Shown here piece after piece: positions 1 through 64,000 of a DNA stretch of 64,000 nucleotides; within the stretch, counting starts at the first letter, position 1; each line of letters opens with the position of its first letter. The stretch is taken from the NCBI RefSeq assembly GCF_016894445.1, contig NZ_CP056775.1, positions 5,010,001 through 5,074,000 on the forward strand. The letters run 5' to 3'. Position numbers and translations under genes: made by a program. Source of the DNA: Dyadobacter sandarakinus. Its GTDB lineage: Bacteria; Bacteroidota; Bacteroidia; Cytophagales; Spirosomataceae. The notes beneath the pieces are model-generated. The model saw only the letters and a list, made by a program, of their open reading frames with translations, did not search any database and was not told the origin of the DNA.

Positions 1-1
1 C

Positions 2-1216
2 AGGCTGCCACTCACAATCTGGTCTTTCCTGATTACAGCGGTACTCGGTCTTATTTCGTTCCCGGTTCTTCTTTCGTCCGTATTGCTTCTCATCTTCGAC
101 CGTCACTTCGGTACCAGCTTTTATCTTTCAGATATATATATCAATGGAGAAGCATTGCCGAACGTAGGTGGTAGCCCTATTTTGTTCCAGCACCTTTTCT
201 GGTTCCTGGGTCACCCTGAAGTTTACATCGTTCTTCTGCCAGCACTTGGTATTACTTCAGAAGTAATTGCAACAAACTCGCGCAAACCGATCTTCGGTTA
301 TCGCGCCATGATTGCATCTATGCTGGGTATTGCATTTTTGGCATTCATCGTTTGGGCTCACCACATGTTTGTGACAGGTATGAATCCATTCCTTGGCTCA
401 GTGTTCATGTTCCTGACGCTGATCATTGCCGTACCTTCCGCAGTAAAAGGGTTCAACTATATTACTACGCTTTGGAGAGGTAACATCGTTTTTACGCCGG
501 GTATGCTCTTTTCAATCGGATTGGTTTCTCTGTTTGTGTCAGGAGGTTTAACCGGGATTATTCTTGGTAACAGTGCCCTTGATATCCAACTGCATGATAC
601 GTACTTTGTTGTTGCCCACTTCCACCTTGTAATGGGTGCGGCTTCGGCCTTTGGATTATTTGCGGGAGTTTACCACTGGTTTCCTAAAATGTTTGGAAGA
701 ATGATGAATACCAGCCTCGGACAGCTACACTTTTGGTTGACTTTCCTGGGCGTATATCTGGTGTTTATTCCAATGCACTATGTAGGTATCGCTGGTTTTC
801 CTCGTCGATATTATCAGTTCACAAGCTACGACTTTACCCATAAGTTCATGGACATGAATATGTTCATTTCCGTAGCTGCGATTTTCGCTTTTCTTGCTCA
901 GTTTATCTTCCTTTGGAACTTCTTCTACAGCATTTTCAAAGGTAAGAAAGCGCCTCAAAATCCGTGGAGATCGAATACGCTTGAATGGACAGCTCCTGTC
1001 AACCCAGGTCATGGTAACTGGGAAGGTGATCTTCCTGCAGTGTACCGCTGGTCTTATGATTACAGCAAGCCGGGTGCAAAGGAGGATTTTATCCCTCAGA
1101 ACGTTCCATATTCTCAGACACTGGAATCTAACTTCCCGCATGAGAATGAACTGATTGCCACAGAAAAGGCTATTGAGTCGCAGAATTTTAATGACCAATT
1201 TAAAGTCTCACATTGA
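2..1216 (+). CDS. ctaD: Cytochrome c oxidase subunit I, 5' truncated by window
   Basis: Catalytic subunit of a heme-copper terminal oxidase, which reduces O2 to water and pumps protons across the inner membrane. The frame is open from base 2, so the true start lies left of the window; an internal ATG at 83 is not the start. Seen: the HPEVY motif near base 212 (CuB His and the cross-linked Tyr), the WAHHMF pair of CuB histidines near 355, and VVAHFHLVMG near 610 with the heme a3 and heme a histidines. Several hydrophobic membrane segments are present. The C-terminal tail from about base 940 is hydrophilic. The end overlaps the heme A synthase gene. It opens the visible part of a cox operon running to 6300. 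Confidence 0.97.
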   Translation, partial: RLPLTIWSFLITAVLGLISFPVLLSSVLLLIFDRHFGTSFYLSDIYINGEALPNVGGSPILFQHLFWFLGHPEVYIVLLPALGITSEVIATNSRKPIFGYRAMIASMLGIAFLAFIVWAHHMFVTGMNPFLGSVFMFLTLIIAVPSAVKGFNYITTLWRGNIVFTPGMLFSIGLVSLFVSGGLTGIILGNSALDIQLHDTYFVVAHFHLVMGAASAFGLFAGVYHWFPKMFGRMMNTSLGQLHFWLTFLGVYLVFIPMHYVGIAGFPRRYYQFTSYDFTHKFMDMNMFISVAAIFAFLAQFIFLWNFFYSIFKGKKAPQNPWRSNTLEWTAPVNPGHGNWEGDLPAVYRWSYDYSKPGAKEDFIPQNVPYSQTLESNFPHENELIATEKAIESQNFNDQFKVSH

Positions 1217-2219
1217 GCCAAAAGCTAACCGTCGTTTTCGGCGGTTAGCTTTAAATACAATCATTGTACTCTACCTGCTTATTGTCGCGGGTGGAGTAGT
1301 GAGGAGTACAGGCTCCGGCATGGGTTGTCCGGATTGGCCCCGCTGTTTCGGAAGATGGGTTCCACCTACCGAGTTGAGCGAGCTACCTGCTGATTACAAG
1401 GAGGTTTACCGCGGAAAGCTGAAGGGCGAGGTTATATTCAATCCGGCAAAAACCTGGACTGAATATGTAAACAGACTGATAGGAGCTTTTACGGGAGTTA
1501 TGATTTTCCTCCTGCTCCTAGCTTCACTTCCATTCCTGAAAAGAGGTCCCAGGAAAATATTCTACTACAGCCTTTCCGCTTTCCTTCTTGTTGGGTTTCA
1601 GGGTTGGCTTGGTGCAAAGGTAGTTTCATTTGAACTTGCACCTGTTGTAGTTACGTTGCACATGTTACTGGCTATTGTAATCGTCTTTTTGGTACTATAC
1701 CTTTTTACCTGGGCGAGATTTTTTGGTCAGAGTGACATCAACAATGTTAAAGACAAAGCAGGGCTAAGTGGATGGGGTGTTGCTGCCATGAGCCTTTCTC
1801 TGGTACAAATCCTGCTGGGTACCCAGGTACGTGAGACGATGGACGTCACTATTGCTGCTTTGGGTTATGATCAGCGGGCACTCTGGATAGGGTCACTTGG
1901 TACCGAGTTCTATATTCACCGGTCTTTCTCAATATTGCTGGTGCTTATAAATGGACTCTGGATCTATAAGGTCCTGCAGGTTGAGCAGGCTGGCTCAATC
2001 ATACGGAAGTTTGCTTTTGCCTGTGCAGGTGTTTTGGGTATAGAGTTGCTTACAGGTATATCGATGGCTTACCTTGGTGTACCAGCCTTAGCGCAACCAT
2101 CACATCTTGTACTTGCGATCATTCTGATAGGCTTACAGTACATGGTTTGGCTTCTGAATAGTAAAAGATATTTGAGTACAGCGCCCCAATCCGGCGCTCC
2201 TATATTGGTTAACGAATGA
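1191..2219 (+). CDS. ctaA: Heme A synthase (CtaA/COX15)
   Basis: Converts heme O to heme A, the cofactor of the neighbouring oxidase. About 342 aa and polytopic. The N-terminal motif GGVVRSTGSGMGCPDWPRC is characteristic, and conserved heme-ligand histidines lie in later segments (for example VTLHMLLAI and YIHRSFSILL). The frame is open from an ATG at 1155. I prefer ATG 1191, because the first dozen extra residues are unconserved-looking and 1191 leaves a short 26-bp overlap with the end of ctaD. It ends in an ATGA overlap with the heme O synthase gene, so the two are probably translationally coupled. Confidence 0.93.
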   Translation: MTNLKSHIEPKANRRFRRLALNTIIVLYLLIVAGGVVRSTGSGMGCPDWPRCFGRWVPPTELSELPADYKEVYRGKLKGEVIFNPAKTWTEYVNRLIGAFTGVMIFLLLLASLPFLKRGPRKIFYYSLSAFLLVGFQGWLGAKVVSFELAPVVVTLHMLLAIVIVFLVLYLFTWARFFGQSDINNVKDKAGLSGWGVAAMSLSLVQILLGTQVRETMDVTIAALGYDQRALWIGSLGTEFYIHRSFSILLVLINGLWIYKVLQVEQAGSIIRKFAFACAGVLGIELLTGISMAYLGVPALAQPSHLVLAIILIGLQYMVWLLNSKRYLSTAPQSGAPILVNE

Positions 2220-3109
2220 CATCAGCTGAGGAAAGTTTAAGTCTTTTTAGTGGAGTTAGGGGTAGGTTGAGTGTTCTGTTCGAGCTATTGAAGTTCAGAT
2301 TAGCTTCATTAATTGCTTTTTCCGGCGCGATGGGTTACTGCCTCGGTGCAAAGGAAGTAAGCGGCGTAAAAATGGTGCTGTTTATCATTGCTTCAATCGC
2401 TATCACCGGTGCTGCTAATATCATTAATCAGATTCTTGAAAAGGATCTGGATAAATTGATGAAGCGGACGATGTCCAGACCCCTACCGAGTGGCCGGATC
2501 TCTGTCGAACAGGCTGCTGCTTACGCAATCATTTTGGGCGTGGGATCCTTGGCAATCTTCGTTACAGCTTTCAACCTGAATACTGCGCTCATATCGCTTC
2601 TTTCACTGATTCTGTATGGTTTTGTTTACACACCATTAAAGAAAGTCGGTCCGATTGCGGTGTTTGTTGGAGCATTCCCAGGGGCATTTCCTCCCATGAT
2701 TGGTTGGGTGGCGGCTACAAACCACTTTGGTCTTGAACCGGGTATTCTGTTTGCCATTCAGTTCTTCTGGCAGTTTCCGCATTTCTGGGCTATCGCCTGG
2801 GTTCTGGATGATGATTATCGGAGAGCAGGCTTTAAGTTGCTGCCTGCAAATGGCCTCAAAGATTCAGATACAACGTTGCAGATTATGATTTACACGTTGT
2901 TTTTGCTTCCGGTTGGCTGGTTGCCATATGAGTTGGGAATGACGGGGATAAACTCTGCGTTCGTAGCTTCGATTTTCGGAATTCTATTTCTTGCGCAGAC
3001 TTTCCATCTGATGCGTACCTGTACGGACAAGACTGCCAAGCAACTGATGTTCGGATCGTTTATATACCTGCCCATTGTGCAAATTGCGTTTTTGTTGGAT
3101 AAATTGTGA
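2216..3109 (+). CDS. ctaB: Protoheme IX farnesyltransferase (heme O synthase)
   Basis: UbiA-family membrane prenyltransferase that adds a farnesyl group to heme B to make heme O, the substrate of CtaA just upstream. 297 aa. Both Asp-rich prenyltransferase motifs are visible: N..NQILEKDLDKLMKRTMSRPL in the first cytoplasmic loop and DDDYRRAGFKLLP in the second. The start ATG overlaps the ctaA stop by 4 bp (ATGA). The gene order ctaA-ctaB between oxidase subunit genes is usual for cofactor assembly in Bacteroidota. Confidence 0.95.
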   Translation: MTSAEESLSLFSGVRGRLSVLFELLKFRLASLIAFSGAMGYCLGAKEVSGVKMVLFIIASIAITGAANIINQILEKDLDKLMKRTMSRPLPSGRISVEQAAAYAIILGVGSLAIFVTAFNLNTALISLLSLILYGFVYTPLKKVGPIAVFVGAFPGAFPPMIGWVAATNHFGLEPGILFAIQFFWQFPHFWAIAWVLDDDYRRAGFKLLPANGLKDSDTTLQIMIYTLFLLPVGWLPYELGMTGINSAFVASIFGILFLAQTFHLMRTCTDKTAKQLMFGSFIYLPIVQIAFLLDKL

Positions 3110-3120
3110 TTAAGTTTTAG

Positions 3121-3714
3121 GTGAAAATGGAAAGTGTTCAACAGTTAAAAAGTGATCGGAGTCCACGGGAGACATTGTCTATGGACCCGATTAAGTTCAT
3201 ACTTTGGTTGTTCCTCGTGACAATCATTATGCTTTTTGCGTCTCAAACCAGTGCTTACCTCGTAAGAAGAGCGGAAGGTAACTGGCTAGAATTTGAAATG
3301 CCTCAAATCTTCTGGTATAGTACTGTAGTGCTTGCTCTGAGTAGTGCAGCTATGCAATGGGCGTATTTTGCGGCAAAAAAAGACCGTTTCAGGGAATTGA
3401 AGATAGCAATTTCTATTACTTTTGTCCTGGGTCTGGCTTTTCTGTTTATGCAGTTTGAAGGATGGAAGAAGCTCGTTGAAATGAATGTTTATTTCGTGGG
3501 CAATCCGTCAGGATCGTTTTTTTATGTGTTTACAGGATTGCATGGATTGCACCTGATTAGTGGTATTATCGTGCTGATGTTTTCACTGGCAGCTGCAGTT
3601 CGGATGAATGTTCATTCAAAAAACCTTCGGAAAATCGAGATATGTGTAACATACTGGCATTTTCTGGACATACTTTGGATATACCTTTTTGTTTTTTTAT
3701 TGACTTTTAAATAA
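3121..3714 (+). CDS. Cytochrome c oxidase subunit III, short paralogue
   Basis: Heme-copper oxidase subunit III family (COX3-like), 197 aa from a GTG at 3121 or 195 aa from the ATG at 3127; the two starts cannot be separated by eye. Five hydrophobic segments are visible. The family motifs GLHGLHLISG and TYWHFLDILWIYLF (the conserved His/Trp block near the C-terminus) are present. It is followed 12 bp later by a second, longer subunit III gene. Two tandem subunit III genes are common in Bacteroidota caa3 clusters. Confidence 0.92.
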   Translation: MKMESVQQLKSDRSPRETLSMDPIKFILWLFLVTIIMLFASQTSAYLVRRAEGNWLEFEMPQIFWYSTVVLALSSAAMQWAYFAAKKDRFRELKIAISITFVLGLAFLFMQFEGWKKLVEMNVYFVGNPSGSFFYVFTGLHGLHLISGIIVLMFSLAAAVRMNVHSKNLRKIEICVTYWHFLDILWIYLFVFLLTFK

Positions 3715-3726
3715 TAATACTGATCA

Positions 3727-4497
3727 ATGGCTGCAAATGTAACAACACCTGGCGCAGTAGAACCCAAGATGTGGTTGGGGGGTATTGAGCCGATGAAAGC
3801 AAGTTACGGTAAACTGATGATGTGGTTTTTCCTCATCTCGGATACATTTACCTTTTCCGCCTTGCTGGTTGCTTATGGCACAGCGCGGTTTAGCTTTCCT
3901 GCTTTTCAGGGTGAAGCAGCGGATTTTACATTTTCAAACATGTACTGGCCGATACCTGAAAAGGTATATGAAGCAGTGCCATTTCTTCATGGCATCTCAC
4001 TCCCGCTGGTATTTGTCGGTATTATGACATTTATATTGATTGCAAGTAGCGTTACAATGGTACTTGCAGTAGAGGCAGGCCACAGGATGGATCGTGCAAG
4101 TGTTGAGAAATACATGTTGTGGACAATCCTCGGTGGTTTTACTTTCCTTGGATGCCAGGCCTGGGAGTGGTCCCACTTTATTCATGGTACAGACGCTGGT
4201 TCCGTAATGAAAGTGATTGAAAATGGAACTTGGGTCAACAAGACAATTTTTGGGGCTAACCTGACGGAGAATCAGTACGGTCCTCCTGCTTTTGCTGATT
4301 TCTTCTTCTTCATTACCGGCTTCCATGGAACGCACGTATTTAGTGGTGTTATTCTGAACATTCTTATATTCTTCCGTGCTGCTACCGGTTTTTACGATAA
4401 GAGAGGGAGCTATGAGATGGTAGAAAAAGTAGGACTCTACTGGCACTTCGTAGATTTGGTATGGGTATTTGTATTTACATTCTTTTACCTGGTTTAA
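3727..4497 (+). CDS. ctaE: Cytochrome c oxidase subunit III, long paralogue
   Basis: 256 aa COX3-family integral membrane protein. Seen: a charged N-terminus, several membrane spans, FITGFHGTHVFSGVILN and the terminal block LYWHFVDLVWVFVFTFFY that matches subunit III. It is about 60 residues longer than its upstream paralogue and has an extra loop around residues 60-90 and 150-190. Subunit III stabilises proton uptake and the active site of subunit I. It is in the same orientation and tightly spaced with the flanking cox genes. Confidence 0.94.
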   Translation: MAANVTTPGAVEPKMWLGGIEPMKASYGKLMMWFFLISDTFTFSALLVAYGTARFSFPAFQGEAADFTFSNMYWPIPEKVYEAVPFLHGISLPLVFVGIMTFILIASSVTMVLAVEAGHRMDRASVEKYMLWTILGGFTFLGCQAWEWSHFIHGTDAGSVMKVIENGTWVNKTIFGANLTENQYGPPAFADFFFFITGFHGTHVFSGVILNILIFFRAATGFYDKRGSYEMVEKVGLYWHFVDLVWVFVFTFFYLV

Positions 4498-4526
4498 TAA
4501 GCAATAAATATTACATCTAGATAAAA

Positions 4527-4856
4527 ATGGCTAACGTACATCATATACATAACCAGGATCCCGAAGCTGGCGCTGAACAAAGAAAAGCAATCTGGAAAAC
4601 GTTCTGGATCTTGCTGGTACTAACTGCAGTTGAATTCTTGATTGCATTTACCCTGCATCACGGTACTTTGAAGGTTGCAATCTTCATTGTCATGACCATT
4701 GTGAAAGCGTTTTACATTGTCGGCGAATTCATGCACTTAAAACACGAGACAAAATCGCTGATATGGTCAATTCTGATTCCTGTGATTTTCGTTGCGTGGC
4801 TGATACTGGCACTACTTCTTGAAGGCAATGCCATATTCAAGGCGGTTTTCGATTAA
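4527..4856 (+). CDS. ctaF: Cytochrome c oxidase subunit IV (prokaryotic, caa3 type)
   Basis: Small 109 aa membrane protein with a hydrophilic His-rich N-terminus (about 25 residues) and three hydrophobic segments (FWILLVLTAVEFLIAF, AIFIVMTIVKAFYIVGEF, and WSILIPVIFVAWLILALLL). The phrase VKAFYIVGEFMHLKHE is typical of the bacterial COX4 family that stabilises subunits I and III. Its position directly after the subunit III genes agrees with this. Confidence 0.9.
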   Translation: MANVHHIHNQDPEAGAEQRKAIWKTFWILLVLTAVEFLIAFTLHHGTLKVAIFIVMTIVKAFYIVGEFMHLKHETKSLIWSILIPVIFVAWLILALLLEGNAIFKAVFD

Positions 4857-4862
4857 AGCATA

Positions 4863-5477
4863 ATGACTAAATCATTCAAAGCCGGATTACTGATCGTCAC
4901 ATTGGTAATACCGGCTTTTGTTTTTGCATTCCTTCAGTTTTTTGGCACAAACCATTATAATCTACCCTACTTCGTACCAGAAAGAAATGAAGGCGGGCAG
5001 GTAGTGATGTCAAAGGGCGACACTGTATTCCGGAAGTTGAATGTCATAAGCCTTAACAACAATTTAAGCTCATTTGAGCTTGCAGGCAAACTGACGGTTG
5101 TCCATTTTCTCCCGCAGACCTGTGAAGATTCCTGCGAGTTGGTTTTGGCTCAACTTGAACGCATAGCAGTGTTAGAAAATGCAATTCCTGAGTTAAATTT
5201 GTTGACCTTAACATACTCACAGGAAAATAGCGATAGGATACGTGAGAAAGCTGATGTGGCTGGCTGGCATACACTCAGGGGATCGGAGCAGGATATTACG
5301 AGTTGGCTGAGTAGCAATGTGCAGGATGCTGAGATGCCTGAGAAGAAACTTGTGTTATTTGACTACCAGGGTTACGTAAGAGGCTTGTACAATGCATTGG
5401 ATGCGGCTGAAATAGACCGGCTGATGGCTGAAATTAAGATTTTGAATTACGAAAAAAGAAAGAAGCAGGAGGAGTAA
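4863..5477 (+). CDS. Sco1/SenC-like copper chaperone homologue
   Basis: Thioredoxin-fold protein with one N-terminal membrane anchor (residues about 7-27), 204 aa, predicted to face the periplasm. Sco proteins deliver copper to the CuA site of the oxidase using a CxxxC pair and a distant histidine. The CxxxC is present (QTCEDSCE, Cys87 and Cys91). The distant His expected just before the LxLFDxxG strand is not seen: that position is Pro159 in EMPEKKLVLFDYQG. The protein may therefore act as a thiol reductase rather than a copper donor, or bind copper differently. It lies 6 bp after subunit IV. Confidence 0.85.
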   Translation: MTKSFKAGLLIVTLVIPAFVFAFLQFFGTNHYNLPYFVPERNEGGQVVMSKGDTVFRKLNVISLNNNLSSFELAGKLTVVHFLPQTCEDSCELVLAQLERIAVLENAIPELNLLTLTYSQENSDRIREKADVAGWHTLRGSEQDITSWLSSNVQDAEMPEKKLVLFDYQGYVRGLYNALDAAEIDRLMAEIKILNYEKRKKQEE

Positions 5478-5479
5478 TT

Positions 5480-6019
5480 ATGGCAACGCTGGTATTGGCA
5501 AAAAAACCTAAATACGAAAGGATAATCAACATTCTGGCCATTGTTATTCCACTGGCAGTAGCTGTGCTGCTCGGAATCAGGCAAAAGGTGGATCTCGGTG
5601 CCTGGACGAAGGTATTACCTCATGTTATCGGTGTTATTAATTCTTTAACTGCCGTATTGCTTATTGCAGGCTATGTATTTGTGAAACAGGGCAAGGTAGC
5701 AGCTCACCGACAAACGATGACAGGTGCTTTTCTTCTTGGAGCGGTTTTCCTGGTATGCTACATTCTGTACCACGTTTCCAATGAGTCTACACCTTATGGT
5801 GGTCAGGGCTTCATTCGCCCGGTCTACTACTTTCTACTGATATCGCACATCACGCTGTCCATCGTGGTGGTGTGGTTTGTATTACGTGCGGTGTACTTTG
5901 GTTATACTAACCAGATTACGGCGCATAGAAAAGCAACAAAATGGGCATTACCGATCTGGTTGTATGTCAGTATTTCCGGTGTAGTCGTTTATTTAATGAT
6001 TAGTCCTTATTACTCATGA
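5480..6019 (+). CDS. DUF420 / CtaM-like oxidase assembly membrane protein
   Basis: 179 aa, five hydrophobic segments, with conserved polar residues of the DUF420 family (KVAAHRQTMTG, LLISHITLSIV, ITAHRKATKWALPIWLYVSISG). Family knowledge: DUF420 members (CtaM/YozB) are needed for maturation of aa3/caa3 oxidase in Gram-positive bacteria. The location two bases after the Sco gene fits a role in cofactor insertion. The end overlaps the next gene by 4 bp (ATGA). Confidence 0.88.
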   Translation: MATLVLAKKPKYERIINILAIVIPLAVAVLLGIRQKVDLGAWTKVLPHVIGVINSLTAVLLIAGYVFVKQGKVAAHRQTMTGAFLLGAVFLVCYILYHVSNESTPYGGQGFIRPVYYFLLISHITLSIVVVWFVLRAVYFGYTNQITAHRKATKWALPIWLYVSISGVVVYLMISPYYS

Positions 6020-6300
6020 AAAAGTGGATCATAATAGCTGGTTTTGTGCTGACACTCGTCCTGATTGGAAGTGATGGGTGGGCACAATGCGCAATGTGTC
6101 GCGGAACCGTCGAAAGTTCAATGGGCAATGGAAGAAATAATGTTGGCGTAGGGCTTAACACAGGAATTATGTTTCTTTTTGTCATGCCCTACTTACTGGT
6201 AGCAATCATCGGATATCTCTGGTACCGAAACAGCCGGAAACAGCAGCAGGAGCGCGACTTTATTGCCTCCCGGGTAAGACAAGCGCTACAAGGTAGTTAA
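6016..6300 (+). CDS. Small membrane protein at end of cox operon
   Basis: 94 aa, no family that I recognise with confidence. Seen: an N-terminal signal peptide or membrane segment (MKKWIIIAGFVLTLVLIGSDGWA), a CAMC motif directly after the likely cleavage site, a second membrane segment around residues 52-70, and a basic and Gln-rich C-terminal tail. The ATGA overlap with the DUF420 gene places it in the same operon. The exposed CxxC pair could bind metal or take part in thiol exchange during oxidase assembly; that is inference. Confidence 0.8.
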   Translation: MKKWIIIAGFVLTLVLIGSDGWAQCAMCRGTVESSMGNGRNNVGVGLNTGIMFLFVMPYLLVAIIGYLWYRNSRKQQQERDFIASRVRQALQGS

Positions 6301-6303
6301 ATG

Positions 6304-6336
6304 AAAGCGGAGCAAGAGCTTCGCTTTTTTGTTTTT
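6304..6336 (+). terminator. Intrinsic terminator of the cox operon
   Basis: A 10-bp stem (AAAGCGGAGC with GCTTCGCTTT, one G.U pair) with a 4-nt loop, followed by a T-rich run. It lies between the convergent cox operon and murI. Confidence 0.8.
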
Positions 6337-6339
6337 TCC

Positions 6340-7149
6340 CTATTCCCAAAGTGGATAATGTTCCAGCTGAATCTGTTTACCAAAAAATATCTCAGTGGAT
6401 TGCTCGAACGACTGGGTGTAATCGGATACAAAGAACTGCCTTCTGCCTTCTCCTTTTTCGTTCAGCAAATAATGTTGTTCCAGAAAACCTTTCAATGACC
6501 GAGCAACGATCTCAGATGAATCAAGAATTTCTACTTTGCCTTCATAAAACGTCTGAATCTGATTTTTGATTAAAGGATAATGGGTGCATCCCAGAATCAA
6601 TGCTTCAATACCGGTCAGCACACTGTCTGAAAGATAGCTGGTGATAATACTTTCACTGATGTTGTTGTCGAAAAAACCCTCTTCAATCATAGGTGCCAGC
6701 AGCGGCGTAGCAAGCGACTTCAGGTTAATTCCTTTGTCCAGCGCATCCACTTTCTTTTTGTAAACATTGGACAGCACGGTTTGCTTGGTACCAATCAGCC
6801 CAATGGTTTTACCCTCATAATGTTCCTTGATGTAGTCGACGATGGGGTCAATTACATTCATCACCTTCGCCTTACTGCCTACATACTCTTTAACCAGCTC
6901 GTATGCCGCAGCAGATGCCGAGTTACAGGCTATGAGGATCAGTTTACAATTCTGCTGAATCAGCATGTTGCATATTTTGATCGAATACGCCTGAATCGCA
7001 GCGGTTGATTTGTCCCCATAAGGTAAATGGGCAGTGTCACCGAAGTAGATCGTGTTTTCTTGTCCAAGGAGCCGGGTAACCGCGCTGGCAACCGTCATTC
7101 CCCCGATTCCACTGTCGAAAATACCGATAGGTGCAGATGAATTAAGCAT
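6340..7149 (-). CDS. murI: Glutamate racemase
   Basis: Interconverts L- and D-glutamate to supply D-Glu for peptidoglycan. 269 aa from ATG 7149; the frame runs further upstream but those residues are unlike the family, and PIGIFDSGIGG begins correctly a few residues after this start. Both catalytic cysteines are visible, in LILIACNSASA and LILGCTHYPLI. Length is normal. It is divergent from the ECF sigma factor gene, with a 117-bp gap that must hold both promoters. Confidence 0.96.
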   Translation of the reverse strand: MLNSSAPIGIFDSGIGGMTVASAVTRLLGQENTIYFGDTAHLPYGDKSTAAIQAYSIKICNMLIQQNCKLILIACNSASAAAYELVKEYVGSKAKVMNVIDPIVDYIKEHYEGKTIGLIGTKQTVLSNVYKKKVDALDKGINLKSLATPLLAPMIEEGFFDNNISESIITSYLSDSVLTGIEALILGCTHYPLIKNQIQTFYEGKVEILDSSEIVARSLKGFLEQHYLLNEKGEGRRQFFVSDYTQSFEQSTEIFFGKQIQLEHYPLWE

Positions 7150-7266
7150 TGAATTATATCTGATAATGGTTTTCAAAGCTATCAGAACAGATTTGATAAA
7201 AAAAATGTATGCTCGTGCAACTTCTGCTGTGGTAAAGCGCATCTTGCTGCTGAAATCACCAAACTA

Positions 7267-7863
7267 ATGGGGCGAATTTTAGCATTGTTTAGCCAGGAAG
7301 GTCAGCTTGTAAGCGCTTTGAAAAGGGACGATCCCAAAGCGCAGCGACAAGCCTATGACAAATACAGCCGGAGGATGCTGGGGCTTTGCTATCGCTATGT
7401 TTGTGATGATATGATTGCCGAGGACCTGATGGTAGAGGGGTTTATGAAGGTTTTCAGTAAGATAGATCAATTCAGTGGGGAAGGTAGTCTCGAAGGCTGG
7501 ATACGCAAGATCATGGTTAACGAAGCACTGGGTTACCTCCGGAAGTTTAAGAAAATTCAGGAAAGCCACCTGTCTGACGAGGCAGCGTATATCGCTGATG
7601 ATAGTTGTGCAAATGCGGAGCAAAATCTCGACGCACAAGCCCTCCTAGACCTTATTGCAACACTGCCCGAAGGTTACCGGACTGTTTTCAACCTTTATGC
7701 GATTGAAGGATATGCGCATCAGGAAATAGCAGAAATGCTGGGCGTGTCCGAAAGTACATCCAAGTCGCAGCTGCATCGGGCAAGAGCATTGTTACAAAAG
7801 CTGGTTAGTGAATGGGATATGGATTTTAAAAAAAAAGTAAACTATGAAAACGCATCCTGTTGA
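7267..7863 (+). CDS. ECF-type RNA polymerase sigma factor
   Basis: 198 aa sigma-70 family factor with only regions 2 and 4, so extracytoplasmic-function type. Region 2 (about residues 25-95) contains the helix AEDLMVEGFMKVFSKIDQF; region 4 (about 135-185) has LPEGYRTVFNLYAIEGYAHQEIAEMLGV and a DNA-recognition helix ending STSKSQLHRAR. The next gene overlaps it by 20 bp and encodes a protein with one central membrane span. That arrangement is typical of a sigma factor with its membrane regulator. Confidence 0.93.
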   Translation: MGRILALFSQEGQLVSALKRDDPKAQRQAYDKYSRRMLGLCYRYVCDDMIAEDLMVEGFMKVFSKIDQFSGEGSLEGWIRKIMVNEALGYLRKFKKIQESHLSDEAAYIADDSCANAEQNLDAQALLDLIATLPEGYRTVFNLYAIEGYAHQEIAEMLGVSESTSKSQLHRARALLQKLVSEWDMDFKKKVNYENASC

Positions 7864-8641
7864 TGATCTTTTCAGGAGTAAGTTGTCAGACATCAGCAAA
7901 ACTCCTTCGAATGCAGCCTGGGAAAAGCTGTCAGCTGGCACCGGAAAAGAAAATAAATCCAAAGCCCACTGGTGGTACGGAGTGGCTGCCAGTCTGGCAA
8001 TGCTTGTAAGTATCGGGTATGTGGTATGGAATGTAGAACATGAACAACGCACTGGCACCCACATCTCATTGGCACAAAAACAGCCACAGGCAAACGACCC
8101 TAAACCGACCGAAGTACCTACTGACTTACCGGAAGCAAAATCCGCTGTTGAAGTCAGGCCCGAAACCAGCATGACCGCAGTAGTAGCAGCCGGTACTGAC
8201 AAAAAGCGCCACGTACAAGAGCTAAGTGCACCTCAGCCGAATATCCAGGAATCATCAATTCAGAAGAGGGAAGAGCTCGTCACTGCCGTCACTCCGCTTG
8301 AAAGCATTGCTCCCATAGAGATTAATGAGAAAGAGCAATCCATGCCAAAGTTGCCGGAGTTAGCGGAGCAAAGTGTGGCTACTGCCACTCAGGAAGAAGT
8401 GAACCGCAAGATGGTGGTCCACATTGAACTTCCCTCCGAAGATGGACGGAAAGCAAAAGAAAGCAGGTTTGTGAAGGTATTCAGACAGCTAAAAAACGCG
8501 CGTGCCGGAGAGAAAGTGGACTGGGAGGAAGTAGGTTTTAATCCGAAGCGCATAATTGCCAGAGTAGACGATAAGTTGCGGAACGGAGAGGAAAAGTTTT
8601 CAGATAAGTACCAGGATATCAAAGAAAAAACAAAGTTGTAA
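7844..8641 (+). CDS. Single-span membrane protein, possible anti-sigma regulator
   Basis: 265 aa. Seen: a short cytoplasmic N-terminal part (residues 1-43), one membrane helix (about WYGVAASLAMLVSIGYVVW), then a long low-complexity periplasmic region rich in Pro, Glu, Lys and Thr, and a charged C-terminal helix. The N-terminus lacks an obvious zinc-binding anti-sigma motif. The 20-bp overlap with the sigma gene and the topology suggest a role as its membrane tether or anti-sigma factor; this is inference from context. Confidence 0.75.
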   Translation: MKTHPVDDLFRSKLSDISKTPSNAAWEKLSAGTGKENKSKAHWWYGVAASLAMLVSIGYVVWNVEHEQRTGTHISLAQKQPQANDPKPTEVPTDLPEAKSAVEVRPETSMTAVVAAGTDKKRHVQELSAPQPNIQESSIQKREELVTAVTPLESIAPIEINEKEQSMPKLPELAEQSVATATQEEVNRKMVVHIELPSEDGRKAKESRFVKVFRQLKNARAGEKVDWEEVGFNPKRIIARVDDKLRNGEEKFSDKYQDIKEKTKL

Positions 8642-8653
8642 ACTGATTGAGCC

Positions 8654-9742
8654 ATGAAAATTAAGCTATTACTCGGATTATTATTATCAGCCTTTTTGAC
8701 AAATGCAAATGCCGCAGCTCTCATGTCTGAGGCAAACAACAAGGACTCTATTGTTGTCACATTCGGACCAAAAACACGCCTGGTTATTTTTGGAGAAAGC
8801 CGTAAGGAACTTGAAACTGTTATGCAGTACGACCTCAATGCATTATTAAGGGATCTGAAGGTACGACTGGATAGCAGCCAGACTGACACAACCATTGTGG
8901 TAGAAGAATTTGACGGTAACGAGTACCTTAAAAATAAAAGTCAGAATAACCAGCGCGACTTTGTGAAAATTGGACTTCGGGGCATTTACGTAAAGGACGG
9001 TGATACCGAAGTTACCATCAATGCGAAAGGAGTGGAGGTAAAAGATGACCAGGTTACTGTAACTGACTCAACACATCGCAAGTCGTACAGAAATTTTTAC
9101 AAATCAGGCTTTGGGTCTAGTCCCCGACGTGGATTCAATATTGCATTGGGACTAAATACATTTGGGCATAATGATAGTCAGGGGTATAATACTGCCGATT
9201 ACGATTTGCGTCCTTTCGGCTCCCGCTACATCAGCCTGGGCTATGTGGTGAGTACGCGAATTGCAGGCGGGAGCGGTACACGGCTGCATTTGGATCTGGG
9301 CGTCGATTTTTCCTGGTATAATTTCATGTTTGATGGAAACAACACCGTTACAAAAACCAATGACAAAGTAGAATTTTCCCTTGTTAAAGATGATGAAGGT
9401 AAAGAGATGGACCTCAAAAAAAGCAAGCTGACTGTTCCCTATGTGAATCTATCGTTAATGCCTACCCTCAGCTTTTCACGCTCTTTTGTGTCTTACATCA
9501 GTGCAGGTGTGTATGGGGGGTATCGCTTGGGTAGCTACACCAAATTACGCGTCGAGGGTAGCAAGGATGTCACTCACGACCGTCGGAATTTCTTTGTCGA
9601 AGATTTGCGTTACGGCTTTGCGGCGGAACTGGGTATCCGGAATTTTCCTGATTTTTTTGTGAGCTACGATCTCAATGAGCTGTATCAGTCAAATAGAGGT
9701 CCTGCCGTAAAAGTGCTGAGTTTTGGTATAAGGCTGTTCTGA
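8654..9742 (+). CDS. Outer-membrane beta-barrel protein
   Basis: 362 aa with a cleavable signal peptide (MKIKLLLGLLLSAFLTNANA). The mature protein starts with an alpha/beta segment, then from about residue 150 shows alternating hydrophobic/aromatic strands (for example FNIALGLNTFG, RYISLGYVVSTRI, YVNLSLMPTLSFSRS) and ends in VLSFGIRLF, the terminal aromatic typical of Bam-inserted barrels. It is 12 bp after the putative anti-sigma gene, so likely a target or partner of this signalling operon. The ligand is unknown. Confidence 0.8.
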   Translation: MKIKLLLGLLLSAFLTNANAAALMSEANNKDSIVVTFGPKTRLVIFGESRKELETVMQYDLNALLRDLKVRLDSSQTDTTIVVEEFDGNEYLKNKSQNNQRDFVKIGLRGIYVKDGDTEVTINAKGVEVKDDQVTVTDSTHRKSYRNFYKSGFGSSPRRGFNIALGLNTFGHNDSQGYNTADYDLRPFGSRYISLGYVVSTRIAGGSGTRLHLDLGVDFSWYNFMFDGNNTVTKTNDKVEFSLVKDDEGKEMDLKKSKLTVPYVNLSLMPTLSFSRSFVSYISAGVYGGYRLGSYTKLRVEGSKDVTHDRRNFFVEDLRYGFAAELGIRNFPDFFVSYDLNELYQSNRGPAVKVLSFGIRLF

Positions 9743-9851
9743 TACAGGCATTTACCCCTGAATAGAAGATTACTTAGCACATTCATTGAGGCTCTGGACA
9801 CCATTTACTTACGTCCGAGTCTCATTTTTTTTGTCATTTTTTTAAAAAGGA

Positions 9852-9882
9852 TTTGAGATTTTAAGAAAAGGATATAATTTTG
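9852..9882 (+). promoter_or_regulatory. Consensus Bacteroidota promoter for the tRNA cluster
   Basis: TTTG at 9852-9855, a 19-nt spacer and TAATTTTG at 9875-9882 match the Bacteroidota -33/-7 consensus TTTG-N19-TAnnTTTG exactly. Transcription would start about 9889, some 45 nt before tRNA-Tyr. Confidence 0.8.
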
Positions 9883-9933
9883 CGACTCCAAAAGTAAAAC
9901 AAACGGTTTTGCAGTTGTGTTGAAATGATGTCT

Positions 9934-10016
9934 GGGGGTGTACCAGAGTGGCCAAATGGGGCAGACTGTAAATCTGCTGGTGTATGCCTACGGTGGTTCG
10001 AATCCATCCGCCCCCA
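9934..10016 (+). tRNA. tRNA-Tyr (anticodon GTA)
   Basis: Full class II cloverleaf of 83 nt. The acceptor GGGGGTG pairs with CGCCCCC plus discriminator A; the anticodon arm is GCAGA-CTGTAAA-TCTGC; a long variable arm follows, and the T arm contains GGTTCGAATCC. CCA is not encoded. Confidence 0.97.
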
Positions 10017-10058
10017 CTGTCTAGCCCCTTATTACCAGTAAGGATCAGGCAAGTAAAT

Positions 10059-10131
10059 GCGGAAGTAGCTCAGCTGGTAGAGCGATAGCCTTCCAAGCTA
10101 TAGGTCGCGAGTTCGAACCTCGTCTTCCGCT
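10059..10131 (+). tRNA. tRNA-Gly (anticodon TCC)
   Basis: Class I cloverleaf. The acceptor GCGGAAG pairs with CTTCCGC; the anticodon arm is ATAGC-CTTCCAA-GCTAT; the T loop is GTTCGAACC. It lies in the same transcript direction as tRNA-Tyr, 42 bp downstream. Confidence 0.97.
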
Positions 10132-10146
10132 CAATAAGGACCATCG

Positions 10147-10200
10147 AAGCGATTAGCGAAAACATTCAGACTGAAACTTTTTCGCTAATCGCTTTTTGGT
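10147..10200 (+). terminator. Strong hairpin between tRNA-Gly and tRNA-Thr
   Basis: A perfect 16-bp inverted repeat (10147-10162 with 10179-10194) has a 16-nt loop that contains a smaller TTCAG/CTGAA hairpin. It is followed by TTT. It sits inside the tRNA cluster, so it would end or attenuate the Tyr-Gly transcript before tRNA-Thr and tuf, or act as an RNA processing stem. Confidence 0.7.
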
Positions 10201-10212
10201 TCTAACGACAAT

Positions 10213-10284
<72 letters not shown>

Positions 10285-10461
10285 CAGATAAGTTTTTCTT
10301 GCTTCGCATGCATCAGATAGTATGGTGCTGCGATTATTTGACATTGATCCTTTGGATTTAGTACTTTGGTTTTCGAGTAAAGCGGCTTGCAGCTAAACAG
10401 GATCAATCATTCAGCTTTAATAAATTCGTAACAACTTTTAATTTTTAAGCGTACTTAAGTC

Positions 10462-11649
10462 ATGGCAAAAGAGACGTTTGACCGCTCGAAACCCCACGTA
10501 AATATTGGTACTATCGGGCACGTTGACCACGGTAAAACTACCTTGACCGCAGCAATTACAACTGTACTTGCGGATAAAGGTTTCGCACAAAAACGCGATT
10601 TCTCCTCGATCGATAACGCACCGGAAGAGAAAGAGCGTGGTATCACTATCAACACTTCACACGTAGAATACCAGACTGCCAATCGTCACTATGCGCACGT
10701 TGACTGTCCAGGTCACGCTGACTATGTGAAGAACATGGTAACTGGTGCTGCTCAAATGGATGGAGCTATCATCGTAGTTGCTGCTACGGATGGACCTATG
10801 CCACAAACTCGTGAGCACATCCTTCTGGCTCGTCAGGTTGGTGTTCCTCAGCTGGTTGTATTCATGAACAAAGTGGATATGGTGGATGATCCGGAATTGC
10901 TTGAACTTGTTGAAATGGAAATCCGTGAGCTTCTGAGCTTCTACGAATTTGATGGAGACAATATTCCTGTAGTTCAAGGTTCTGCACTTGGTGCTTTGAA
11001 CGGAGAGCCTAAATGGGTTAAGACTGTTGAAGAATTGATGGATGCAGTTGATAGCTGGATTCCAATTCCTCCACGTATGACTGATCTTCCATTCTTGATG
11101 CCTGTCGAAGACGTATTCTCGATCACTGGTCGTGGTACTGTTGCAACTGGTCGTATCGAGCGTGGTATCATCAACTCAGGAGAAGCAGTTGATATCCTTG
11201 GTATGGGTGCAGAAGGTCTTAAATCAGTTGTAACTGGTGTTGAGATGTTCCGTAAGATCCTTGACCGTGGTGAAGCTGGTGACAACGTAGGTTTGCTGCT
11301 TCGCGGTATCGACAAAGAAGATATCCGTCGCGGTATGGTAATCTGTAAGCCAGGTTCAGTTAAGCCCCACCTGCACTTCAAAGGTGAAGTTTATGTACTG
11401 TCGAAAGAAGAAGGTGGACGTCACACTCCATTCTTTAATAAATACCGTCCTCAGTTCTACTTCCGTACCACTGACGTGACAGGTGAGATCTCACTTCCAG
11501 CAGGTGTTGAAATGGTTATGCCAGGTGATAACATCACGATCGAAGTGAAGCTGATCAACAAAATCGCTATGGAAAAAGGTCTTCGTTTCGCGATTCGTGA
11601 AGGTGGACGTACCGTAGGTGCTGGTCAGGTTACAGAGATCCTCGACTAA
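10462..11649 (+). CDS. tuf: Elongation factor Tu
   Basis: Translational GTPase that carries aminoacyl-tRNA to the ribosome. 395 aa, normal length. GTP-binding motifs are visible: GHVDHGKT (P loop), DCPGHADY (G3) and NKVD (G4). Domain 2 contains [17 protein letters not shown], and domain 3 ends [14 protein letters not shown]. The preceding tRNA cluster and the following tRNA-Trp/secE operon match the usual Bacteroidota order. A terminator follows immediately. Confidence 0.99.
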
Positions 11650-11669
11650 TTTAAATTGACGATTTATAT

Positions 11670-11702
11670 AAGTGCATTCTATTTGGAATGCACTTGTTTT
11701 TT
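11670..11702 (+). terminator. Intrinsic terminator of tuf
   Basis: A perfect 10-bp stem (AAGTGCATTC/GAATGCACTT) with a 6-nt loop is followed by G and a T run. Its T tract overlaps the upstream element of the next promoter. Confidence 0.9.
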
Positions 11703-11722
11703 ATAAATATGTCGTATCTTTG
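11694..11722 (+). promoter_or_regulatory. Promoter of the tRNA-Trp/secE/nusG operon
   Basis: TTG at 11694-11696 and TATCTTTG at 11715-11722 match TTTG/TAnnTTTG with an 18-nt spacer. The start would be about 11729, some 22 nt before tRNA-Trp. The -33 element is embedded in the tuf terminator. Confidence 0.7.
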
Positions 11723-11750
11723 CAGCCCGAAAGATAGGGTTGCATGATAA

Positions 11751-11821
11751 ACGGGTGTAGTTCAAGGGTAGAATAGCGGTCTCCAAAACCGTTGATGGGA
11801 GTTCGAATCTCTCCACCCGTG
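11751..11821 (+). tRNA. tRNA-Trp (anticodon CCA)
   Basis: Class I cloverleaf. The acceptor ACGGGTG pairs with CACCCGT and discriminator G; the anticodon arm is GCGGT-CTCCAAA-ACCGT; the T arm contains GGAGTTCGAATCTCT. It is 17 bp before secE, so probably cotranscribed and cut out of the mRNA. Confidence 0.97.
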
Positions 11822-11838
11822 CATAATTTTAGAGATAG

Positions 11839-12030
11839 ATGGGAAAGTTTACCGAATTTTTGAAAGCCTCGTGGGAGGAAATGACAGAGCATGTCACCTG
11901 GCCTCCTTTTAGTGAACTTCAGGCCAATACGACTCTGGTATTGGTTGGCTCCCTCATCTTCGCCTTCGTCGTAGGTGTAATGGACTTCGTATTCGAGAAC
12001 GCACTCAAGTTGTTTTATCAGTCTTTCTAA
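11839..12030 (+). CDS. secE: Preprotein translocase subunit SecE
   Basis: 63 aa, one C-terminal membrane helix (TTLVLVGSLIFAFVVGVMDFVF) after an amphipathic stretch with the typical FLKASWEEMTEHVTWPPF. SecE clamps SecY in the SecYEG channel. Position between tRNA-Trp and nusG is the conserved one. Confidence 0.95.
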   Translation: MGKFTEFLKASWEEMTEHVTWPPFSELQANTTLVLVGSLIFAFVVGVMDFVFENALKLFYQSF

Positions 12031-12053
12031 GGCTATAATAATCCCGGGAAAGT

Positions 12054-12608
12054 ATGAGCACTTTGAATTGGTTTGTATTAAGAGCTGTGTCTGGACAAGA
12101 AAAAAAGATCAAGTCCTACATAGAGAATGAAATCACGCGCCAGAAGCTGAATGAGTTCGTTCCGCAGATTCTTATACCATCCGAGAAGATTTTTGAGATG
12201 CGTAATGGCAAAAAGAGGGTAAGAGAGAAAAACTTTTTTCCCGGATACATTATTATATCAGCGGATCTTTCCAAAGGCGAAGTACTGCATATTATTACCA
12301 GCATCCCTGGCGTCATCGGATTCCTTGGTGCTTCTGAGGGTAATGCGAAAGTTCCGGTAGCACTTCGTCAGTCTGAAATTAACCGGATTCTGGGTAAGGT
12401 AGACGAGGCGGAACATCATGAAGAGGCTCCTTCCATGTCCTTCATAAAAGGTGAAACGGTTAAAGTTGTAGACGGGCCTTTCAGCGGTTTTATCGGATTA
12501 GTGGAAGAGGTTTTCGACGAAAAGAAAAAACTCAATGTAGTTGTAAAAATATTCGGGCGTAATACACCCGTGGAACTCAGTTACGCACAAGTAGAAAAGG
12601 ATAGTTGA
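12054..12608 (+). CDS. nusG: Transcription termination/antitermination factor NusG
   Basis: 184 aa. The N-terminal NGN domain starts WFVLRAVSGQEKKIKSYIE and includes the RNA-polymerase contact region FFPGYIIISADL and the GVIGFLG turn. The C-terminal KOW domain (about residues 128-180) contains GETVKVVDGPFSGFIGLVEEV. It couples RNA polymerase to Rho or ribosomes. Same operon as secE and the L11/L1 genes. Confidence 0.97.
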   Translation: MSTLNWFVLRAVSGQEKKIKSYIENEITRQKLNEFVPQILIPSEKIFEMRNGKKRVREKNFFPGYIIISADLSKGEVLHIITSIPGVIGFLGASEGNAKVPVALRQSEINRILGKVDEAEHHEEAPSMSFIKGETVKVVDGPFSGFIGLVEEVFDEKKKLNVVVKIFGRNTPVELSYAQVEKDS

Positions 12609-12682
12609 TTGAGTAGCGGGCAGGTAAGCTTCCACTTGCAATTGAGCCGCTAATCGTCAATGAACCAACAAATTTCAAAACA

Positions 12683-13132
12683 ATGGCAAAAGAAATAGGT
12701 GGTTACGTCAAACTACAGGTAAAGGGCGGGCAAGCCAATCCTTCACCTCCGATTGGTCCTGCTTTGGGATCCAAGGGTTTGAATATCATGGAGTTTTGCA
12801 AGCAATTCAATGGCCGTACCCAGGATAAAATGGGAACGGTATTGCCGGTAGTTATTACTTACTATAAGGATAAGTCTTTTGACTTTGTCATTAAGACGCC
12901 CCCGGCTGCAATTCTGCTTTTGGAGGCATCAAAAATAAAGACAGGTTCTGCTCAGCCAAACCGGCTGAAAGTAGGCTCGGTATCATGGGATCAGGTTCGC
13001 ACGATCGCTGAAACTAAAATGCCGGACTTGAACTGCTTTACGATTGATTCTGCCATGAAAATGATTGCAGGAACGGCCCGTAGTATGGGTATTACCGTTG
13101 CAGGCAAAGCCCCGTGGGAGGAGAACAACTAA
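12683..13132 (+). CDS. rplK: 50S ribosomal protein L11
   Basis: 149 aa, slightly longer than the common 141. The N-terminal domain contains [20 protein letters not shown] and [12 protein letters not shown]. The C-terminal RNA-binding domain ends in [13 protein letters not shown]. It is part of the GTPase-associated centre of the 50S subunit. Confidence 0.98.
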
Positions 13133-13169
13133 GCGTTGACATATTGAATACGCTAAAGAAACAGAGAAC

Positions 13170-13868
13170 ATGGGAAAATTGACCAAAAAGCAAAAAGAAG
13201 CTCTTTCGAAATATGACGCAAGTCAGGTCTACTCCTTGGAGCAGGCAGCGGATGTTCTGAAAACGATTTCATATACAAAATTTGATTCATCCGTGGATAT
13301 TGACGTTCGTCTGGGCGTTGATCCCCGCAAGGCTGATCAGATGGTACGGGGTGTAGTAACACTTCCTCATGGAACCGGTAAAGAAGTTCGTGTACTTGTA
13401 TTGTGTACTCCTGATAAGGAGGCTGAGGCGAAAGAGGCTGGTGCTGATTACGTAGGTTTAGATGAGTATATCCAAAAGATAGAGCAAGGCTGGACTGATG
13501 TTGATGTAATCATCACAATGCCTAACGTTATGGCTAAGGTAGGTCGCTTAGGTAAAGTATTAGGACCAAGAGGTTTGATGCCAAACCCTAAGTCAGGTAC
13601 AGTTACGCCGGAAGTCGGCAGAGCTGTACGCGAGGTGAAGGCGGGTAAAATCGACTTCAAAGTAGACAAAACTGGTATCATTCATACGAGCATTGGTAAA
13701 GTTTCATTTGGAACAGACCAACTTGCTCAGAATGCTCAGGAAGTAATCAATACGCTAGTTCGTTTGAAACCTTCGTCTGCCAAAGGAACCTACGTGAAAA
13801 GCATTCACTTGTCAAGTACGATGAGCCCGGGTGTTATTATTGATAAAAGCACGATTCCAGGATTATAA
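13170..13868 (+). CDS. rplA: 50S ribosomal protein L1
   Basis: 232 aa, full length. Conserved blocks: [40 protein letters not shown] and [18 protein letters not shown]. It forms the L1 stalk and in many bacteria represses its own operon through a site in the L11 leader. Ends one base before the rplJ start codon. Confidence 0.98.
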
Positions 13869-13869
13869 T

Positions 13870-14400
13870 ATGACACGGGAAGAGAAAGCCGTCATCATTG
13901 ACGAGTTAAGTCAGAAATTCTTAAATACACCATATTTCTATATCACCAATGCTAGCGGAATGACTGTTAGCGAGGTTAATTCGCTCAGAAGCTTGTGCTT
14001 CGAACGCGGCATAGAGTATCGTGTTGTAAAGAATACATTGATAAAGAAAGCGCTGGAAGCATTAGATACTGATTATTCATCTTTTGACGAAGTGTTGAAA
14101 GGATTTTCAGGAGTAATGTTTCATCCGGAGTCAGGCAAAGTTCCTGCACAACTGATCAAAGACTTCAAAAAGAAATCAGGTAATGACAAGTTGAAGTTCA
14201 AAGGAGCTTCTGTTGACTCTGCTGTTTTTGTTGGAGAAAGCCAATTGGATGTTCTGATTTCACTGAAATCGAAACAGGAAATGGTTGGTGAAGTGATTGG
14301 ATTGCTGCAATCACCAGCGAAGAATGTTATTTCTGCTCTTTCAAGCGGTGGTAACAAACTTGCAGGTATCCTTAAGACTTTGTCTGAAAAAGAAGACTAA
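13870..14400 (+). CDS. rplJ: 50S ribosomal protein L10
   Basis: 176 aa from ATG 13870. The frame is open upstream inside rplA, but the family start MTREEKAVIIDELSQKF begins here. Central block YRVVKNTLIKKAL is typical; the C-terminal helices bind L7/L12 dimers. The start lies one base after the rplA stop. Confidence 0.97.
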   Translation: MTREEKAVIIDELSQKFLNTPYFYITNASGMTVSEVNSLRSLCFERGIEYRVVKNTLIKKALEALDTDYSSFDEVLKGFSGVMFHPESGKVPAQLIKDFKKKSGNDKLKFKGASVDSAVFVGESQLDVLISLKSKQEMVGEVIGLLQSPAKNVISALSSGGNKLAGILKTLSEKED

Positions 14401-14486
14401 TATTCAAGCCAGGTTTAGCTCTCCGGGTTTATATATAAATAGAGCTTTAATTATCTTAATGTATAATCACAAAATCAAAAATAAAA

Positions 14487-14873
14487 ATGGCAGATTTGAA
14501 AGCTTTCGCTGAACAACTTGTTAACCTTACGGTTAAAGAAGTAAACGAATTGGCTGCAATTCTTAAAGACGAATATGGTATCGAGCCTGCTGCTGCTGGT
14601 GCAGTTGTTATGGCAGGTCCTGCTGGTGGTGCAGGTGGCGATGCTCCTGCTGTTGAAGAGAAAACATCTTTTGATGTAATCTTGAAATCAGCTGGTGCAA
14701 GCAAACTTGCAGTTGTGAAATTGGTGAAAGACCTTACTGGCCTTGGCTTGAAAGAAGCTAAGGAATTGGTAGACGGTGCTCCGAAACCAGTTAAAGAAGG
14801 AGTTGCAAAAGACGAAGCAGAAGCTTTGAAAAAACAACTTGAAGAAGCTGGTGCAGAAGTTGAAGTAAAATAA
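14487..14873 (+). CDS. rplL: 50S ribosomal protein L7/L12
   Basis: 128 aa. N-terminal dimerisation domain (about 1-35), an Ala/Gly/Pro hinge ([19 protein letters not shown]) and the C-terminal factor-binding domain with [29 protein letters not shown]. It forms the flexible stalk that recruits translation factors. Separated from rplJ by 86 bp. Confidence 0.98.
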
Positions 14874-14906
14874 TTGGTTCAACAGCTCAGTTTATAAAAT
14901 TTAAGG

Positions 14907-14934
14907 ATCAGGCCTGATTTCCATCAGGTCTTTT
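14907..14934 (+). terminator. Attenuator-like hairpin between rplL and rpoB
   Basis: GGCCTGAT at 14911-14918 pairs with ATCAGGTC at 14923-14930 (one G.U) and is followed by TTTT. The left arm also belongs to the perfect palindrome ATCAGGCCTGAT, so an alternative fold exists. A partial terminator at this place would lower rpoBC expression relative to the ribosomal protein genes, as known in Escherichia coli. Confidence 0.65.
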
Positions 14935-14943
14935 CCTGTTTTG

Positions 14944-15088
14944 TATGTTTGCAAACGAAAATTCAGTTTTCTGCGTTTGAAATATACAGGCGGCTCTTAG
15001 CCGTTATCCCCATCCAACAATACTTGTTCCGAAACACTTCTTTACTCGTAGGAAAGAAGAAAAGGGTCTAAGTGTTTTCATCTACGAG
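14944..15088 (+). promoter_or_regulatory. rpoB leader: possible promoter and pseudoknot
   Basis: TATGTTTG at 14944-14951 matches the -7 consensus, but no good -33 box is seen. Further down, two interleaved complementary pairs could form an H-type pseudoknot: 15032-15039 with 15070-15077 (AAACACTT/AAGTGTTT, 8 bp) and 15045-15051 with 15082-15088 (CTCGTAG/CTACGAG, 7 bp). It ends 82 nt before the rpoB start. Function unknown; a structured regulatory leader is inference. Confidence 0.45.
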
Positions 15089-15170
15089 GCAAAGATTAGG
15101 TTGAAACTTTTTAGTCAGCCGGGACAATGTAATTACCCGGTTTTTCTGCTAACCCAAATCACAAATAGCC

Positions 15171-18100
15171 TTGGCTACAATTAAAGCAACAACAGAAAGG
15201 AAGAATTTCTCCCGGATCAATCAGATTATTGATTATCCTGACTTGTTGGGCATCCAGGTACAATCGTTCCGGGATTTCTTCAGTCTGGATACTTCAGTAG
15301 AGGATCGCTCAGGAGAAGGTTTGTACAAAGTATTTGCAGAGAATTTTCCGATTGCGGATTCTCGCGACAACTTCGTACTAGAATTTATTGACTACTTACT
15401 GGAGCCGCCCAAGTACTCCGTTGATGAGTCCATCGACAGAGGTTTGACTTACGCGGTTCCCTTAAAAGCAAAGTTGCGCCTTATTTGCAATGATGCTGAT
15501 CACGAGGAATTTGAGACAATTGAACAGGAGGTATTCCTTGGAAACATTCCGTACATGACGGAGCGTGGATCATTCGTGATCAATGGCGCTGAGCGTGTAA
15601 TTGTGTCGCAGCTTCACCGTTCTCCGGGTGTGTTCTTCTCGATGAGCAAGCACACCAATGGATCCAAATTGTATTCAGCACGTATTATCCCTTTCAAAGG
15701 CTCATGGATTGAGTTTTCAACGGATGTCAATAACGTGATGTATGCTTATATCGATCGTAAGAAGAAGTTTCCGGTTACAACGCTGCTGCGGGCAATCGGC
15801 TTTGGATCTGATAAGGATATTCTGGATCTTTTTGGTCTTTCCGAAGAAATTAGTGCAACGCCTGCAAACCTTAAAAAGGCAGTAGGCCGCAGGCTGGCAG
15901 CAAGGGTGCTGCGGACCTGGACTGAGGACTTCGTGGATGAAGATACTGGTGAAGTAGTTTCCATCCAGCGCAATGAAGTACTGCTTGAACGTGACTCGAC
16001 CATTTCACCTGAGGATATTGAGGTGATTGTAGAATCCGGTCAGAAGTCCATCATTCTTCATAAAGAGGATATGAATGTGGCTGATTATAATATTATTTAT
16101 AATACGCTGCAAAAAGATAGCTCAAACTCCGACAAGGAGGCCGTTGAGCAGATATACCGCCAGCTGCGTAATGCAGAGGCACCCGATGAGCAAACAGCCC
16201 GGGATGTTATTCAGAGCTTGTTTTTCTCTGACAAACGTTATGACCTCGGTGATGTAGGCCGGTACCGGATTAACAAGAAATTGGGATCGGATACCAGCCT
16301 GGACGTTCGCGTACTGACAACAGGCGACATCGTTTCTATCGTTAAATACCTGATCGGTCTGATTAATGCCAAAGCAGTAGTTGATGACATTGACCACTTG
16401 TCAAACCGCCGTGTACGTACCGTAGGCGAGCAGTTGTATGCACAGTTCGGTGTAGGTCTTGCTCGTATGGCGCGTACGATTAAGGAGCGTATGAACGTAC
16501 GGGATAACGAAGATTTCAAACCGGTTGATTTGATCAATGCAAGAACATTGTCATCGGTAATCAACTCGTTCTTCGGTACCAACCAGCTTTCGCAGTTTAT
16601 GGATCAAACGAATCCATTGGCTGAGATTACGCACAAACGTCGTATGTCGGCACTTGGACCAGGTGGTCTTTCACGTGAAAGAGCAGGTTTTGAGGTGCGT
16701 GACGTTCACTACACTCACTACGGGCGTCTGTGTACAATTGAAACACCTGAAGGTCCGAACATTGGTCTGATCTCTTCACTTTGCGTATTTGCGAAAGTGA
16801 ATGGAATGGGCTTTATCGAGACGCCTTATCGCGTGATCGATGGGTCAGGTAAGCTGACGGATGAGCTCATCTACATGACAGCGGAAGAAGAAGATTCCAA
16901 ATACATCGCGCAGGCCAATGCCTCTGTTGATAAAGAAGGAAACTTTACCGTTGAAAAAATCAAGACACGTTTCGAAGGTGACTTCCCAATGGTGGATCCT
17001 TCGCAGGCGTCATACATGGACGTAGCTGCTAACCAGATTGTATCTGTTGCCGCTTCGCTGATTCCGTTCCTTGAACACGATGATGCGAACCGTGCATTGA
17101 TGGGATCTAACATGCAGCGCCAGGGTGTGCCTTTGTTGCGCCCTCAGGCTCCTATTGTAGGTACTGGTCTCGAAAGACGTGTTGCCATGGATTCCCGCGC
17201 ACTGGTTGTGGCGGAAGGTGATGGAGAAATCGAGTATGTGGACTCCAAAAAGATTGTAGTGAAGTACGACAGGACTGATGAAGATCGTCTTGTAAGCTTT
17301 ATTGACGATAGCGTGTCTTACAGCCTTGTTAAGTTCCGCAGAACCAACCAGGACACTTGTCTTAACCTTCAGCCAATGGTGTTGAAAGGGCAGAAAGTGA
17401 AAAAAGGAGAGCCGCTTTGCCAGGGATATGGTACTGAGGGCGGTGAACTTGCACTGGGACGTAACCTGCTTGTAGCCTTCATGCCTTGGCAGGGTTATAA
17501 CTTCGAGGATGCGATTGTTATCTCCGAGAAGGTTGTCCGCGAGGATATTTTTACTTCGATTCACATTGAAGAATTTGAGCTGGAAGTACGTGATACCAAA
17601 CGGGGTGAAGAAGAATTAACCGCTGAAATTCCGAACGTAAGTGAGGAGACGGTTAAAAATCTGGATGAAAATGGTATCGTTCAGATTGGTACTGAGGTAA
17701 AAGAAGGTGATATCCTGATCGGTAAGATCACTCCAAAAGGAGAATCAGATCCTACTCCGGAAGAAAAATTGCTTCGTGCTATTTTCGGTGATAAGGCTGG
17801 TGATGTGAAGGATGCCTCCAAAAAAGCACCACCATCCATGAAAGGTGTGGTTATTGATACGAAGCTTTTCTCCCGTCCTACAAAAGAAGAGCGTGCAAAA
17901 CATAAAGACGAGCTTCGGTTACTGATGAAAAAGTACGGCCGCGATCTTACTGCATTGCGCGGACGTGTCATCGACAAACTGGTTCAACTTACAGATAATA
18001 AGACCAGCCAGGGAGTTAAACACAAATTTGGTGATGAGCTGATCAGCAAAGGAATGAAGTTCAATGTGAGAAATATCTCCGAGAACCTTTTCCCTGCTAA

Positions 18101-19037
18101 TAACCCATACCGCGATGAAAGCCAGTATGCAGTGCCCGAGGAGGCTAACCTCATTGGTGACGTACTGACCGACTCCTGGACCGAAGATGCGGATACCAAT
18201 CGTCAGGTTTCTCTGGTATTGAAAAACTACCTGAATGCCCGAAGCGAAATCATGGGCCGCTTCAAACGCGATCGTTTCGCATTGGAAGTTGGTGACGAAC
18301 TACCTGCTGGTATCGTGAAACTGGCGAAAGTATATATCGCTAAGAAACGTAAACTGAAAGTTGGGGATAAAATGGCAGGTCGTCACGGTAACAAAGGGGT
18401 TGTTGCCCGTATCGTTCGTGACGAAGATATGCCATTTCTCGAAGACGGAACGCCGGTAAACATCGTGTTGAACCCGCTTGGGGTACCTTCACGTATGAAC
18501 ATCGGTCAAATTTATGAAACCATCCTTGCATGGGCTGGTCTGAAACTCGGCCGCCGCTACGCAACACCGATCTTTGACGGTGCTACCGAAGCAGAAGTTG
18601 CTGCTGAGCTGAAAGAAGCAGGTCTGCCGGATTGGGGACGTACTTATCTGTACAATGGTCTGACTGGTGAGCAATTTGACCAGCCGGTAACAGTCGGTCT
18701 GATGTACATGATGAAATTGGGCCACTTGGTTGACGATAAAATGCACGCGCGTTCTATCGGGCCATACTCGCTCATCACTCAGCAACCATTGGGTGGTAAA
18801 GCGCAGTTCGGTGGACAGCGTTTCGGTGAAATGGAAGTGTGGGCGCTGGAAGCGTTCGGTGCATCGCACATTCTTCAGGAAATCCTTACTGTGAAATCCG
18901 ATGATGTGGTAGGCCGTGCCAAAGCCTATGAAGCGATCGTGAAAGGTGAAAACCTTCCGAAACCAAATATCCCAGAGTCATTCAACGTACTTGTCCACGA
19001 GCTTCGCGGACTAGCATTGGAGATTACACTGGACTAA
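15171..19037 (+). CDS. rpoB: RNA polymerase subunit beta
   Basis: 1288 aa. The start is a TTG, chosen because the reading begins [16 protein letters not shown] as in relatives and no ATG lies nearby in frame. The rifampicin region ([20 protein letters not shown] then SALGPGGL) carries the usual drug-sensitive residues. Other conserved blocks are [12 protein letters not shown] and [15 protein letters not shown]. Same operon as rplKAJL upstream and rpoC downstream; the rplL-rpoB gap of 297 bp holds an attenuator-like hairpin and a structured leader. Confidence 0.98.
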
Positions 19038-19047
19038 TTTTTAGTCG

Positions 19048-19077
19048 TAAGCGGCGCATTGTACAATGCGCCGCTTA
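19048..19077 (+). promoter_or_regulatory. Perfect 30-bp palindrome between rpoB and rpoC
   Basis: TAAGCGGCGCATTGT is followed directly by its reverse complement, giving a 15-bp arm with no spacer. No T run follows, so it does not look like a normal intrinsic terminator. It lies 10 bp after the rpoB stop and 47 bp before rpoC. RNA processing or pausing between the two cistrons is possible. Confidence 0.7.
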
Positions 19078-19124
19078 GAAATGCAATCATTTAGTTTCGA
19101 CTAACAGACAAACGACTCTTTATT

Positions 19125-22100
19125 ATGTCTTTCAAAAAGAATAAAAAATTAAACAGCGACTTTTCCAGAATGACGATCAGTCTGGCGTCACCGGAGTCTA
19201 TTCTAGAAAGCTCCTTCGGTGAAGTAACCCAGCCTGAAACCATCAATTACCGGACCTACAAGCCGGAGATGGGTGGTCTGTTCTGCGAGCGCATTTTCGG
19301 TCCTGTAAAAGACTGGGAATGTCACTGCGGTAAATACAAACGCATTCGCTATAAAGGAATCATTTGCGACCGTTGCGGCGTCGAGGTAACCGAGAAAAAG
19401 GTTCGTCGCGAGCGCATGGGTCACATTGAACTGGTGGTTCCTGTTGCACATATCTGGTACTTCCGCAGCTTGCCGAACAAAATCGGTTACCTGTTGGGAC
19501 TTTCTACCAAGAAACTTGACCAGATCATTTATTACGAACGGTACGCGGTTGTTCAGCCAGGTATTAAGGAAGAGGATGGCGTTAGCTACCTAGACTTCCT
19601 GACCGAGGATGAATACCTTGATATCATCGACAAGCTTCCACGCGAGAACCAGTTGCTTCCTGATGCGGATCCCAACAAATTCATCGCGAAAATGGGTGCC
19701 GATGCATTGGAAATGCTGTTGAGCCGCATTAAGCTTGACGAACTTTCTTACGAGCTTCGTCACCAGGCTGCTACCGACACTTCTCAGCAACGTAAAGCGG
19801 AAGCTTTGAAACGTCTGAAAGTAGTGGAAGCTTTCCGTGACGCGAATACCCGTATCGAAAACCGCCCTGAATGGATGGTGATCAAAATGGTACCGGTTAT
19901 TCCACCAGAATTGCGTCCGCTTGTGCCTCTGGATGGTGGTCGTTTCGCGACTTCGGATTTGAACGACCTTTACCGTCGTGTGATCATCCGTAACAACCGT
20001 CTGAAACGTCTTATCGAGATCAAGGCACCTGAGGTGATCTTGCGTAACGAAAAACGGATGTTGCAGGAAGCGGTTGACTCCCTTTTCGATAACAGCCGTA
20101 AAGTGAATGCTGTGCGTTCAGAAGGTAACCGTGCTTTGAAATCACTTTCAGACATGCTGAAAGGTAAGCAAGGCCGTTTCCGTCAGAACTTGCTCGGTAA
20201 GCGTGTCGACTACTCTGGTCGTTCGGTTATCGTGGTAGGCCCTGAATTGAAACTGCACGAATGCGGTCTGCCGAAAGATATGGCGGCTGAGCTTTTCAAA
20301 CCGTTCATTATCCGCAAGCTGATCGAGCGTGGTATTGTTAAAACTGTAAAATCAGCGAAGAAGATCGTAGACCGCAAGGATCCTGTGATCTGGGATATTC
20401 TTGAAAACGTACTGAAAGGTCACCCGGTGTTGCTTAACCGTGCTCCGACACTTCACCGTTTGGGTATCCAGGCATTCCAGCCTAAACTGATCGAAGGAAA
20501 GGCGATCCAGCTTCACCCATTGGTTTGTACGGCATTCAACGCTGACTTTGACGGTGACCAGATGGCGGTACACGTACCACTAGGTCAGGAAGCCGTTTTA
20601 GAAGCGTCCATGCTGATGCTTTCTTCGCATAATATCCTCAACCCTGCCAACGGTGCGCCAATTACGGTACCATCTCAGGACATGGTTTTGGGTCTGTACT
20701 ATGTGACCAAAGGACGTGTAAGTACGCCTGAATATCCGATTACAGGGGAAGGCAAACTTTTTTATGGTCCGGATGAAGTTATCATTGCGATCAATGAAGG
20801 GAAACTTTCGAAACATGCGAATGTGAAATGTCGTGTTCGTGTGCGTAATGAAGATGGTTCATTTGAAACCAGACTGATTGATACAGTAGCCGGACGTATT
20901 CTCTTCAACCAGGCTGTGCCTGATGAAGTAGGCTACATCAATGAGCTGTTGACTAAAAAGAAACTACAGCAAATTATCGGTCTGGTATTTAAACAGGCGG
21001 GTGTAGCTCGTACGGCTCAATTCCTGGATGAAATCAAAGAACTTGGTTTCCAGATGGCCTTTAAAGGTGGTTTGTCAATGGGATTGAATGACGTGATGGT
21101 ACCGGATGAGAAAGAAAAACTCATTGAGCAAGCCAAAGGGGATGTTGAAAACGTTTGGAGCAACTACCTGATGGGTCTTATCACCGAAAACGAGCGTTAT
21201 AACCAGGTTATTGATATCTGGACGCGTGTTAACTCACGTATCACAGAGACGTTAATGAAGCAGCTGGAAACAGACCAGGGCGGATTTAACTCGATTTATA
21301 TGATGATGCACTCGGGTGCCCGTGGTTCCCGCGAGCAGATCCGTCAGCTGGGTGGTATGAGGGGTCTTATGGCCAAACCTCAGAAAAACATTGCTGGTGG
21401 TGCAGGTGAAATCATCGAGAACCCGATTCTTTCCAACTTTAAGGAAGGTCTTGACGTTCTGGAATACTTTATCTCAACACACGGTGCGCGTAAAGGTCTT
21501 GCCGATACTGCATTGAAAACTGCGGATGCAGGTTACCTGACCCGTCGTCTGCACGACGTGGCACAGGATGTGGTTGTGGTTGAAGAGGACTGCGGATCTC
21601 TTCGCGGAATCGCAATCTCTGCGTTGAAAGACAATGAAGATATTGTTGAACCACTTTCTGAGCGTATCCTCGGTCGTGTAAGTGTTCATGATGTATTTGA
21701 TCCTTTGTCCAATGAACTGATTCTTGCTTCTGGACAGGAAATTACAGAGGAAATTGCCTCTTATATTGATGAAACAAGCATTGAAACGGTTGAAATCCGC
21801 TCAGTACTGACTTGCGAAACCCGAAATGGTGTTTGTGCGAAATGTTACGGACGCTCTCTGGCATCGGCGCATATGGTAAACATTGGTGAAGCTGTGGGTG
21901 TAATTGCATCCCAGTCAATCGGTGAGCCGGGTACACAGCTCACCCTGCGTACCTTCCACGTCGGTGGTACTGCATCCAACATTTCCGTTGAAGCCAATAT
22001 CAAGGCGAAGTTTGACGGTGTGATTGAATTTGAGGATCTGCGTCTTGTACAATCTGTTAACTCAGAAGGAGATGAAATTACAGTAGTAATGGGACGTTCA

Positions 22101-23447
22101 GGTGAGGTGAAAATCATTCATCCTGAAACAAAACAGCTGCTTATTTCAAACAACGTACCTTACGGTGCAACCCTTTTGGTAAAAGATGGTGACAAGGTTT
22201 TCAAAGGACAGGAACTTTGTACCTGGGATCCATACCACGCAGTAATCCTTTCAGAATTCACAGGAACTGTTTCCTTTGACGCAATCGAAGAAGGTATTAC
22301 ATTCCGGGAGGAGTTTGACGAGCAAACAGGCTTCCAGGAGTCAGTGATCATTGAAACACGTGACAAAACCAAAAACCCGGCTATCGTGGTAAAAGGTAAG
22401 TCTACGTTGTTGAAAGATCAGACTGAAAAAGGGTATAACCTTCCTGTTGGAGCGCGTCTGGTTGTGAAGGCTGGTGCAGCAATCAAGGCTGGTCAGCCGC
22501 TGGCAAAAATCCCGCGTGTCGTTGGTAAAACCCGAGATATCACAGGAGGTCTGCCACGTGTGACCGAATTGTTCGAAGCACGTAACCCGTCCAACCCGGC
22601 TACGGTTTCCGAAATTGATGGTGTAGTATCTTACGGTGGCGTAAAACGCGGTAACCGTGAAATCCATATCGAATCAAAAGACGGAACACAGCGTCGTTAC
22701 ATGGTGCCTTTGTCGAAACACATTCTTGTTCAGGATGGTGACTTCGTACGTGCCGGTGACCCGCTTTCCGATGGTGCAATCACTCCTGCGGACATCCTTT
22801 CTATCAAAGGACCAACCGCAGTACAGGAGTACCTGGTGAACGAGATTCAGGAAGTATACCGTCTGCAAGGTGTGAAGATCAACGATAAGCATATCGAATG
22901 TATCGTACGCCAGATGATGCAGAAAGTGGATATCCTGGATGCGGGTGATACCAACTTTCTGGAAATGCAGGCAGTTGACCGCGTGGTATTCCGCGAAGAA
23001 AACGATAAGATCCTGGATATGAAGGTTGTTGAAGACTCAGGTAGCTCCGAGACGCTGAAACCAGGTATGATCGTTTCGGTACGCCGTTTGCGTGATGAAA
23101 ATTCAAGCCTGAAACGTCGTGACCTGAAACTGGTTACTGCCCGTGATGCACAGGCTGCTGTTGCACGTCCTACACTGATGGGTATCACGCAGGCTTCATT
23201 GGGTACTGAAAGCTTTGTTTCCGCAGCTTCGTTCCAGGAAACAACCAAAGTACTCAGCGAGGCCGCTGTTCGTGGAAAACGCGATGAGCTGAAAGGTCTG
23301 AAGGAAAACGTGATCGTAGGTCACCTGATCCCTGCCGGTACAGGTATGCGTCAGTACGAAAATCTTATCATTGGTTCCAAAGAGGAATTCGATGCGCTCG
23401 CAGAATCCCGTGAAAAACAATCACGTAAGAAAAGAGAGCTCGTTTAG
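19125..23447 (+). CDS. rpoC: RNA polymerase subunit beta'
   Basis: 1440 aa. N-terminal zinc site ([20 protein letters not shown]), the catalytic [15 protein letters not shown] with three Mg-binding aspartates, and the trigger-loop/bridge-helix region [18 protein letters not shown] second Cys cluster ([17 protein letters not shown]) follows near residue 900. The C-terminus is charged. It is followed by a strong terminator that ends the operon. Confidence 0.99.
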
Positions 23448-23464
23448 GTTTTCATAAATCTTTG

Positions 23465-23506
23465 AATGGCCGGTTCTGCTCACGCGGGACCGGCCATTTC
23501 TTTTTT
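23465..23506 (+). terminator. Intrinsic terminator of the rpoBC operon
   Basis: AATGGCCGGTTC pairs with GGACCGGCCATT (12 bp, one G.U) around a 12-nt loop, followed by TCTTTTTT. Confidence 0.92.
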
Positions 23507-23582
23507 GCTTAGGGTAAATTTTAGTAATTTCCACCCCTTAACGCATTCTACCCGGGTAAACCCAATAACAATCATCAAACTC

Positions 23583-23912
23583 ATGAGCGAAGAAAACAAG
23601 GATAATGATCAGCAGATCAATGTAGAATTATCCGAAGAAATGGCGGAAGGGGTCTACTCCAACCTGGCAATGATTGCACATTCAAATAGTGAATTCATTC
23701 TCGACTTTATCCGCCTGATGCCGGGCGTGCCGCGGGCAAAGGTCAAGGCACGCATCATCATTACTCCTGAACATGCCAAAAGGCTTGTTGCTGCGCTCAA
23801 AGACAATATTAACAAGTACGAAGACCAATATGGTCCCATTCAGAATACACAGGACACCGAGCCGGCATTCAATTTCCCGATCAGTTTCGGTGGACCTGGA
23901 GGCGAAGCCTGA
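23583..23912 (+). CDS. DUF3467 family protein
   Basis: 109 aa from ATG 23583; the frame extends upstream through the rpoC terminator, so the later start is right. Sequence EEMAEGVYSNLAMIAHSNSEFILDFIRLMPG and AKVKARIIITPEHAKRLVAALKDNI is diagnostic of DUF3467, a small widely conserved protein of unknown function often near RNA polymerase genes in Bacteroidota. It is acidic at the N-terminus and carries a Gly-rich tail. A long hairpin ends it. Confidence 0.9.
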   Translation: MSEENKDNDQQINVELSEEMAEGVYSNLAMIAHSNSEFILDFIRLMPGVPRAKVKARIIITPEHAKRLVAALKDNINKYEDQYGPIQNTQDTEPAFNFPISFGGPGGEA

Positions 23913-23925
23913 GATTAACTATCTG

Positions 23926-23975
23926 CATAAACAAGAATGTCCGGAAGAGTCTTCTCCCGGACATTCTTGTTTATG
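23926..23975 (+). terminator. Long bidirectional hairpin after DUF3467 gene
   Basis: A perfect 19-bp inverted repeat (23926-23944 with 23957-23975) with a 12-nt loop. The right arm contains TTCTTGTTTAT, so the T-rich part lies inside the stem. Confidence 0.75.
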
Positions 23976-24068
23976 ATCCAACGTACGATTATTCCGTGTT
24001 ATACTTGTTTTCTAGACAGTTAGTTAGGAAATTGCTGTTACTTCAAATTCCCAATATTTTCATTCACC

Positions 24069-24530
24069 ATGGCTTTATTCAAACTTACCATCAACAACCG
24101 CGCTTACGACGCAGATGTGGAGGAGGATACTCCTTTACTATGGGTATTACGCGATAACCTTGGCCTCGTAGGGACCAAGTTTGGCTGCGGCATTGCCCAA
24201 TGCGGCGCCTGTACTGTCCATATCGACGGCAAGGCAGCGCGCTCATGTGTGCTTCCGGTGTCAGCTGTCGGTAAATCCAAAGTAACAACCATTGAAGGTT
24301 TGTCCGAAAAAGGAGATCATCCTGTGCAAAAAGCCTGGGACGAGGTGGATGTAGCCCAATGCGGGTACTGCCAGGCCGGCCAGATCATGACTGCTGCGGC
24401 TTTACTCAAAGAGAAACCAAAACCGACCGACGAAGAGATTGTATCGACGATGAGCGGCAACATCTGTCGCTGCGGTACTTATCACCGCATCCGCGAAGCC
24501 GTCAAAGTAGCAGCCTCCAAAACCAACTAA
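24069..24530 (+). CDS. (2Fe-2S) subunit of a molybdenum hydroxylase (IorA-like)
   Basis: 153 aa small subunit of a xanthine-dehydrogenase-family enzyme, relaying electrons from the Mo centre. N-terminal plant-type ferredoxin fold with cysteines in [18 protein letters not shown] and ARSC; C-terminal helical [2Fe-2S] domain with QCGYCQAGQ and [12 protein letters not shown]. It ends 3 bp before the large subunit gene. Two-subunit architecture without an FAD subunit resembles isoquinoline 1-oxidoreductase; the true substrate cannot be read from sequence. Confidence 0.93.
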
Positions 24531-24533
24531 ACC

Positions 24534-26678
24534 ATGCATACATCAGAACAAACGTCCAGGCGGGATTTCATGAAACTTGCCGCTGCGGCTGGTGGAGGAC
24601 TGTTTCTTGGTTTCAATTGGACCAACTCTTCCGCACTGCCGGTGGTAGTCAGCGCGAAGAGCATAGCAGCCGGCTCCATACATTTCAACAGCTATCTTTC
24701 CATTGGTACCGATAATATTATCACCATTGTTTCTCCCAATCCTGAAATAGGCCAGGGTATCAAAACGGCCTTTCCTATGGTAGTAGCCGAAGAGCTTGAC
24801 GCCGACTGGAAACAGGTGAAGACTGTTCAGGGAAATCTGGATACTACCATTTTTGAGCGCCAGGTTACAGGAGGGAGTGGTGCCGTACCGCATTCATGGG
24901 AACGCCTCCGCAAAGCCGGCGCTACTGCCCGGCACCTGCTCGTTGAAGCCGCTGCTGCGGGCTGGCATGTTCCTGCCGCCGAGTGTACTACCGAAAACGG
25001 CAAGGTACTGCATAAAGTATCCGGGAAGTCGCTGTCGTACGGAGAGCTGGCCGAAGCAGCATCCAGGCTCACAGTACCGGACAATGTTCCCCTCAAAAAT
25101 GAGAAAGACTTCAAGCTTATTGGAAAATCCGTACGCAATGTGGATAATCACAACATTGCAACCGGTAAGCCGCTTTTCGGGCTGGATTTTCATAGGGAGG
25201 GAATGCTCTATGCCATCATCCAGCGTCCCAAAGCTTTTGGTTTGAAACTCAAATCTGTCAATGCAGATGCTGCAAAGGCGATGCCCGGGATCGTAGACGT
25301 TGTCACATTTGAAAACAGCGTTGCCGTTGTAGGCAAATCAACCTGGCAGGTGAAGAAGGCCAGGGAGGTTCTTAATATAGAATACGAGAAAGAAGCTGCA
25401 CTCGAAAGTTCAGCGGATCACGACCGCATTTTTAAAGAACTGCTGGACAGCAAAGAAGCGACCGTCAGGCGTAAAAACGGTGATGTGGATGCGGCATTCA
25501 GAGATGCGGTAAAGGTGATCAAATCCGAATTTCAGTGCCCATTTCTGCCGCACAGCCCATTGGAACCCATGAACTTCTTTGCGCACGTTCGCGAGGACGG
25601 CGTAGAACTGGTAGGCCCGACACAAACGCCGGACCGGGCCAGGACAGAAGTTGCAAAGCTCACGGGTATTCCTGCTGAAAAAATCACAGTTGAAATCACC
25701 AGGCAGGGTGGCGGATTTGGTCGCAGGCTTTCGGCTGATTTCGTAATGGAGGCAGCACATGTTTCCAAACTCACCAAAGCACCCGTAAAGGTCATCTGGA
25801 CGCGGGAGGATGATATGACCGGTGGGACTTACAGACCTGCAGTAAGGTACCGGTTTGAGGCTGCATTGGATAAAAACGGAGAAATGACCGGCTATAAACT
25901 ACGTGGCGTGGGTATCAACTCGGGGAATCCTACCCGGGAGGATAACTTTCCTTCAGGTGCGGTCGATAATCTGCTGATAGATTCGGTAGAGTACAAATCG
26001 GCGATTACCACGGGCCCCTGGCGCGCACCGATCACCAACTTCCTGGCCTATGCAGAGCAGTCTTTTTTGGACGAAGTAGCAGAAGCAGCCGGTAAGGATC
26101 CTGTGGCTTTCAGACTTGCATTGCTGGAAAAAGCCAGGAAAGCACCGGCTGGAGAAGTCAAATATGATATAGACCGCATGGTCTCGGTAATCAGGCTGGC
26201 TGCCGAGAAGAGTAACTGGGGTAAAAAGAAAGGGGTTCACCAGGGATTCAGCGTGTATTTTTCACACCGCTCGTACGTAGCTCAGGTGGGAGAAGTAGTG
26301 GTTGAAAAAGGAAAGCCTGTTCTGAAAAACGTAGTTGCAGCAGTAGACTGCGGGATTGTCATTAACAAGAGCGGGTCACTGCAGCAGGTACGCGGAGGTG
26401 TTGTGGATGGGGTAGGCCATGCCATGTACGGTAATCTCACCTTCAAAGACGGCAAACCGGACCAGAGTAATTTCAATGGTTTCCGCCTGATCAGGATGAA
26501 CGAAATCCCCGAAGTGGATGTGCATTTTGTAGATAACGGTATATCGCCGACTGGCCTTGGTGAACCTGCATTGCCGCCGGCAGGAGCTGCGGTGGCGAAT
26601 GCTTTCTATAAGGCTACAAAGCAGCGTTTGCGCAATCAGCCTTTCATCAATGATGAGGCTTTTAAAGGTATTTCGTAA
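24534..26678 (+). CDS. Molybdopterin-binding large subunit, periplasmic aldehyde/purine oxidase type (IorB-like)
   Basis: 714 aa. N-terminal twin-arginine signal SRRDFMKLAAAAGGGLFLGF, so it is exported folded with its cofactor. Mo-cofactor contacts are visible, including the Gly-rich RQGGGFGRR region and the C-terminal GLGEPALPPAGAAVANAF, where the catalytic Glu lies in GEP. Pairs with the 2Fe-2S subunit just upstream. The electron acceptor is probably a cytochrome, but none is encoded next to it. No xdhC-like maturation gene is adjacent. Confidence 0.92.
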   Translation: MHTSEQTSRRDFMKLAAAAGGGLFLGFNWTNSSALPVVVSAKSIAAGSIHFNSYLSIGTDNIITIVSPNPEIGQGIKTAFPMVVAEELDADWKQVKTVQGNLDTTIFERQVTGGSGAVPHSWERLRKAGATARHLLVEAAAAGWHVPAAECTTENGKVLHKVSGKSLSYGELAEAASRLTVPDNVPLKNEKDFKLIGKSVRNVDNHNIATGKPLFGLDFHREGMLYAIIQRPKAFGLKLKSVNADAAKAMPGIVDVVTFENSVAVVGKSTWQVKKAREVLNIEYEKEAALESSADHDRIFKELLDSKEATVRRKNGDVDAAFRDAVKVIKSEFQCPFLPHSPLEPMNFFAHVREDGVELVGPTQTPDRARTEVAKLTGIPAEKITVEITRQGGGFGRRLSADFVMEAAHVSKLTKAPVKVIWTREDDMTGGTYRPAVRYRFEAALDKNGEMTGYKLRGVGINSGNPTREDNFPSGAVDNLLIDSVEYKSAITTGPWRAPITNFLAYAEQSFLDEVAEAAGKDPVAFRLALLEKARKAPAGEVKYDIDRMVSVIRLAAEKSNWGKKKGVHQGFSVYFSHRSYVAQVGEVVVEKGKPVLKNVVAAVDCGIVINKSGSLQQVRGGVVDGVGHAMYGNLTFKDGKPDQSNFNGFRLIRMNEIPEVDVHFVDNGISPTGLGEPALPPAGAAVANAFYKATKQRLRNQPFINDEAFKGIS

Positions 26679-26697
26679 CAATCTGAGGTAATAACAT

Positions 26698-26752
26698 AAA
26701 GACAGTAAGTTGAAATGCACATATTGCATTTTCAATTTACTGTCTTTTATTT
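26698..26752 (+). terminator. Terminator after the molybdenum hydroxylase genes
   Basis: AAAGACAGTAAGTTGAAATGCA pairs with the complementary 26725-26747 (about 20 bp with wobbles), loop CATAT, followed by TATTTT. Confidence 0.85.
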
Positions 26753-26786
26753 TCGTCGTAAATCGGGGCTAAATCCGGGATAATCT

Positions 26787-27755
26787 ATGAAAAAATACTT
26801 AATGGTTTTCAGCGCACTTATCTGCTTCCTAACCGCAGGCTTTATTGCTGCAGATTACCCGGATGCCGACATTTCCAACGGAACGATCAAGGCAACGCTC
26901 CTTTTGCCGGATGCTGCAAACGGATATTACCGCGGTACCAGGTTTGATTGGGCTGGCGTAATACCAAAGCTGGAATATAAAGGCCACACTTATTTTGGCC
27001 AATGGTTTCCGGATTATGATCCCAAGCTGCACGATGCCATTCAGGGTCCGGTGGAAGAGTTTGTCGCACTGGACTTTGACGGGACCAAAAGCGGGGAAGA
27101 GTTTGTAAAAATAGGTGTGGGTGGTTTGATCAAGCCGGATGACAAGCCTTATGCTTTTGCCCGGTACTATGAAATCAAAAATCCGGGTAAATGGAGCGTG
27201 AACACCCGTAAGGATGCAGTTGAGTTTACCCACGAGCTGAAAGATGCCGCGGGGTATTCGTATTTATATAAAAAAACAGTGAGGCTTGCCAAAGATAAGC
27301 CCGAACTCGTCCTCGAACACAGCCTGAAAAATACAGGTACGAAGGCCATCGAAACCAAGACGTACAATCACAACTTTTTCATGATTGACAATGAGCCGAG
27401 CAGTCCCAACATCCGTATTGTTTTTCCCTTCGAAGTGAAAGGAGAAGGAAAAGGTTTTGGAACAATTATTAATGCAAATGGAAAGTCACTTGCTTACAGC
27501 CGTGAGGTCACAAAAGGGGATCAGGTATTCAGTGCCGGATTGGAGGGTTTCGGGCCGACGGCTAAGGATTACGACATCAAAATTGAAAATACAAAAACAA
27601 AGGCCGGTGTGAGGATTACCAGCGATCAGCCGCTCGACAAGCTGGTTTACTGGGCCTGCCCGACAACTTCCTGCCCCGAGCCTTACGTTAAAATTTCGGT
27701 GGCACCAGGTGCAGAAATGAAGTGGAAAGTGAATTATGAATTCTACACTTTTTAA
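26787..27755 (+). CDS. Secreted protein with galactose-mutarotase-like fold
   Basis: 322 aa with a signal peptide (MKKYLMVFSALICFLTAGFIAA). The part from about residue 140 to 200 (VEFTHELKDAAG, LVLEHSLKNTGTKAIETKTYNHNFF) resembles aldose 1-epimerase-like carbohydrate-binding domains, including the NHxFF strand; the rest is not recognised. Likely acts on or binds a sugar in the periplasm. Single gene between two terminator-bounded units; the link to kup 38 bp downstream is unclear. Confidence 0.7.
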   Translation: MKKYLMVFSALICFLTAGFIAADYPDADISNGTIKATLLLPDAANGYYRGTRFDWAGVIPKLEYKGHTYFGQWFPDYDPKLHDAIQGPVEEFVALDFDGTKSGEEFVKIGVGGLIKPDDKPYAFARYYEIKNPGKWSVNTRKDAVEFTHELKDAAGYSYLYKKTVRLAKDKPELVLEHSLKNTGTKAIETKTYNHNFFMIDNEPSSPNIRIVFPFEVKGEGKGFGTIINANGKSLAYSREVTKGDQVFSAGLEGFGPTAKDYDIKIENTKTKAGVRITSDQPLDKLVYWACPTTSCPEPYVKISVAPGAEMKWKVNYEFYTF

Positions 27756-27793
27756 TAAATGAAACTATTTCCGGGCCTTAATTCCTGCAAGTC

Positions 27794-29734
27794 ATGAGTG
27801 CCCACAAACACATTGATAAAGCGTCTGCTGCGGGGCTGCTGGTAGCATTAGGTATTATTTATGGCGATATTGGTACGTCGCCCCTCTACGTAATGCAGGC
27901 CATCATTGGTACCGAGCGCATTTCCCGTGAAGTGATTTACGGAGCAGTTTCCTGCATTTTCTGGACGCTGACACTCCAGACGACAATCAAATACGTCATT
28001 CTGATCCTCAGAGCCGATAACAAAGGTGAGGGAGGTATCCTCGCCCTGTACGCCCTGGTGCGGAAAAAAGCCACCTGGCTGACTGTACCGGCGATTATAG
28101 GTGCCAGTACCCTGCTGGCAGACGGAATTATTACACCTCCCATTTCAGTGTCCTCGGCGGTGGAGGGCTTGCGCATCCTATATCCTGAAATTCAGACGAT
28201 CCCGATCGTAATAGGCATTATTACATTGTTGTTTGTGATCCAGGTTTTTGGGACAACCATTGTGGGACGCGCATTTGGGCCGGTCATGATGATCTGGTTT
28301 CTGATGCTTGCGGTACTCGGCATCTCACAGGTGCTCGGACATATGGAAATTCTTAAATCCCTCAATCCTTACTATGCCTACGAGCTTCTTACCCATCATC
28401 AGGGTGGGTTCTGGATGCTGGGCGCCGTGTTTCTTTGTACCACGGGTGCAGAAGCATTGTACAGCGACCTGGGGCATTGCGGAAGAGGTAATATTAGGGT
28501 CAGCTGGATTTTTGTAAAAACCTGTTTGATACTGAACTACTTCGGGCAGGGAGCCTGGCTTATTGCCCATTCCGGTGAGCTGCTGGCCGGACGTAAGCCA
28601 TTTTACGAAATCATGCCCGAGTGGTGGCTGCTCCCAGGTATCGGGGTTGCGACCATGGCGGCCATTATTGCCAGCCAGGCACTCATCAGCGGCTCTTTCA
28701 CACTGATTTCGGAGGCCATCCGGCTCAACTTCTGGCCAAAAGTAAGGCTCATTTATCCGAGCGATCAGAAAGGCCAGCTTTACGTCCCAAGCGTCAACTG
28801 GCTGCTGCTGGCGGGATGTATCGGGGTGGTACTGTACTTCAAGGAATCTTCAAGAATGGAGGCGGCTTACGGGTTGGCTATTACGCTCACCATGGTCATG
28901 ACGACCATCCTGATGTCGGCCTACCTGATGTTGCGTGAAACGAATAAAGGACTGATTGGTTTGTTTCTGGTCATATACCTGGCCATTGAGGGATCTTTCC
29001 TGGCAGCCAACCTTCTCAAATTCACCCACGGAGGCTGGGTATCCTTGCTGCTCGCAACTGTCATTGCACTGATCATCTCCGTTTGGCTGCGCGCCTACTT
29101 CATCAAGCTTCGCCTCACGGAATTTGAAAGTCTGAAAAAGTACATTGGCCCGCTGAAGGAATTAAGCAATGACATCAGCATCCCGAAATACTCGACGCAC
29201 CTCATATTCATGTCCAATGCATCCCATGAGTCGGAGATCGAGAGCAAAATTATTTACTCCATATTCTACAAGCGTCCCAAGCGGGCGGACATTTACTGGT
29301 TTGTGCACGTTGAGACTACCGACGAACCTTACACAATGGATTACCATGTGAATATTCTTGCAGAAGATGATGTCATCAAGGTAACATTCCGGCTGGGCTT
29401 CCGTATTGAACAACGGATCAACCTGTTTTTCAGGAAAGTGGTGGAAGATATGGTTCTCAATAAAGAAGTAGATATTACCAGTCGCTATGAATCACTCAAT
29501 CGTCAGAATATTACGGGTGATTTCCGGTTTGTAGTGCTTGAACGATACCTGTCTATTGAGAACAACCTGCCCTTTACAGAAGAGGCGATCATGAAAATAT
29601 ATTTTGCAATTAAAAGCATTACTACGCCGGAAGACCGATGGTTTGGTTTGGACAGCAGCTCTGTAAAAGTGGAGAAAGTACCGCTCGTTTTAACCCCGGG
29701 TCAGAAGATCAGGATGCGCCGGGTTTATACCTGA
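27794..29734 (+). CDS. kup: KUP/HAK/KT family potassium transporter
   Basis: 646 aa, about 12 hydrophobic segments over the first 440 residues, followed by a hydrophilic C-terminal domain. The N-terminal GIIYGDIGTSPLYVMQAI signature and the block EGGILALYALVRKKATW are diagnostic. Takes up K+ with H+. Length is normal. No regulatory motif (for example a c-di-AMP riboswitch) is visible upstream. Confidence 0.95.
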   Translation: MSAHKHIDKASAAGLLVALGIIYGDIGTSPLYVMQAIIGTERISREVIYGAVSCIFWTLTLQTTIKYVILILRADNKGEGGILALYALVRKKATWLTVPAIIGASTLLADGIITPPISVSSAVEGLRILYPEIQTIPIVIGIITLLFVIQVFGTTIVGRAFGPVMMIWFLMLAVLGISQVLGHMEILKSLNPYYAYELLTHHQGGFWMLGAVFLCTTGAEALYSDLGHCGRGNIRVSWIFVKTCLILNYFGQGAWLIAHSGELLAGRKPFYEIMPEWWLLPGIGVATMAAIIASQALISGSFTLISEAIRLNFWPKVRLIYPSDQKGQLYVPSVNWLLLAGCIGVVLYFKESSRMEAAYGLAITLTMVMTTILMSAYLMLRETNKGLIGLFLVIYLAIEGSFLAANLLKFTHGGWVSLLLATVIALIISVWLRAYFIKLRLTEFESLKKYIGPLKELSNDISIPKYSTHLIFMSNASHESEIESKIIYSIFYKRPKRADIYWFVHVETTDEPYTMDYHVNILAEDDVIKVTFRLGFRIEQRINLFFRKVVEDMVLNKEVDITSRYESLNRQNITGDFRFVVLERYLSIENNLPFTEEAIMKIYFAIKSITTPEDRWFGLDSSSVKVEKVPLVLTPGQKIRMRRVYT

Positions 29735-29937
29735 TACCGGTAGTAAAAGCAATGTTTTATGCCAATGCAATTTATGGTTACAAAGGGGAAAAATCATGTA
29801 GCTTCCTGTGTAAACAGATGCGCAAGTTGTGGATAAGATCATGCTTTATATCAGTCATATACCTGGCGATTACAGAAGTGCCTGCGCCTTATTTTAAGCA
29901 GCATTTACGATGATTAGTTTTAATAATCTGGGCTGAT

Positions 29938-29969
29938 TTTCAGGGAGATGTATTTCTGGAATAGATTTG
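29938..29969 (+). promoter_or_regulatory. Candidate promoter for the 30027 gene
   Basis: TAGATTTG at 29962-29969 matches the -7 consensus TAnnTTTG; TTTC at 29938-29941 is one base from the -33 box with a 20-nt spacer. The rest of 29735-30026 shows no gene. Confidence 0.4.
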
Positions 29970-30026
29970 GATGCAACCGATTGGAAGCAAATGGTTAATT
30001 AATTCATCCATCCAAACAACCAGATC

Positions 30027-30383
30027 ATGAAAAAGCTAAAAGTATACGCAATGCTTGGTTTCCTGACCCTATCGGCAGCAAGCTATGCACAGGTAGCATC
30101 TCCGCAGCCCTCTGTACCTGCTCCTGTACCCGAATCCAATCCGATTCCATCCAATCCCACGGAGACACCCGAAAAAAAAGCCGAATTCAATGCGCCTCAA
30201 TCGCCCGCACGTCCGGCAGATGTACCTGCTGAGGACACGTTGATCAAAGATCAGAGACCAGCCGGTGCCGTCGTTCATGATACACGTATGCCGGCATCGG
30301 GTAAAAAGAATGAAAAAAATAGAAATAAAAAAGACAAAATGGGAGGCGGACAAGCAGACACTACTTCTATAAAAAAACCATAA
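30027..30383 (+). CDS. Small secreted Pro-rich protein, unknown
   Basis: 118 aa. Signal peptide (MKKLKVYAMLGFLTLSAASYAQ), then a Pro/Ser/Glu-rich low-complexity mature part with repeated Pro-x-Pro stretches, and a strongly basic C-terminal segment (KKNEKNRNKKDK). No family recognised. Composition suggests an unstructured envelope or periplasmic protein. It has its own promoter candidate and terminator, so probably a single-gene unit. Confidence 0.65.
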   Translation: MKKLKVYAMLGFLTLSAASYAQVASPQPSVPAPVPESNPIPSNPTETPEKKAEFNAPQSPARPADVPAEDTLIKDQRPAGAVVHDTRMPASGKKNEKNRNKKDKMGGGQADTTSIKKP

Positions 30384-30407
30384 AAGTAAGTTATCGATTC
30401 CTGAATT

Positions 30408-30444
30408 AAAGCCTGTGAGCAAATGTGTTCACAGGCTTTATTTT
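30408..30444 (+). terminator. Intrinsic terminator
   Basis: AAAGCCTGTGA pairs with TCACAGGCTTT, 10-nt loop, followed by ATTTT. The AT-rich stretch 30450-30754 after it holds a small AAATAGAA/TTCTATTT hairpin (30475-30494) and no gene that I can support. Confidence 0.88.
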
Positions 30445-30754
30445 ACCTGATATTCTACATTATTATCAGTTTAAAAATAGAAGTATTTCTATTTAAATAT
30501 AGAATATACAAATGCCATAATAATCCAATTATGCGCTGAATGCAATCATTTTTAATTCCTATTATTTCATCTTCAATGCATTGTACTTCCAGTAAACTAT
30601 TCTAAATTCCTGAAAGATCAGTTTATAAATTAATGTTTCTGGCAAAATTATTGATAGATAATTCGGGAACTCATCTATTCCATAGTTTAGATCGTATATG
30701 CTAAACTGAATCAAATTAAATGCTAACAGATGATCAATTAAAATCTACTAGAAC

Positions 30755-31069
30755 ATGAATGATTTCAAACGGCAACAGCATACAGTTTTATCTCTCAATG
30801 GAGAGAGCTTTAAACATTATCTTCTCCTGCGCTATGTAAATAATTCAGCGGACCCGAGATGGAAGCGGTTGAGCTTGGTTTCGGAAGATCTGATTGCTCC
30901 GGAGGTTTGGATACAATTGCAGCATTATGCAAAGCAGGATCTGGAAAGTCAGGGCGGGAAGCTGTTCGGGTGTGAGCTGGTAGATGAGCAGCTGGTACAG
31001 CATGATGGTATCCATTCCAACTTCTGGCCTGCAAACTGGATGTGGGTTATTGAAAAGCAGGAAGTTTAG
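30755..31069 (+). CDS. Hypothetical protein, unknown
   Basis: 104 aa, no signal peptide or membrane segment. Composition is normal for a soluble protein, with several Trp residues (PRWKRLS, EVWIQLQHYA, NFWPANWMWVIEKQ). The start ATG is preceded by an AT-rich region and the gene is followed by a clear terminator, which supports it as a real unit. Function unknown. Confidence 0.6.
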   Translation: MNDFKRQQHTVLSLNGESFKHYLLLRYVNNSADPRWKRLSLVSEDLIAPEVWIQLQHYAKQDLESQGGKLFGCELVDEQLVQHDGIHSNFWPANWMWVIEKQEV

Positions 31070-31096
31070 TCATGATACTTCACCAACATTTCCTAT

Positions 31097-31130
31097 AAGA
31101 GGGCAGGTCTTGCGGCCGCCCTCTTTTTTT
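31097..31130 (+). terminator. Intrinsic terminator
   Basis: AAGAGGGC pairs with GCCCTCTT around a 13-nt loop (part of which is GC-rich), followed by a run of T. Confidence 0.85.
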
Positions 31131-31199
31131 GGCCTTTTGAAAGTGGGCCAATGCAGCAATGCATCATTTATCAGAGCGTGCTTAGAAATTCAGGTATAT

Positions 31200-31227
31200 A
31201 AAAAGGCCGCAGAAATATCCTGCGGCC
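31200..31227 (-). terminator. Terminator for the minus-strand T9SS gene
   Basis: Read on the minus strand, GGCCGCAG pairs with CTGCGGCC, 7-nt loop, followed by TTTTTATA. It lies about 70 bp after the stop of the 31297 gene. Confidence 0.8.
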
Positions 31228-31296
31228 CCGAATTGTGCATGTACAAAGTGCCTCTGCTTTCCACGCTGGTTTTACAGAGAAAATATGTCTGATTTT

Positions 31297-32748
31297 TTAT
31301 TGTTTTACAAACTTTAAAACCTTGTCATAACCATCCACCTGCACAGACAGCAGGTATACGCCAGGCGTGAGACTGCTGGTGTCAAGCACCGCTTTTCCCT
31401 GCCTGATCGCAATTGTTTTTTTCGTCTGAGCCTTTCCTGACATAGCGATGAAGGTAGCCTGTACCTTGTCCTGATCTGCTGCATGAAGTGACAAATGGAG
31501 TACATCATGGGATGGGTTCGGGTAAGCTACCAAGCCGTTCTCACTACCATCTACGTGGACGCTCCGCACTTTACTGTAAGCAAAGGTGCCATCCTTGTCG
31601 ATCATTTTGAGCCGGTAGTACCGCTGTCCTGCCAGCCACGATGGTGCCAGGGGACTGTAATCCGCAAACCGGAACACAGACTGGCCATCATACGCAACTC
31701 GGCCAACCTGATCGTACTGCACGGCATCAAGGCTGCGTTCAACTTCAAAGTGGCTGAACCCTTTCGCATCCGAAACCCGCCAGTCCAGCGCTACCGATCC
31801 CTCCGTCCACCTTGCTGTGAAGTCCGTCAAGCGTACGGGTAGTGGAGACGATGCCGCTGTACTTCCCAGCGTAAAGGGGCTCCATGTACTGATATTGTTA
31901 CTCGTCACAATACCCGCATTAACGATGCCTGATGCATTATTGGCGCCTTCATTCAGCCAGTTTCCATTCACGAGGTGCGCCACAGCCAGATCAGCGATGT
32001 TGCCGATACCCGTGTTGTTGTATTCATCCCAGTAAATTGAGACGGAACCCGTGGCCGTACCTACCGGGGTGAGTGACCAATACTCCTGCGCATTACGGGC
32101 GATAAGGGGGGTACTGTTACTGCCCCCGCTTCCAAAAGGAGCATCTCCTGCATCACCTGCCTCATACCTTGCTACCAGGCCTGCCGAGTTGGCACTCAGA
32201 TTTACACCTACAGGCTGGTAGGACAAGCCGTTACCTACAGGAAAAACGAATGTGCCTGAGCCTTCCCTGGCTACAAATCCATTGATGTGTTTGGCATCAG
32301 AAGGAGGGAATAAAGTACTAATGGACGCGCCGGGGCCAAACACAAACGCATTGGCCAGATCCGAGTTGATGAGCATTCCGGAGATGAACGAAAGGCTGTC
32401 GCTCACTTTTACAGGCGTCGTGAATGTGATGCCAGCTGCATTGTTGACCGTAACGTGAGTGGCATACAGAGATGCTCCCCCGATTACCTGCGGCGTGCTG
32501 CCTTCCAGGTGCAGATCACCCGCATTGGCCTCATTCATTGGCGCAAAGTTGGTCACATTTCCGGAAGTCGTGATAACGCCAAGGTTTTCGAAATTACTTC
32601 CTTCCTGATTGAGAAGATCACCGTTGACTTGCAGCTGTGTACCAGTTGAAATGAACACGCCGGCACCGTTATTATAAAAAGCAGGCGTTTGCGCGAAGGT
32701 ATTCCAGCTCAAACCCAGGGACAGTATTGTAATCCAATATTTTTTCAT
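31297..32748 (-). CDS. Secreted surface protein with type IX sorting domain
   Basis: 483 aa. Signal peptide (MKKYWITILSLGLSWNTFAQ). The N-terminal half is a Gly/Asn/Ser-rich beta region (GVFISTGTQLQVNGDLLNQ and repeats of this style). The part around residues 300-395 has a fibronectin-like look (LPVRLTDFTARWTEGSVALDWRVSD, FEVERSLD, YYRLKMIDKDG). The last about 80 residues form a type A C-terminal sorting domain (GLVAYPNPSHDVLHLSL, PGVYLLSVQVDG, KVLKFVKQ), which routes the protein through the type IX secretion system to the cell surface. Confidence 0.88.
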   Translation of the reverse strand: MKKYWITILSLGLSWNTFAQTPAFYNNGAGVFISTGTQLQVNGDLLNQEGSNFENLGVITTSGNVTNFAPMNEANAGDLHLEGSTPQVIGGASLYATHVTVNNAAGITFTTPVKVSDSLSFISGMLINSDLANAFVFGPGASISTLFPPSDAKHINGFVAREGSGTFVFPVGNGLSYQPVGVNLSANSAGLVARYEAGDAGDAPFGSGGSNSTPLIARNAQEYWSLTPVGTATGSVSIYWDEYNNTGIGNIADLAVAHLVNGNWLNEGANNASGIVNAGIVTSNNISTWSPFTLGSTAASSPLPVRLTDFTARWTEGSVALDWRVSDAKGFSHFEVERSLDAVQYDQVGRVAYDGQSVFRFADYSPLAPSWLAGQRYYRLKMIDKDGTFAYSKVRSVHVDGSENGLVAYPNPSHDVLHLSLHAADQDKVQATFIAMSGKAQTKKTIAIRQGKAVLDTSSLTPGVYLLSVQVDGYDKVLKFVKQ

Positions 32749-32789
32749 AGTGGTACAAATTCAAATGTTGATTACTTAACCGACCCGTA

Positions 32790-33833
32790 CTAGTTCGAAA
32801 CTTTGTAAATGTAAAAGCTTCCGAGACTTGATGTTAGAATTGAAGCGTCCAGCGCTGAGGCCCCAGTAATCCCAAATGTGATCCGGTCACCTGCCTGCAG
32901 GGGATATAGTGAGCTAAGGCTTGCTTCTGAAATGGTCAGACTAAGTAAAACAAGGTTTGCACCATTAAATGAGCGATTGTCAATGAGTGTAAAAACTCCT
33001 GCCCGATTGCGAAGGATGGCCGGGCCTGGATTATTCGTCAGCAATGCGGCTTGTAGCCCCGATCCATATCTGAACATAAATCCGATCTTGTAAACACCCG
33101 AGGAAGGAACAACGTAGGAATTATCGGTATCCGAAAATAACGCGGGTGTTCCCGCTGTTCTTTCTGAAGCCACAAAGTTTACTGGTCTGAATCCACCTGG
33201 TAACACGCCCACGTTGAGCAGCGAAAGCGAACCTGCTTTTTTTGCTGCGTAGGCTTCCGGGGTTAAAGCTATCGGCTCTGCCCAGGTTCCGTCGCCACGG
33301 AGAAAAGTCGTATTACTTGCCGTACCCGTAGCAGAAAGCTTAGCGGCTGTCACTGAGGCATCTGCCAGCTTTGCAGCAGTTACAGAGGCATCGTTGATCT
33401 TTGCCGTAGTGATGGCATTGTCTGCAATAGTAGCTACCGCAGCACTGTTGATCGTCACATCCCCCGTTAAGGAAGCTGGATTTTGGGGTGCATACGGCGC
33501 AGCGTCACCGGTAATGTATAACTGCCCACCTGCCGTACCATTTGCAAGATTACTGCCGCCGCCAGATCCGTTCAGCATAACCCATTTTGTTCCGTCAAAG
33601 TAGTAAAAGCCGGGTGTTTCATCGATCTGATAAATCAGCAATCCGCTGGCAGGTGTACTAATGCCGTCACGCTGCGTCAGGGTCATTCGGGGTACCAGCA
33701 TACCCTGTGTAGTACTGCTTACATCCAGTGCAGCTGATGCATCAGGCTTGGATGTGTTAATGCCCACGTTATTCTGAGACTGAACATTGTGGTAAATGAG
33801 AATTGTAGCAACCAGCGATAGAAGCTTTTTCAT
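32790..33833 (-). CDS. Secreted protein with tail-fibre-like repeats
   Basis: 347 aa with a signal peptide (MKKLLSLVATILIYHNVQSQ). Begins NNVGINTSKPDASAALDVSS, a common start of Bacteroidota surface proteins. The middle has repeats of the ITTAKINDASVTAAKLADAS type and FLRGDGTWAEP, as in phage tail-fibre and collar proteins. The C-terminal about 130 residues look like a C1q/TNF-like beta sandwich (VVPSSGVYKIGFMFRY, LQAGDRITFGITG). Probably a trimeric adhesive surface protein. 41 bp upstream of the T9SS gene in the same direction, possibly cotranscribed. Confidence 0.75.
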   Translation of the reverse strand: MKKLLSLVATILIYHNVQSQNNVGINTSKPDASAALDVSSTTQGMLVPRMTLTQRDGISTPASGLLIYQIDETPGFYYFDGTKWVMLNGSGGGSNLANGTAGGQLYITGDAAPYAPQNPASLTGDVTINSAAVATIADNAITTAKINDASVTAAKLADASVTAAKLSATGTASNTTFLRGDGTWAEPIALTPEAYAAKKAGSLSLLNVGVLPGGFRPVNFVASERTAGTPALFSDTDNSYVVPSSGVYKIGFMFRYGSGLQAALLTNNPGPAILRNRAGVFTLIDNRSFNGANLVLLSLTISEASLSSLYPLQAGDRITFGITGASALDASILTSSLGSFYIYKVSN

Positions 33834-34214
33834 TTTATTTAATGTTTGATTGATTGGATAATTACGAGGTCAATTTAGCCGCAATTGGAATAAATGCAAA
33901 CTATTTCTATACAATTCATCAATTATTTAATAATTACTATAAAACAAAATACTTCTGATAGCGGAATATATTGACTTGGTAATTAAGGAAGACTAGTTGT
34001 TGCTTGTATAAAATACCGGCAGAATGCTTGTAAATAAATGATTACAAACAGGTACAAGCAGGAAGAATAGAGATTAGAAGGAGCCTATTTAAAGCAATAC
34101 AACCTGATCAGTAAATGAAGGCCCTGCTTTCTAAGAAGCGTAATGCACTTTGCATTTGGAAGGTAAAGAATGTGCTTAGTATTTGGGTTGCCGTGTGACA
34201 TAAGTCATCAGGCT
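33834..34214. other. Intergenic AT-rich region, 381 bp
   Basis: Holds the promoter region of the minus-strand secreted protein gene. I see no gene, RNA or strong hairpin here. A 16-bp palindrome CAGGCTTTAAAGCCTG at 34209-34224 spans the end of the acyltransferase gene. Confidence 0.5.
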
Positions 34215-35315
34215 TTAAAGCCTGGTAATGCGCCGCATTTTCTGTATCAGGATGGGCATCGGTTTCAGGTTTTTCAGCCTTAATGCGGGTGCTTCAACCC
34301 AATGCCATGACAGGTAAGCGAACATGGCAGCAATGATAAGGCTCGGGAAAATGAGGGTTGCATGATCCATTCCAAAGTAGTAGACCAGCGTTTGCTGTAC
34401 GGGAAATCCGTAAATGTAAATGCCATATGAAAGGTCACCAACACGGTCGGCAACATGGGTAATCCCGTAAATGGGCAGGAGGCCAATGCTCAGCACGATC
34501 ACAGGAAGCAAAGTGACACTCGCAAAAGAAAAGATGGGCTTGCCTGTAGCATACACGAACATCCCCAGCGAAAGAGCAAGTATGATCGTTAAATACCGCG
34601 GCGGAATGTCGGCGATCCGCACGGCTGCCAGCAGTGAACCCGCAGCAAAATACACGCCGAGCTCTATCAGGTACCAATCCAGAATGAAGAACTTCCATTG
34701 CTGGATTTCTGTAAAGTTGAAGACATCCAGCTTGGCGAGAACCAGGTAGGCTACCAGCAGAACGACGATCACAATTGTACGTTTACGTTTAATAAAAAAC
34801 AGTAGCGATACGGCGATATACATTGTGAATTCAAACGGGATCGTCCACAGCGAACCATTGATGGCGGACTTATGCGGATTTTGGTCAAATATGCCCGGAA
34901 TGCCATATTGAAGCCGGTAGAGGCGGAGGTTATTGGGAATATAGGTCCTGACCTGCTTGTTGAGCAGATAGGGCGTATCATTTTCGTAAACAAAAGGTCC
35001 GAGAATCACCGTCAGCAGGAGTACTACTGCAAGAGCGGGAAAGAGTCTGAGAACCCTTTTCCAGTAAAAATCAGTCAGATCTTCTGATCTTTCCAGGCTT
35101 TGAAAAATGAGATAGCCGCTGATGACAAAAAAGCCCCGCACGGCAATCACCGAAAATGTATACTGCCCATGTGTGAGCTGGCATAACCCATCACATTCCT
35201 GTGAGCCTGTCAGCGGATATACATGCGTGACAATGACAAAAGCAGCAAACAGCAGCCTGAGAAAATCGAAATTATTCCTTCTGTGCGTTGCAAGGCTGAT
35301 AGTGTGTTTTGTCAT
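34215..35315 (-). CDS. Acyltransferase 3 family membrane protein (OafA-like)
   Basis: 366 aa with about ten hydrophobic segments. The N-terminal motif NNFDFLRLLFAAFVIVTHVYP contains the conserved His of the acyltransferase 3 family; RGFFVISGYLIF and FYWKRVLRLFPALAVV are further family blocks. These proteins O-acylate polysaccharides or other envelope glycans at the inner membrane. Target not predictable. It is the last chromosomal gene before the mobile element. Confidence 0.9.
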   Translation of the reverse strand: MTKHTISLATHRRNNFDFLRLLFAAFVIVTHVYPLTGSQECDGLCQLTHGQYTFSVIAVRGFFVISGYLIFQSLERSEDLTDFYWKRVLRLFPALAVVLLLTVILGPFVYENDTPYLLNKQVRTYIPNNLRLYRLQYGIPGIFDQNPHKSAINGSLWTIPFEFTMYIAVSLLFFIKRKRTIVIVVLLVAYLVLAKLDVFNFTEIQQWKFFILDWYLIELGVYFAAGSLLAAVRIADIPPRYLTIILALSLGMFVYATGKPIFSFASVTLLPVIVLSIGLLPIYGITHVADRVGDLSYGIYIYGFPVQQTLVYYFGMDHATLIFPSLIIAAMFAYLSWHWVEAPALRLKNLKPMPILIQKMRRITRL

Positions 35316-35370
35316 TGAAGCGGTAGTAGTAGATTAACAGTAATTGATCATACCCGCATACCATCCTGAT

Positions 35371-35407
35371 AAAAAAAGGCACTCATAACGCAATGTTATA
35401 AGTGCCT
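35371..35407 (-). terminator. Original tRNA-Pro terminator left outside the element
   Basis: On the minus strand, AGGCACT-T-ATAAC pairs with GTTAT-G-AGTGCCT (one mismatch, 5-nt loop), followed by seven T. It sits 6 bp beyond the tRNA fragment, where the terminator of the undisturbed tRNA would be. Confidence 0.75.
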
Positions 35408-35412
35408 GCCAA

Positions 35413-35459
35413 CAATGTCGGGATGACAAGATTCGAACTTGCGACCCCTAGCACCCCAT
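35413..35459 (-). repeat. attL: tRNA-Pro 3' fragment (47-bp direct repeat)
   Basis: Identical to 55058-55104. Covers the 3' half of tRNA-Pro from the anticodon loop to just past the discriminator base; the next base differs (T here, G in the intact gene). Not a functional tRNA because the 5' half is missing. Confidence 0.93.
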
Positions 35460-35572
35460 TGGATATTTATTGTATTATTCCAAGAAGTTTTATTAAGCAT
35501 TATTATTATAAAATGCTCTAAATGAGCATTTTGATTATTTTTTGTAACTTTGGTTAACTTACGTTAGACACG

Positions 35573-35598
35573 AAATGTTCGACCTATGTTCGACCTAA
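35573..35598. repeat. Left arm-site candidate, tandem TGTTCGACCTA
   Basis: Two direct copies of TGTTCGACCTA in a 26-bp block that recurs exactly at 54989-55014. It ends 12 bp before the integrase start, so integrase binding could also repress its own gene. An AAATGCTC/GAGCATTT hairpin (35511-35531) and a -7-like TAACTTTG (35545-35552) lie just upstream. Confidence 0.7.
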
Positions 35599-35610
35599 AG
35601 TTGTAGTGCT

Positions 35611-36849
35611 ATGGCTATTTCGACCAAGTTTGTATTACGGAAGAAACGTGATTCGGAGGAAACTCAGTTCCCGATAATGCTTCAAATCATTATCGATAGA
35701 AAGAACCTTCTGGTGAGTACGAGGAAGATATGTTCGGAAGTTCAATGGCAGCCGAAGTTTCAATCCGTTGCAAAAACACATCCGAAGCACAAGGAAATTA
35801 ACCTCCTGCTTCGCACCATTGAGTCGGAAGTAGACTTCATGATCATCTCTTACGGGAAACAAAACAAGCGCCCCTCGTTTGACGAAATCAAGGCGCTGGT
35901 AAAAAAACTGACTGGCGGGCAAACAGAACCTGAAAAGAAAAAGCTGTTTGTACTTTTTGAAGAACACATTGCCAGGCTTAAAAGCCAAAACCGGTTAGGC
36001 AGTGCAGAGTCACATAACTCGACGCTGAAAAGCCTTAAACACTTCATGAACCAGAAGGATCAGGATATCCTCTCTATCGGCTTGCCATTCATTAACCGTT
36101 ATGAACAATGGCTGATCGACAAAGGCTGCACGATCGTCACCAGAAGCTTTTACCTGAGAACCTTCCGGACGCTCTGGAAAGTCGGGATTAAAGAAAACTA
36201 TTATCCCGAAACACATTACCCCTTCAAAGACTTCTCGTTCTCTAAATACAATAACCCTCGCACAAAGAAGCGGGCAATCACGAAGGAACAGATCGAGTTG
36301 ATTGCCGGAGCTGAAATCGATCCGGAAAATGATTCACTGATCAACTCGCGTAACTACTTCCTGTTTAGCTTCTATTGCCGAGGCCTGAACTTTACAGATT
36401 TGGCCGAATTGAAATGGACGAACATTGTCGATGGTGAGCTCCATTATGTGAGATCAAAAACAAAGGAAGAGTTCCGGTTTCGCTTGCACCCTTCGGCAGC
36501 TCAAATACTGGAATACTACAAAGATCTGAAAGGTAACAGCGATGCTGGCTTTGTGTTCCCAATCCTGTACAAGCGTCACGCAACGATTCAATCGGTTCGG
36601 GATCGGAAGAAGAAGATTTTGACCAGGGTTAACAAGCAAATTAAAGAGTTGGGCATAGCCCTCGGTATTATGAAGCCTTTAACGACCTATGTGGCCAGGC
36701 ACTCGTACGCGACCACGCTTCGGCGAAATGGTATATCCAAGGAGAATATAGGCAGATCGTTGGGCCACGATAGCTTGAAGACCACTGATATTTACCTGGA
36801 AGACATTGGAGACCCCGTGCTGGATGATTTGATCAACTCAACGATTTGA
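35611..36849 (+). CDS. int: Tyrosine integrase of the element
   Basis: 412 aa phage-integrase family recombinase with the Bacteroidota layout: an arm-binding N-terminal domain (about 1-110), a SAM-like core-binding domain (about 115-215) and a catalytic domain. Catalytic residues seen: Arg257 (FYCRGLNFTDL), Arg363 in YVARHSYAT (the HxxR His is Tyr360 here, a common variant), His386 (GHDSLKTTD) and the nucleophile Tyr395 (IYLED). It is the first gene inside attL, the expected place for the enzyme that recombines the tRNA-Pro 3' end. Confidence 0.95.
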   Translation: MAISTKFVLRKKRDSEETQFPIMLQIIIDRKNLLVSTRKICSEVQWQPKFQSVAKTHPKHKEINLLLRTIESEVDFMIISYGKQNKRPSFDEIKALVKKLTGGQTEPEKKKLFVLFEEHIARLKSQNRLGSAESHNSTLKSLKHFMNQKDQDILSIGLPFINRYEQWLIDKGCTIVTRSFYLRTFRTLWKVGIKENYYPETHYPFKDFSFSKYNNPRTKKRAITKEQIELIAGAEIDPENDSLINSRNYFLFSFYCRGLNFTDLAELKWTNIVDGELHYVRSKTKEEFRFRLHPSAAQILEYYKDLKGNSDAGFVFPILYKRHATIQSVRDRKKKILTRVNKQIKELGIALGIMKPLTTYVARHSYATTLRRNGISKENIGRSLGHDSLKTTDIYLEDIGDPVLDDLINSTI

Positions 36850-36853
36850 ACGA

Positions 36854-37921
36854 ATGTATTTTTTTAATTTGCCAGGTTTCGATCCTGATCTCGGTATAAA
36901 TCTGGACGATCAGGGACGGTTTCCGTATCTGAGATTCGTGGATCACGTTTTTCGCAGAGGAAAAGCAGACTACTTATCACATAACTTCCACTTTGAGAAC
37001 ATTGCCGATAAAGCAGCGCCGCCGGCATTCCTCAGTGAACCGAATCTCAAAGCCATTTTCGACCCGAAAGACCGGAAGAATATCATCGTGGACCATCATA
37101 GCCCAATCTCGGAGTCTTATGCCGACGAACTGAGAGCGCAATTTGACAGAGGTTACTTCGACGCGATGAAGGAGTATCCACAACAAATAGTCTCCATTCT
37201 TTGTAATCCTGACAGCGAAAGCAAAATCGCTCATTTGGAGCAATTCATTGAATTTTGCTCCTATCATTTATACTTTGAGGGATTTGCTATTCCATCGTGT
37301 TTATATGCGCTTGGATTCATTCAGGCCTACCTTGTGCGTGGGTGTGGCGATAGAGCAAATGCGCTTCGCCTTCCTAAACACAAATTTCCGGTCGTGTCAC
37401 AGAAGCAAGAATTGCCAGTGGCCGAAGTGCAAACGAAAGGCCCGGAGCGGATTCCGTTGGACTATGCGGTTGACGAAATCATATCCATGTGGTTGATTTT
37501 AGTTGATGCGTGGAAATGCAAGGCAGTGGGCTCGATTCAGGTTTTCACCAGTGAAGAGGCAGTGTTGCAGCTGTTGGGAATGATGTTTGAAGAAAAAGGA
37601 GGCAGACTGCCTAGACCTGAACACAAATATTTTGAAATGCCTCCGGGAAACTACGAGCGGGTTTTAAACCTGCTTATGCATGCCACCTACAAGCTGAATA
37701 CAGATAGGAACAATATTGGGCTTGACAGATACTGTCAATTGCTGCTCGATACATTTTCCTGCTATTCGAAAACGAAGCTCGAAAGCCTTCGCAGTAACAT
37801 CAATAAAGCACGTGGCAATATCGTGCAGAGTATCGGTAATCTGACCGACAGCCCACATTCTAAAAATGTGTTGAAAACATTAAGGAAAATAAACGAGTAC
37901 GGCGTCGAAGATCTGACTTAG
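36854..37921 (+). CDS. Unknown protein between integrase and excisionase-like gene
   Basis: 355 aa, soluble, no family recognised. The N-terminal about 190 residues are mixed alpha/beta with acidic character; a linker (about 192-205) follows; the C-terminal about 150 residues are mainly helical (SIQVFTSEEAVLQLLGMMFEE, YERVLNLLMHATYKLN, YCQLLLDTFSCY, KLESLRSNINKAR). It starts 4 bp after the integrase stop, so it is probably cotranscribed. By position it may regulate excision or transfer, but nothing in the sequence proves this. Confidence 0.75.
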   Translation: MYFFNLPGFDPDLGINLDDQGRFPYLRFVDHVFRRGKADYLSHNFHFENIADKAAPPAFLSEPNLKAIFDPKDRKNIIVDHHSPISESYADELRAQFDRGYFDAMKEYPQQIVSILCNPDSESKIAHLEQFIEFCSYHLYFEGFAIPSCLYALGFIQAYLVRGCGDRANALRLPKHKFPVVSQKQELPVAEVQTKGPERIPLDYAVDEIISMWLILVDAWKCKAVGSIQVFTSEEAVLQLLGMMFEEKGGRLPRPEHKYFEMPPGNYERVLNLLMHATYKLNTDRNNIGLDRYCQLLLDTFSCYSKTKLESLRSNINKARGNIVQSIGNLTDSPHSKNVLKTLRKINEYGVEDLT

Positions 37922-37987
37922 TCAACTTCATATTGTTTTTCCCCGATTTTCTAGCCTTGCTTTGCCCATCACCAAAACGCAAAAGGG

Positions 37988-38288
37988 ATGAGCACAACAG
38001 TTCTAGTTTCAATGAACGATCAGCAATTATCAGAGTTGATCGAGTCTTCACTGCGCCGGGTTTTAGAGTCAAAACCGGAGGCTGCCGCCGATACCAGTGA
38101 CACTTTGCTGGACACCAAGGAGGCCGCGCGCCTGACCAAATACAAGGAGACTTCCATTTATGGGCTGGTGAAAAGAAAAAAAGATTCCATTTTGCAAAAT
38201 GGAAGGCAAGCTACTCTTTTCCCGCAAAGAGCTTCTGGAATGGATAGCGAATGGTCAGCAAAAAATCGGAGGTAGCCATGAAAGATAA
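37988..38288 (+). pseudogene. Excisionase-like HTH gene with frameshift at an A7 run
   Basis: Frame 1 gives LDTKEAARLTKYKETSIYGLVKRKK, the first part of an excisionase/MerR-like winged helix. After the seven A at 38176-38182 it runs into unrelated sequence and stops at 38275. Removing one A restores the expected continuation (IPFCKMEGKLLFSRKELLEW) to a stop at 38286-38288. So the gene is frameshifted by one base, or corrected by transcriptional slippage, or the run is a sequencing error. The restored product of 99 aa would have its stop inside the start of the helicase gene. Confidence 0.8.
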
Positions 38289-39483
38289 TCCGGTCTATCT
38301 GCGCATTGGTACCAGTTACTTTAAGAAAGTCAACCGGCCACTATCTTCCGGCGACACGATTTCCTCCTTGATCCCCTGGTCGGCTGAATGCATCCGGTTG
38401 GATCACAGCCGTGACTATTTGAAAGACCGGGTGGATTGCTACGACGGATTCTGTTTTGTGCCGAGCCATCTGGACTACCAACAAAAGGTCGGCGGGTTTT
38501 ACAACCGCTACCAGCCATTCCAGCATGAGACGCAGCAGGGCGACGCTTCGGTGATCTTTCAGTTCCTGGGTCACATTTTTGGCGAGCAGATCGAGATGGG
38601 TTATGATTACTTCAAAATCCTTCTCGAACGTCCTACCCAGATCCTACCGATCTTGTGCCTTGTCAGCGAGGAGCGTGGAACCGGAAAGACCACATTCCTG
38701 CATTTTGTCAAGTCCATGTTCGGGGAAAACATGACGATCAACAGTAATGAGGATTTCCGCTCCAACTTTAACATCGAATGGGCGCAGAAACTCGTCATCG
38801 GGGTTGACGAAACGTTCCTGGATAGAAAGGAGGATTCCGAGCGGATCAAGAATCTGAGCACGGCCCGGTTTTACAAAGTCGAGGCCAAAGGCCATGACCG
38901 GCAGGAGGTGGAATTCTTCGGAAAATTCATTTTGTGCAGTAACAATGAAGATCATTTCATCATCGCCGAGCCGGGAGAAATCCGGTACTGGGTGAGAAAG
39001 GTGCCACCACTGAAATCAGAGAATCACCACTTGCTGGCCCAGCTTCGGGCTCAGATCCCGTTCTTTCTGCATTTTCTAGTGAGCCGTGAGTTTGTCTATC
39101 CCGGTAAAACAAGAATGTGGTTTACTGCGGATCAAATTGCGACACCCGCATTGAAAAAGCTGCTGAACCAAAATCGGAATAAGCTGGAAGTGGAGATCGC
39201 GCATATCCTGCTAACAATCGCAGATGAAAAGGAGCTGGATGAAATCCGGTTTTGCACTGGCGATGTCCAGGACTGGCTCAACAAAAAGCACATCCGTTTC
39301 AAAGACCTCTCACAGATCAAGCGGATCTTGCAAAATGCCTGGAAGTTGAGCCCGGCGAGTAATTCACTGACTTACCCGCAATACAAATTTTTAACGGACG
39401 GTTCCATCTTCGAGCAGACCGGCAAGGGCAGGTTCTATACACTATCCCGAAGACGTATAAATGAGCTCAACGAATTGCCCTAA
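38278..39483 (+). CDS. SF3-like replication helicase/ATPase
   Basis: 401 aa from ATG 38278; an in-frame GTG/ATG region upstream (38251) lies inside the excisionase gene and is less likely. Walker A EERGTGKTTFL (Lys137), Walker B KLVIGVDETFL and the sensor KFILCSNNEDHF match primase-associated phage/plasmid helicases (D5/DUF5906 type). The last about 130 residues may be a DNA-binding domain. Next to a primase and a repeat array, so likely the replication initiator or helicase of the element. Confidence 0.85.
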   Translation: MKDNPVYLRIGTSYFKKVNRPLSSGDTISSLIPWSAECIRLDHSRDYLKDRVDCYDGFCFVPSHLDYQQKVGGFYNRYQPFQHETQQGDASVIFQFLGHIFGEQIEMGYDYFKILLERPTQILPILCLVSEERGTGKTTFLHFVKSMFGENMTINSNEDFRSNFNIEWAQKLVIGVDETFLDRKEDSERIKNLSTARFYKVEAKGHDRQEVEFFGKFILCSNNEDHFIIAEPGEIRYWVRKVPPLKSENHHLLAQLRAQIPFFLHFLVSREFVYPGKTRMWFTADQIATPALKKLLNQNRNKLEVEIAHILLTIADEKELDEIRFCTGDVQDWLNKKHIRFKDLSQIKRILQNAWKLSPASNSLTYPQYKFLTDGSIFEQTGKGRFYTLSRRRINELNELP

Positions 39484-39488
39484 TTTTT

Positions 39489-39664
39489 GATGCTTTGATG
39501 CGCATCATATCTAATTAATTGATTAATAAATAATTACATCGCATCAAAATCCGCATCAACGCGCATCGATCACTGGATAGCGATGCGGCCCCTGATGCAT
39601 TTTGATGCTTTTCTGATGCGGTCTTAAATGATTAAAAACCAATTAGTTGTAATCTCTTCGCATC
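39489..39664. repeat. GATGC repeat array, origin candidate
   Basis: Eleven copies of GATGC or its complement GCATC in 176 bp, mostly inside TTGATGCG-like contexts; chance expectation is well under one. Positions: 39489, 39497, 39502, 39541, 39553, 39563, 39582, 39594, 39604, 39615, 39660. Two of them form the perfect palindrome TGATGCGCATCA (39496-39507). An AT-rich stretch (39507-39540) lies between groups. The array fills the gap between helicase and primase genes. Confidence 0.75.
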
Positions 39665-39701
39665 AATTCATCAATTTTTTCACTTTCAAACCCCTGTAAT
39701 T

Positions 39702-40637
39702 ATGACTTGCGAGCAAGCCAAACAGATATCTATTGTAGACCTGCTGGAACAATGTCATGTCCGCCCCCAATATGTCCGAGGACAAGACCATTGGTACCTC
39801 TCCCCGTTCAGGGAAGAGAAAACGCCTTCTTTTAAGGTCAATGCGCGGTTGAACCTCTATTACGACCATGGAAGCGGTCAGGGAGGAGATATTATTGATT
39901 TAGGGCGCGCCCTGTTTCGTTGCGATACAAAAGCGTTGTTGGAGAAATTGGATTCCCGTCTTTTCTTATTTCAACCGCAAGACCTAAAATTGGCTGGCTT
40001 GCATATAGACAGTGCCGTTACACCAGCCACAGCAATCGATCAGCCTGCCATCCAAATTACTGCTTTGAAAGAGTTAGGGACTAACCCCGCAATTACCCAG
40101 TACCTGGAATCGCGCCGTATCGATCTGGCCGTTGCTAAATCATATTGTCAGGAGGTATACTACCGGGTCGGCGACAAGAATTATTTCGCTGCCGGTTTTC
40201 AAAACCGGTCGGGTGGATATGAGCTGAGAAATGCTTACTTCAAGGGTTCGGCATCTCCGAAGGACATATCCCATATCGAGAATGGTCATCACTCGGTCTG
40301 CGTGTTGGAAGGCTTTATGGATTTTTTGTCGCTTCTCTCGCTTCGAAAACAGGAGCAGGTCCAGACCGACTTTGTGGTGCTCAATTCGGTAAGTTTGGCA
40401 GAGCGAAGTTTGGACATTGTCAAAGGTTACAGCACCGTATTTCTATATCCGAATCACGATACAGCCGGGAAAAAGCTGCTTGAAAAATTCGAGAACGCGG
40501 GGCTCAATTGCGTCGATGCCTCTGGTATCTATAAGGATTACAAGGACCTGAATCAGCTGCTGGTTGCAAGCAAACAGCAGGAAAAACAGCCACAACATCG
40601 GTACCGTCACAGGAAGTCTCGAGGGCTGGGCCTCTAA
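39702..40637 (+). CDS. Toprim-domain primase of the element
   Basis: 311 aa. N-terminal CHC2-like region keeps the shape (HWYLSPFREEKTPSFKVN, DHGSGQGGDIIDLGR) but has no zinc-binding Cys, as in other mobile-element primases of this phylum. The Toprim part has VLEGFMDFLSLL with the catalytic Glu, and FLYPNHDTAGKKLL where the usual DxD reads NHD. The last residues RHRKSRGLGL resemble the end of the relaxase. Probably primes replication of transferred single-stranded DNA. Confidence 0.85.
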   Translation: MTCEQAKQISIVDLLEQCHVRPQYVRGQDHWYLSPFREEKTPSFKVNARLNLYYDHGSGQGGDIIDLGRALFRCDTKALLEKLDSRLFLFQPQDLKLAGLHIDSAVTPATAIDQPAIQITALKELGTNPAITQYLESRRIDLAVAKSYCQEVYYRVGDKNYFAAGFQNRSGGYELRNAYFKGSASPKDISHIENGHHSVCVLEGFMDFLSLLSLRKQEQVQTDFVVLNSVSLAERSLDIVKGYSTVFLYPNHDTAGKKLLEKFENAGLNCVDASGIYKDYKDLNQLLVASKQQEKQPQHRYRHRKSRGLGL

Positions 40638-40649
40638 GTTTCTTTCATG

Positions 40650-40711
40650 AGCAAGTTTGTGTTTTCGCTTCGCAAAAACTCGTTCCGGCGCCGCCGGAAC
40701 TCAGACTTGCT
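40650..40711 (+). other. Candidate oriT: nested inverted repeats before mobC
   Basis: An outer stem AGCAAGTTTG/CAGACTTGCT (40650-40659 with 40702-40711, one wobble) encloses two hairpins: an imperfect one at 40661-40679 and a perfect GTTCCGGC/GCCGGAAC at 40682-40700 with a 3-nt loop. The three-way-junction shape directly upstream of mobC and the relaxase gene is what is expected of a transfer origin. The nick site is not identified. Confidence 0.55.
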
Positions 40712-40759
40712 TTTACTCCCGATGGTCGCAAAAGATATTTAACAGAGTCCGTAAACGAA

Positions 40760-41137
40760 ATGAAAGAGGCAGAGAGCATGGAGCAACAGTCACACAAATC
40801 CAAAGGCGGCAGACCGCCCAAGAAGGTCAAACGAAACACGCAGCTGATGGTCCGCCTTTCGGAAACTGAGCGGTTTTTAATCGAGTCGAAAGCCAAGGAC
40901 GCAGGTCTTAGACCAAGCACCTGGCTGAGACAAGCGGCTAAGAAAGCCAGGGTTGTTGCGAGGCTTTCAGCAGAGGAAGCTGGCTTCGTTAGAATGCTGG
41001 CTGGCCTGGCCAATAACTTAAACCAGCTGCTCAGGTTTACAAATATGCAGGGGCTGTTGTACGAGACAAAAAAGGCCACGCAGCTACTATCAGACATTGA
41101 TCATTTACTCAAAATACTCACTAACGATGATCGGTAA
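40760..41137 (+). CDS. mobC: MobC-like mobilisation accessory protein
   Basis: 125 aa. A basic N-terminal tail (KSKGGRPPKKVKRNTQLMVRL) leads into a ribbon-helix-helix-like segment, followed by the relaxosome protein block DAGLRPSTWLRQAAKKARV and AGLANNLNQLLRFTN typical of MobC. It binds near oriT and opens the DNA for the relaxase. The end overlaps the relaxase start by 11 bp. Confidence 0.88.
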   Translation: MKEAESMEQQSHKSKGGRPPKKVKRNTQLMVRLSETERFLIESKAKDAGLRPSTWLRQAAKKARVVARLSAEEAGFVRMLAGLANNLNQLLRFTNMQGLLYETKKATQLLSDIDHLLKILTNDDR

Positions 41138-42065
41138 GATAATGATAGGATCAAGCTTTGGCGGAGCGGTTAGGTATGTCATGCAGAAAGAGCAGGCTAT
41201 CGTGCTTCATGGCGAAGGAGTCAGGACCCAGGATGTAAAATCAGCTATCCATGACTTCAATGCTCAGCGGCAGATGAATCCCGAGCTGGGCAAGGCTGTC
41301 GGCCACCTGGTGCTGAGTTGGAGTGCGTTTGACAAGCATAAGCTCTCACAAAAAGTCATGGTAGAGAGGGCTGCCGAATATATGGCCAAAATGAAAATCC
41401 AAAACACCCAATACTTGGTCGTTGAACATCGAGATACCAATCAGCCGCACATTCATATCATATACAACCGGGTTGACAATGCTGGCAAATCCATCTCTGA
41501 CCGGTTTCAGAAGCGAATGAATCAGAAAATTTGCAAGGAGATGACTTTGAAACATGGCTACCACATGGGTCAGGGGAGAACGCTGGTTAACCGAACGAGG
41601 CTTAAAGGGATTGATAAAACGCGTTACGAGCTGGCAGACCAGATTCGAATGGCAAGCAGATCGGCAGTCAATTGGAAACAGTTGGAAGGCGCGCTTTCAT
41701 CGAGCGGGATTGGCATCATTTACAAGTATAAGTCTGAGACTAATCAAATACAGGGTATCAGCTTCGAAAAGGACGGAACGGTGTTGAAGGGCTCAAAAGT
41801 GGACCGAAGCATGAGTTTTCCGGCACTCGATAGAACACTGCGAGAAAATTTTCAGCACCAAATGGCGGTGAGGCGTCGGATGTTGGATCAGGGGATACTA
41901 CCACCCGCGCAAGAAAAAATGCTAACGCACCGATATGGTTTGCCGCACTGCAGGGAAGAAAACTTGCTGAAAGACTTGATGGATCCGGTACATCAACACG
42001 AGACGATTAATCCAGAGCTTAAAAGAAAACACAAACGCAAAAAATCAAGAGGACTACATTTATGA
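41127..42065 (+). CDS. mobA: Relaxase/mobilisation nuclease
   Basis: 312 aa from ATG 41127; a TTG at 41097 gives ten more residues but MIGKIMIGSSFGGAVRYV is the usual start. The three-His metal site is in EHRDTNQPHIHI (His101, His108, His110). The enzyme nicks oriT and pilots the strand through a conjugation channel supplied by another element. The C-terminal tail is basic (HKRKKSRGLHL). Overlaps the next gene by 4 bp (ATGA). Confidence 0.92.
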   Translation: MIGKIMIGSSFGGAVRYVMQKEQAIVLHGEGVRTQDVKSAIHDFNAQRQMNPELGKAVGHLVLSWSAFDKHKLSQKVMVERAAEYMAKMKIQNTQYLVVEHRDTNQPHIHIIYNRVDNAGKSISDRFQKRMNQKICKEMTLKHGYHMGQGRTLVNRTRLKGIDKTRYELADQIRMASRSAVNWKQLEGALSSSGIGIIYKYKSETNQIQGISFEKDGTVLKGSKVDRSMSFPALDRTLRENFQHQMAVRRRMLDQGILPPAQEKMLTHRYGLPHCREENLLKDLMDPVHQHETINPELKRKHKRKKSRGLHL

Positions 42066-42601
42066 AAGATATTGAAGATAAACTTGATGGCTTCGAGCAG
42101 ATACTAAGTATCCTGGTAAAAAAGATCTCAGTGATGGAAAGCCTATTGCCTGATCCCAAAGTTCCGGTCGATGATTTGGCACGCCAAATGCTAGCAGACA
42201 TTCAGGCAAATGTGGCAAAAATGCCATCAGGTAAGCTGGTGCTTTCTGAGCTAGCTGGTATTCGAAAGCGCCTTGACACACTGTCTTATGCTCTGGAAAA
42301 TCCCAAGCCAGTCACGCTCGATTTCAAGGCTAAAAGCTATTTCGTTTCACTAGCAGTACTGCTTTGTACTACTTCTGCTTCGCTTGTGACAGTTAGATGT
42401 TCGAATGAGAAAATTGAACAGGCGAGCCGAACTGCGGCAAGGTATGAAGTGGCTCAGAAATTATCTCCTCGTTTGACGAGAATGATCGATCAAGCCTTCG
42501 ACCAAACAACGCAACCCTCCGTAGATTCGCTTCAGCACGCCTGGGAGTTGCTGGAAACAAATTCGCACAACCCAAAAAGTAGCAAGCGGAAAAGGCGATG
42601 A
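42062..42601 (+). CDS. Mobilisation-associated membrane protein, unknown
   Basis: 179 aa. An N-terminal helical region, one membrane segment around residues 100-118 (YFVSLAVLLCTTSASLVTV) and a helical C-terminal region ending in a basic tail (NPKSSKRKRR). No family that I can name. Translational coupling to the relaxase suggests a role in transfer, for example docking the relaxosome at the membrane; inference only. Confidence 0.75.
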   Translation: MKDIEDKLDGFEQILSILVKKISVMESLLPDPKVPVDDLARQMLADIQANVAKMPSGKLVLSELAGIRKRLDTLSYALENPKPVTLDFKAKSYFVSLAVLLCTTSASLVTVRCSNEKIEQASRTAARYEVAQKLSPRLTRMIDQAFDQTTQPSVDSLQHAWELLETNSHNPKSSKRKRR

Positions 42602-42838
42602 AGGAAGTACGGTTTAACGTCCATAGCTGCAATACACTGTAATTAGATTTCATGTACCACTAAACTGTACCGTTGAAGGCCGGATTTCGTGAAAAAACTA
42701 CCCCGAATGCAATTCATGCCGCGGAGTACGGAAAAACGACCGAATAAATCTGATACCGGAAGATATAACTAATAGTTATGAATCGGACATTCTCGCACTG
42801 ATGTGGTCTCTCTCGATACGCCGGTAGGATAACCTAAG

Positions 42839-43183
42839 CTAAATTGCTATGAAAACTTTATGAACTGTCACGATATAGTGAGAGTTACTAACTTCATTGA
42901 CACCTGAAAATAAGATGTAGTTCTCATGGTTACGGCTGCGTATGGAGTAAAAATTGATAAATCCTCCATTGGGTGCCGAAGAAAACTTTCCTAGGTGAAG
43001 AATCTCCATCAAGCTCTCGAACTTTTCAGGGACATTGCCACCAACAAACTGAGTACCTATTATCGCCCGAAAGTCCACTGTCACCAAGTCGTCGTCGAGA
43101 TCAATCTCTGTAAGCGTTGACATGCCGGTGACTGCATTGTCGTAATAACATTCGTGCTCTGCTAATTCTTTTACGATTTTCAT
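42839..43183 (-). CDS. Hypothetical protein, unknown
   Basis: 114 aa, acidic, mixed alpha/beta, no signal or membrane span. Opposite in direction to the mobilisation genes. The start MKIVKELAEHECYYDN is clean, with an ATG and an upstream AT-rich region, but there is no recognised family. The flanks 42602-42838 and 43184-43516 hold no gene; the second is very AT-rich and contains the small repeat CGTTCATATAAACG (43421-43434), possibly part of a recombination site of the next gene. Confidence 0.55.
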   Translation of the reverse strand: MKIVKELAEHECYYDNAVTGMSTLTEIDLDDDLVTVDFRAIIGTQFVGGNVPEKFESLMEILHLGKFSSAPNGGFINFYSIRSRNHENYILFSGVNEVSNSHYIVTVHKVFIAI

Positions 43184-43516
43184 TATTCATAATAAGTGGT
43201 ACACCTAGCTTGGACGCAGTAGCTTCCCAGCCTAACTGCATAGCTGTCCAGCCTATGGGAAACATCAAGAAATGGCGCGGCGCACGTCCCTCTCAATTTG
43301 CTGTACGCTAGTCCAGGCGCAATATCAGAATATGTCTGGCATTGAGCCATGATTCTTTAACTGTTTTGCAAACTACGGAATATGAAGAGCTAGTTCAAAT
43401 TATAGAATAAACGTTCATATAAACGGTAAGGATAATTTAGTAAAAATGTCTTAATATTATATTGCTATTATTATAAAATAAATCTTCCAATAAGGTTTTT
43501 ATCTAATCCGTCAAAA

Positions 43517-44134
43517 ATGCCCCGGAATATTGCCTATTTACGTGTCTCCACCATAGATCAGGACCTCGAAAAGAACAAGGCCGACATACTGCACCTGGCC
43601 AATGAGAAAAATTTAGGCCGGGTCGAGTTCGTTCAGGAAAAAGTTTCCGGCAAAGTGTCCTGGCGCAGCCGCAAAATCGGTCCGATCCTGGATGAGCTTA
43701 AAACAGGGGATGTCATTTTACTCAGTGAATTTTCCCGACTTGGCAGATCCATGCTTGAGGTGATGGAAATTATCTCGATTGCTATGCAGAAGGGTATTCG
43801 AATTTATACAGTCAAAGGCGGGTGGCAACTTGACGACTCTATCCAAAGCAAAGTGATGGCTATGGTTTTTGCGATGGCCTCTGAAATCGAAAGAGACCTG
43901 ATTAGTAAGCGGACAAAAGAATCACTAGCTGCGAAGAAGCTCTCAGGGATAAAGCTAGGTCGCCCAACGGGTCCCGGTAAAAGTAAGCTAGATCAGTTCA
44001 GACCCGAAATTGAGGCCTTGCTACTTAGTGGTTCGAGCCAGAAGTACATAGCAAACCGTTACCACGTTACTGAGGCGACACTATCAAATTGGGTTAAAAG
44101 GAACGGAGTCAAAAAGTATGGCAAGGCGGCATGA
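43517..44134 (+). CDS. Serine recombinase (resolvase/invertase family)
   Basis: 205 aa. Catalytic domain starts RNIAYLRVSTIDQD with the nucleophile Ser11; other conserved blocks are LLSEFSRLGRSMLEV, and AMASEIERDLISKRTKESLAAKK on the long E helix. The C-terminal HTH has SGSSQKYIANRYHVTEATLSNW. It may resolve or invert DNA within the element; its target site would lie in the AT-rich 333 bp upstream. It begins the cargo region. Confidence 0.92.
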   Translation: MPRNIAYLRVSTIDQDLEKNKADILHLANEKNLGRVEFVQEKVSGKVSWRSRKIGPILDELKTGDVILLSEFSRLGRSMLEVMEIISIAMQKGIRIYTVKGGWQLDDSIQSKVMAMVFAMASEIERDLISKRTKESLAAKKLSGIKLGRPTGPGKSKLDQFRPEIEALLLSGSSQKYIANRYHVTEATLSNWVKRNGVKKYGKAA

Positions 44135-44174
44135 CTCATGCTTGGTAACTATTTAGAACATTGAATCGTAGAAG

Positions 44175-44534
44175 ATGAAAGTTAAGGTTCTTTTTGTCTG
44201 CACCATAAATCGAATGCGAAGTTTAACGGCTAACAGCATCTACAATGCCGACCAGAGGTTTGAGGTGAAATCTGCCGGGACGAGTAAGTATGCACAGCAG
44301 CCTATTACGGCGGATCTGCTAGAATGGGCTGATTATATAATCGTCATGGAAAGGCACCATCGCAATAAGATTCGATCCGTATTTCCAGACATCTACCGAA
44401 CCAAGCGAATAATTTGTCTTTATATACCTGATGAGTACGACTATATGCAGCCCGAGTTGGTCACTCTTCTGCAATTCAAATTCGAATCAATTTATACGAC
44501 AGAGATTGCGCCTGATGGAATACCTCACGAGTAA
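44175..44534 (+). CDS. Low-molecular-weight protein tyrosine phosphatase-like protein
   Basis: 119 aa. P-loop CX5RS is intact (VCTINRMRS, Cys9 and Arg15). The later IPDEYDYMQPELVTLL segment fits the short phosphatase family found widely in bacteria. It lies 40 bp after the serine recombinase. Substrate unknown; on mobile elements such proteins may modify host signalling, but there is no evidence here. Confidence 0.85.
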   Translation: MKVKVLFVCTINRMRSLTANSIYNADQRFEVKSAGTSKYAQQPITADLLEWADYIIVMERHHRNKIRSVFPDIYRTKRIICLYIPDEYDYMQPELVTLLQFKFESIYTTEIAPDGIPHE

Positions 44535-44594
44535 TAGCTGAGCGAACAGCTAGGTTAGCTGCAATTTAACTCTGTAATTACTCTGCTATTCTAC

Positions 44595-45240
44595 ATTGAA
44601 ATTGACAAGCTGGCCAAGGTGGCCACGCCGGCAATAGAAGCGCTTGTGCAAAAAGGGACCGACCGGCAGAGCTAGGGAGAGCAGGCGCTGCTCTCGCTGG
44701 GGTACCGGCTTGATCAGCATGGCCAGCTGATCAACATCGAGGTCGAGTGAGGGGAAGCGATGAAGAAAACGGTCGAACACTTTCTGCAGGGTACGACCTC
44801 GGAGCAAAATTTTTTCCAGGAACTGGCCAGAAGGGGAATCCGGATCGAGCAAGGGCAAGGGGATATCTACTACCAGGATGGGAAAGGAAAGCCGATATCG
44901 TCACAAAAGCTGGGCGAACGGTACAGCGCCGGCGGACTTTCGGAGCAGATCCGCGGCAATCAGGTTGAGCAAAGCAGCCGGCAGAGCTATGAGCGGATCA
45001 TGGCTGGATCTTCGCCAATTTCAAAGGTAGCGCCCCACAGGTGTCGTCTTACCTGGAAAACCTGGGGGAAGACGATATTGGGCTGATCTGTCGGAGCGTT
45101 GCCCAGGACAGCGGGCCGGCCGGCGCGGATCTCGCGAGGAAATGGTTAGAAAGGGACACTGCTAAATACTTGGGAGCTGGCTGGATACCGGCAGCAGCTG
45201 AGAAAACAGGGTCTGGATATGGGGAAGGACAGGAGAATGA
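44595..45240 (+). pseudogene. Decayed mobilisation-like gene remnant
   Basis: Three pieces with GC-rich codon use. (1) 44595-44750 reads IEIDKLAKVATPAIEALVQKG then a stop (TAG at 44673) and continues EQALLSLGYRLDQHGQL. (2) From ATG 44760: LARRGIRIEQGQGDIYYQDG and SQKLGERYSAGGLSEQIRG. (3) After a frameshift near 45003-45010 the other frame continues IFANFKGSAPQVSSYLENLG. Piece 2 resembles the C-terminal region of Bacteroidota relaxases, but this is a weak match by eye. Clearly non-functional. Confidence 0.55.
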
Positions 45241-45396
45241 GTCTGAATTTATAAGTAGAAAAATGCTCCGATTAGAAAAATTAAAAATTCAAACATTTCT
45301 TCTGGAAGTATATTTCGGGTTGCTATATTAGGCCGCATAATGCCCGATGATAATGCAATTTAAGTACTTCGAAAATATCTATATTAGGTATCTTGT

Positions 45397-46413
45397 ATGA
45401 AACCACAGAATAGAATAAATAATCCAGAGCATATTGACAGACTTTTAATCGACAAAAATTTAAAAGATGGAAAATTTGTTATTGTTCAATTCTCTGACGA
45501 ATTATATACCGACAAAATACTTGCCGAATTAAATGAACTTTGTCTAAATTATGACGGGAATTTCAGTGTTCGTTTTTATGGGCATTATCAATGGTCTTTT
45601 AATTGCAAGACACTTTTAAAATTACCAAACATAAAATCTCTTTGGCTTGACTGCCTATCGAAAGCCGATAACTTAGAAGTATTGACTGAATTGAAAAATT
45701 TAAGACGATTAAGCTTAGGCGTATTTGAGCTTAAAGAGACAGAAATTTTTCAAGCAAACAATCTTAAAAATTTAGAAAAGTTAATTATCTCTGATACAAG
45801 AACAAAGGCCCTGAATCTTCAATATTTGGAAAACTATAAACACTTAAATTATTTAATCATTTCCGGACATACTAAAAACATTGATGTTGTTGGAAAACTG
45901 TCAGAAATAGAATATTTAGGTTTAAATTCTATTTCAAGAATTAACTTAGACTTTGTAAACAAACTTAGAAGATTAAAATCACTAAATTTTGTTTTAGGCG
46001 GGCGTGAGAATTTAGATGAAATTGAAGAAAATGAAATTGAGAATCTCGAAATTATTCGAGTAAGAGCATTTAATAGCTTTAAGAATATTTCCAAATTTAA
46101 AAAATTAAAAACTCTTCGAATTGAAGATCAAATACAATTGAATGAACTTCAATTTGATACAGAAATTTCTACCTTGACAGACTTTAAGTTAATCAACTGC
46201 AAGACTTTTAAATCATTAACAGGACTCGAAAAATTAATCCGACTTAAGCAGTTGAGAATTTACAAGACAGATATAAAATTTGAAGAATTAATTAAACAGC
46301 ATTTGCCAAAGTCACTAGACATTCTTGCATTTTACACGGCAAAGACAAAAATTGACAAGGAGATTAAAGAAAAGCTTTTAAAGTTAGGATACAAAGATGG
46401 GCTCGATAGATAA
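45397..46413 (+). CDS. Leucine-rich-repeat protein, AT-rich cargo gene
   Basis: 338 aa, built of about ten repeats of 22-24 residues of the LxxLxxLxL type (LPNIKSLWLDCLSKADNLEVL, LKNLRRLSLG, LKNLEKLIISD). No signal peptide or membrane span, so probably cytosolic. Codon use is strikingly AT-rich (many AAA, AAT, TTA, ATT) compared with flanking genes, so it was likely acquired from a low-GC donor. A binding or immunity-type role is possible; no enzymatic domain is seen. Confidence 0.82.
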   Translation: MKPQNRINNPEHIDRLLIDKNLKDGKFVIVQFSDELYTDKILAELNELCLNYDGNFSVRFYGHYQWSFNCKTLLKLPNIKSLWLDCLSKADNLEVLTELKNLRRLSLGVFELKETEIFQANNLKNLEKLIISDTRTKALNLQYLENYKHLNYLIISGHTKNIDVVGKLSEIEYLGLNSISRINLDFVNKLRRLKSLNFVLGGRENLDEIEENEIENLEIIRVRAFNSFKNISKFKKLKTLRIEDQIQLNELQFDTEISTLTDFKLINCKTFKSLTGLEKLIRLKQLRIYKTDIKFEELIKQHLPKSLDILAFYTAKTKIDKEIKEKLLKLGYKDGLDR

Positions 46414-46844
46414 CTACGGTTTGATCTAACAAGTGTTTAATGAAGAAATGATAACACGCCAAGACAGTTGCGATAATTTTGGTTTAGTGCTCAACAGACT
46501 GTTTTATGGCTATACGAGGCTGTTTTCCTCTCAACCTTATAGAGGAAAATACAACCCGCTGCACTTGCTTACGGAACAATTAACCAGGACAAAACCCAGA
46601 AAACGCCATAGCGGTTTTACTAAACGGATTTTATGTTAAATGAGAAAACATAGAGCAAGGGGGTGATGGCCCGTTGGTTGAAATTCCTGGGAAAGTACAA
46701 GGAGAGCGGACTTTTGTAATTTGCTTTCGAGAGGGCGCTGCAAATATGTTCAACCTTGGTGGGTTATTCGATATGGCGATCCCTCTCATACGCTTCTCGC
46801 CCGATATGGTTGCGAGGTTTCAATGTGATTAAACGTCCGGTTAG
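46414..46844. other. Intergenic region without recognised gene
   Basis: A TTTTCCTCT/AGAGGAAAA hairpin (46523-46549) is present. A 68-codon frame at 46433 has no convincing protein character. Probably decayed sequence. Confidence 0.4.
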
Positions 46845-47030
46845 GTATGAAATCAGCAAGCAGCGTTACTTTATGGATTTTATCAATGGAAAGGCATATT
46901 TACAACCGCCGACGTAAACACACTGGGACTGGGTACATTCCCAATGAACTGTTTTTCGGGACCAATACGAAAGCATCATAATTAAAATTAATTTCATCCG
47001 TTTGCTGTCCAGTGAAACGGGAGTAGTTCA
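46845..47030 (+). mobile_element. IS3-family remnant (transposase C-terminus and right end)
   Basis: Frame 46886-46981 reads IYNRRRKHTGTGYIPNEL, which matches the end of IS3/IS150 transposase OrfB (YNxxRxHxxxGYxxP). Just upstream the other frame gives RYFMDFI, so it is frameshifted. At 47006-47030 the sequence TGTCCAGTG...GAGTAGTTCA looks like an IS150-type right inverted repeat. No left end is found nearby, so only a fragment remains. 47031-47222 shows nothing else. Confidence 0.5.
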
Positions 47031-47222
47031 GTGAACCATTAAGCGTCACTGCATAAGTTTACCTGTACCCTTGTCGTGTCAACCAGACTTATGCGCCTAT
47101 CAGTTTTTCTACAAAGCACCGTGGTAATAAGCCACACACTCAAATGCGTTGATTGTATGGTTTAACATTTTTTATGTTGGTTTGAAAAGGTCTGTGTGGT
47201 TGCTTGCGCCAAAAATCGAGCC

Positions 47223-47876
47223 ATGAACAACACTTTAAAATTCTTGTATTTAACTGCCATAAGCTTTACAGTGCTTTTTACACCTATCAAATCAGCTGCT
47301 GCGTTTTACTCCAAAGAAATATCAAGAGCTGATTCCACCAGTGGCGAAAGGATTAAGCATGTTAGATCGCCAAGTCCCCGGACCGCTGCCAAGTTGGCGG
47401 TTATTCCAGGCTTAGGTCAGGTTTACAATAGAGATTTCTGGAAGATTCCGATCGTCTACGGATCGTTGGGCGGAAGTTTGGTTGCTATCCATTTGAATTC
47501 AATCAAATATCAGGACTTTTTGAAAGCGTACTTAGGGTTCTACAATCTTGGTAATGGAAGCCTAAGCCAGGGGGTAACAGCCGATACGCGCATGCCTGTT
47601 GTGGTGCGGAATCTTTTCAATACCAAGAGTGTGGTGAAATTATACACGAGAGATCAGGTGGCGAGGCAAAAGGATGTGTGGCGAAGATACAGAAATGTTT
47701 CAGTTCTAATCTCAGGCATGATCTATTTGCTAAGTATCATTGAGGCCAATGTCGCCGCTCATCTTAAAGGCTTTGATGTTTCCGACGACCTATCTATTCA
47801 AATCCAACCCCAACCAGTCACACTGCCTGGGATGATGTCAGGCGCTAACATTCGAATTGTTCTTAGCTATAAGTAA
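47223..47876 (+). CDS. DUF5683 domain membrane protein
   Basis: 217 aa from ATG 47223; a GTG at 47196 would add nine residues before the signal peptide and is less likely. Signal peptide at residues 1-25, then the family motif AKLAVIPGLGQVYNRDFWKIPIVYGSLG, and hydrophobic segments at about 75-95 and 160-178. Function unknown; DUF5683 proteins are common in Bacteroidota envelopes. A chromosomal-type gene carried in the element. Confidence 0.85.
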   Translation: MNNTLKFLYLTAISFTVLFTPIKSAAAFYSKEISRADSTSGERIKHVRSPSPRTAAKLAVIPGLGQVYNRDFWKIPIVYGSLGGSLVAIHLNSIKYQDFLKAYLGFYNLGNGSLSQGVTADTRMPVVVRNLFNTKSVVKLYTRDQVARQKDVWRRYRNVSVLISGMIYLLSIIEANVAAHLKGFDVSDDLSIQIQPQPVTLPGMMSGANIRIVLSYK

Positions 47877-48042
47877 TCGGTTTCCTCGGGAGGAATATTA
47901 CGCGGCTGGCGAAGTTCTTGCTTTTGTGCAATGACAAGGGAGCTTTATAATTTCAAAGAGGATGAAATTTTGCTGACTGAATACCCGTTTTTAGTCTATC
48001 AGTTACAAACAGAAACTCTTGTCGATCCCTTATCATTTTAAA

Positions 48043-48456
48043 ATGAAATCATTTATCACTAAACACAGCCATTCACAAAAATGGGCATTAGCTGTATTAG
48101 GCTGCTTTGTTACCGGACTCTTATCATGCGAAGATTACAGAGAAGCCGAGCCCATCTTTACGGAGCAAGTCAAGGTTATAAACCTTAACAGGGATACTTT
48201 AATAGCGGTTTACAATGAGAAACTGGCAACTACTGCCAGAGTATCTTTTGTCGAAACTTTATCTGATACGGCATTAGTAAAAATTGCCTCAGATACAGTT
48301 TTTTCCAAGCCTCAAGCTACATTTCTGCTCCCGATCACAAATCCACCTCTCATGCTCATATCAGGCCTTTCAGGGGACTCTTTATTTATCAAGTATGAAC
48401 CCTATAAAAAGGTAATAACAGGCGATCTTACAATTGAAATTACTTTTCAAAGATAG
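48043..48456 (+). CDS. Small lipoprotein, unknown
   Basis: 137 aa from ATG 48043. N-terminal hydrophobic segment ends in a lipobox (VTGLLSCED), so it is probably a lipoprotein. The mature part is beta-rich with Thr/Val (VKIASDTVFSKPQATFLLPI, LTIEITFQR). No family recognised. Downstream of the DUF5683 gene in the same direction. Confidence 0.7.
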   Translation: MKSFITKHSHSQKWALAVLGCFVTGLLSCEDYREAEPIFTEQVKVINLNRDTLIAVYNEKLATTARVSFVETLSDTALVKIASDTVFSKPQATFLLPITNPPLMLISGLSGDSLFIKYEPYKKVITGDLTIEITFQR

Positions 48457-48474
48457 TACATGCCTAAGCTTTAA

Positions 48475-48726
48475 ATGATGAATGACTCGGGAAAACGTAA
48501 AAAAAGCCCTTACAGCCGTTCTTTTGAAAAGAGGGTTAAAGAGGCCAGATCCGATAAAGCAAAAGGGGAACTGATCACAGTTGATCCGGAGAATGTATGG
48601 GATAGCATCGAATCCGGATCCGAGCAGGATAACACAGAGATTAGCATAAAAAGGTACTTGGTTTCAGGACGATCGCATCTTTATCCGACAGCAGCAGGTG
48701 AAGAACGGAGAATGCCGCAGCAGTAG
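48475..48726 (+). CDS. Small antitoxin-like protein, unknown
   Basis: 83 aa, highly charged. The part SPYSRSFEKRVKEARSDKAKGELITVDPENVWDSI resembles small Bacteroidota antitoxins that end in a VDPxDVW-type segment. The C-terminus has no similarity. No toxin gene is next to it, so a toxin-antitoxin role is not supported by context. 18 bp after the lipoprotein gene. 48727-48958 shows no gene. Confidence 0.45.
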   Translation: MMNDSGKRKKSPYSRSFEKRVKEARSDKAKGELITVDPENVWDSIESGSEQDNTEISIKRYLVSGRSHLYPTAAGEERRMPQQ

Positions 48727-48958
48727 TTTCCTATGCATTAACTAGACGACCCAGCCCAAGGCACGACCTGCAAATGAAGAAGGCGCTCGCTGAAATCTTA
48801 ACGTAAAGACCTCGAGCCTCAGTAGAAAGGTCTATGGTGCCACATACCGACGCTGAATGAGTACAGAAAAACCACCGGATTATTTTAAGGATAAGATCGT
48901 ATAATGTTAGAATGCACCGACCTGAAGCTTATAAACAAAACATGTGTTGACTTAGCCT

Positions 48959-49891
48959 ATGAAAATTGCCCTGTTCTTCATATTGACACTTTTACTATTT
49001 AATCCATCTAGATACACGCTCAAAGACAAGAAAGGGAGCCGTCTTTCAGGGCCGTCGACCATATTGTGGAAAATCACCGGCAAAGAATCCAAACAGCCAT
49101 CCTACTTGTTGGGGACATTTCATTTGGCTGATGCCGATTGGCTGTATACATATCCTGAAATACAAAAGGCCATTGATGAAACCGAATTTATCTTAACAGA
49201 AGCATTCACAACAGATTCGACACCAGCATTTTCCATTCCGCGCAAAGATCAGTTAAAAGCCATACCACTACTGGACGAAGAACAATATGCGACGCTCGAT
49301 TCTTTTTTCATAGCTCGTGTCGGTGAAGGGATAAAAGGGAATCAAGACGCTGAAAATATGACTGTTGCTGAAATGAGAGGTGCAATTATTACCACTCTGA
49401 TTTCTGAGACAAAAGGTCCGAATGGAATCACCAATTTTATGGATTTAGACCTCTTTAAGTATTATCAGAAACTAGGCAGGAAAGGAGGTCGTCTGGATCG
49501 CGTTGCTCCTTCGGAATTTGACTCCGTTGCCATTGAACATGCAAGAGAATACCTTGCGCGGTCACTACGCTATATTGAAGGAAGTGATAAGTCTGATTGG
49601 AATATTTACCATCAGGACGGTATAGAAGATATCATTTCCCGCTATAAGGCCTTTGATCTTGATTACAAGTTGGATCAGCACGCAGATAAAATGGAGCTAT
49701 TATCTGATTTCGATTTTGTACCCGTCGAAGAGCGAAATAAAAATTGGATAAGCAAAATTACCTCCATGATCTCTACTCGACCAACTCTAATAGCTGTTGG
49801 TTTAGGCCACCTATATTACCGGACAGGTGTAATTTCCCTACTGCGCAAGGATGGCTATAAGGTTGAGCCGATCATACTCAGCAAAAAATGA
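48959..49891 (+). CDS. TraB/GumN family protein
   Basis: 310 aa with an N-terminal signal or membrane segment (MKIALFFILTLLLF). Diagnostic blocks: SYLLGTFHLADADWLY (GTxH motif), ETEFILTEAF, and the C-terminal PTLIAVGLGHLYYRTGVISLL. The family (Tiki/TraB superfamily) includes proteases and heme-uptake-like proteins with two conserved GxxH motifs; the activity of bacterial members is poorly known. Cargo of the element. Confidence 0.88.
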   Translation: MKIALFFILTLLLFNPSRYTLKDKKGSRLSGPSTILWKITGKESKQPSYLLGTFHLADADWLYTYPEIQKAIDETEFILTEAFTTDSTPAFSIPRKDQLKAIPLLDEEQYATLDSFFIARVGEGIKGNQDAENMTVAEMRGAIITTLISETKGPNGITNFMDLDLFKYYQKLGRKGGRLDRVAPSEFDSVAIEHAREYLARSLRYIEGSDKSDWNIYHQDGIEDIISRYKAFDLDYKLDQHADKMELLSDFDFVPVEERNKNWISKITSMISTRPTLIAVGLGHLYYRTGVISLLRKDGYKVEPIILSKK

Positions 49892-50264
49892 TAAGATATT
49901 TTCAAGAGCTGTGCGTATGCTCGCCAGAGTACAGAAGAACGACTGTATTTGTGAACCTTGCTGCCCCTGACCTGTCCTGAAAAGCGTTGACCGATTGCTT
50001 TTACCAGCTTTTAAAACAGCGGATTTGTTAGTAATTCGTTCTTCTTCATAGCAGCTATATTGAACTCGCAAAATAGCAATATATGTGGGATGCTTTTGGT
50101 TGCCTCTATCCAACGCGCAAATGTTAACGTTCAGGTAATTTAACCGGTACCGCCCTTACTTAAACCTATACATGAGCAGTATACGTTGATTTTCATTAAA
50201 GGTCAGACCATTTAGCTCATGTAGCATTGTGTTAATAATCAAAACTTGCCCATATGCAAGGCAA
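49892..50264. other. Intergenic region, 373 bp
   Basis: Between convergent TraB/GumN and MBL genes. No gene, RNA or strong terminator that I can support. Composition suggests decayed insertion sequence. Confidence 0.35.
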
Positions 50265-51023
50265 TTAGAACAGTTTTTCGCCGTCGTTGGGCGCCCAGGC
50301 GCGGCCTGAAAATCTATTGGAAACGAGTGCTGCGCGCACATCACTTCGAGACTCTGGAACATGGTTCAAGCTTTCCAGGTGTACGATATATACATTTGCG
50401 GCTGGCGCATGACGACACACGGTCAAAATATCGGAGATATCCATAATGATAGGTGTTCCGGTAGTGAAACGGGCACCACCCCCGTTCAATACAATGTGGG
50501 TCGGATTATTGTCGGCAATTGCAGCGCCAACTTCGTCGCACCAGATGGTGTCGCCTGCAATGTAAAGCCGGTAGGCCTCATGAGCTATTACATAACCAGA
50601 CACTGACCCGAGCATTTTTTCGATTTCTCCTGTCCCGTGATGGCCATCCGTGCGCTTTATCTGTAACTCGTCGATTGTTACTTGGTCATCAATAGCAACT
50701 ACGCTGGTAAAGCCTTGCTCGCGGACTATGTTGGCATACTCCGGCGGAGTATATAGCGTGATATCTTTCGGTAGAAGCTCACGAGCCCTTTCATCCCAAT
50801 GATCGTTATGCAAATGCGTTAGTAGTACGGCGTCAGTCCGGCTGATAAGATCCTGGAGCTCTAATTCGGAGACAGGCAAGTCCACGATCGGATTGCGGAC
50901 AGGGTTGGCAGAGTTTGGAATGGGATCATAAGCCTCTTTTTGGGCCAGCATCGGGTCGATTAGAAAGATTTTGCCATGAACATCAAGGACCAGGGAGGCA
51001 TTTCTTAAAAGCTGCAGTTTCAT
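50265..51023 (-). CDS. MBL-fold metallo-hydrolase
   Basis: 252 aa, UlaG/YcbL-like beta-lactamase fold. The metal site THLHNDHWD gives His70, His72, Asp74 and His75; further ligands are in DGHHGTGE and the later YIAGDTIW. No signal peptide, so cytosolic. Likely hydrolyses an ester or lactone; substrate unknown. It is divergent from an HxlR regulator with a 96-bp shared promoter region, suggesting regulation by it. Confidence 0.9.
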   Translation of the reverse strand: MKLQLLRNASLVLDVHGKIFLIDPMLAQKEAYDPIPNSANPVRNPIVDLPVSELELQDLISRTDAVLLTHLHNDHWDERARELLPKDITLYTPPEYANIVREQGFTSVVAIDDQVTIDELQIKRTDGHHGTGEIEKMLGSVSGYVIAHEAYRLYIAGDTIWCDEVGAAIADNNPTHIVLNGGGARFTTGTPIIMDISDILTVCRHAPAANVYIVHLESLNHVPESRSDVRAALVSNRFSGRAWAPNDGEKLF

Positions 51024-51119
51024 TGGATATGATTTAACTTTGACCCTTCAAAGTTTGACTTTATTTGCCGTATCTTTTTGAAATTAACTTTTTTGTAACC
51101 TGTTCCCCTTTTGGTAACT

Positions 51120-51473
51120 ATGGATATGAAACAATTCAGACATTGTGGCCTCAATGTCGCGCTAGGCATGTTATCTGGTAAATGGAAACCAATTATTTTA
51201 TTTTATCTCTTCCATAACGAACAGATGCGCTTCACAGAATTATGGCGCGTCATACCAAAAGTGACAAAAAAAGTGCTGCTAGATCAGCTACGGGATCTGG
51301 AAATTAACCAGTTAATTGTGCGCGAGGAAAGAAATACTTTTCCTCCCGAAGTCTACTACGCCCTGTCTGAACGCGGCAAGACACTAGGCCCGGCCCTGGC
51401 GACCCTTGAAAGTTGGGCAAACGAATATGCCCCGACTGAGGTAGCAGCGCAGCGCCAGCAGAGTATGCGGTAA
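51120..51473 (+). CDS. HxlR-family transcriptional regulator
   Basis: 117 aa from ATG 51120; a TTG at 51111 or ATG at 51126 are alternatives. Winged helix with the conserved Cys near the start (FRHCGLNVALGMLSGKWKPIIL) and MRFTELWRVIPKVTKKVLLDQLRDLE plus YALSERGKTLGPAL. HxlR proteins sense reactive aldehydes, quinones or disulfide stress. Divergent from the MBL hydrolase gene. Confidence 0.92.
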   Translation: MDMKQFRHCGLNVALGMLSGKWKPIILFYLFHNEQMRFTELWRVIPKVTKKVLLDQLRDLEINQLIVREERNTFPPEVYYALSERGKTLGPALATLESWANEYAPTEVAAQRQQSMR

Positions 51474-51572
51474 TACACTAGCGTAAGTAATTTTGAAAAA
51501 GGCGGCCTCATTAACTTCGATTTAGTACATATGATAACGTCCTTTATCACATGTTAAAAGTGAGTAATTATT

Positions 51573-51905
51573 ATGAACGAGCTGACTGTTAAAATTTCTT
51601 CCTTACCTGTGCCGGCTTTGGTGGCCAGTGCTGGCGACCGGGCAAAGAAGCGCTTCCTGGAATTCTTTGCGGCCACGATCCGGAACCCAAATACCCGCAG
51701 GTATTATGGTCGGGCAGCCGCTGATTTTATAATGTACTGCGAACAGCTTGGCGTTAGCTCCATTGACCACGTGATGCCGCTGCATGTGGCCGCCTGGGTT
51801 GAAATGCTTTGCCACTCGGTTTCTTCCCCTACTGTTAAATTACGGTTGGCAGCCGTGCGGCATTTGCTGGATTAGTTGGTGATTAGCCAGATCGTACCAC
51901 CCATC
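51573..51905 (+). pseudogene. Tyrosine recombinase cut by a nonsense codon
   Basis: 100 aa of an N-terminal SAM-like core-binding domain (FLEFFAATIRNPNTRRYYGRA, VAAWVEMLCHS, VKLRLAAVRHLLD). At 51873 a TAG stands where the family has Trp, and the frame after it still reads LVISQIVP, as expected of HLLDWLVxxQIVPxNPA. It then decays with no catalytic domain. A single base change (TGG to TAG) explains the stop. Remnant of another mobile element. Confidence 0.75.
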
Positions 51906-52058
51906 TAGCATCATCAATTAAAGGCCGCTCCTACTAGGTCTAGGTGAGTAAGACCCTATTTTCTATATAGATGAAAGCACGTAAGATCTTGAATGCTACC
52001 TCCTGCAAGCAGGTTGTCAAACATACATGAGCTTTCAAGCGCCATTCAGATCATCAGT

Positions 52059-54467
52059 CTATTCACTACGCAAGCTTTTCACTGGATTTAGCAGTGCTGC
52101 CTTAATAGCCTGGAAGCTGACAGTGGTAAGGGCGATTGCAAGCGTTCCTATGCTTGTAAGCGCAAATATCCACCAGGAAACTTGTGTATGGTAACTATAT
52201 TTTTCCAACCAGCGATCCATTATCAACCATGCGGCGGGTGTTGCCAATAGACAAGACAGTATTATCAGAACCACAAAATCAGCGCATAGCAGCCGCCATA
52301 TGCTGATGACGGATGCTCCTAGCACTTTTCTGATACCGACCTCTTTCGTTCGTTGTTCTGCCATAAAAGATGCCATTCCAAAAAGTCCAAGACAACTAAT
52401 GAAGATCGCCAAGCCCGTAAATACTGCCGCCAAGCTACTGATCTTTTCCTCTGAGGCAAACTTGGCTGCATAGTCCTGATCAACAAACTTATAATTGAAG
52501 GGTGAATCAGGACTATGCTTTTTGAAAACAGTTTCCAATTGTCCTAAGGCTTGGCTGGTACGCGTTGAAGGGTTAAGCCGCACTGTTATGAACCGCCCTC
52601 CCTTCGGGTGGATGAAGAAAATGGATTTTCGAACTGGCTCATAAGGCGATTCCATCACCATATCTTCAATCACTCCGATGATCTTAAATGACCGTCCATC
52701 CCAGGTTACAGTTTCACCGATAGCATCATTTAAGTCCTTTTTCCCTAAACCCATGAATTGGGCGGCCGCCTTGTTGATTACAAACCCAGCAGAATCCGTG
52801 GCAAAAGCCTTGTTAAAATCCCGGCCAGCTACAAAATCCCATCCGACTGTTTTGCCAAAATCATGGGATATCCCAATGGTTGCAAACTCAGATTGCAATC
52901 CTGGGTCTTTGGCTTTCCAATTGAAACCTACATTGGCAGAAAATACTTCTGTGAGCGGAGCTGCCGATTCTGCCATCGATGTTACAGTGCCCATTTTCAA
53001 CAGATCATCCAACACAGCGTCAAAGTGCGTATGAACACCTTCGTTAGTGACCAGCATGGTGACTAAGCCTTGCCTGTTATATCCGGTGGCCCGATCTTTG
53101 GCGTGCAGGATCTGCTTGTAAACAACGACAGTGCCGATGATAAGTGTAATGGAGACCGTGAACTGTATGACCAGCAGCACTTTTCGTGGAAGTGCCGCAC
53201 GCAGGCCTGAAGAAACCCATCTACCTTTCAATGCTTTAATCGGCTGGAAAGAGGACAAATAAAATGCTGGATAACTGCCTGCAATAAAGCCGGTCAGCAG
53301 GGTAAATAGCAGCCCCCAACCCCAGAAAACAGGGCTCAGCCAGGGAAAGCTCATTTTCTTTTCAGCAATCTCATTGAATGTGGGCAGTAGAAGCCATGTC
53401 AGGACCAGCGAGATTAGAAATGCCGGGAAGACAACCAGGAACGACTCACTAAAAAACTGGCTTACCAGCTGCATCCGCACCGAGCCTATGGCTTTTCTTA
53501 TTCCTACTTCCCGGGCCCGTTTCTGCGACCGCGCAGTACTCAGGTTCATGAAATTGATACAAGCCAATAGCAGTACAAATATGCCAATAGTCCCAAATAA
53601 CCAGACATAATCAATCCTACCGGTTGTGTTTTGTCCGTTGAGCCATTCAGAATATAGATGCCAGCGACTCATAGGCACCAATATAATTTGGGGCTTGAAT
53701 TTCCGTCCTGCTTCATCCACTTTGCGCAGTTTCAGGTCCCTGATCTTTGTGGAAAGCATGTCCGAATCCCTGTTCTTGGAAAGCTGTACAAAAATCTGAA
53801 ATGAACTGCTTTCCCAATCTCTGTTTTTAACGGCTTCTTTTACCCAATCCGTAGATGCGGTATACAAATCGAACGGGGCGATAAAACCGAGCTCGTGAAA
53901 TTCAGAGTTGTAAGGAATGTCTTTGTAAACGCCAACTACTTTAACATCAAGATCATCATTGATTTTGATCATTTTGTCCACAGGATCAGCATTCCTAAAG
54001 ATTGCTTTGGCTACGGATTCGGATAGCAGGACTGTGGCTGGATCTTTTAAGCCCAATGCGCTTCCACTAAGCAATTGTAAGGAGAGCATTTCGGCGGCAC
54101 CAAAAGACATGAAGTTGCCTGGCCTTGTAAAGCTCGACGTTTTGTAGGTAAGTGTATATTGTTGTAGCCATGAAGTAATTACCACACGGTCAAAGTCTTT
54201 GCCAAAGTCGGTTTGCAGCGATTCAAAAAGTGGGGCTGGGACGTTATCTCCCGTATTTAACTGACCATCTAAGGTCTGCTGCTGCATGATGCGAGCAATA
54301 TGCTTGTAGTGGGTGTGGTATTTATTGAAAGAAAGCTCATCATAAATCCATAGACCTATTAGCATGGCTATTGTCATACCCATTGCAAGCCCACCAATGT
54401 TAATGGCAGAATAGGACTTATTGCCAATCAGATTACGCCAGGCAATTTTGAGATAGTTTTTGATCAT
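52059..54467 (-). CDS. ABC-transporter permease of the MacB/FtsX type
   Basis: 802 aa from ATG 54467; the frame starts at 54500 but MIKNYLKIAWRNLIGNKSYSAINIGGLAMGM is the usual start. Two MacB-PCD/FtsX units: a membrane helix, a large periplasmic domain, three helices (GIFVLLLACINFMNLSTARSQKRAREVGIRKA), then the same again, ending AIKAALLNPVKSLRSE. No ATPase gene is adjacent, as is common for Bacteroidota members of this family. Possibly exports a peptide or lipid. It is the last gene of the element. Confidence 0.92.
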   Translation of the reverse strand: MIKNYLKIAWRNLIGNKSYSAINIGGLAMGMTIAMLIGLWIYDELSFNKYHTHYKHIARIMQQQTLDGQLNTGDNVPAPLFESLQTDFGKDFDRVVITSWLQQYTLTYKTSSFTRPGNFMSFGAAEMLSLQLLSGSALGLKDPATVLLSESVAKAIFRNADPVDKMIKINDDLDVKVVGVYKDIPYNSEFHELGFIAPFDLYTASTDWVKEAVKNRDWESSSFQIFVQLSKNRDSDMLSTKIRDLKLRKVDEAGRKFKPQIILVPMSRWHLYSEWLNGQNTTGRIDYVWLFGTIGIFVLLLACINFMNLSTARSQKRAREVGIRKAIGSVRMQLVSQFFSESFLVVFPAFLISLVLTWLLLPTFNEIAEKKMSFPWLSPVFWGWGLLFTLLTGFIAGSYPAFYLSSFQPIKALKGRWVSSGLRAALPRKVLLVIQFTVSITLIIGTVVVYKQILHAKDRATGYNRQGLVTMLVTNEGVHTHFDAVLDDLLKMGTVTSMAESAAPLTEVFSANVGFNWKAKDPGLQSEFATIGISHDFGKTVGWDFVAGRDFNKAFATDSAGFVINKAAAQFMGLGKKDLNDAIGETVTWDGRSFKIIGVIEDMVMESPYEPVRKSIFFIHPKGGRFITVRLNPSTRTSQALGQLETVFKKHSPDSPFNYKFVDQDYAAKFASEEKISSLAAVFTGLAIFISCLGLFGMASFMAEQRTKEVGIRKVLGASVISIWRLLCADFVVLIILSCLLATPAAWLIMDRWLEKYSYHTQVSWWIFALTSIGTLAIALTTVSFQAIKAALLNPVKSLRSE

Positions 54468-54710
54468 GGGAGCAGTCGGTTTCTCATAAAAGAGTCTCAT
54501 GAGAATCCCTTACTTGTGCTTAGTACAATAAGGTTACAAGTAAGCGCCGATTAACTTTGTTAAGCCAAAACGGGTTTCTTAGGTCAATGCTGTGTATGTA
54601 ACACGCAAACGATTATTAAAGAGTGAAACTAAAATTATGGTATTGGAAGAACAGGTAATCAATAAGTCTGGCGCTGCGATGATTGTGAACTTGCTGAATT
54701 AACTAGGCTT

Positions 54711-54742
54711 GTCCACAAGCATACGTGCGTTTGCTTGTGGAC
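54711..54742. repeat. Inverted repeat near the element's right end
   Basis: GTCCACAAGCA pairs perfectly with TGCTTGTGGAC, loop TACGTGCGTT. It lies in a 590-bp gene-free stretch before attR. Could be a regulatory or recombination site; nothing more is seen in 54501-54988. Confidence 0.45.
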
Positions 54743-54988
54743 GCCTGAAGTCAATAGGAAAGTACAGATTAATGTGTACTGCTCCGCGCTAACTGAACCC
54801 AAATCTTTGTCCAAATGATATACAGGCACGTTTCTGGTCAAGCTTGAAATTACACTTTAACGACCGTATAATCGAACACTGGTCGAGCTAGTCGATCAAA
54901 GATTTTGATGCCTTTTATGGAAGTCGAAGTCTTAAATTAGGCGCGATAAGTACGACGACAACAAGAAAAACTCGATGAACCTGAGAAA

Positions 54989-55014
54989 AAATGTTCGACC
55001 TATGTTCGACCTAA
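54989..55014. repeat. Right arm-site candidate, tandem TGTTCGACCTA
   Basis: Same 26 bp and same orientation as 35573-35598. It is 44 bp inside attR. Paired arm sites at both ends are expected for integrases of the lambda/IntDOT type. Confidence 0.7.
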
Positions 55015-55015
55015 T

Positions 55016-55051
55016 GAAAAAGCCACTTACAACTCTCGGTCATAAGTGGCT
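55016..55051 (-). terminator. Element-borne terminator for tRNA-Pro
   Basis: On the minus strand AGCCACTTA pairs with TAAGTGGCT (perfect 9 bp, 13-nt loop), followed by TTTT. It lies directly after the tRNA 3' end and inside the element, so it replaces the original terminator at 35371-35407. Confidence 0.75.
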
Positions 55052-55057
55052 GATTTT

Positions 55058-55104
55058 CAATGTCGGGATGACAAGATTCGAACTTGCGACCCCTAGCACC
55101 CCAT
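55058..55104 (-). repeat. attR: 47-bp direct repeat within tRNA-Pro
   Basis: Identical to 35413-35459. Covers the 3' half of the intact tRNA-Pro from the anticodon loop outward. Confidence 0.93.
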
Positions 55105-55136
55105 GCTAGTGCGCTACCGGACTGCGCTACATCCCG
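55063..55136 (-). tRNA. tRNA-Pro (anticodon GGG)
   Basis: Complete class I cloverleaf on the minus strand. The acceptor CGGGATG pairs with CATCCCG and discriminator A; the anticodon arm is CTAGC-ATGGGGT-GCTAG with G after the anticodon; the T arm contains GTTCGAATC. The 3' half is shared with the element's attL. Confidence 0.96.
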
Positions 55137-55171
55137 TTCCTCATTTGGGTTGCAAATCTATAAATGTTTTC

Positions 55172-55217
55172 AAAAAAAAGCCCGTCCCAGGATAAAATAA
55201 CCGGGGACGGGCGAAAA
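55172..55217 (-). terminator. Terminator of the RND efflux operon
   Basis: On the minus strand GCCCGTCCC pairs with GGGACGGGC (9 bp, about 15-nt loop), followed by eight T. Confidence 0.9.
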
Positions 55218-55220
55218 ATT

Positions 55221-58200
55221 TTATATCGTTTCACTCTGCCAATTGGGGTTTACAACCTCCGGAGCGCTCTTTCTGAACCATTTGTCACGTACTCGCTCGT
55301 TGACATAGTACATGCAGGGTACTATAATCAATGTCAGCAAAGTCGAGAATGTTAGCCCGAAAATGATGGTCCAGGCCAGAATGTTCCAGAAAACAGAGCT
55401 CGGTCCTCCTACAACCAGGTCTGGTTCGAGGTTGCGGAACAGACCTACAAAGTCCACCGTAATACCAAGCGCCAGGGGTACCAGTCCCAGTACCGCAGCC
55501 GAAGCCGTCAGAAGTACCGGCGTGAGCCTGATCGCTCCCCCTTCAATAATAGCTTCCCGCATCGGATATCCCCGGCCGCGGAGCTCTTCAATGAACTCAA
55601 TGAGGAGAATACCATTTTTTACCACGATCCCCGCCAGCGCAATGATCCCCACACCCGACATGATGACCGAAAAGTCTTTGTCGAAAACAATGAAGCCCAG
55701 TAACACGCCAATCAGCGAAAGCAGGATGGTAAAGAAGATAATGAATGGTTTGACAACCGAGTTGAACTGCGTGGCCAGGATCAGGTAAATCAGCAGGATA
55801 GCCGCACCGAAAGCGGTGCCCAGGAATGCCATAGATTCATTCTGCTCCTCCTGCTCACCGCCCATTTTAATCGTATAACCATTCGGAACCTCCATATCCT
55901 CGATCAGGGTCTGGATTTGCGCCACGATTTCATTGGCATTATAGCCGGGCAGTACGTCCGATCCGAGGGTCACTATACGTTGCTGATCCTGGCGGTTGAT
56001 CTGGCTGAATGTCGTAGAGTAATGAATGTTGGCCACAGAAGTGATGGGCACCTGGCGCAATGCACCTCCCATCACCATGTCGCGGTACACCACATTCAGG
56101 CTCAGCAGTTTTTCAATTTGTTCACGGTCATCCTTTTCCAGCCGGACCATAATCGGGTACTCGTCCTTATCATCGCGGAACTTGGAAACTTCCAGACCAA
56201 ACAAGGCCGTACGTACTGCCAACGCAATTTGCTGCGAGCTGATCCCTTCACGCTGCGCCTTTTCCCGGTCTATATCAATAACGATCTCAGGCTTGTTGGT
56301 AACGAGGTCGGACCGGAGCTGATCAATACCTTCGATACCTGACTGTGCCACACGCTGCAGTACTGTTTTTTCAAGCTTCTGCAGTACGGTGAAATCGTCC
56401 CCGGAAATTTCAATGGAGATGGGCTTACCGGTCGGAGGGCCTACTGCTTCCCGTTCAACGGAAATCTCAGCGCCGGGAATGCCTACTACGGCCGCACGTA
56501 TTTTCCTCAGAATGTCTTCGGACGAGCGCCCGCCTCTTTCGGTACCATATACAAAGGCAACAGTTACTTTGGATTTGTGTGGTGTTGCAGCACGGTCAGG
56601 GTTATACGGATCACCCGCGTTTTTGCCCACGTTAGCAATCACTGAGTTTACCATATCCATGGCCTTTTCTTTTTCCAGCACATCAAAAACCTTCTTTTCA
56701 ATCACTTTCGTTACCGAGTCTGTCACCCGGGCGTCAGTACCGATGGGCATTTTATTATAAACATACACATAGTCGGGATCGCCGCTGGGGAAGAACAATA
56801 CCTTGGGTTGTACGATCCCTGTCAGTACAAAGGTGCAAACCAGCATCAGGACCATCACCACGATCGCTACTACCGGCCGCCAGCCTCTCAGCAGCCAGTC
56901 GATAAGCTTGCGGTAATTATTTTTCAATGCGGGTAAAAGTTTGTCCTGAAAAGGCACAAGGATTCTTGGCGTCAATACATAATGGTTGAAAATGTACAGG
57001 AGCAGAATGAAAATGAAGAAGTTACCCAGTCCACGATCCACGAGGTAGCCCAGCAATGCGGCTACTGCCAGAATGATCAGCGGGCGGCGGATGGATTTCA
57101 GGCTGGTATCGTGCGCTTCCTTTTCGTCGTCATGCCGTCCCATAAACGATACGGCAAAAACCGGGTTCATGACATAAGCCACAAACAGCGAGGCTCCCAG
57201 CGTGATAATGAGCGTGAGCGGCATGAACTTCATAAATTCCCCCACAATCCCGGTCCAGAAAAGCAGTGGAAAAAACGGTGCAATGGTCGTAAGCGTACCT
57301 GAAAGTACCGGGATAAACACTTCCCCGGCGGCTGCCTTTACCGCCTGCTGGATGGTCCAGTCCTTGTGCATGTTGAAGAGCCGGTGGGTATTTTCGATCA
57401 CCACAATCGCGTCGTCCACCACCAGCCCGATTCCCAGCAAAAAGGCAAACAGTACAATGGTGTTCAGGGTAAATTCAGTACCAACCATAGGTCCGATGAT
57501 TGGCATCATCACAAATGCTACCAGTGCAGACAGCGGAACCGAAAGCCCTACAAAGATCGCGTCGCGCACACCCATGAAGAACATCAGTACCATTACCACA
57601 AAGATAAAGCCGAGTACCACCGTATTGATCAGATCGTGCAGGTCTGCCCGTGTCTGTATGGATTGATCTGCTGTAATTTTTACATCAAGTCCCTGCGGAA
57701 AACGGTCTTCCTTATATTCTGCAATTACATTCTCGATCTTGTCTGCTGCTTCTACCAGGTTTTCTCCCGAACGCTTGATAACGTTCAGCGTAATAACGGA
57801 TTTGTTGGCCAGCCGCGCAAAGTCCTGCTGCTCCTCAAAGCTGTCGGTTACCTCAGCGACGTCACCCAGGCGAACCGTAGCACCCGTAGAAGTACGAATG
57901 CGAATGTTGCCCATATCGTCTACATTGGTATACTCACCCTTTACCCGCAAGGTACGGCGTACACCTTCCACATTCAGTTCACCGCCTGACACGTTGATGT
58001 TTTCGCCTTGTACCGCCGTTTGTACATCAAAAAACGTAAGTCCCGACGCCTTCATCCGGTCCAGGTTGACATTGATCTGGATCTCGCGGTTCAATGCGCC
58101 GAGAATGTCTACTCGGGTGATTTCAGGCAGGGCTTCAATGCCGTCCTGAAGGTCTTCCGCGTATTGCTTAAGCTGTTTCAGGGAATAGTTACCAGCGATG

Positions 58201-58652
58201 TTTACGTTCATGATCGGAAACTCCGAGAAGTTCACATCCTGGGCAGTAGGGCCGGAATCCAGGTTTTGCGGCAGGTCGGTTTTGGCTTTGTCAATGGCAT
58301 CCCTGACACGCTGCAATGCTACCTCCACCTGTACGTCGGGTGTGAATTCCACCAGGATCACCGATACGTCCTGCAATGCATTGGACTTAATCTTTTTCAC
58401 CCCGTTCAGCGATTTCAGCTGTTTTTCAATGGGCTTGTTAATCGTATTTTCGATGTCTGCAGGCGCCGTACCGAAGTATACCGTATTGATATAAATCTGG
58501 GGGATCTTGATATCCGGAAATTGTTCTTTGGGCAGGTTATTGTACACCATAAACCCGGCAAGCGTGATAATGAACGTGAAGATGTAAATCGTCGTCCGGT
58601 TTTCAACGCACCAGTTGGTGAAGCCCAGGGTTTTATATTCGCTAAATTTCAT
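55221..58652 (-). CDS. RND efflux transporter inner-membrane subunit (AcrB-like)
   Basis: 1143 aa, proton-driven multidrug or solvent pump. Two halves, each with one helix, a large porter domain and five or more helices. Family motifs: GTAPADIENTINKPIEKQLKSLNGV near the start, GIGLVVDDAIVVIENTHRLF in the fourth helix with the Asp pair of the proton relay, and GIIALAGIVVKNGILLIEFIEELRGRG in the second half. Last gene of the tetR-tolC-adaptor-RND operon. Substrate unknown. Confidence 0.96.
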   Translation of the reverse strand: MKFSEYKTLGFTNWCVENRTTIYIFTFIITLAGFMVYNNLPKEQFPDIKIPQIYINTVYFGTAPADIENTINKPIEKQLKSLNGVKKIKSNALQDVSVILVEFTPDVQVEVALQRVRDAIDKAKTDLPQNLDSGPTAQDVNFSEFPIMNVNIAGNYSLKQLKQYAEDLQDGIEALPEITRVDILGALNREIQINVNLDRMKASGLTFFDVQTAVQGENINVSGGELNVEGVRRTLRVKGEYTNVDDMGNIRIRTSTGATVRLGDVAEVTDSFEEQQDFARLANKSVITLNVIKRSGENLVEAADKIENVIAEYKEDRFPQGLDVKITADQSIQTRADLHDLINTVVLGFIFVVMVLMFFMGVRDAIFVGLSVPLSALVAFVMMPIIGPMVGTEFTLNTIVLFAFLLGIGLVVDDAIVVIENTHRLFNMHKDWTIQQAVKAAAGEVFIPVLSGTLTTIAPFFPLLFWTGIVGEFMKFMPLTLIITLGASLFVAYVMNPVFAVSFMGRHDDEKEAHDTSLKSIRRPLIILAVAALLGYLVDRGLGNFFIFILLLYIFNHYVLTPRILVPFQDKLLPALKNNYRKLIDWLLRGWRPVVAIVVMVLMLVCTFVLTGIVQPKVLFFPSGDPDYVYVYNKMPIGTDARVTDSVTKVIEKKVFDVLEKEKAMDMVNSVIANVGKNAGDPYNPDRAATPHKSKVTVAFVYGTERGGRSSEDILRKIRAAVVGIPGAEISVEREAVGPPTGKPISIEISGDDFTVLQKLEKTVLQRVAQSGIEGIDQLRSDLVTNKPEIVIDIDREKAQREGISSQQIALAVRTALFGLEVSKFRDDKDEYPIMVRLEKDDREQIEKLLSLNVVYRDMVMGGALRQVPITSVANIHYSTTFSQINRQDQQRIVTLGSDVLPGYNANEIVAQIQTLIEDMEVPNGYTIKMGGEQEEQNESMAFLGTAFGAAILLIYLILATQFNSVVKPFIIFFTILLSLIGVLLGFIVFDKDFSVIMSGVGIIALAGIVVKNGILLIEFIEELRGRGYPMREAIIEGGAIRLTPVLLTASAAVLGLVPLALGITVDFVGLFRNLEPDLVVGGPSSVFWNILAWTIIFGLTFSTLLTLIIVPCMYYVNERVRDKWFRKSAPEVVNPNWQSETI

Positions 58653-58745
58653 AATGTTGAATGACTGAATGATTGAATGACCGAATGACGGACAATTTCT
58701 GACTCACTGACTACAACTGACCTGAGCGGTCGTCACTCTTCATGT

Positions 58746-59879
58746 TTAGTAGCTGATCGGCTGGCCGTCCGAAACATCCTGGTAACCCATGGTAATCAGC
58801 TGGTCGCCGGCACTGAGTCCTTTCAGGATTTCCACTTTGCCCTTGTAGCTCAAACCAGTCTGTACTTCCCGGGCCTTCGCCACTTTTTTATTGCCTTCGG
58901 TCACAGCTACGTACACTACATTGCCTTGTTCCGTACTCTGAACAAAGTTCTGGTCGATGGCCAGTGCATTTTTGCTAGTGGCATCATTGATCTGTACGGC
59001 TGCCATCATGTTGGGCTTGATGGCGCGGTCGGAAGGCAGGTTGGCTTCAATGGTAAACGTACGCGAAAGCGGGTCCACGGCGGTGCTCACAAATGTAACG
59101 CGGGCTTTAAACTCCTTTTTCAGGTCAGGAAACTGTACAATCACCTCATCGCCTTTTTTGACGCTGGCCGCATACGTATCCGATACTTTGGCCGATACTT
59201 TCAGGTTGCTCAGGTTCACAACCCGCACTACGCCCACACCTGGTGACGCTGTTTCTCCTACCTTCACATTAACCTGGTCCACCACGCCGGCCATGGGCGA
59301 GACGATGTTGCCTTGCGACAGCTGGGTATTCAGCGTAGAAAGCTTTCTTTCCAGTGCTTCCTTGTTGTTTTTGGCCTGAAGGTATTGCAGCTCGGTACCG
59401 ATTTTCTGCTCCCATAGGTGCTGCTGCTTTTCAAAAAGCGTATTTGCAAGCGAAAGCTGTGTTTTCAGTTCTTCTATGGACTCACTCAGAATACTGTTGT
59501 CGATCTTGCCGATTACGGTGCCTGCACGTACATTATCACCTTCCTTGACGTACATGGCCGTAATCACGCCCCCTGTTTTGGGCGTGACCAGTACGTTGTT
59601 TTTGGCATCGACAGTACCTTGCAGCTCTACATAATGCCGGAATGTCTCCGCGCCCAGGGTATCAACAGATACCGCCTTCACCTTGCTTTCACCGGCCTTT
59701 TTCGGATCCAGTTTGGCGATCTCGGTTTCCAGCGTCTTGATCTTCTTTTCGGTTTCACTGCGCTCGGCTTTCAGCTTGGCGAGTTCTTCCTTTTTACCTT
59801 CCAGGCCTTCCTTTTTTGCGTCACCGCAGGAGTACAGCAGCGCGGCCATTATGGTAATTATCAGGATATGCTTTTTCAT
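58746..59879 (-). CDS. RND efflux periplasmic adaptor lipoprotein
   Basis: 377 aa from ATG 59879, which places the lipoprotein signal MKKHILIITIMAALLYSC at the start. An ATG at 59933 overlaps the tolC stop (ATGA) and could also be used, giving 18 more residues. After the lipid Cys comes a coiled coil (residues about 20-55), then lipoyl halves (VLVTPKTGGVITAMYVKEGDNV), an alpha hairpin, beta barrel and C-terminal domain. It bridges the RND pump and TolC. Confidence 0.93.
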   Translation of the reverse strand: MKKHILIITIMAALLYSCGDAKKEGLEGKKEELAKLKAERSETEKKIKTLETEIAKLDPKKAGESKVKAVSVDTLGAETFRHYVELQGTVDAKNNVLVTPKTGGVITAMYVKEGDNVRAGTVIGKIDNSILSESIEELKTQLSLANTLFEKQQHLWEQKIGTELQYLQAKNNKEALERKLSTLNTQLSQGNIVSPMAGVVDQVNVKVGETASPGVGVVRVVNLSNLKVSAKVSDTYAASVKKGDEVIVQFPDLKKEFKARVTFVSTAVDPLSRTFTIEANLPSDRAIKPNMMAAVQINDATSKNALAIDQNFVQSTEQGNVVYVAVTEGNKKVAKAREVQTGLSYKGKVEILKGLSAGDQLITMGYQDVSDGQPISY

Positions 59880-59929
59880 GGTATAATCAGGTAGCAGTTT
59901 CAGATTTTGTTTCGGTGTTAATATTCTGT

Positions 59930-61297
59930 TCATTTTTCAACATAAAGTTCGCCTCTTGCCCTGCTCAGGTCTACTTTGGCCAGTATCAGGTCATAAAGGG
60001 CTGTGAAATAGTTGGTCTGGGCTTCTTTCAGGGACGATTCCGCATTAATCACCTCAATGTTGGATCCTACGCCTTCCTTGTACTTGATTTTGGAAACACG
60101 TACAATTTCCTGCGCCAGGTCAAGGTTGCGTTTCTGGGTTTCCAGGGTGGCAAATGCATTCTTGATGTTAATGCTGGCCTGACTGGTTTCCAGGTCGATG
60201 GACTGCTGTAAAAGCGTCTGGTTATTTTTTACTTTATCCAGCGCAAGCTTTTTCTGGTCGAGCTGGTAACGTTTGCTGAAACCATCGAAGATCGGCACAG
60301 TAAGGTTCAGGCTGAGTAATGCATTGTTAAACCATTTGGTCGAAAATAAGCTGGTAAAGCTGTCCTGACCATTGTTGTGGCCGTATCCGAACGACAGCGA
60401 CAAACTGGGCAGGTAGCCCGCACGCACATTTCTGATATCCAGGCCGGCAAGTTTTTCCTGTGTTTGCAGCAATGCAAATTCTACCCGGTTTTCATAGCTG
60501 GCTGCCAGGTTGGAGGTACTGGCACGCAATGCGTCGATGTCTACCGCATTGATATCGTCCGTCAGCCGCACAGATTGCGTTGCCGGCATGCCCATCTGAA
60601 ATTTCAAAAGTGCGTAGCTGATCTCAATCAGGTTCTGCACTTTCTGCCGCTCGGTACGCAGGTTGTTGAGTTGTACTTCGAGCCTGTTTACATCCAGCAA
60701 TTCTACAAACCCGCTTTCATTCATGACTTTCGTTTCCAGCATGAGCGTGTCTACACGGCTGATGTTCAGATCCAGCAGCTTTGCGCGTTCTTCGGCCACC
60801 TGGGCCGAATAATACGCCTTGGTCACAGCTTCTGCCACGGATACTTTGGATTGGGTAATGCTTTTCTGAGCAAGCTCGCGGTAGGTAGCTGCTGCTTTTA
60901 AACCAATGAAATAAGATCCATTGAAGATCAGCTGCTGCAGTGTGGCCGCGGCTGTACCCTGGTACCTTACCCCAAACTTCACGGCTACCGGAGGTGCATC
61001 AGCGGACGCATTGGGATCCGCGAAGTTGGCCGGCAGGAAGAAGCGCTGGATGATCACATTGTCAGTGATATTGAAATTGGCAGTCACCTGTGGCAGCCCG
61101 GCAGCACGTATTTCACCAATCCGGGCTTCGGCGGAAAGTGCATCCAGCTGCGTGTTTTTTACATTCAGGTTGTTTTTGATGGCATAATCCACTGCCTGTG
61201 ACAGTGAAAAGCTGTTGTCCTGGGCTTTCGCGTGACCAAAGCTGAGTATGATCGCGAACAGGGCGAAGCTGCGGCGCATAAAGGTTTCATTTTTCAT
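59930..61297 (-). CDS. TolC-family outer-membrane channel
   Basis: 455 aa. Signal peptide (FALFAIILSFGHAKA); two repeats of long helices with the TolC pattern (SLSQAVDYAIKNNLNVKNTQLDA, LSLSFGYGHNN, KEGVGSNIEVINAESSLKEAQTNYF). Forms the outer-membrane tunnel of the pump. The start overlaps the tetR stop by 11 bp; ATG 61279 is an alternative start. Confidence 0.94.
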   Translation of the reverse strand: MKNETFMRRSFALFAIILSFGHAKAQDNSFSLSQAVDYAIKNNLNVKNTQLDALSAEARIGEIRAAGLPQVTANFNITDNVIIQRFFLPANFADPNASADAPPVAVKFGVRYQGTAAATLQQLIFNGSYFIGLKAAATYRELAQKSITQSKVSVAEAVTKAYYSAQVAEERAKLLDLNISRVDTLMLETKVMNESGFVELLDVNRLEVQLNNLRTERQKVQNLIEISYALLKFQMGMPATQSVRLTDDINAVDIDALRASTSNLAASYENRVEFALLQTQEKLAGLDIRNVRAGYLPSLSLSFGYGHNNGQDSFTSLFSTKWFNNALLSLNLTVPIFDGFSKRYQLDQKKLALDKVKNNQTLLQQSIDLETSQASINIKNAFATLETQKRNLDLAQEIVRVSKIKYKEGVGSNIEVINAESSLKEAQTNYFTALYDLILAKVDLSRARGELYVEK

Positions 61298-61913
61298 GGG
61301 TGTTATATTCGATTGCTGATTTGCCTTTGATAGAATTGTAATGCTGCAAACCTTTTTCCGACAGTATACCCCGCAAAAAGTGGGTCAGCAGCTCCAATTG
61401 GATGTACATGACATTATGCTTTTTGTTGGTGAAAATCGTATGGTCAAAGGCCATCATCACCTGTTCGACGCGCAGGAGCGAGAGTATTTCGGTGTCAATG
61501 TCGGCATGGTAGAGCCCTAATGCAATGCCGCGGTCCAGGTTGTCGCGGATGTGCCGGAGTATGACCTCATGCTTATAGGAATCAAAAAGTCCCCAGGCAT
61601 CCGGATAGTACTTTTTCAGGTCATACAGGAAAGTCGGGTTCATATGGGTGAGCGTTTGCTGCATTTGTTCAGTTGTAAAAATCATCTGCTCCACCGGATT
61701 GGGTCCCTGCTCGTCGATCCGCTCTATCTCACATTGCTCGTCGGCCAGTACCTGCCTGATAACCAACTCCAGAATCGCTTCCTTGTCTGCATAATGCTGG
61801 TAAATGGTACGCTTTGAAATTCCAAGTTCCCTGGCAATATCGTCCATGGTTACGCTCTTGATGCCGTAGCGCCAGAATAGCTTATAGGCCGATTGTATAA
61901 TACGCTCTTTCAC
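61287..61913 (-). CDS. TetR/AcrR-family regulator of the efflux operon
   Basis: 208 aa. N-terminal HTH with SVTMDDIARELGISKRTIYQHYADKEAIL; the rest is the all-helical ligand-binding domain. First gene of the four-gene efflux operon, so likely a repressor of itself and the pump. A candidate operator lies 37-66 bp upstream. Confidence 0.93.
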   Translation of the reverse strand: MKERIIQSAYKLFWRYGIKSVTMDDIARELGISKRTIYQHYADKEAILELVIRQVLADEQCEIERIDEQGPNPVEQMIFTTEQMQQTLTHMNPTFLYDLKKYYPDAWGLFDSYKHEVILRHIRDNLDRGIALGLYHADIDTEILSLLRVEQVMMAFDHTIFTNKKHNVMYIQLELLTHFLRGILSEKGLQHYNSIKGKSAIEYNTHEK

Positions 61914-61949
61914 ACCGGCAAATTTGTAATTTTCCGATCACAAAAACCA

Positions 61950-61979
61950 AGAAAACTCCGGAAAGTTTCAAAGTTTTCT
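61950..61979. promoter_or_regulatory. Candidate operator of the TetR regulator
   Basis: Inverted repeat AGAAAACT/AGTTTTCT (14-bp spacer) with a second, nested AAACT/AGTTT pair (61953-61957 with 61963-61967). It lies where a TetR repressor would block the promoter of its operon. Confidence 0.5.
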
Positions 61980-62458
61980 GAGATCAAAAAAGTCTGACTG
62001 TTCTGATCCTTACAAGCAGGACGTAAGTCTAGATACAAGATACCGGTGAAGCGGGTTACGAAACCGGTATATTTCCCCTGCTGACATTATCTTATTGTTA
62101 AATATTGCTGCCTTTCATGATCTGGGAAAATCATCCTTTGGATTAAGCATTGTATTCCAGACAGATCCGGTAGTGCTGCAAGGCTTCCCGGGCTACTCTC
62201 TTGTAACCTCAGGTCTGTTTTTTGCTGACCTGCCTGTTCAAAAGTAGGCAGGCAGGCTGGTCGGGGTCAACCTAAGAAATACCAAATGGATGAAACCCGG
62301 TATGAACTTCGTTATTAGCCTGATAAATTGCTTTTGCAGGGGAATGATTTGCTGAATTCCGGTGTTTGGAAATCACATGAATTCTGGCCAAATTTCGGGT
62401 CGTTTCGTTCCTATTATTAACTCACAATTCATTAATTGCCATCGCGACAAACAAATCA
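61980..62458. other. Intergenic region between efflux operon and arginine decarboxylase
   Basis: No gene. A CCTGCCT/AGGCAGG hairpin at 62229-62252 with an extra GGCAGG copy looks like a dispersed repeat unit. No clear consensus promoter for the decarboxylase gene is seen. Confidence 0.45.
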
Positions 62459-63940
62459 ATGAAAAGCTACATTGACCTGATTCAGCAGACGTTCGAATTT
62501 CCCACGATGGAGTTTAACGTTGATAACAACGAGCTGCTGTTCAACAATGTACCTCTGATGGATATCATCAAGGAACATGGTACGCCGTTAAAAATCAATT
62601 ACCTGCCCAAGATCGGGGAGCATATTGAAAATGCCAATATGTTTTTCCGGAATGCGTTCAAGCGCCATAATTATAAAGGGACGTACACGTATTGCTACTG
62701 TACCAAGTCCTCCCATTTCAGCTTCGTGCTGGAAGAGGCTCTGAAGCATAATATTCACCTTGAAACTTCCTCGGCTTTTGATATTCCCATTATCCGGGAG
62801 TTGTACCGCCGCGGAAAGGTTACCAAGTCGACCTACATCCTTGCCAATGGTTACAAGCTGCCGCGTTATACCCAGTACCTCAGCGAGCTAATCAACGAGG
62901 GCTTTAATGTAGTGCCAATCCTGGACAACCTGAAAGAAATTGAGTCGTACGAGCAGCAGGTTACTGCGGATACCGTGTACTTTGGTATGCGCATCGCTAC
63001 GGATGAGGAGCCGAATTTTGCTTTTTATACCTCCCGTCTTGGAATCCGCTATAATGATGTACAGCAGCTTTATAAAGAGAAAATAGAGACCAATCCGCGG
63101 TTCAAGCTCAAAATGCTGCATTTCTTTATCAATACCGGTATCAAGGACAGCGCATACTACTGGAGTGAGCTCACCCGGTTTATGTTCAAGTACTGCGAGA
63201 TGAAGAAAATTTGTCCGGAACTTGACTCTATCGATATCGGCGGCGGGCTGCCTATCCAGACCTCCCTGCAGAGCGGCTACGATTACCAGCAGATGATCGA
63301 TGAAATCATTGAAAACATTCAGTGGATCTGTAATAAGAACAATGTGCCTGTACCGCACATTTTTACAGAGTTCGGTAGCTATACTGTAGGAGAGAGCGGA
63401 GCGGTTATTTACGAGATTATCGATAAAAAGCTGCAAAACGATAAAGAGCTCTGGTATATGATCAACGGATCTTTTATCACCCAGCTGCCCGACTCCTGGG
63501 GCATGAACCAGAAGTACATCATGCTGCCGATCAACAACTGGGATAATCCGTACCAGAAAGTAAACCTGGGCGGGCTGACCTGCGATTCCCAGGACTTTTA
63601 TAACAGTGAAATGCACAGCGCCGACTTGTACATGCCCATTTTTGAAGAGGATTCAGAAAAGCAGTACATAGGATTTTTCCATACAGGCGCCTATCAGGAA
63701 TCACTGGGTGGATATGGCGGCATTCAGCATTGCCTGATTCCTGCACCCAAGCATGTGCTGGTAGACCGGGATGAGGATGGTAAAATCACAACGCGGGTGT
63801 TTGCGCAGGAACAAAAAAGTGATTCCATGCTGCGTATCCTGGGCTTTAAGGATGAGTCGTACACTTCACCTGAAGTGAAAAACGAACACGAAAGCCAGCC
63901 TGTGGAAGTAGAACCTGAATTGGCGGAAACAAAAATTTAA
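62459..63940 (+). CDS. speA: Arginine decarboxylase, alanine-racemase-fold type
   Basis: 493 aa. Makes agmatine from arginine for polyamine synthesis. Fold-III PLP enzyme: YCYCTKSSHFSF with the PLP Lys83, DSIDIGGGLP (phosphate loop), and HTGAYQESLGGYGGIQHCL near the C-terminus. Shorter than the Escherichia coli SpeA and typical of the Bacteroidota group. Acidic C-terminal tail. A terminator-like hairpin follows. Confidence 0.92.
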   Translation: MKSYIDLIQQTFEFPTMEFNVDNNELLFNNVPLMDIIKEHGTPLKINYLPKIGEHIENANMFFRNAFKRHNYKGTYTYCYCTKSSHFSFVLEEALKHNIHLETSSAFDIPIIRELYRRGKVTKSTYILANGYKLPRYTQYLSELINEGFNVVPILDNLKEIESYEQQVTADTVYFGMRIATDEEPNFAFYTSRLGIRYNDVQQLYKEKIETNPRFKLKMLHFFINTGIKDSAYYWSELTRFMFKYCEMKKICPELDSIDIGGGLPIQTSLQSGYDYQQMIDEIIENIQWICNKNNVPVPHIFTEFGSYTVGESGAVIYEIIDKKLQNDKELWYMINGSFITQLPDSWGMNQKYIMLPINNWDNPYQKVNLGGLTCDSQDFYNSEMHSADLYMPIFEEDSEKQYIGFFHTGAYQESLGGYGGIQHCLIPAPKHVLVDRDEDGKITTRVFAQEQKSDSMLRILGFKDESYTSPEVKNEHESQPVEVEPELAETKI

Positions 63941-63952
63941 TACCGGGTATAA

Positions 63953-64000
63953 AGTTCTTTGAGCGGGTTCGTTATTGAAAATAACATCGTTCAAAGAACT
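63953..64000 (+). terminator. Hairpin after arginine decarboxylase, cut by window end
   Basis: AGTTCTTTGA at 63953-63962 pairs with TCAAAGAACT at 63991-64000; the loop is 28 nt and holds GTTATT/AATAAC. Any T run lies outside the window. Confidence 0.6.

Follow-up and report, generated by a model that had tools for sequence, protein, structure and literature searches.

NBU1 and NBU2 carry a MobP relaxase, are integrated in tRNA-Leu and tRNA-Ser, respectively, and are mobilised by ICEs that provide VirD4 and MPF-B; no accessory factor is listed for them in the passages of the source that describe these elements (PMC5704250). Tn6031, a Sphingobacterium IME with a tyrosine integrase, occupies the 3' end of a tRNA-Pro gene (PMC5704250). 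The MTns of Prevotella intermedia, including MTnPi4, encode a relaxase, a primase-family protein, a tyrosine integrase and an ABC transporter component in the cargo (PMC4755523), and MTnPi4 resides in tRNA-Leu (PMC5704250). Precedents for proteins moved during conjugation are the translocated primase Sog (PMC11288057) and VbhT, a TA toxin with a secretion signal (PMC5675462).

Here we describe an element in a 64,000-nucleotide stretch of the Dyadobacter sandarakinus genome (the window) that is well supported as a tRNA-borne MOBP-class mobilizable element in a Cytophagales host. It shares with NBU1 and NBU2 a tyrosine integrase at a tRNA 3' end and a MobP relaxase (PMC5704250). Compared with these elements, as known here by description, it is located in tRNA-Pro(GGG), its repeat ends in the anticodon loop, it encodes a NikA/MobC-like factor and it is larger (19.6 kb versus 11.1 kb for NBU2; PMC5704250). 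A sequence-only reading had called the locus an NBU type with a different tRNA target in a Cytophagales-like host. Its IME/MobP class and the divergent target hold, and the host is a Dyadobacter, but target and accessory protein set the element apart from the NBU type proper. The tRNA-Pro target is not new among Bacteroidota IMEs, as Tn6031, likened here by description only, is already published. The resemblance to MTnPi4 and other Prevotella MTns is likewise one of description, with a different host and target.

Table 1. Features of the element and its boundaries (window coordinates).
Feature	Position	Strand	Evidence and remarks
attL	35413–35459		Displaced tRNA-Pro(GGG) 3' part; identity stops at anticodon loop
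Left 26-bp inner repeat	35573–35598		Two TGTTCGACCTA units; perfect copy of 54989–55014
Tyrosine integrase, 412 aa	35611–36849	+	PF17293, PF13102, PF00589: arm-binding, SAM-like and catalytic domains
355-aa protein (p355)	36854–37921	+	Adjoins integrase gene; conserved in sister elements (tblastn)
Excisionase-like HTH gene	37988–38275	+	Weak HTH_17 match, under cut-off
P4/VapE-type helicase	38251–39483	+	DUF5906 2.9e-20, VapE 1.2e-5
Small primase, CHC2 zinc finger and Toprim	39702–40637	+	PF01807, PF13155; ends ..HRKSRGLGL
Candidate oriT, nested inverted repeats	40650–40711		Between primase and mobC
NikA/MobC-like relaxosome accessory protein	40760–41137	+	PF21983 3.7e-18
MOBP-type relaxase, MobA/VirD2-type	41097–42065	+	PF03432 1.5e-32; ends ..KRKKSRGLHL
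179-aa protein (p179), 3' of relaxase	42062–42601	+	Basic C-terminus ..SSKRKRR; homologues in sisters
Variable cargo	42602–54980		Pfam/NCBIfam; scattered partial genus matches
Right 26-bp inner repeat	54989–55014		Perfect copy of 35573–35598
Terminator-like hairpin for rebuilt tRNA, element-supplied	55021–55051	-	Sequence; native terminator displaced in G105
attR	55058–55104		tRNA 3' part brought by element; 47-bp repeat
Rebuilt tRNA-Pro(GGG)	55062–55136	-	ARAGORN

The element is bounded by perfect 47-bp direct repeats with a spacing of 19,645 bp (Table 1); the repeat search reported no longer direct repeat within 33–57 kb. A chance origin of such an exact repeat in 24 kb is very unlikely, by our own estimate rather than a computed value. 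43 bp of the repeat represent the 3' part of tRNA-Pro and 4 bp lie past the tRNA 3' end. The intact tRNA is found at the right end, which places the integrase gene at the tRNA-distal end. The framing of about 19.6 kb by copies of the tRNA 3' half, as first read, is exact; the right end that forms the circular junction lies at 55.06 kb instead of the 52 kb given earlier. A second perfect pair of 26 bp, previously overlooked, is located inside the ends and probably represents integrase arm-type sites. The paired arm motif also occurs within the left and right ends of the tRNA-Ala element described below and of those in genomes G016 and G105.

The element is an IME of a family widespread in Dyadobacter, with 13 of 48 genomes of the genus carrying the integrase. 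The same genome contains a sister element in tRNA-Ala(GGC), which has a 45-bp repeat of its own and shares the arm repeats. In tRNA-Pro and tRNA-Ala elements alike, identity stops at the same edge of the anticodon loop. For the most part, integrase identity follows the tRNA target: it is 76–100% for seven tRNA-Pro copies and 67–69% for four tRNA-Ala copies. Exceptions to this grouping are two integrases (68–69% identity) in a Pro-like tRNA of no assigned type; a 96% identical integrase in G122 is not among the target-assigned copies. The sisters compared have mainly the int-to-mob module and the right end in common and differ in cargo: G017 matches at 90% over 35373–42749 with different cargo and G105 at 72% over 35416–41593, plus 54962–55136. 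With clear boundaries and integrase lineages that for the most part match their tRNA targets, this family of IMEs from environmental Bacteroidota should be useful for the study of target switching.

The sequence adjoining tRNA-Pro was fetched from 24 relatives of the same genus and searched by blastn (matches of at least 60 bp, E ≤ 1e-8). None of it matches the cargo, an outcome that favours the sequence-only reading of the region as an inserted element. The flank left of attL (31.3–35.4 kb) likewise lacks an equivalent next to tRNA-Pro in the fetched relatives. In G105 the native tRNA terminator is now found outside attL, displaced by the sister element; in G007, G014 and G019, genomes without this integrase (E ≤ 1e-100), it lies immediately after the tRNA. 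For the copy described here, the empty site is deduced from the family.

Pfam, together with NCBIfam, bears out the integrase, helicase, primase, MobC and relaxase proposed from sequence alone. The relaxase likely starts at codon 11, and its NCBIfam matches (NF041325; MobB and TraI/MobP) are under cut-off. The candidate oriT block has a fold z of -2.56 and is conserved across five elements. No compensatory changes or covariation are found in the five sequences, which rules out covariation as support for the hairpins, so that the assignment is based on place, shape and sequence conservation. No Pfam family match is obtained for p179, and p355 matches nothing in Pfam, NCBIfam or PHROG and yields an AlphaFold model whose mean pLDDT of 41 is too low for the model to be of use. 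An identification of p355 as RteC was rejected, as the sole PF09357 match in the genome is weak and at another place.

In line with the sequence-only reading, neither mating pore nor coupling protein is detected by Pfam among the 20 larger ORFs scanned. With its own integrase and att sites, its own MOBP relaxase and no pore or coupling gene among the 20 ORFs, the element has the makeup of an IME. The P4/VapE-type helicase and small primase could also suggest a P4-like phage satellite or an integrated plasmid and no conjugation hitch-hiker. This is very improbable, as relaxase, NikA/MobC-like protein and oriT-like block are present and conserved, and none of the 20 ORFs belongs to a capsid or packaging family. 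The same order of HTH, ATPase, toprim, MobC and relaxase genes is found in Bacteroides/Phocaeicola modules (NZ_OY725959.1 and relatives), whose relaxase is 40% identical and which, as in the window element, have a tailed primase and a basic-tailed relaxase. Their ATPase, however, is just 19% identical to the window helicase.

The cargo encodes an Mpi-type serine recombinase, LMW phosphatase-like, LRR, DUF5683 and TraB/GumN proteins, an MBL hydrolase with an HxlR regulator, a truncated recombinase and an FtsX/MacB permease. A genus-wide search scored six candidates per genome, and among the matches listed the longest covers 2.5 kb of the 12.4 kb of cargo. There is an even chance that the locus is a composite island, in which a smaller IME (ca. 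35.4–42.7 kb plus the right end) later captured unrelated DNA or two elements merged within one pair of repeats. Cargo pieces matching many separate places in the genus, the truncated recombinase at 51573–51875, a G+C content falling to 35–36% at 45–47 kb and, in five sisters, worn right ends of other elements left of attL all fit such a history. Against this, just one pair each of att cores and arm repeats was found in the window, and a composite island would still move as a single unit. An invertible promoter served by the Mpi-type recombinase was sought, and nothing convincing is seen in the 25 longest of 30 inverted-repeat pairs at 42.5–55.1 kb. A defence function was likewise discarded after PADLOC gave no match in 10 proteins.

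This copy may be stalled for transfer, given the frameshift in its excisionase-like gene and a genome in which no more than a fragment of a TraG-type helper ATPase was found. DNA comparison with four sister elements shows the reading frame shifted after codon 65; an open homologue, L064, matches PHROG 66 (excisionase and regulator) at 4.3e-7. NBUs are mobilised by CTnDOT-type ICEs. A TraG-type helper ATPase exceeds the cut-off in 31 of the 48 Dyadobacter genomes, and the sole TIGR03783 match in the host genome is a 138-aa frame under cut-off. These defects and the truncated cargo recombinase could mark a fossil, a former IME no longer able to excise or move in this strain, which we regard as possible but on balance doubtful. 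Integrase, helicase, primase, mobC and relaxase are all open frames, the helicase is 86–97% identical to three sisters (97% in the tRNA-Ala element of the same genome), and att sites and arm repeats remain perfect copies. A helper could also arrive later, and the open excisionase-like frame of the same-genome sister (L006) might act in trans.

Overall, we consider it highly probable that the locus is a Dyadobacter IME in tRNA-Pro(GGG) with helper-dependent and possibly tail-guided transfer. The integrase would bind the paired arm sites inside each end, whose anatomy is observed, and insert the circular element by recombination at the anticodon stem-loop of tRNA-Pro(GGG). Because a replacement 3' half and terminator come with the element, the tRNA remains whole. 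After excision, the candidate oriT, with its nested hairpins between the primase and mobC genes, would be nicked by the relaxase and the NikA/MobC-like protein. As no pore is found on the element, the nicked strand would leave through a borrowed one, with coupling protein and pore both supplied by a Bacteroidota-type ICE in the same cell. The relaxase, and perhaps also the element's own primase, would be recognised via the basic C-terminal tail KSRGLxL-COOH; a primase exported in this way could allow second-strand synthesis to start in the recipient.

The tail matters more than the element; its presence on both relaxase and primase makes the export question directly testable. The two proteins are unrelated and both end in KSRGLxL. 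All six residues common to the two tails are specified by different codons, and a DNA repeat was rejected for this reason. Tail-like ends are found on 30 of 42 small primases adjoining relaxases, on none of 10 homologous primases for which no relaxase was detected and on none of 30 presumed DnaG proteins. Tail scores are low in 9 of 39 relaxase-linked primases, and in a relaxase-blind Toprim sample only one of four relaxase-linked primases carries the tail. It is missing from both proteins of the host's own module at 4.38 Mb. Within elements, relaxase and primase tails match with a mean of 4.35 versus 2.25 when shuffled (p 0.011, 20 pairs), a lineage-confounded value to be taken as a hint only.

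A shared export signal for relaxase and primase is a plausible reading of these termini, though to our mind somewhat short of even. We give similar weight to a plain basic DNA-binding or protein-contact tail with no export role: the tail is rich in lysine and arginine, p179 also has a basic C-terminus, some Bacteroides MobC proteins end in KKGKRF or similar and score just under the 99th percentile, and three ICE primases adjoining relaxases are tailless. Such a tail explains less well why the glycine-hydrophobic-x-hydrophobic end is position-specific, why the window element's MobC, helicase and integrase have no tail, and why the DnaG and relaxase-free primase sets lack it. Among the papers listed in the literature searches, none is recognisable as describing a signal that directs proteins to export by the Bacteroidota-type conjugation machine. 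Sog and VbhT are from outside Bacteroidota, and the signal of VbhT is a BID domain as opposed to an 8-residue tail (PMC11288057, PMC5675462, as far as described there). If the export reading is true, the tail would let other conjugatively delivered proteins be predicted. Its proposed form is a basic run followed by G-hydrophobic-x-hydrophobic, or ..GISR in Sphingobacteriaceae. More tentatively still, Bacteroidota mobilizable elements may carry a C-terminal export tail on the relaxase and often the primase that has also been grafted onto zeta- and AbiEii-type toxin effectors acting in the recipient. This extension to toxins rests on few cases, as a survey of 395 genomes yielded nine zeta-toxin places, none tail-like in score (best 1.5); two of the nine end in ..YSLGR and ..YTIGR.

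The window element is real and correctly bounded. A repeat search recovered the perfect 47-bp direct repeats of the tRNA 3' half claimed by the sequence-only reading, and the 3' part of tRNA-Pro(GGG) accounts for 43 of the 47 bp. Since the tRNA is intact at the right end, the right repeat belongs to the element and the left one is the host's displaced copy. Immediately internal to each end is a second perfect repeat, 26 bp long and containing two units of TGTTCGACCTA. These inner repeats are putative arm sites of the integrase, which carries the arm-binding domain PF17293; a tRNA-Ala element of the host and the elements in relatives G016 and G105 have the paired motif inside both of their ends, as expected of arm sites, and in G017 it was found at the right only, with one unit at the left.

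Coordinates of features in the window, unless a genome or compared locus (L) is named
Feature	Coordinates	Remark
Three genes	31297-35315	left of attL; not at the same place in relatives
47-bp repeat, left	35413-35459
26-bp repeat, left	35573-35598
Serine recombinase	43517-44134	Mpi-type, scoring under the NCBIfam cut-off; relative G115 has a stretch 95% identical to it and its neighbour
Repeated sequence	46899-47031	about 133 bp, occurring several times over in many Dyadobacter genomes (at least 4 and 3 times in G106 and G122); may be a small dispersed repeat
Tyrosine recombinase fragment	51573-51875	N-terminal (PF02899), part of the cargo; a 78% match lies near the G122 integrase
26-bp repeat, right	54989-55014
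47-bp repeat, right	55058-55104
tRNA-Pro(GGG)	55062-55136	minus strand
Second host element	G000:C1:3026365-3051744 (L006, L007)	in tRNA-Ala(GGC)
Third host module	L178, 6.0-10.5 kb	genome ~2.076-2.080 Mb; decayed
Zeta-toxin-like protein	L117 and L125, 12002-12691	near-identical modules
Short ORF	L117, 8770-9411
AbiEii-type protein	L141, 11759-12469
AbiEii-type protein	L126, 11360-12040

From left to right the element encodes the integrase, a 355-aa protein belonging to no identified family, an excisionase-like HTH gene, a P4/VapE-type helicase, a CHC2-Toprim primase, a NikA/MobC-like protein, a MobA/VirD2-type relaxase and p179, a 179-aa protein with a basic end, followed by 12.4 kb of cargo. 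The claimed integrase, helicase, primase, MobC and relaxase are thus all present and, as had been noted for pore genes, no pore or coupling protein was found among the 20 ORFs scanned with Pfam. A TIGR03783 conjugation ATPase, the helper type covered by our search, passes the cut-off in 31 of the 48 genomes of the genus, and the sole match in the host is a 138-aa frame under the cut-off; a helper from outside is probably required for transfer. Compared with four sister elements, which hold open copies, a length difference in an A-rich run shifts the excisionase-like frame after codon 65, and excision may be impaired. A block with nested hairpins between primase and mobC (columns 86% identical on average across 5 elements, fold z = -2.56) is a candidate oriT on the basis of place, shape and sequence conservation, because its stems show no compensatory changes.

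The element is a new member of a Dyadobacter family. The sequence-only reading had called it NBU-like; an IME of ordinary kind it is, rather than an NBU. At E <= 1e-100 the integrase is present in 13 of 48 genus genomes, host included, in 14 copies whose targets were assigned from the DNA upstream of each. Seven copies (76-100% identical to the window integrase) lie at a tRNA-Pro repeat with up to 3 mismatches, four (67-69%) at a tRNA-Ala repeat with up to 4, two (68-69%) in a Pro-like tRNA left unassigned, and the G122 copy (96%) has no target assignment. Integrase identity thus follows the tRNA target for the most part, though not throughout. The tRNA-Ala(GGC) element in the 6.07-Mb, single-contig host genome has 45-bp bounding repeats and the same arm repeats, and the tRNA-Pro and tRNA-Ala repeats end at the same anticodon-loop edge. 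Helicase (97% identical) and 355-aa protein (91%) of the two host elements read as a stable core with exchanged ends (integrase 68%, primase 59%, relaxase 56%). In the decayed third module a stop interrupts the relaxase; its primase ends ..KQSQGLSI and its relaxase ..KRKKSIGLHL.

Empty and filled tRNA-Pro sites agree with insertion. Cargo at this locus in relatives without the integrase would speak against it; the stretches beside tRNA-Pro fetched from 24 relatives held no cargo match of at least 60 bp. Genus-wide (48 genomes, six candidates scored per genome), cargo occurs among the matches listed as scattered pieces only, the longest 2.5 kb; G122 has small pieces from near the right end of the element and from the recombinase fragment. 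A native terminator directly follows tRNA-Pro in G007, G014 and G019, all without this integrase at E <= 1e-100. In G105, which holds a family element (cores at 4842811 and 4862988), this terminator lies outside attL and the tRNA instead bears the element's hairpin and arm repeat; matches above 100 bp to the window element are confined to 35416-41593 (72%) and 54962-55136 (87%). Degenerate second tRNA-Pro pieces beyond the native terminator in G007, G019 and G105 may have been left by earlier insertions. In G002, G003, G007, G008 and G010 all or part of the syntenic flank on the left (window 24-29.7 kb) is near tRNA-Pro. Five relatives (G017, G016, G020, G001, G107) carry the worn right end of another element left of attL, the two element ends being on different contigs in G020 and G001; the site therefore collects elements in tandem. 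The 31.3-35.4 kb stretch left of attL is likely the residue of an older island, because it has no arm repeat, its hairpin is non-native and no counterpart lies beside tRNA-Pro in the relatives fetched.

The part worth following, against an element of ordinary kind, is a C-terminal tail shared by relaxase (KRKKSRGLHL) and primase (HRKSRGLGL). All six common residues use different codons, which rules out copied DNA and places the agreement at the protein level. With a profile from relaxase tails, 16 stretches of Dyadobacter DNA holding 357 gene-like ORFs gave 14 ORFs above 3, namely relaxases or their fragments, primases and two p179 copies; two other host relaxases (L089 at 4.18 Mb and the 4.38-Mb module) were not above 3. 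The relaxases of ICEs in G016 (KKKKGMSQSL) and G008 (KKKKGFSQSL) end close to IME relaxases of G016 and G020 (..KRKKYLGQSL), those of G107 and G021 less so, as if the IME tail copied the label of a helper ICE.

Primase ends were scored in 82 relaxase-anchored loci (80 plus two plasmid loci). Against a profile built from 42 unique relaxase tails, 34 of the 41 primases, representing 17 of 24 unique tails, exceeded the 99th percentile of other ORFs; for the 24 primases read 8, 16, 30 and 60 residues further in, the counts were 1/24, 0/24, 0/24 and 0/24. Among 49 unique tails of small primases (270-380 aa), a score above 4 was reached by 30 of 39 with a relaxase nearby and by none of the 10 for which no relaxase was detected (Fisher p 1.1e-5, the sequences not being independent). 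A relaxase counted as detected when the four query relaxases gave a same-strand match within 3.5 kb, so others may escape. The ten without one, and 4 of the other 39, were drawn from 20 Toprim loci hand-chosen mostly by short open frame, six of which were left out for lack of a primase in the size range; the ten end ~8 residues after a D-x-N motif, the others ~26 (medians). For three relaxase-adjacent ICE primases the scores are -11.5, -19.3 and -7.4, and adding them gives 30/42. In this relaxase-blind set of Toprim loci, one of four relaxase-linked primases is tailed (L220, whose relaxase is tailed too), the L214 and L215 primases (with basic ends) and the host's 4.38-Mb primase being without it. 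None of 30 presumed chromosomal DnaG proteins (longest ORF per locus) resembles the tail (best -5.8).

IMEs of this class are already known, as is an IME in tRNA-Pro, Tn6031 (PMC5704250). For other conjugation systems, translocation of the primase Sog, C-terminal signals of basic or hydrophobic character and the Cre assay have been described (PMC11288057), and for Bartonella a TA toxin that bears a T4SS signal (PMC5675462). In the literature covered, which lacked most subscription papers, we recognised no paper on such a tail in Bacteroidota or on a Dyadobacter IME.

Tails on other proteins are a lead, not a result. Among the top-scoring other ORFs in relaxase-anchored loci is a zeta-toxin-like protein just downstream of a relaxase module, with a C-terminal extension that ends like the relaxase (..QSRGIGR); none of nine zeta homologues elsewhere has a tail-like score. 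Also top-scoring are an unclassified 291-aa protein (L159, ..KSRGFKL), of which L145 has a 92-aa piece (..KSKGLKL), a nucleotidyltransferase in L109 (..KRGRGPKL) and an AbiEii-type protein beside the L141 relaxase (..KGHGMTR); a second AbiEii-type protein beside a relaxase, in L126 (..RGYSFSR), scores only 2.0. The short L117 ORF matches both helicase and primase queries, ends ..KGLGLGR and is an apparent deletion fusion of the two.
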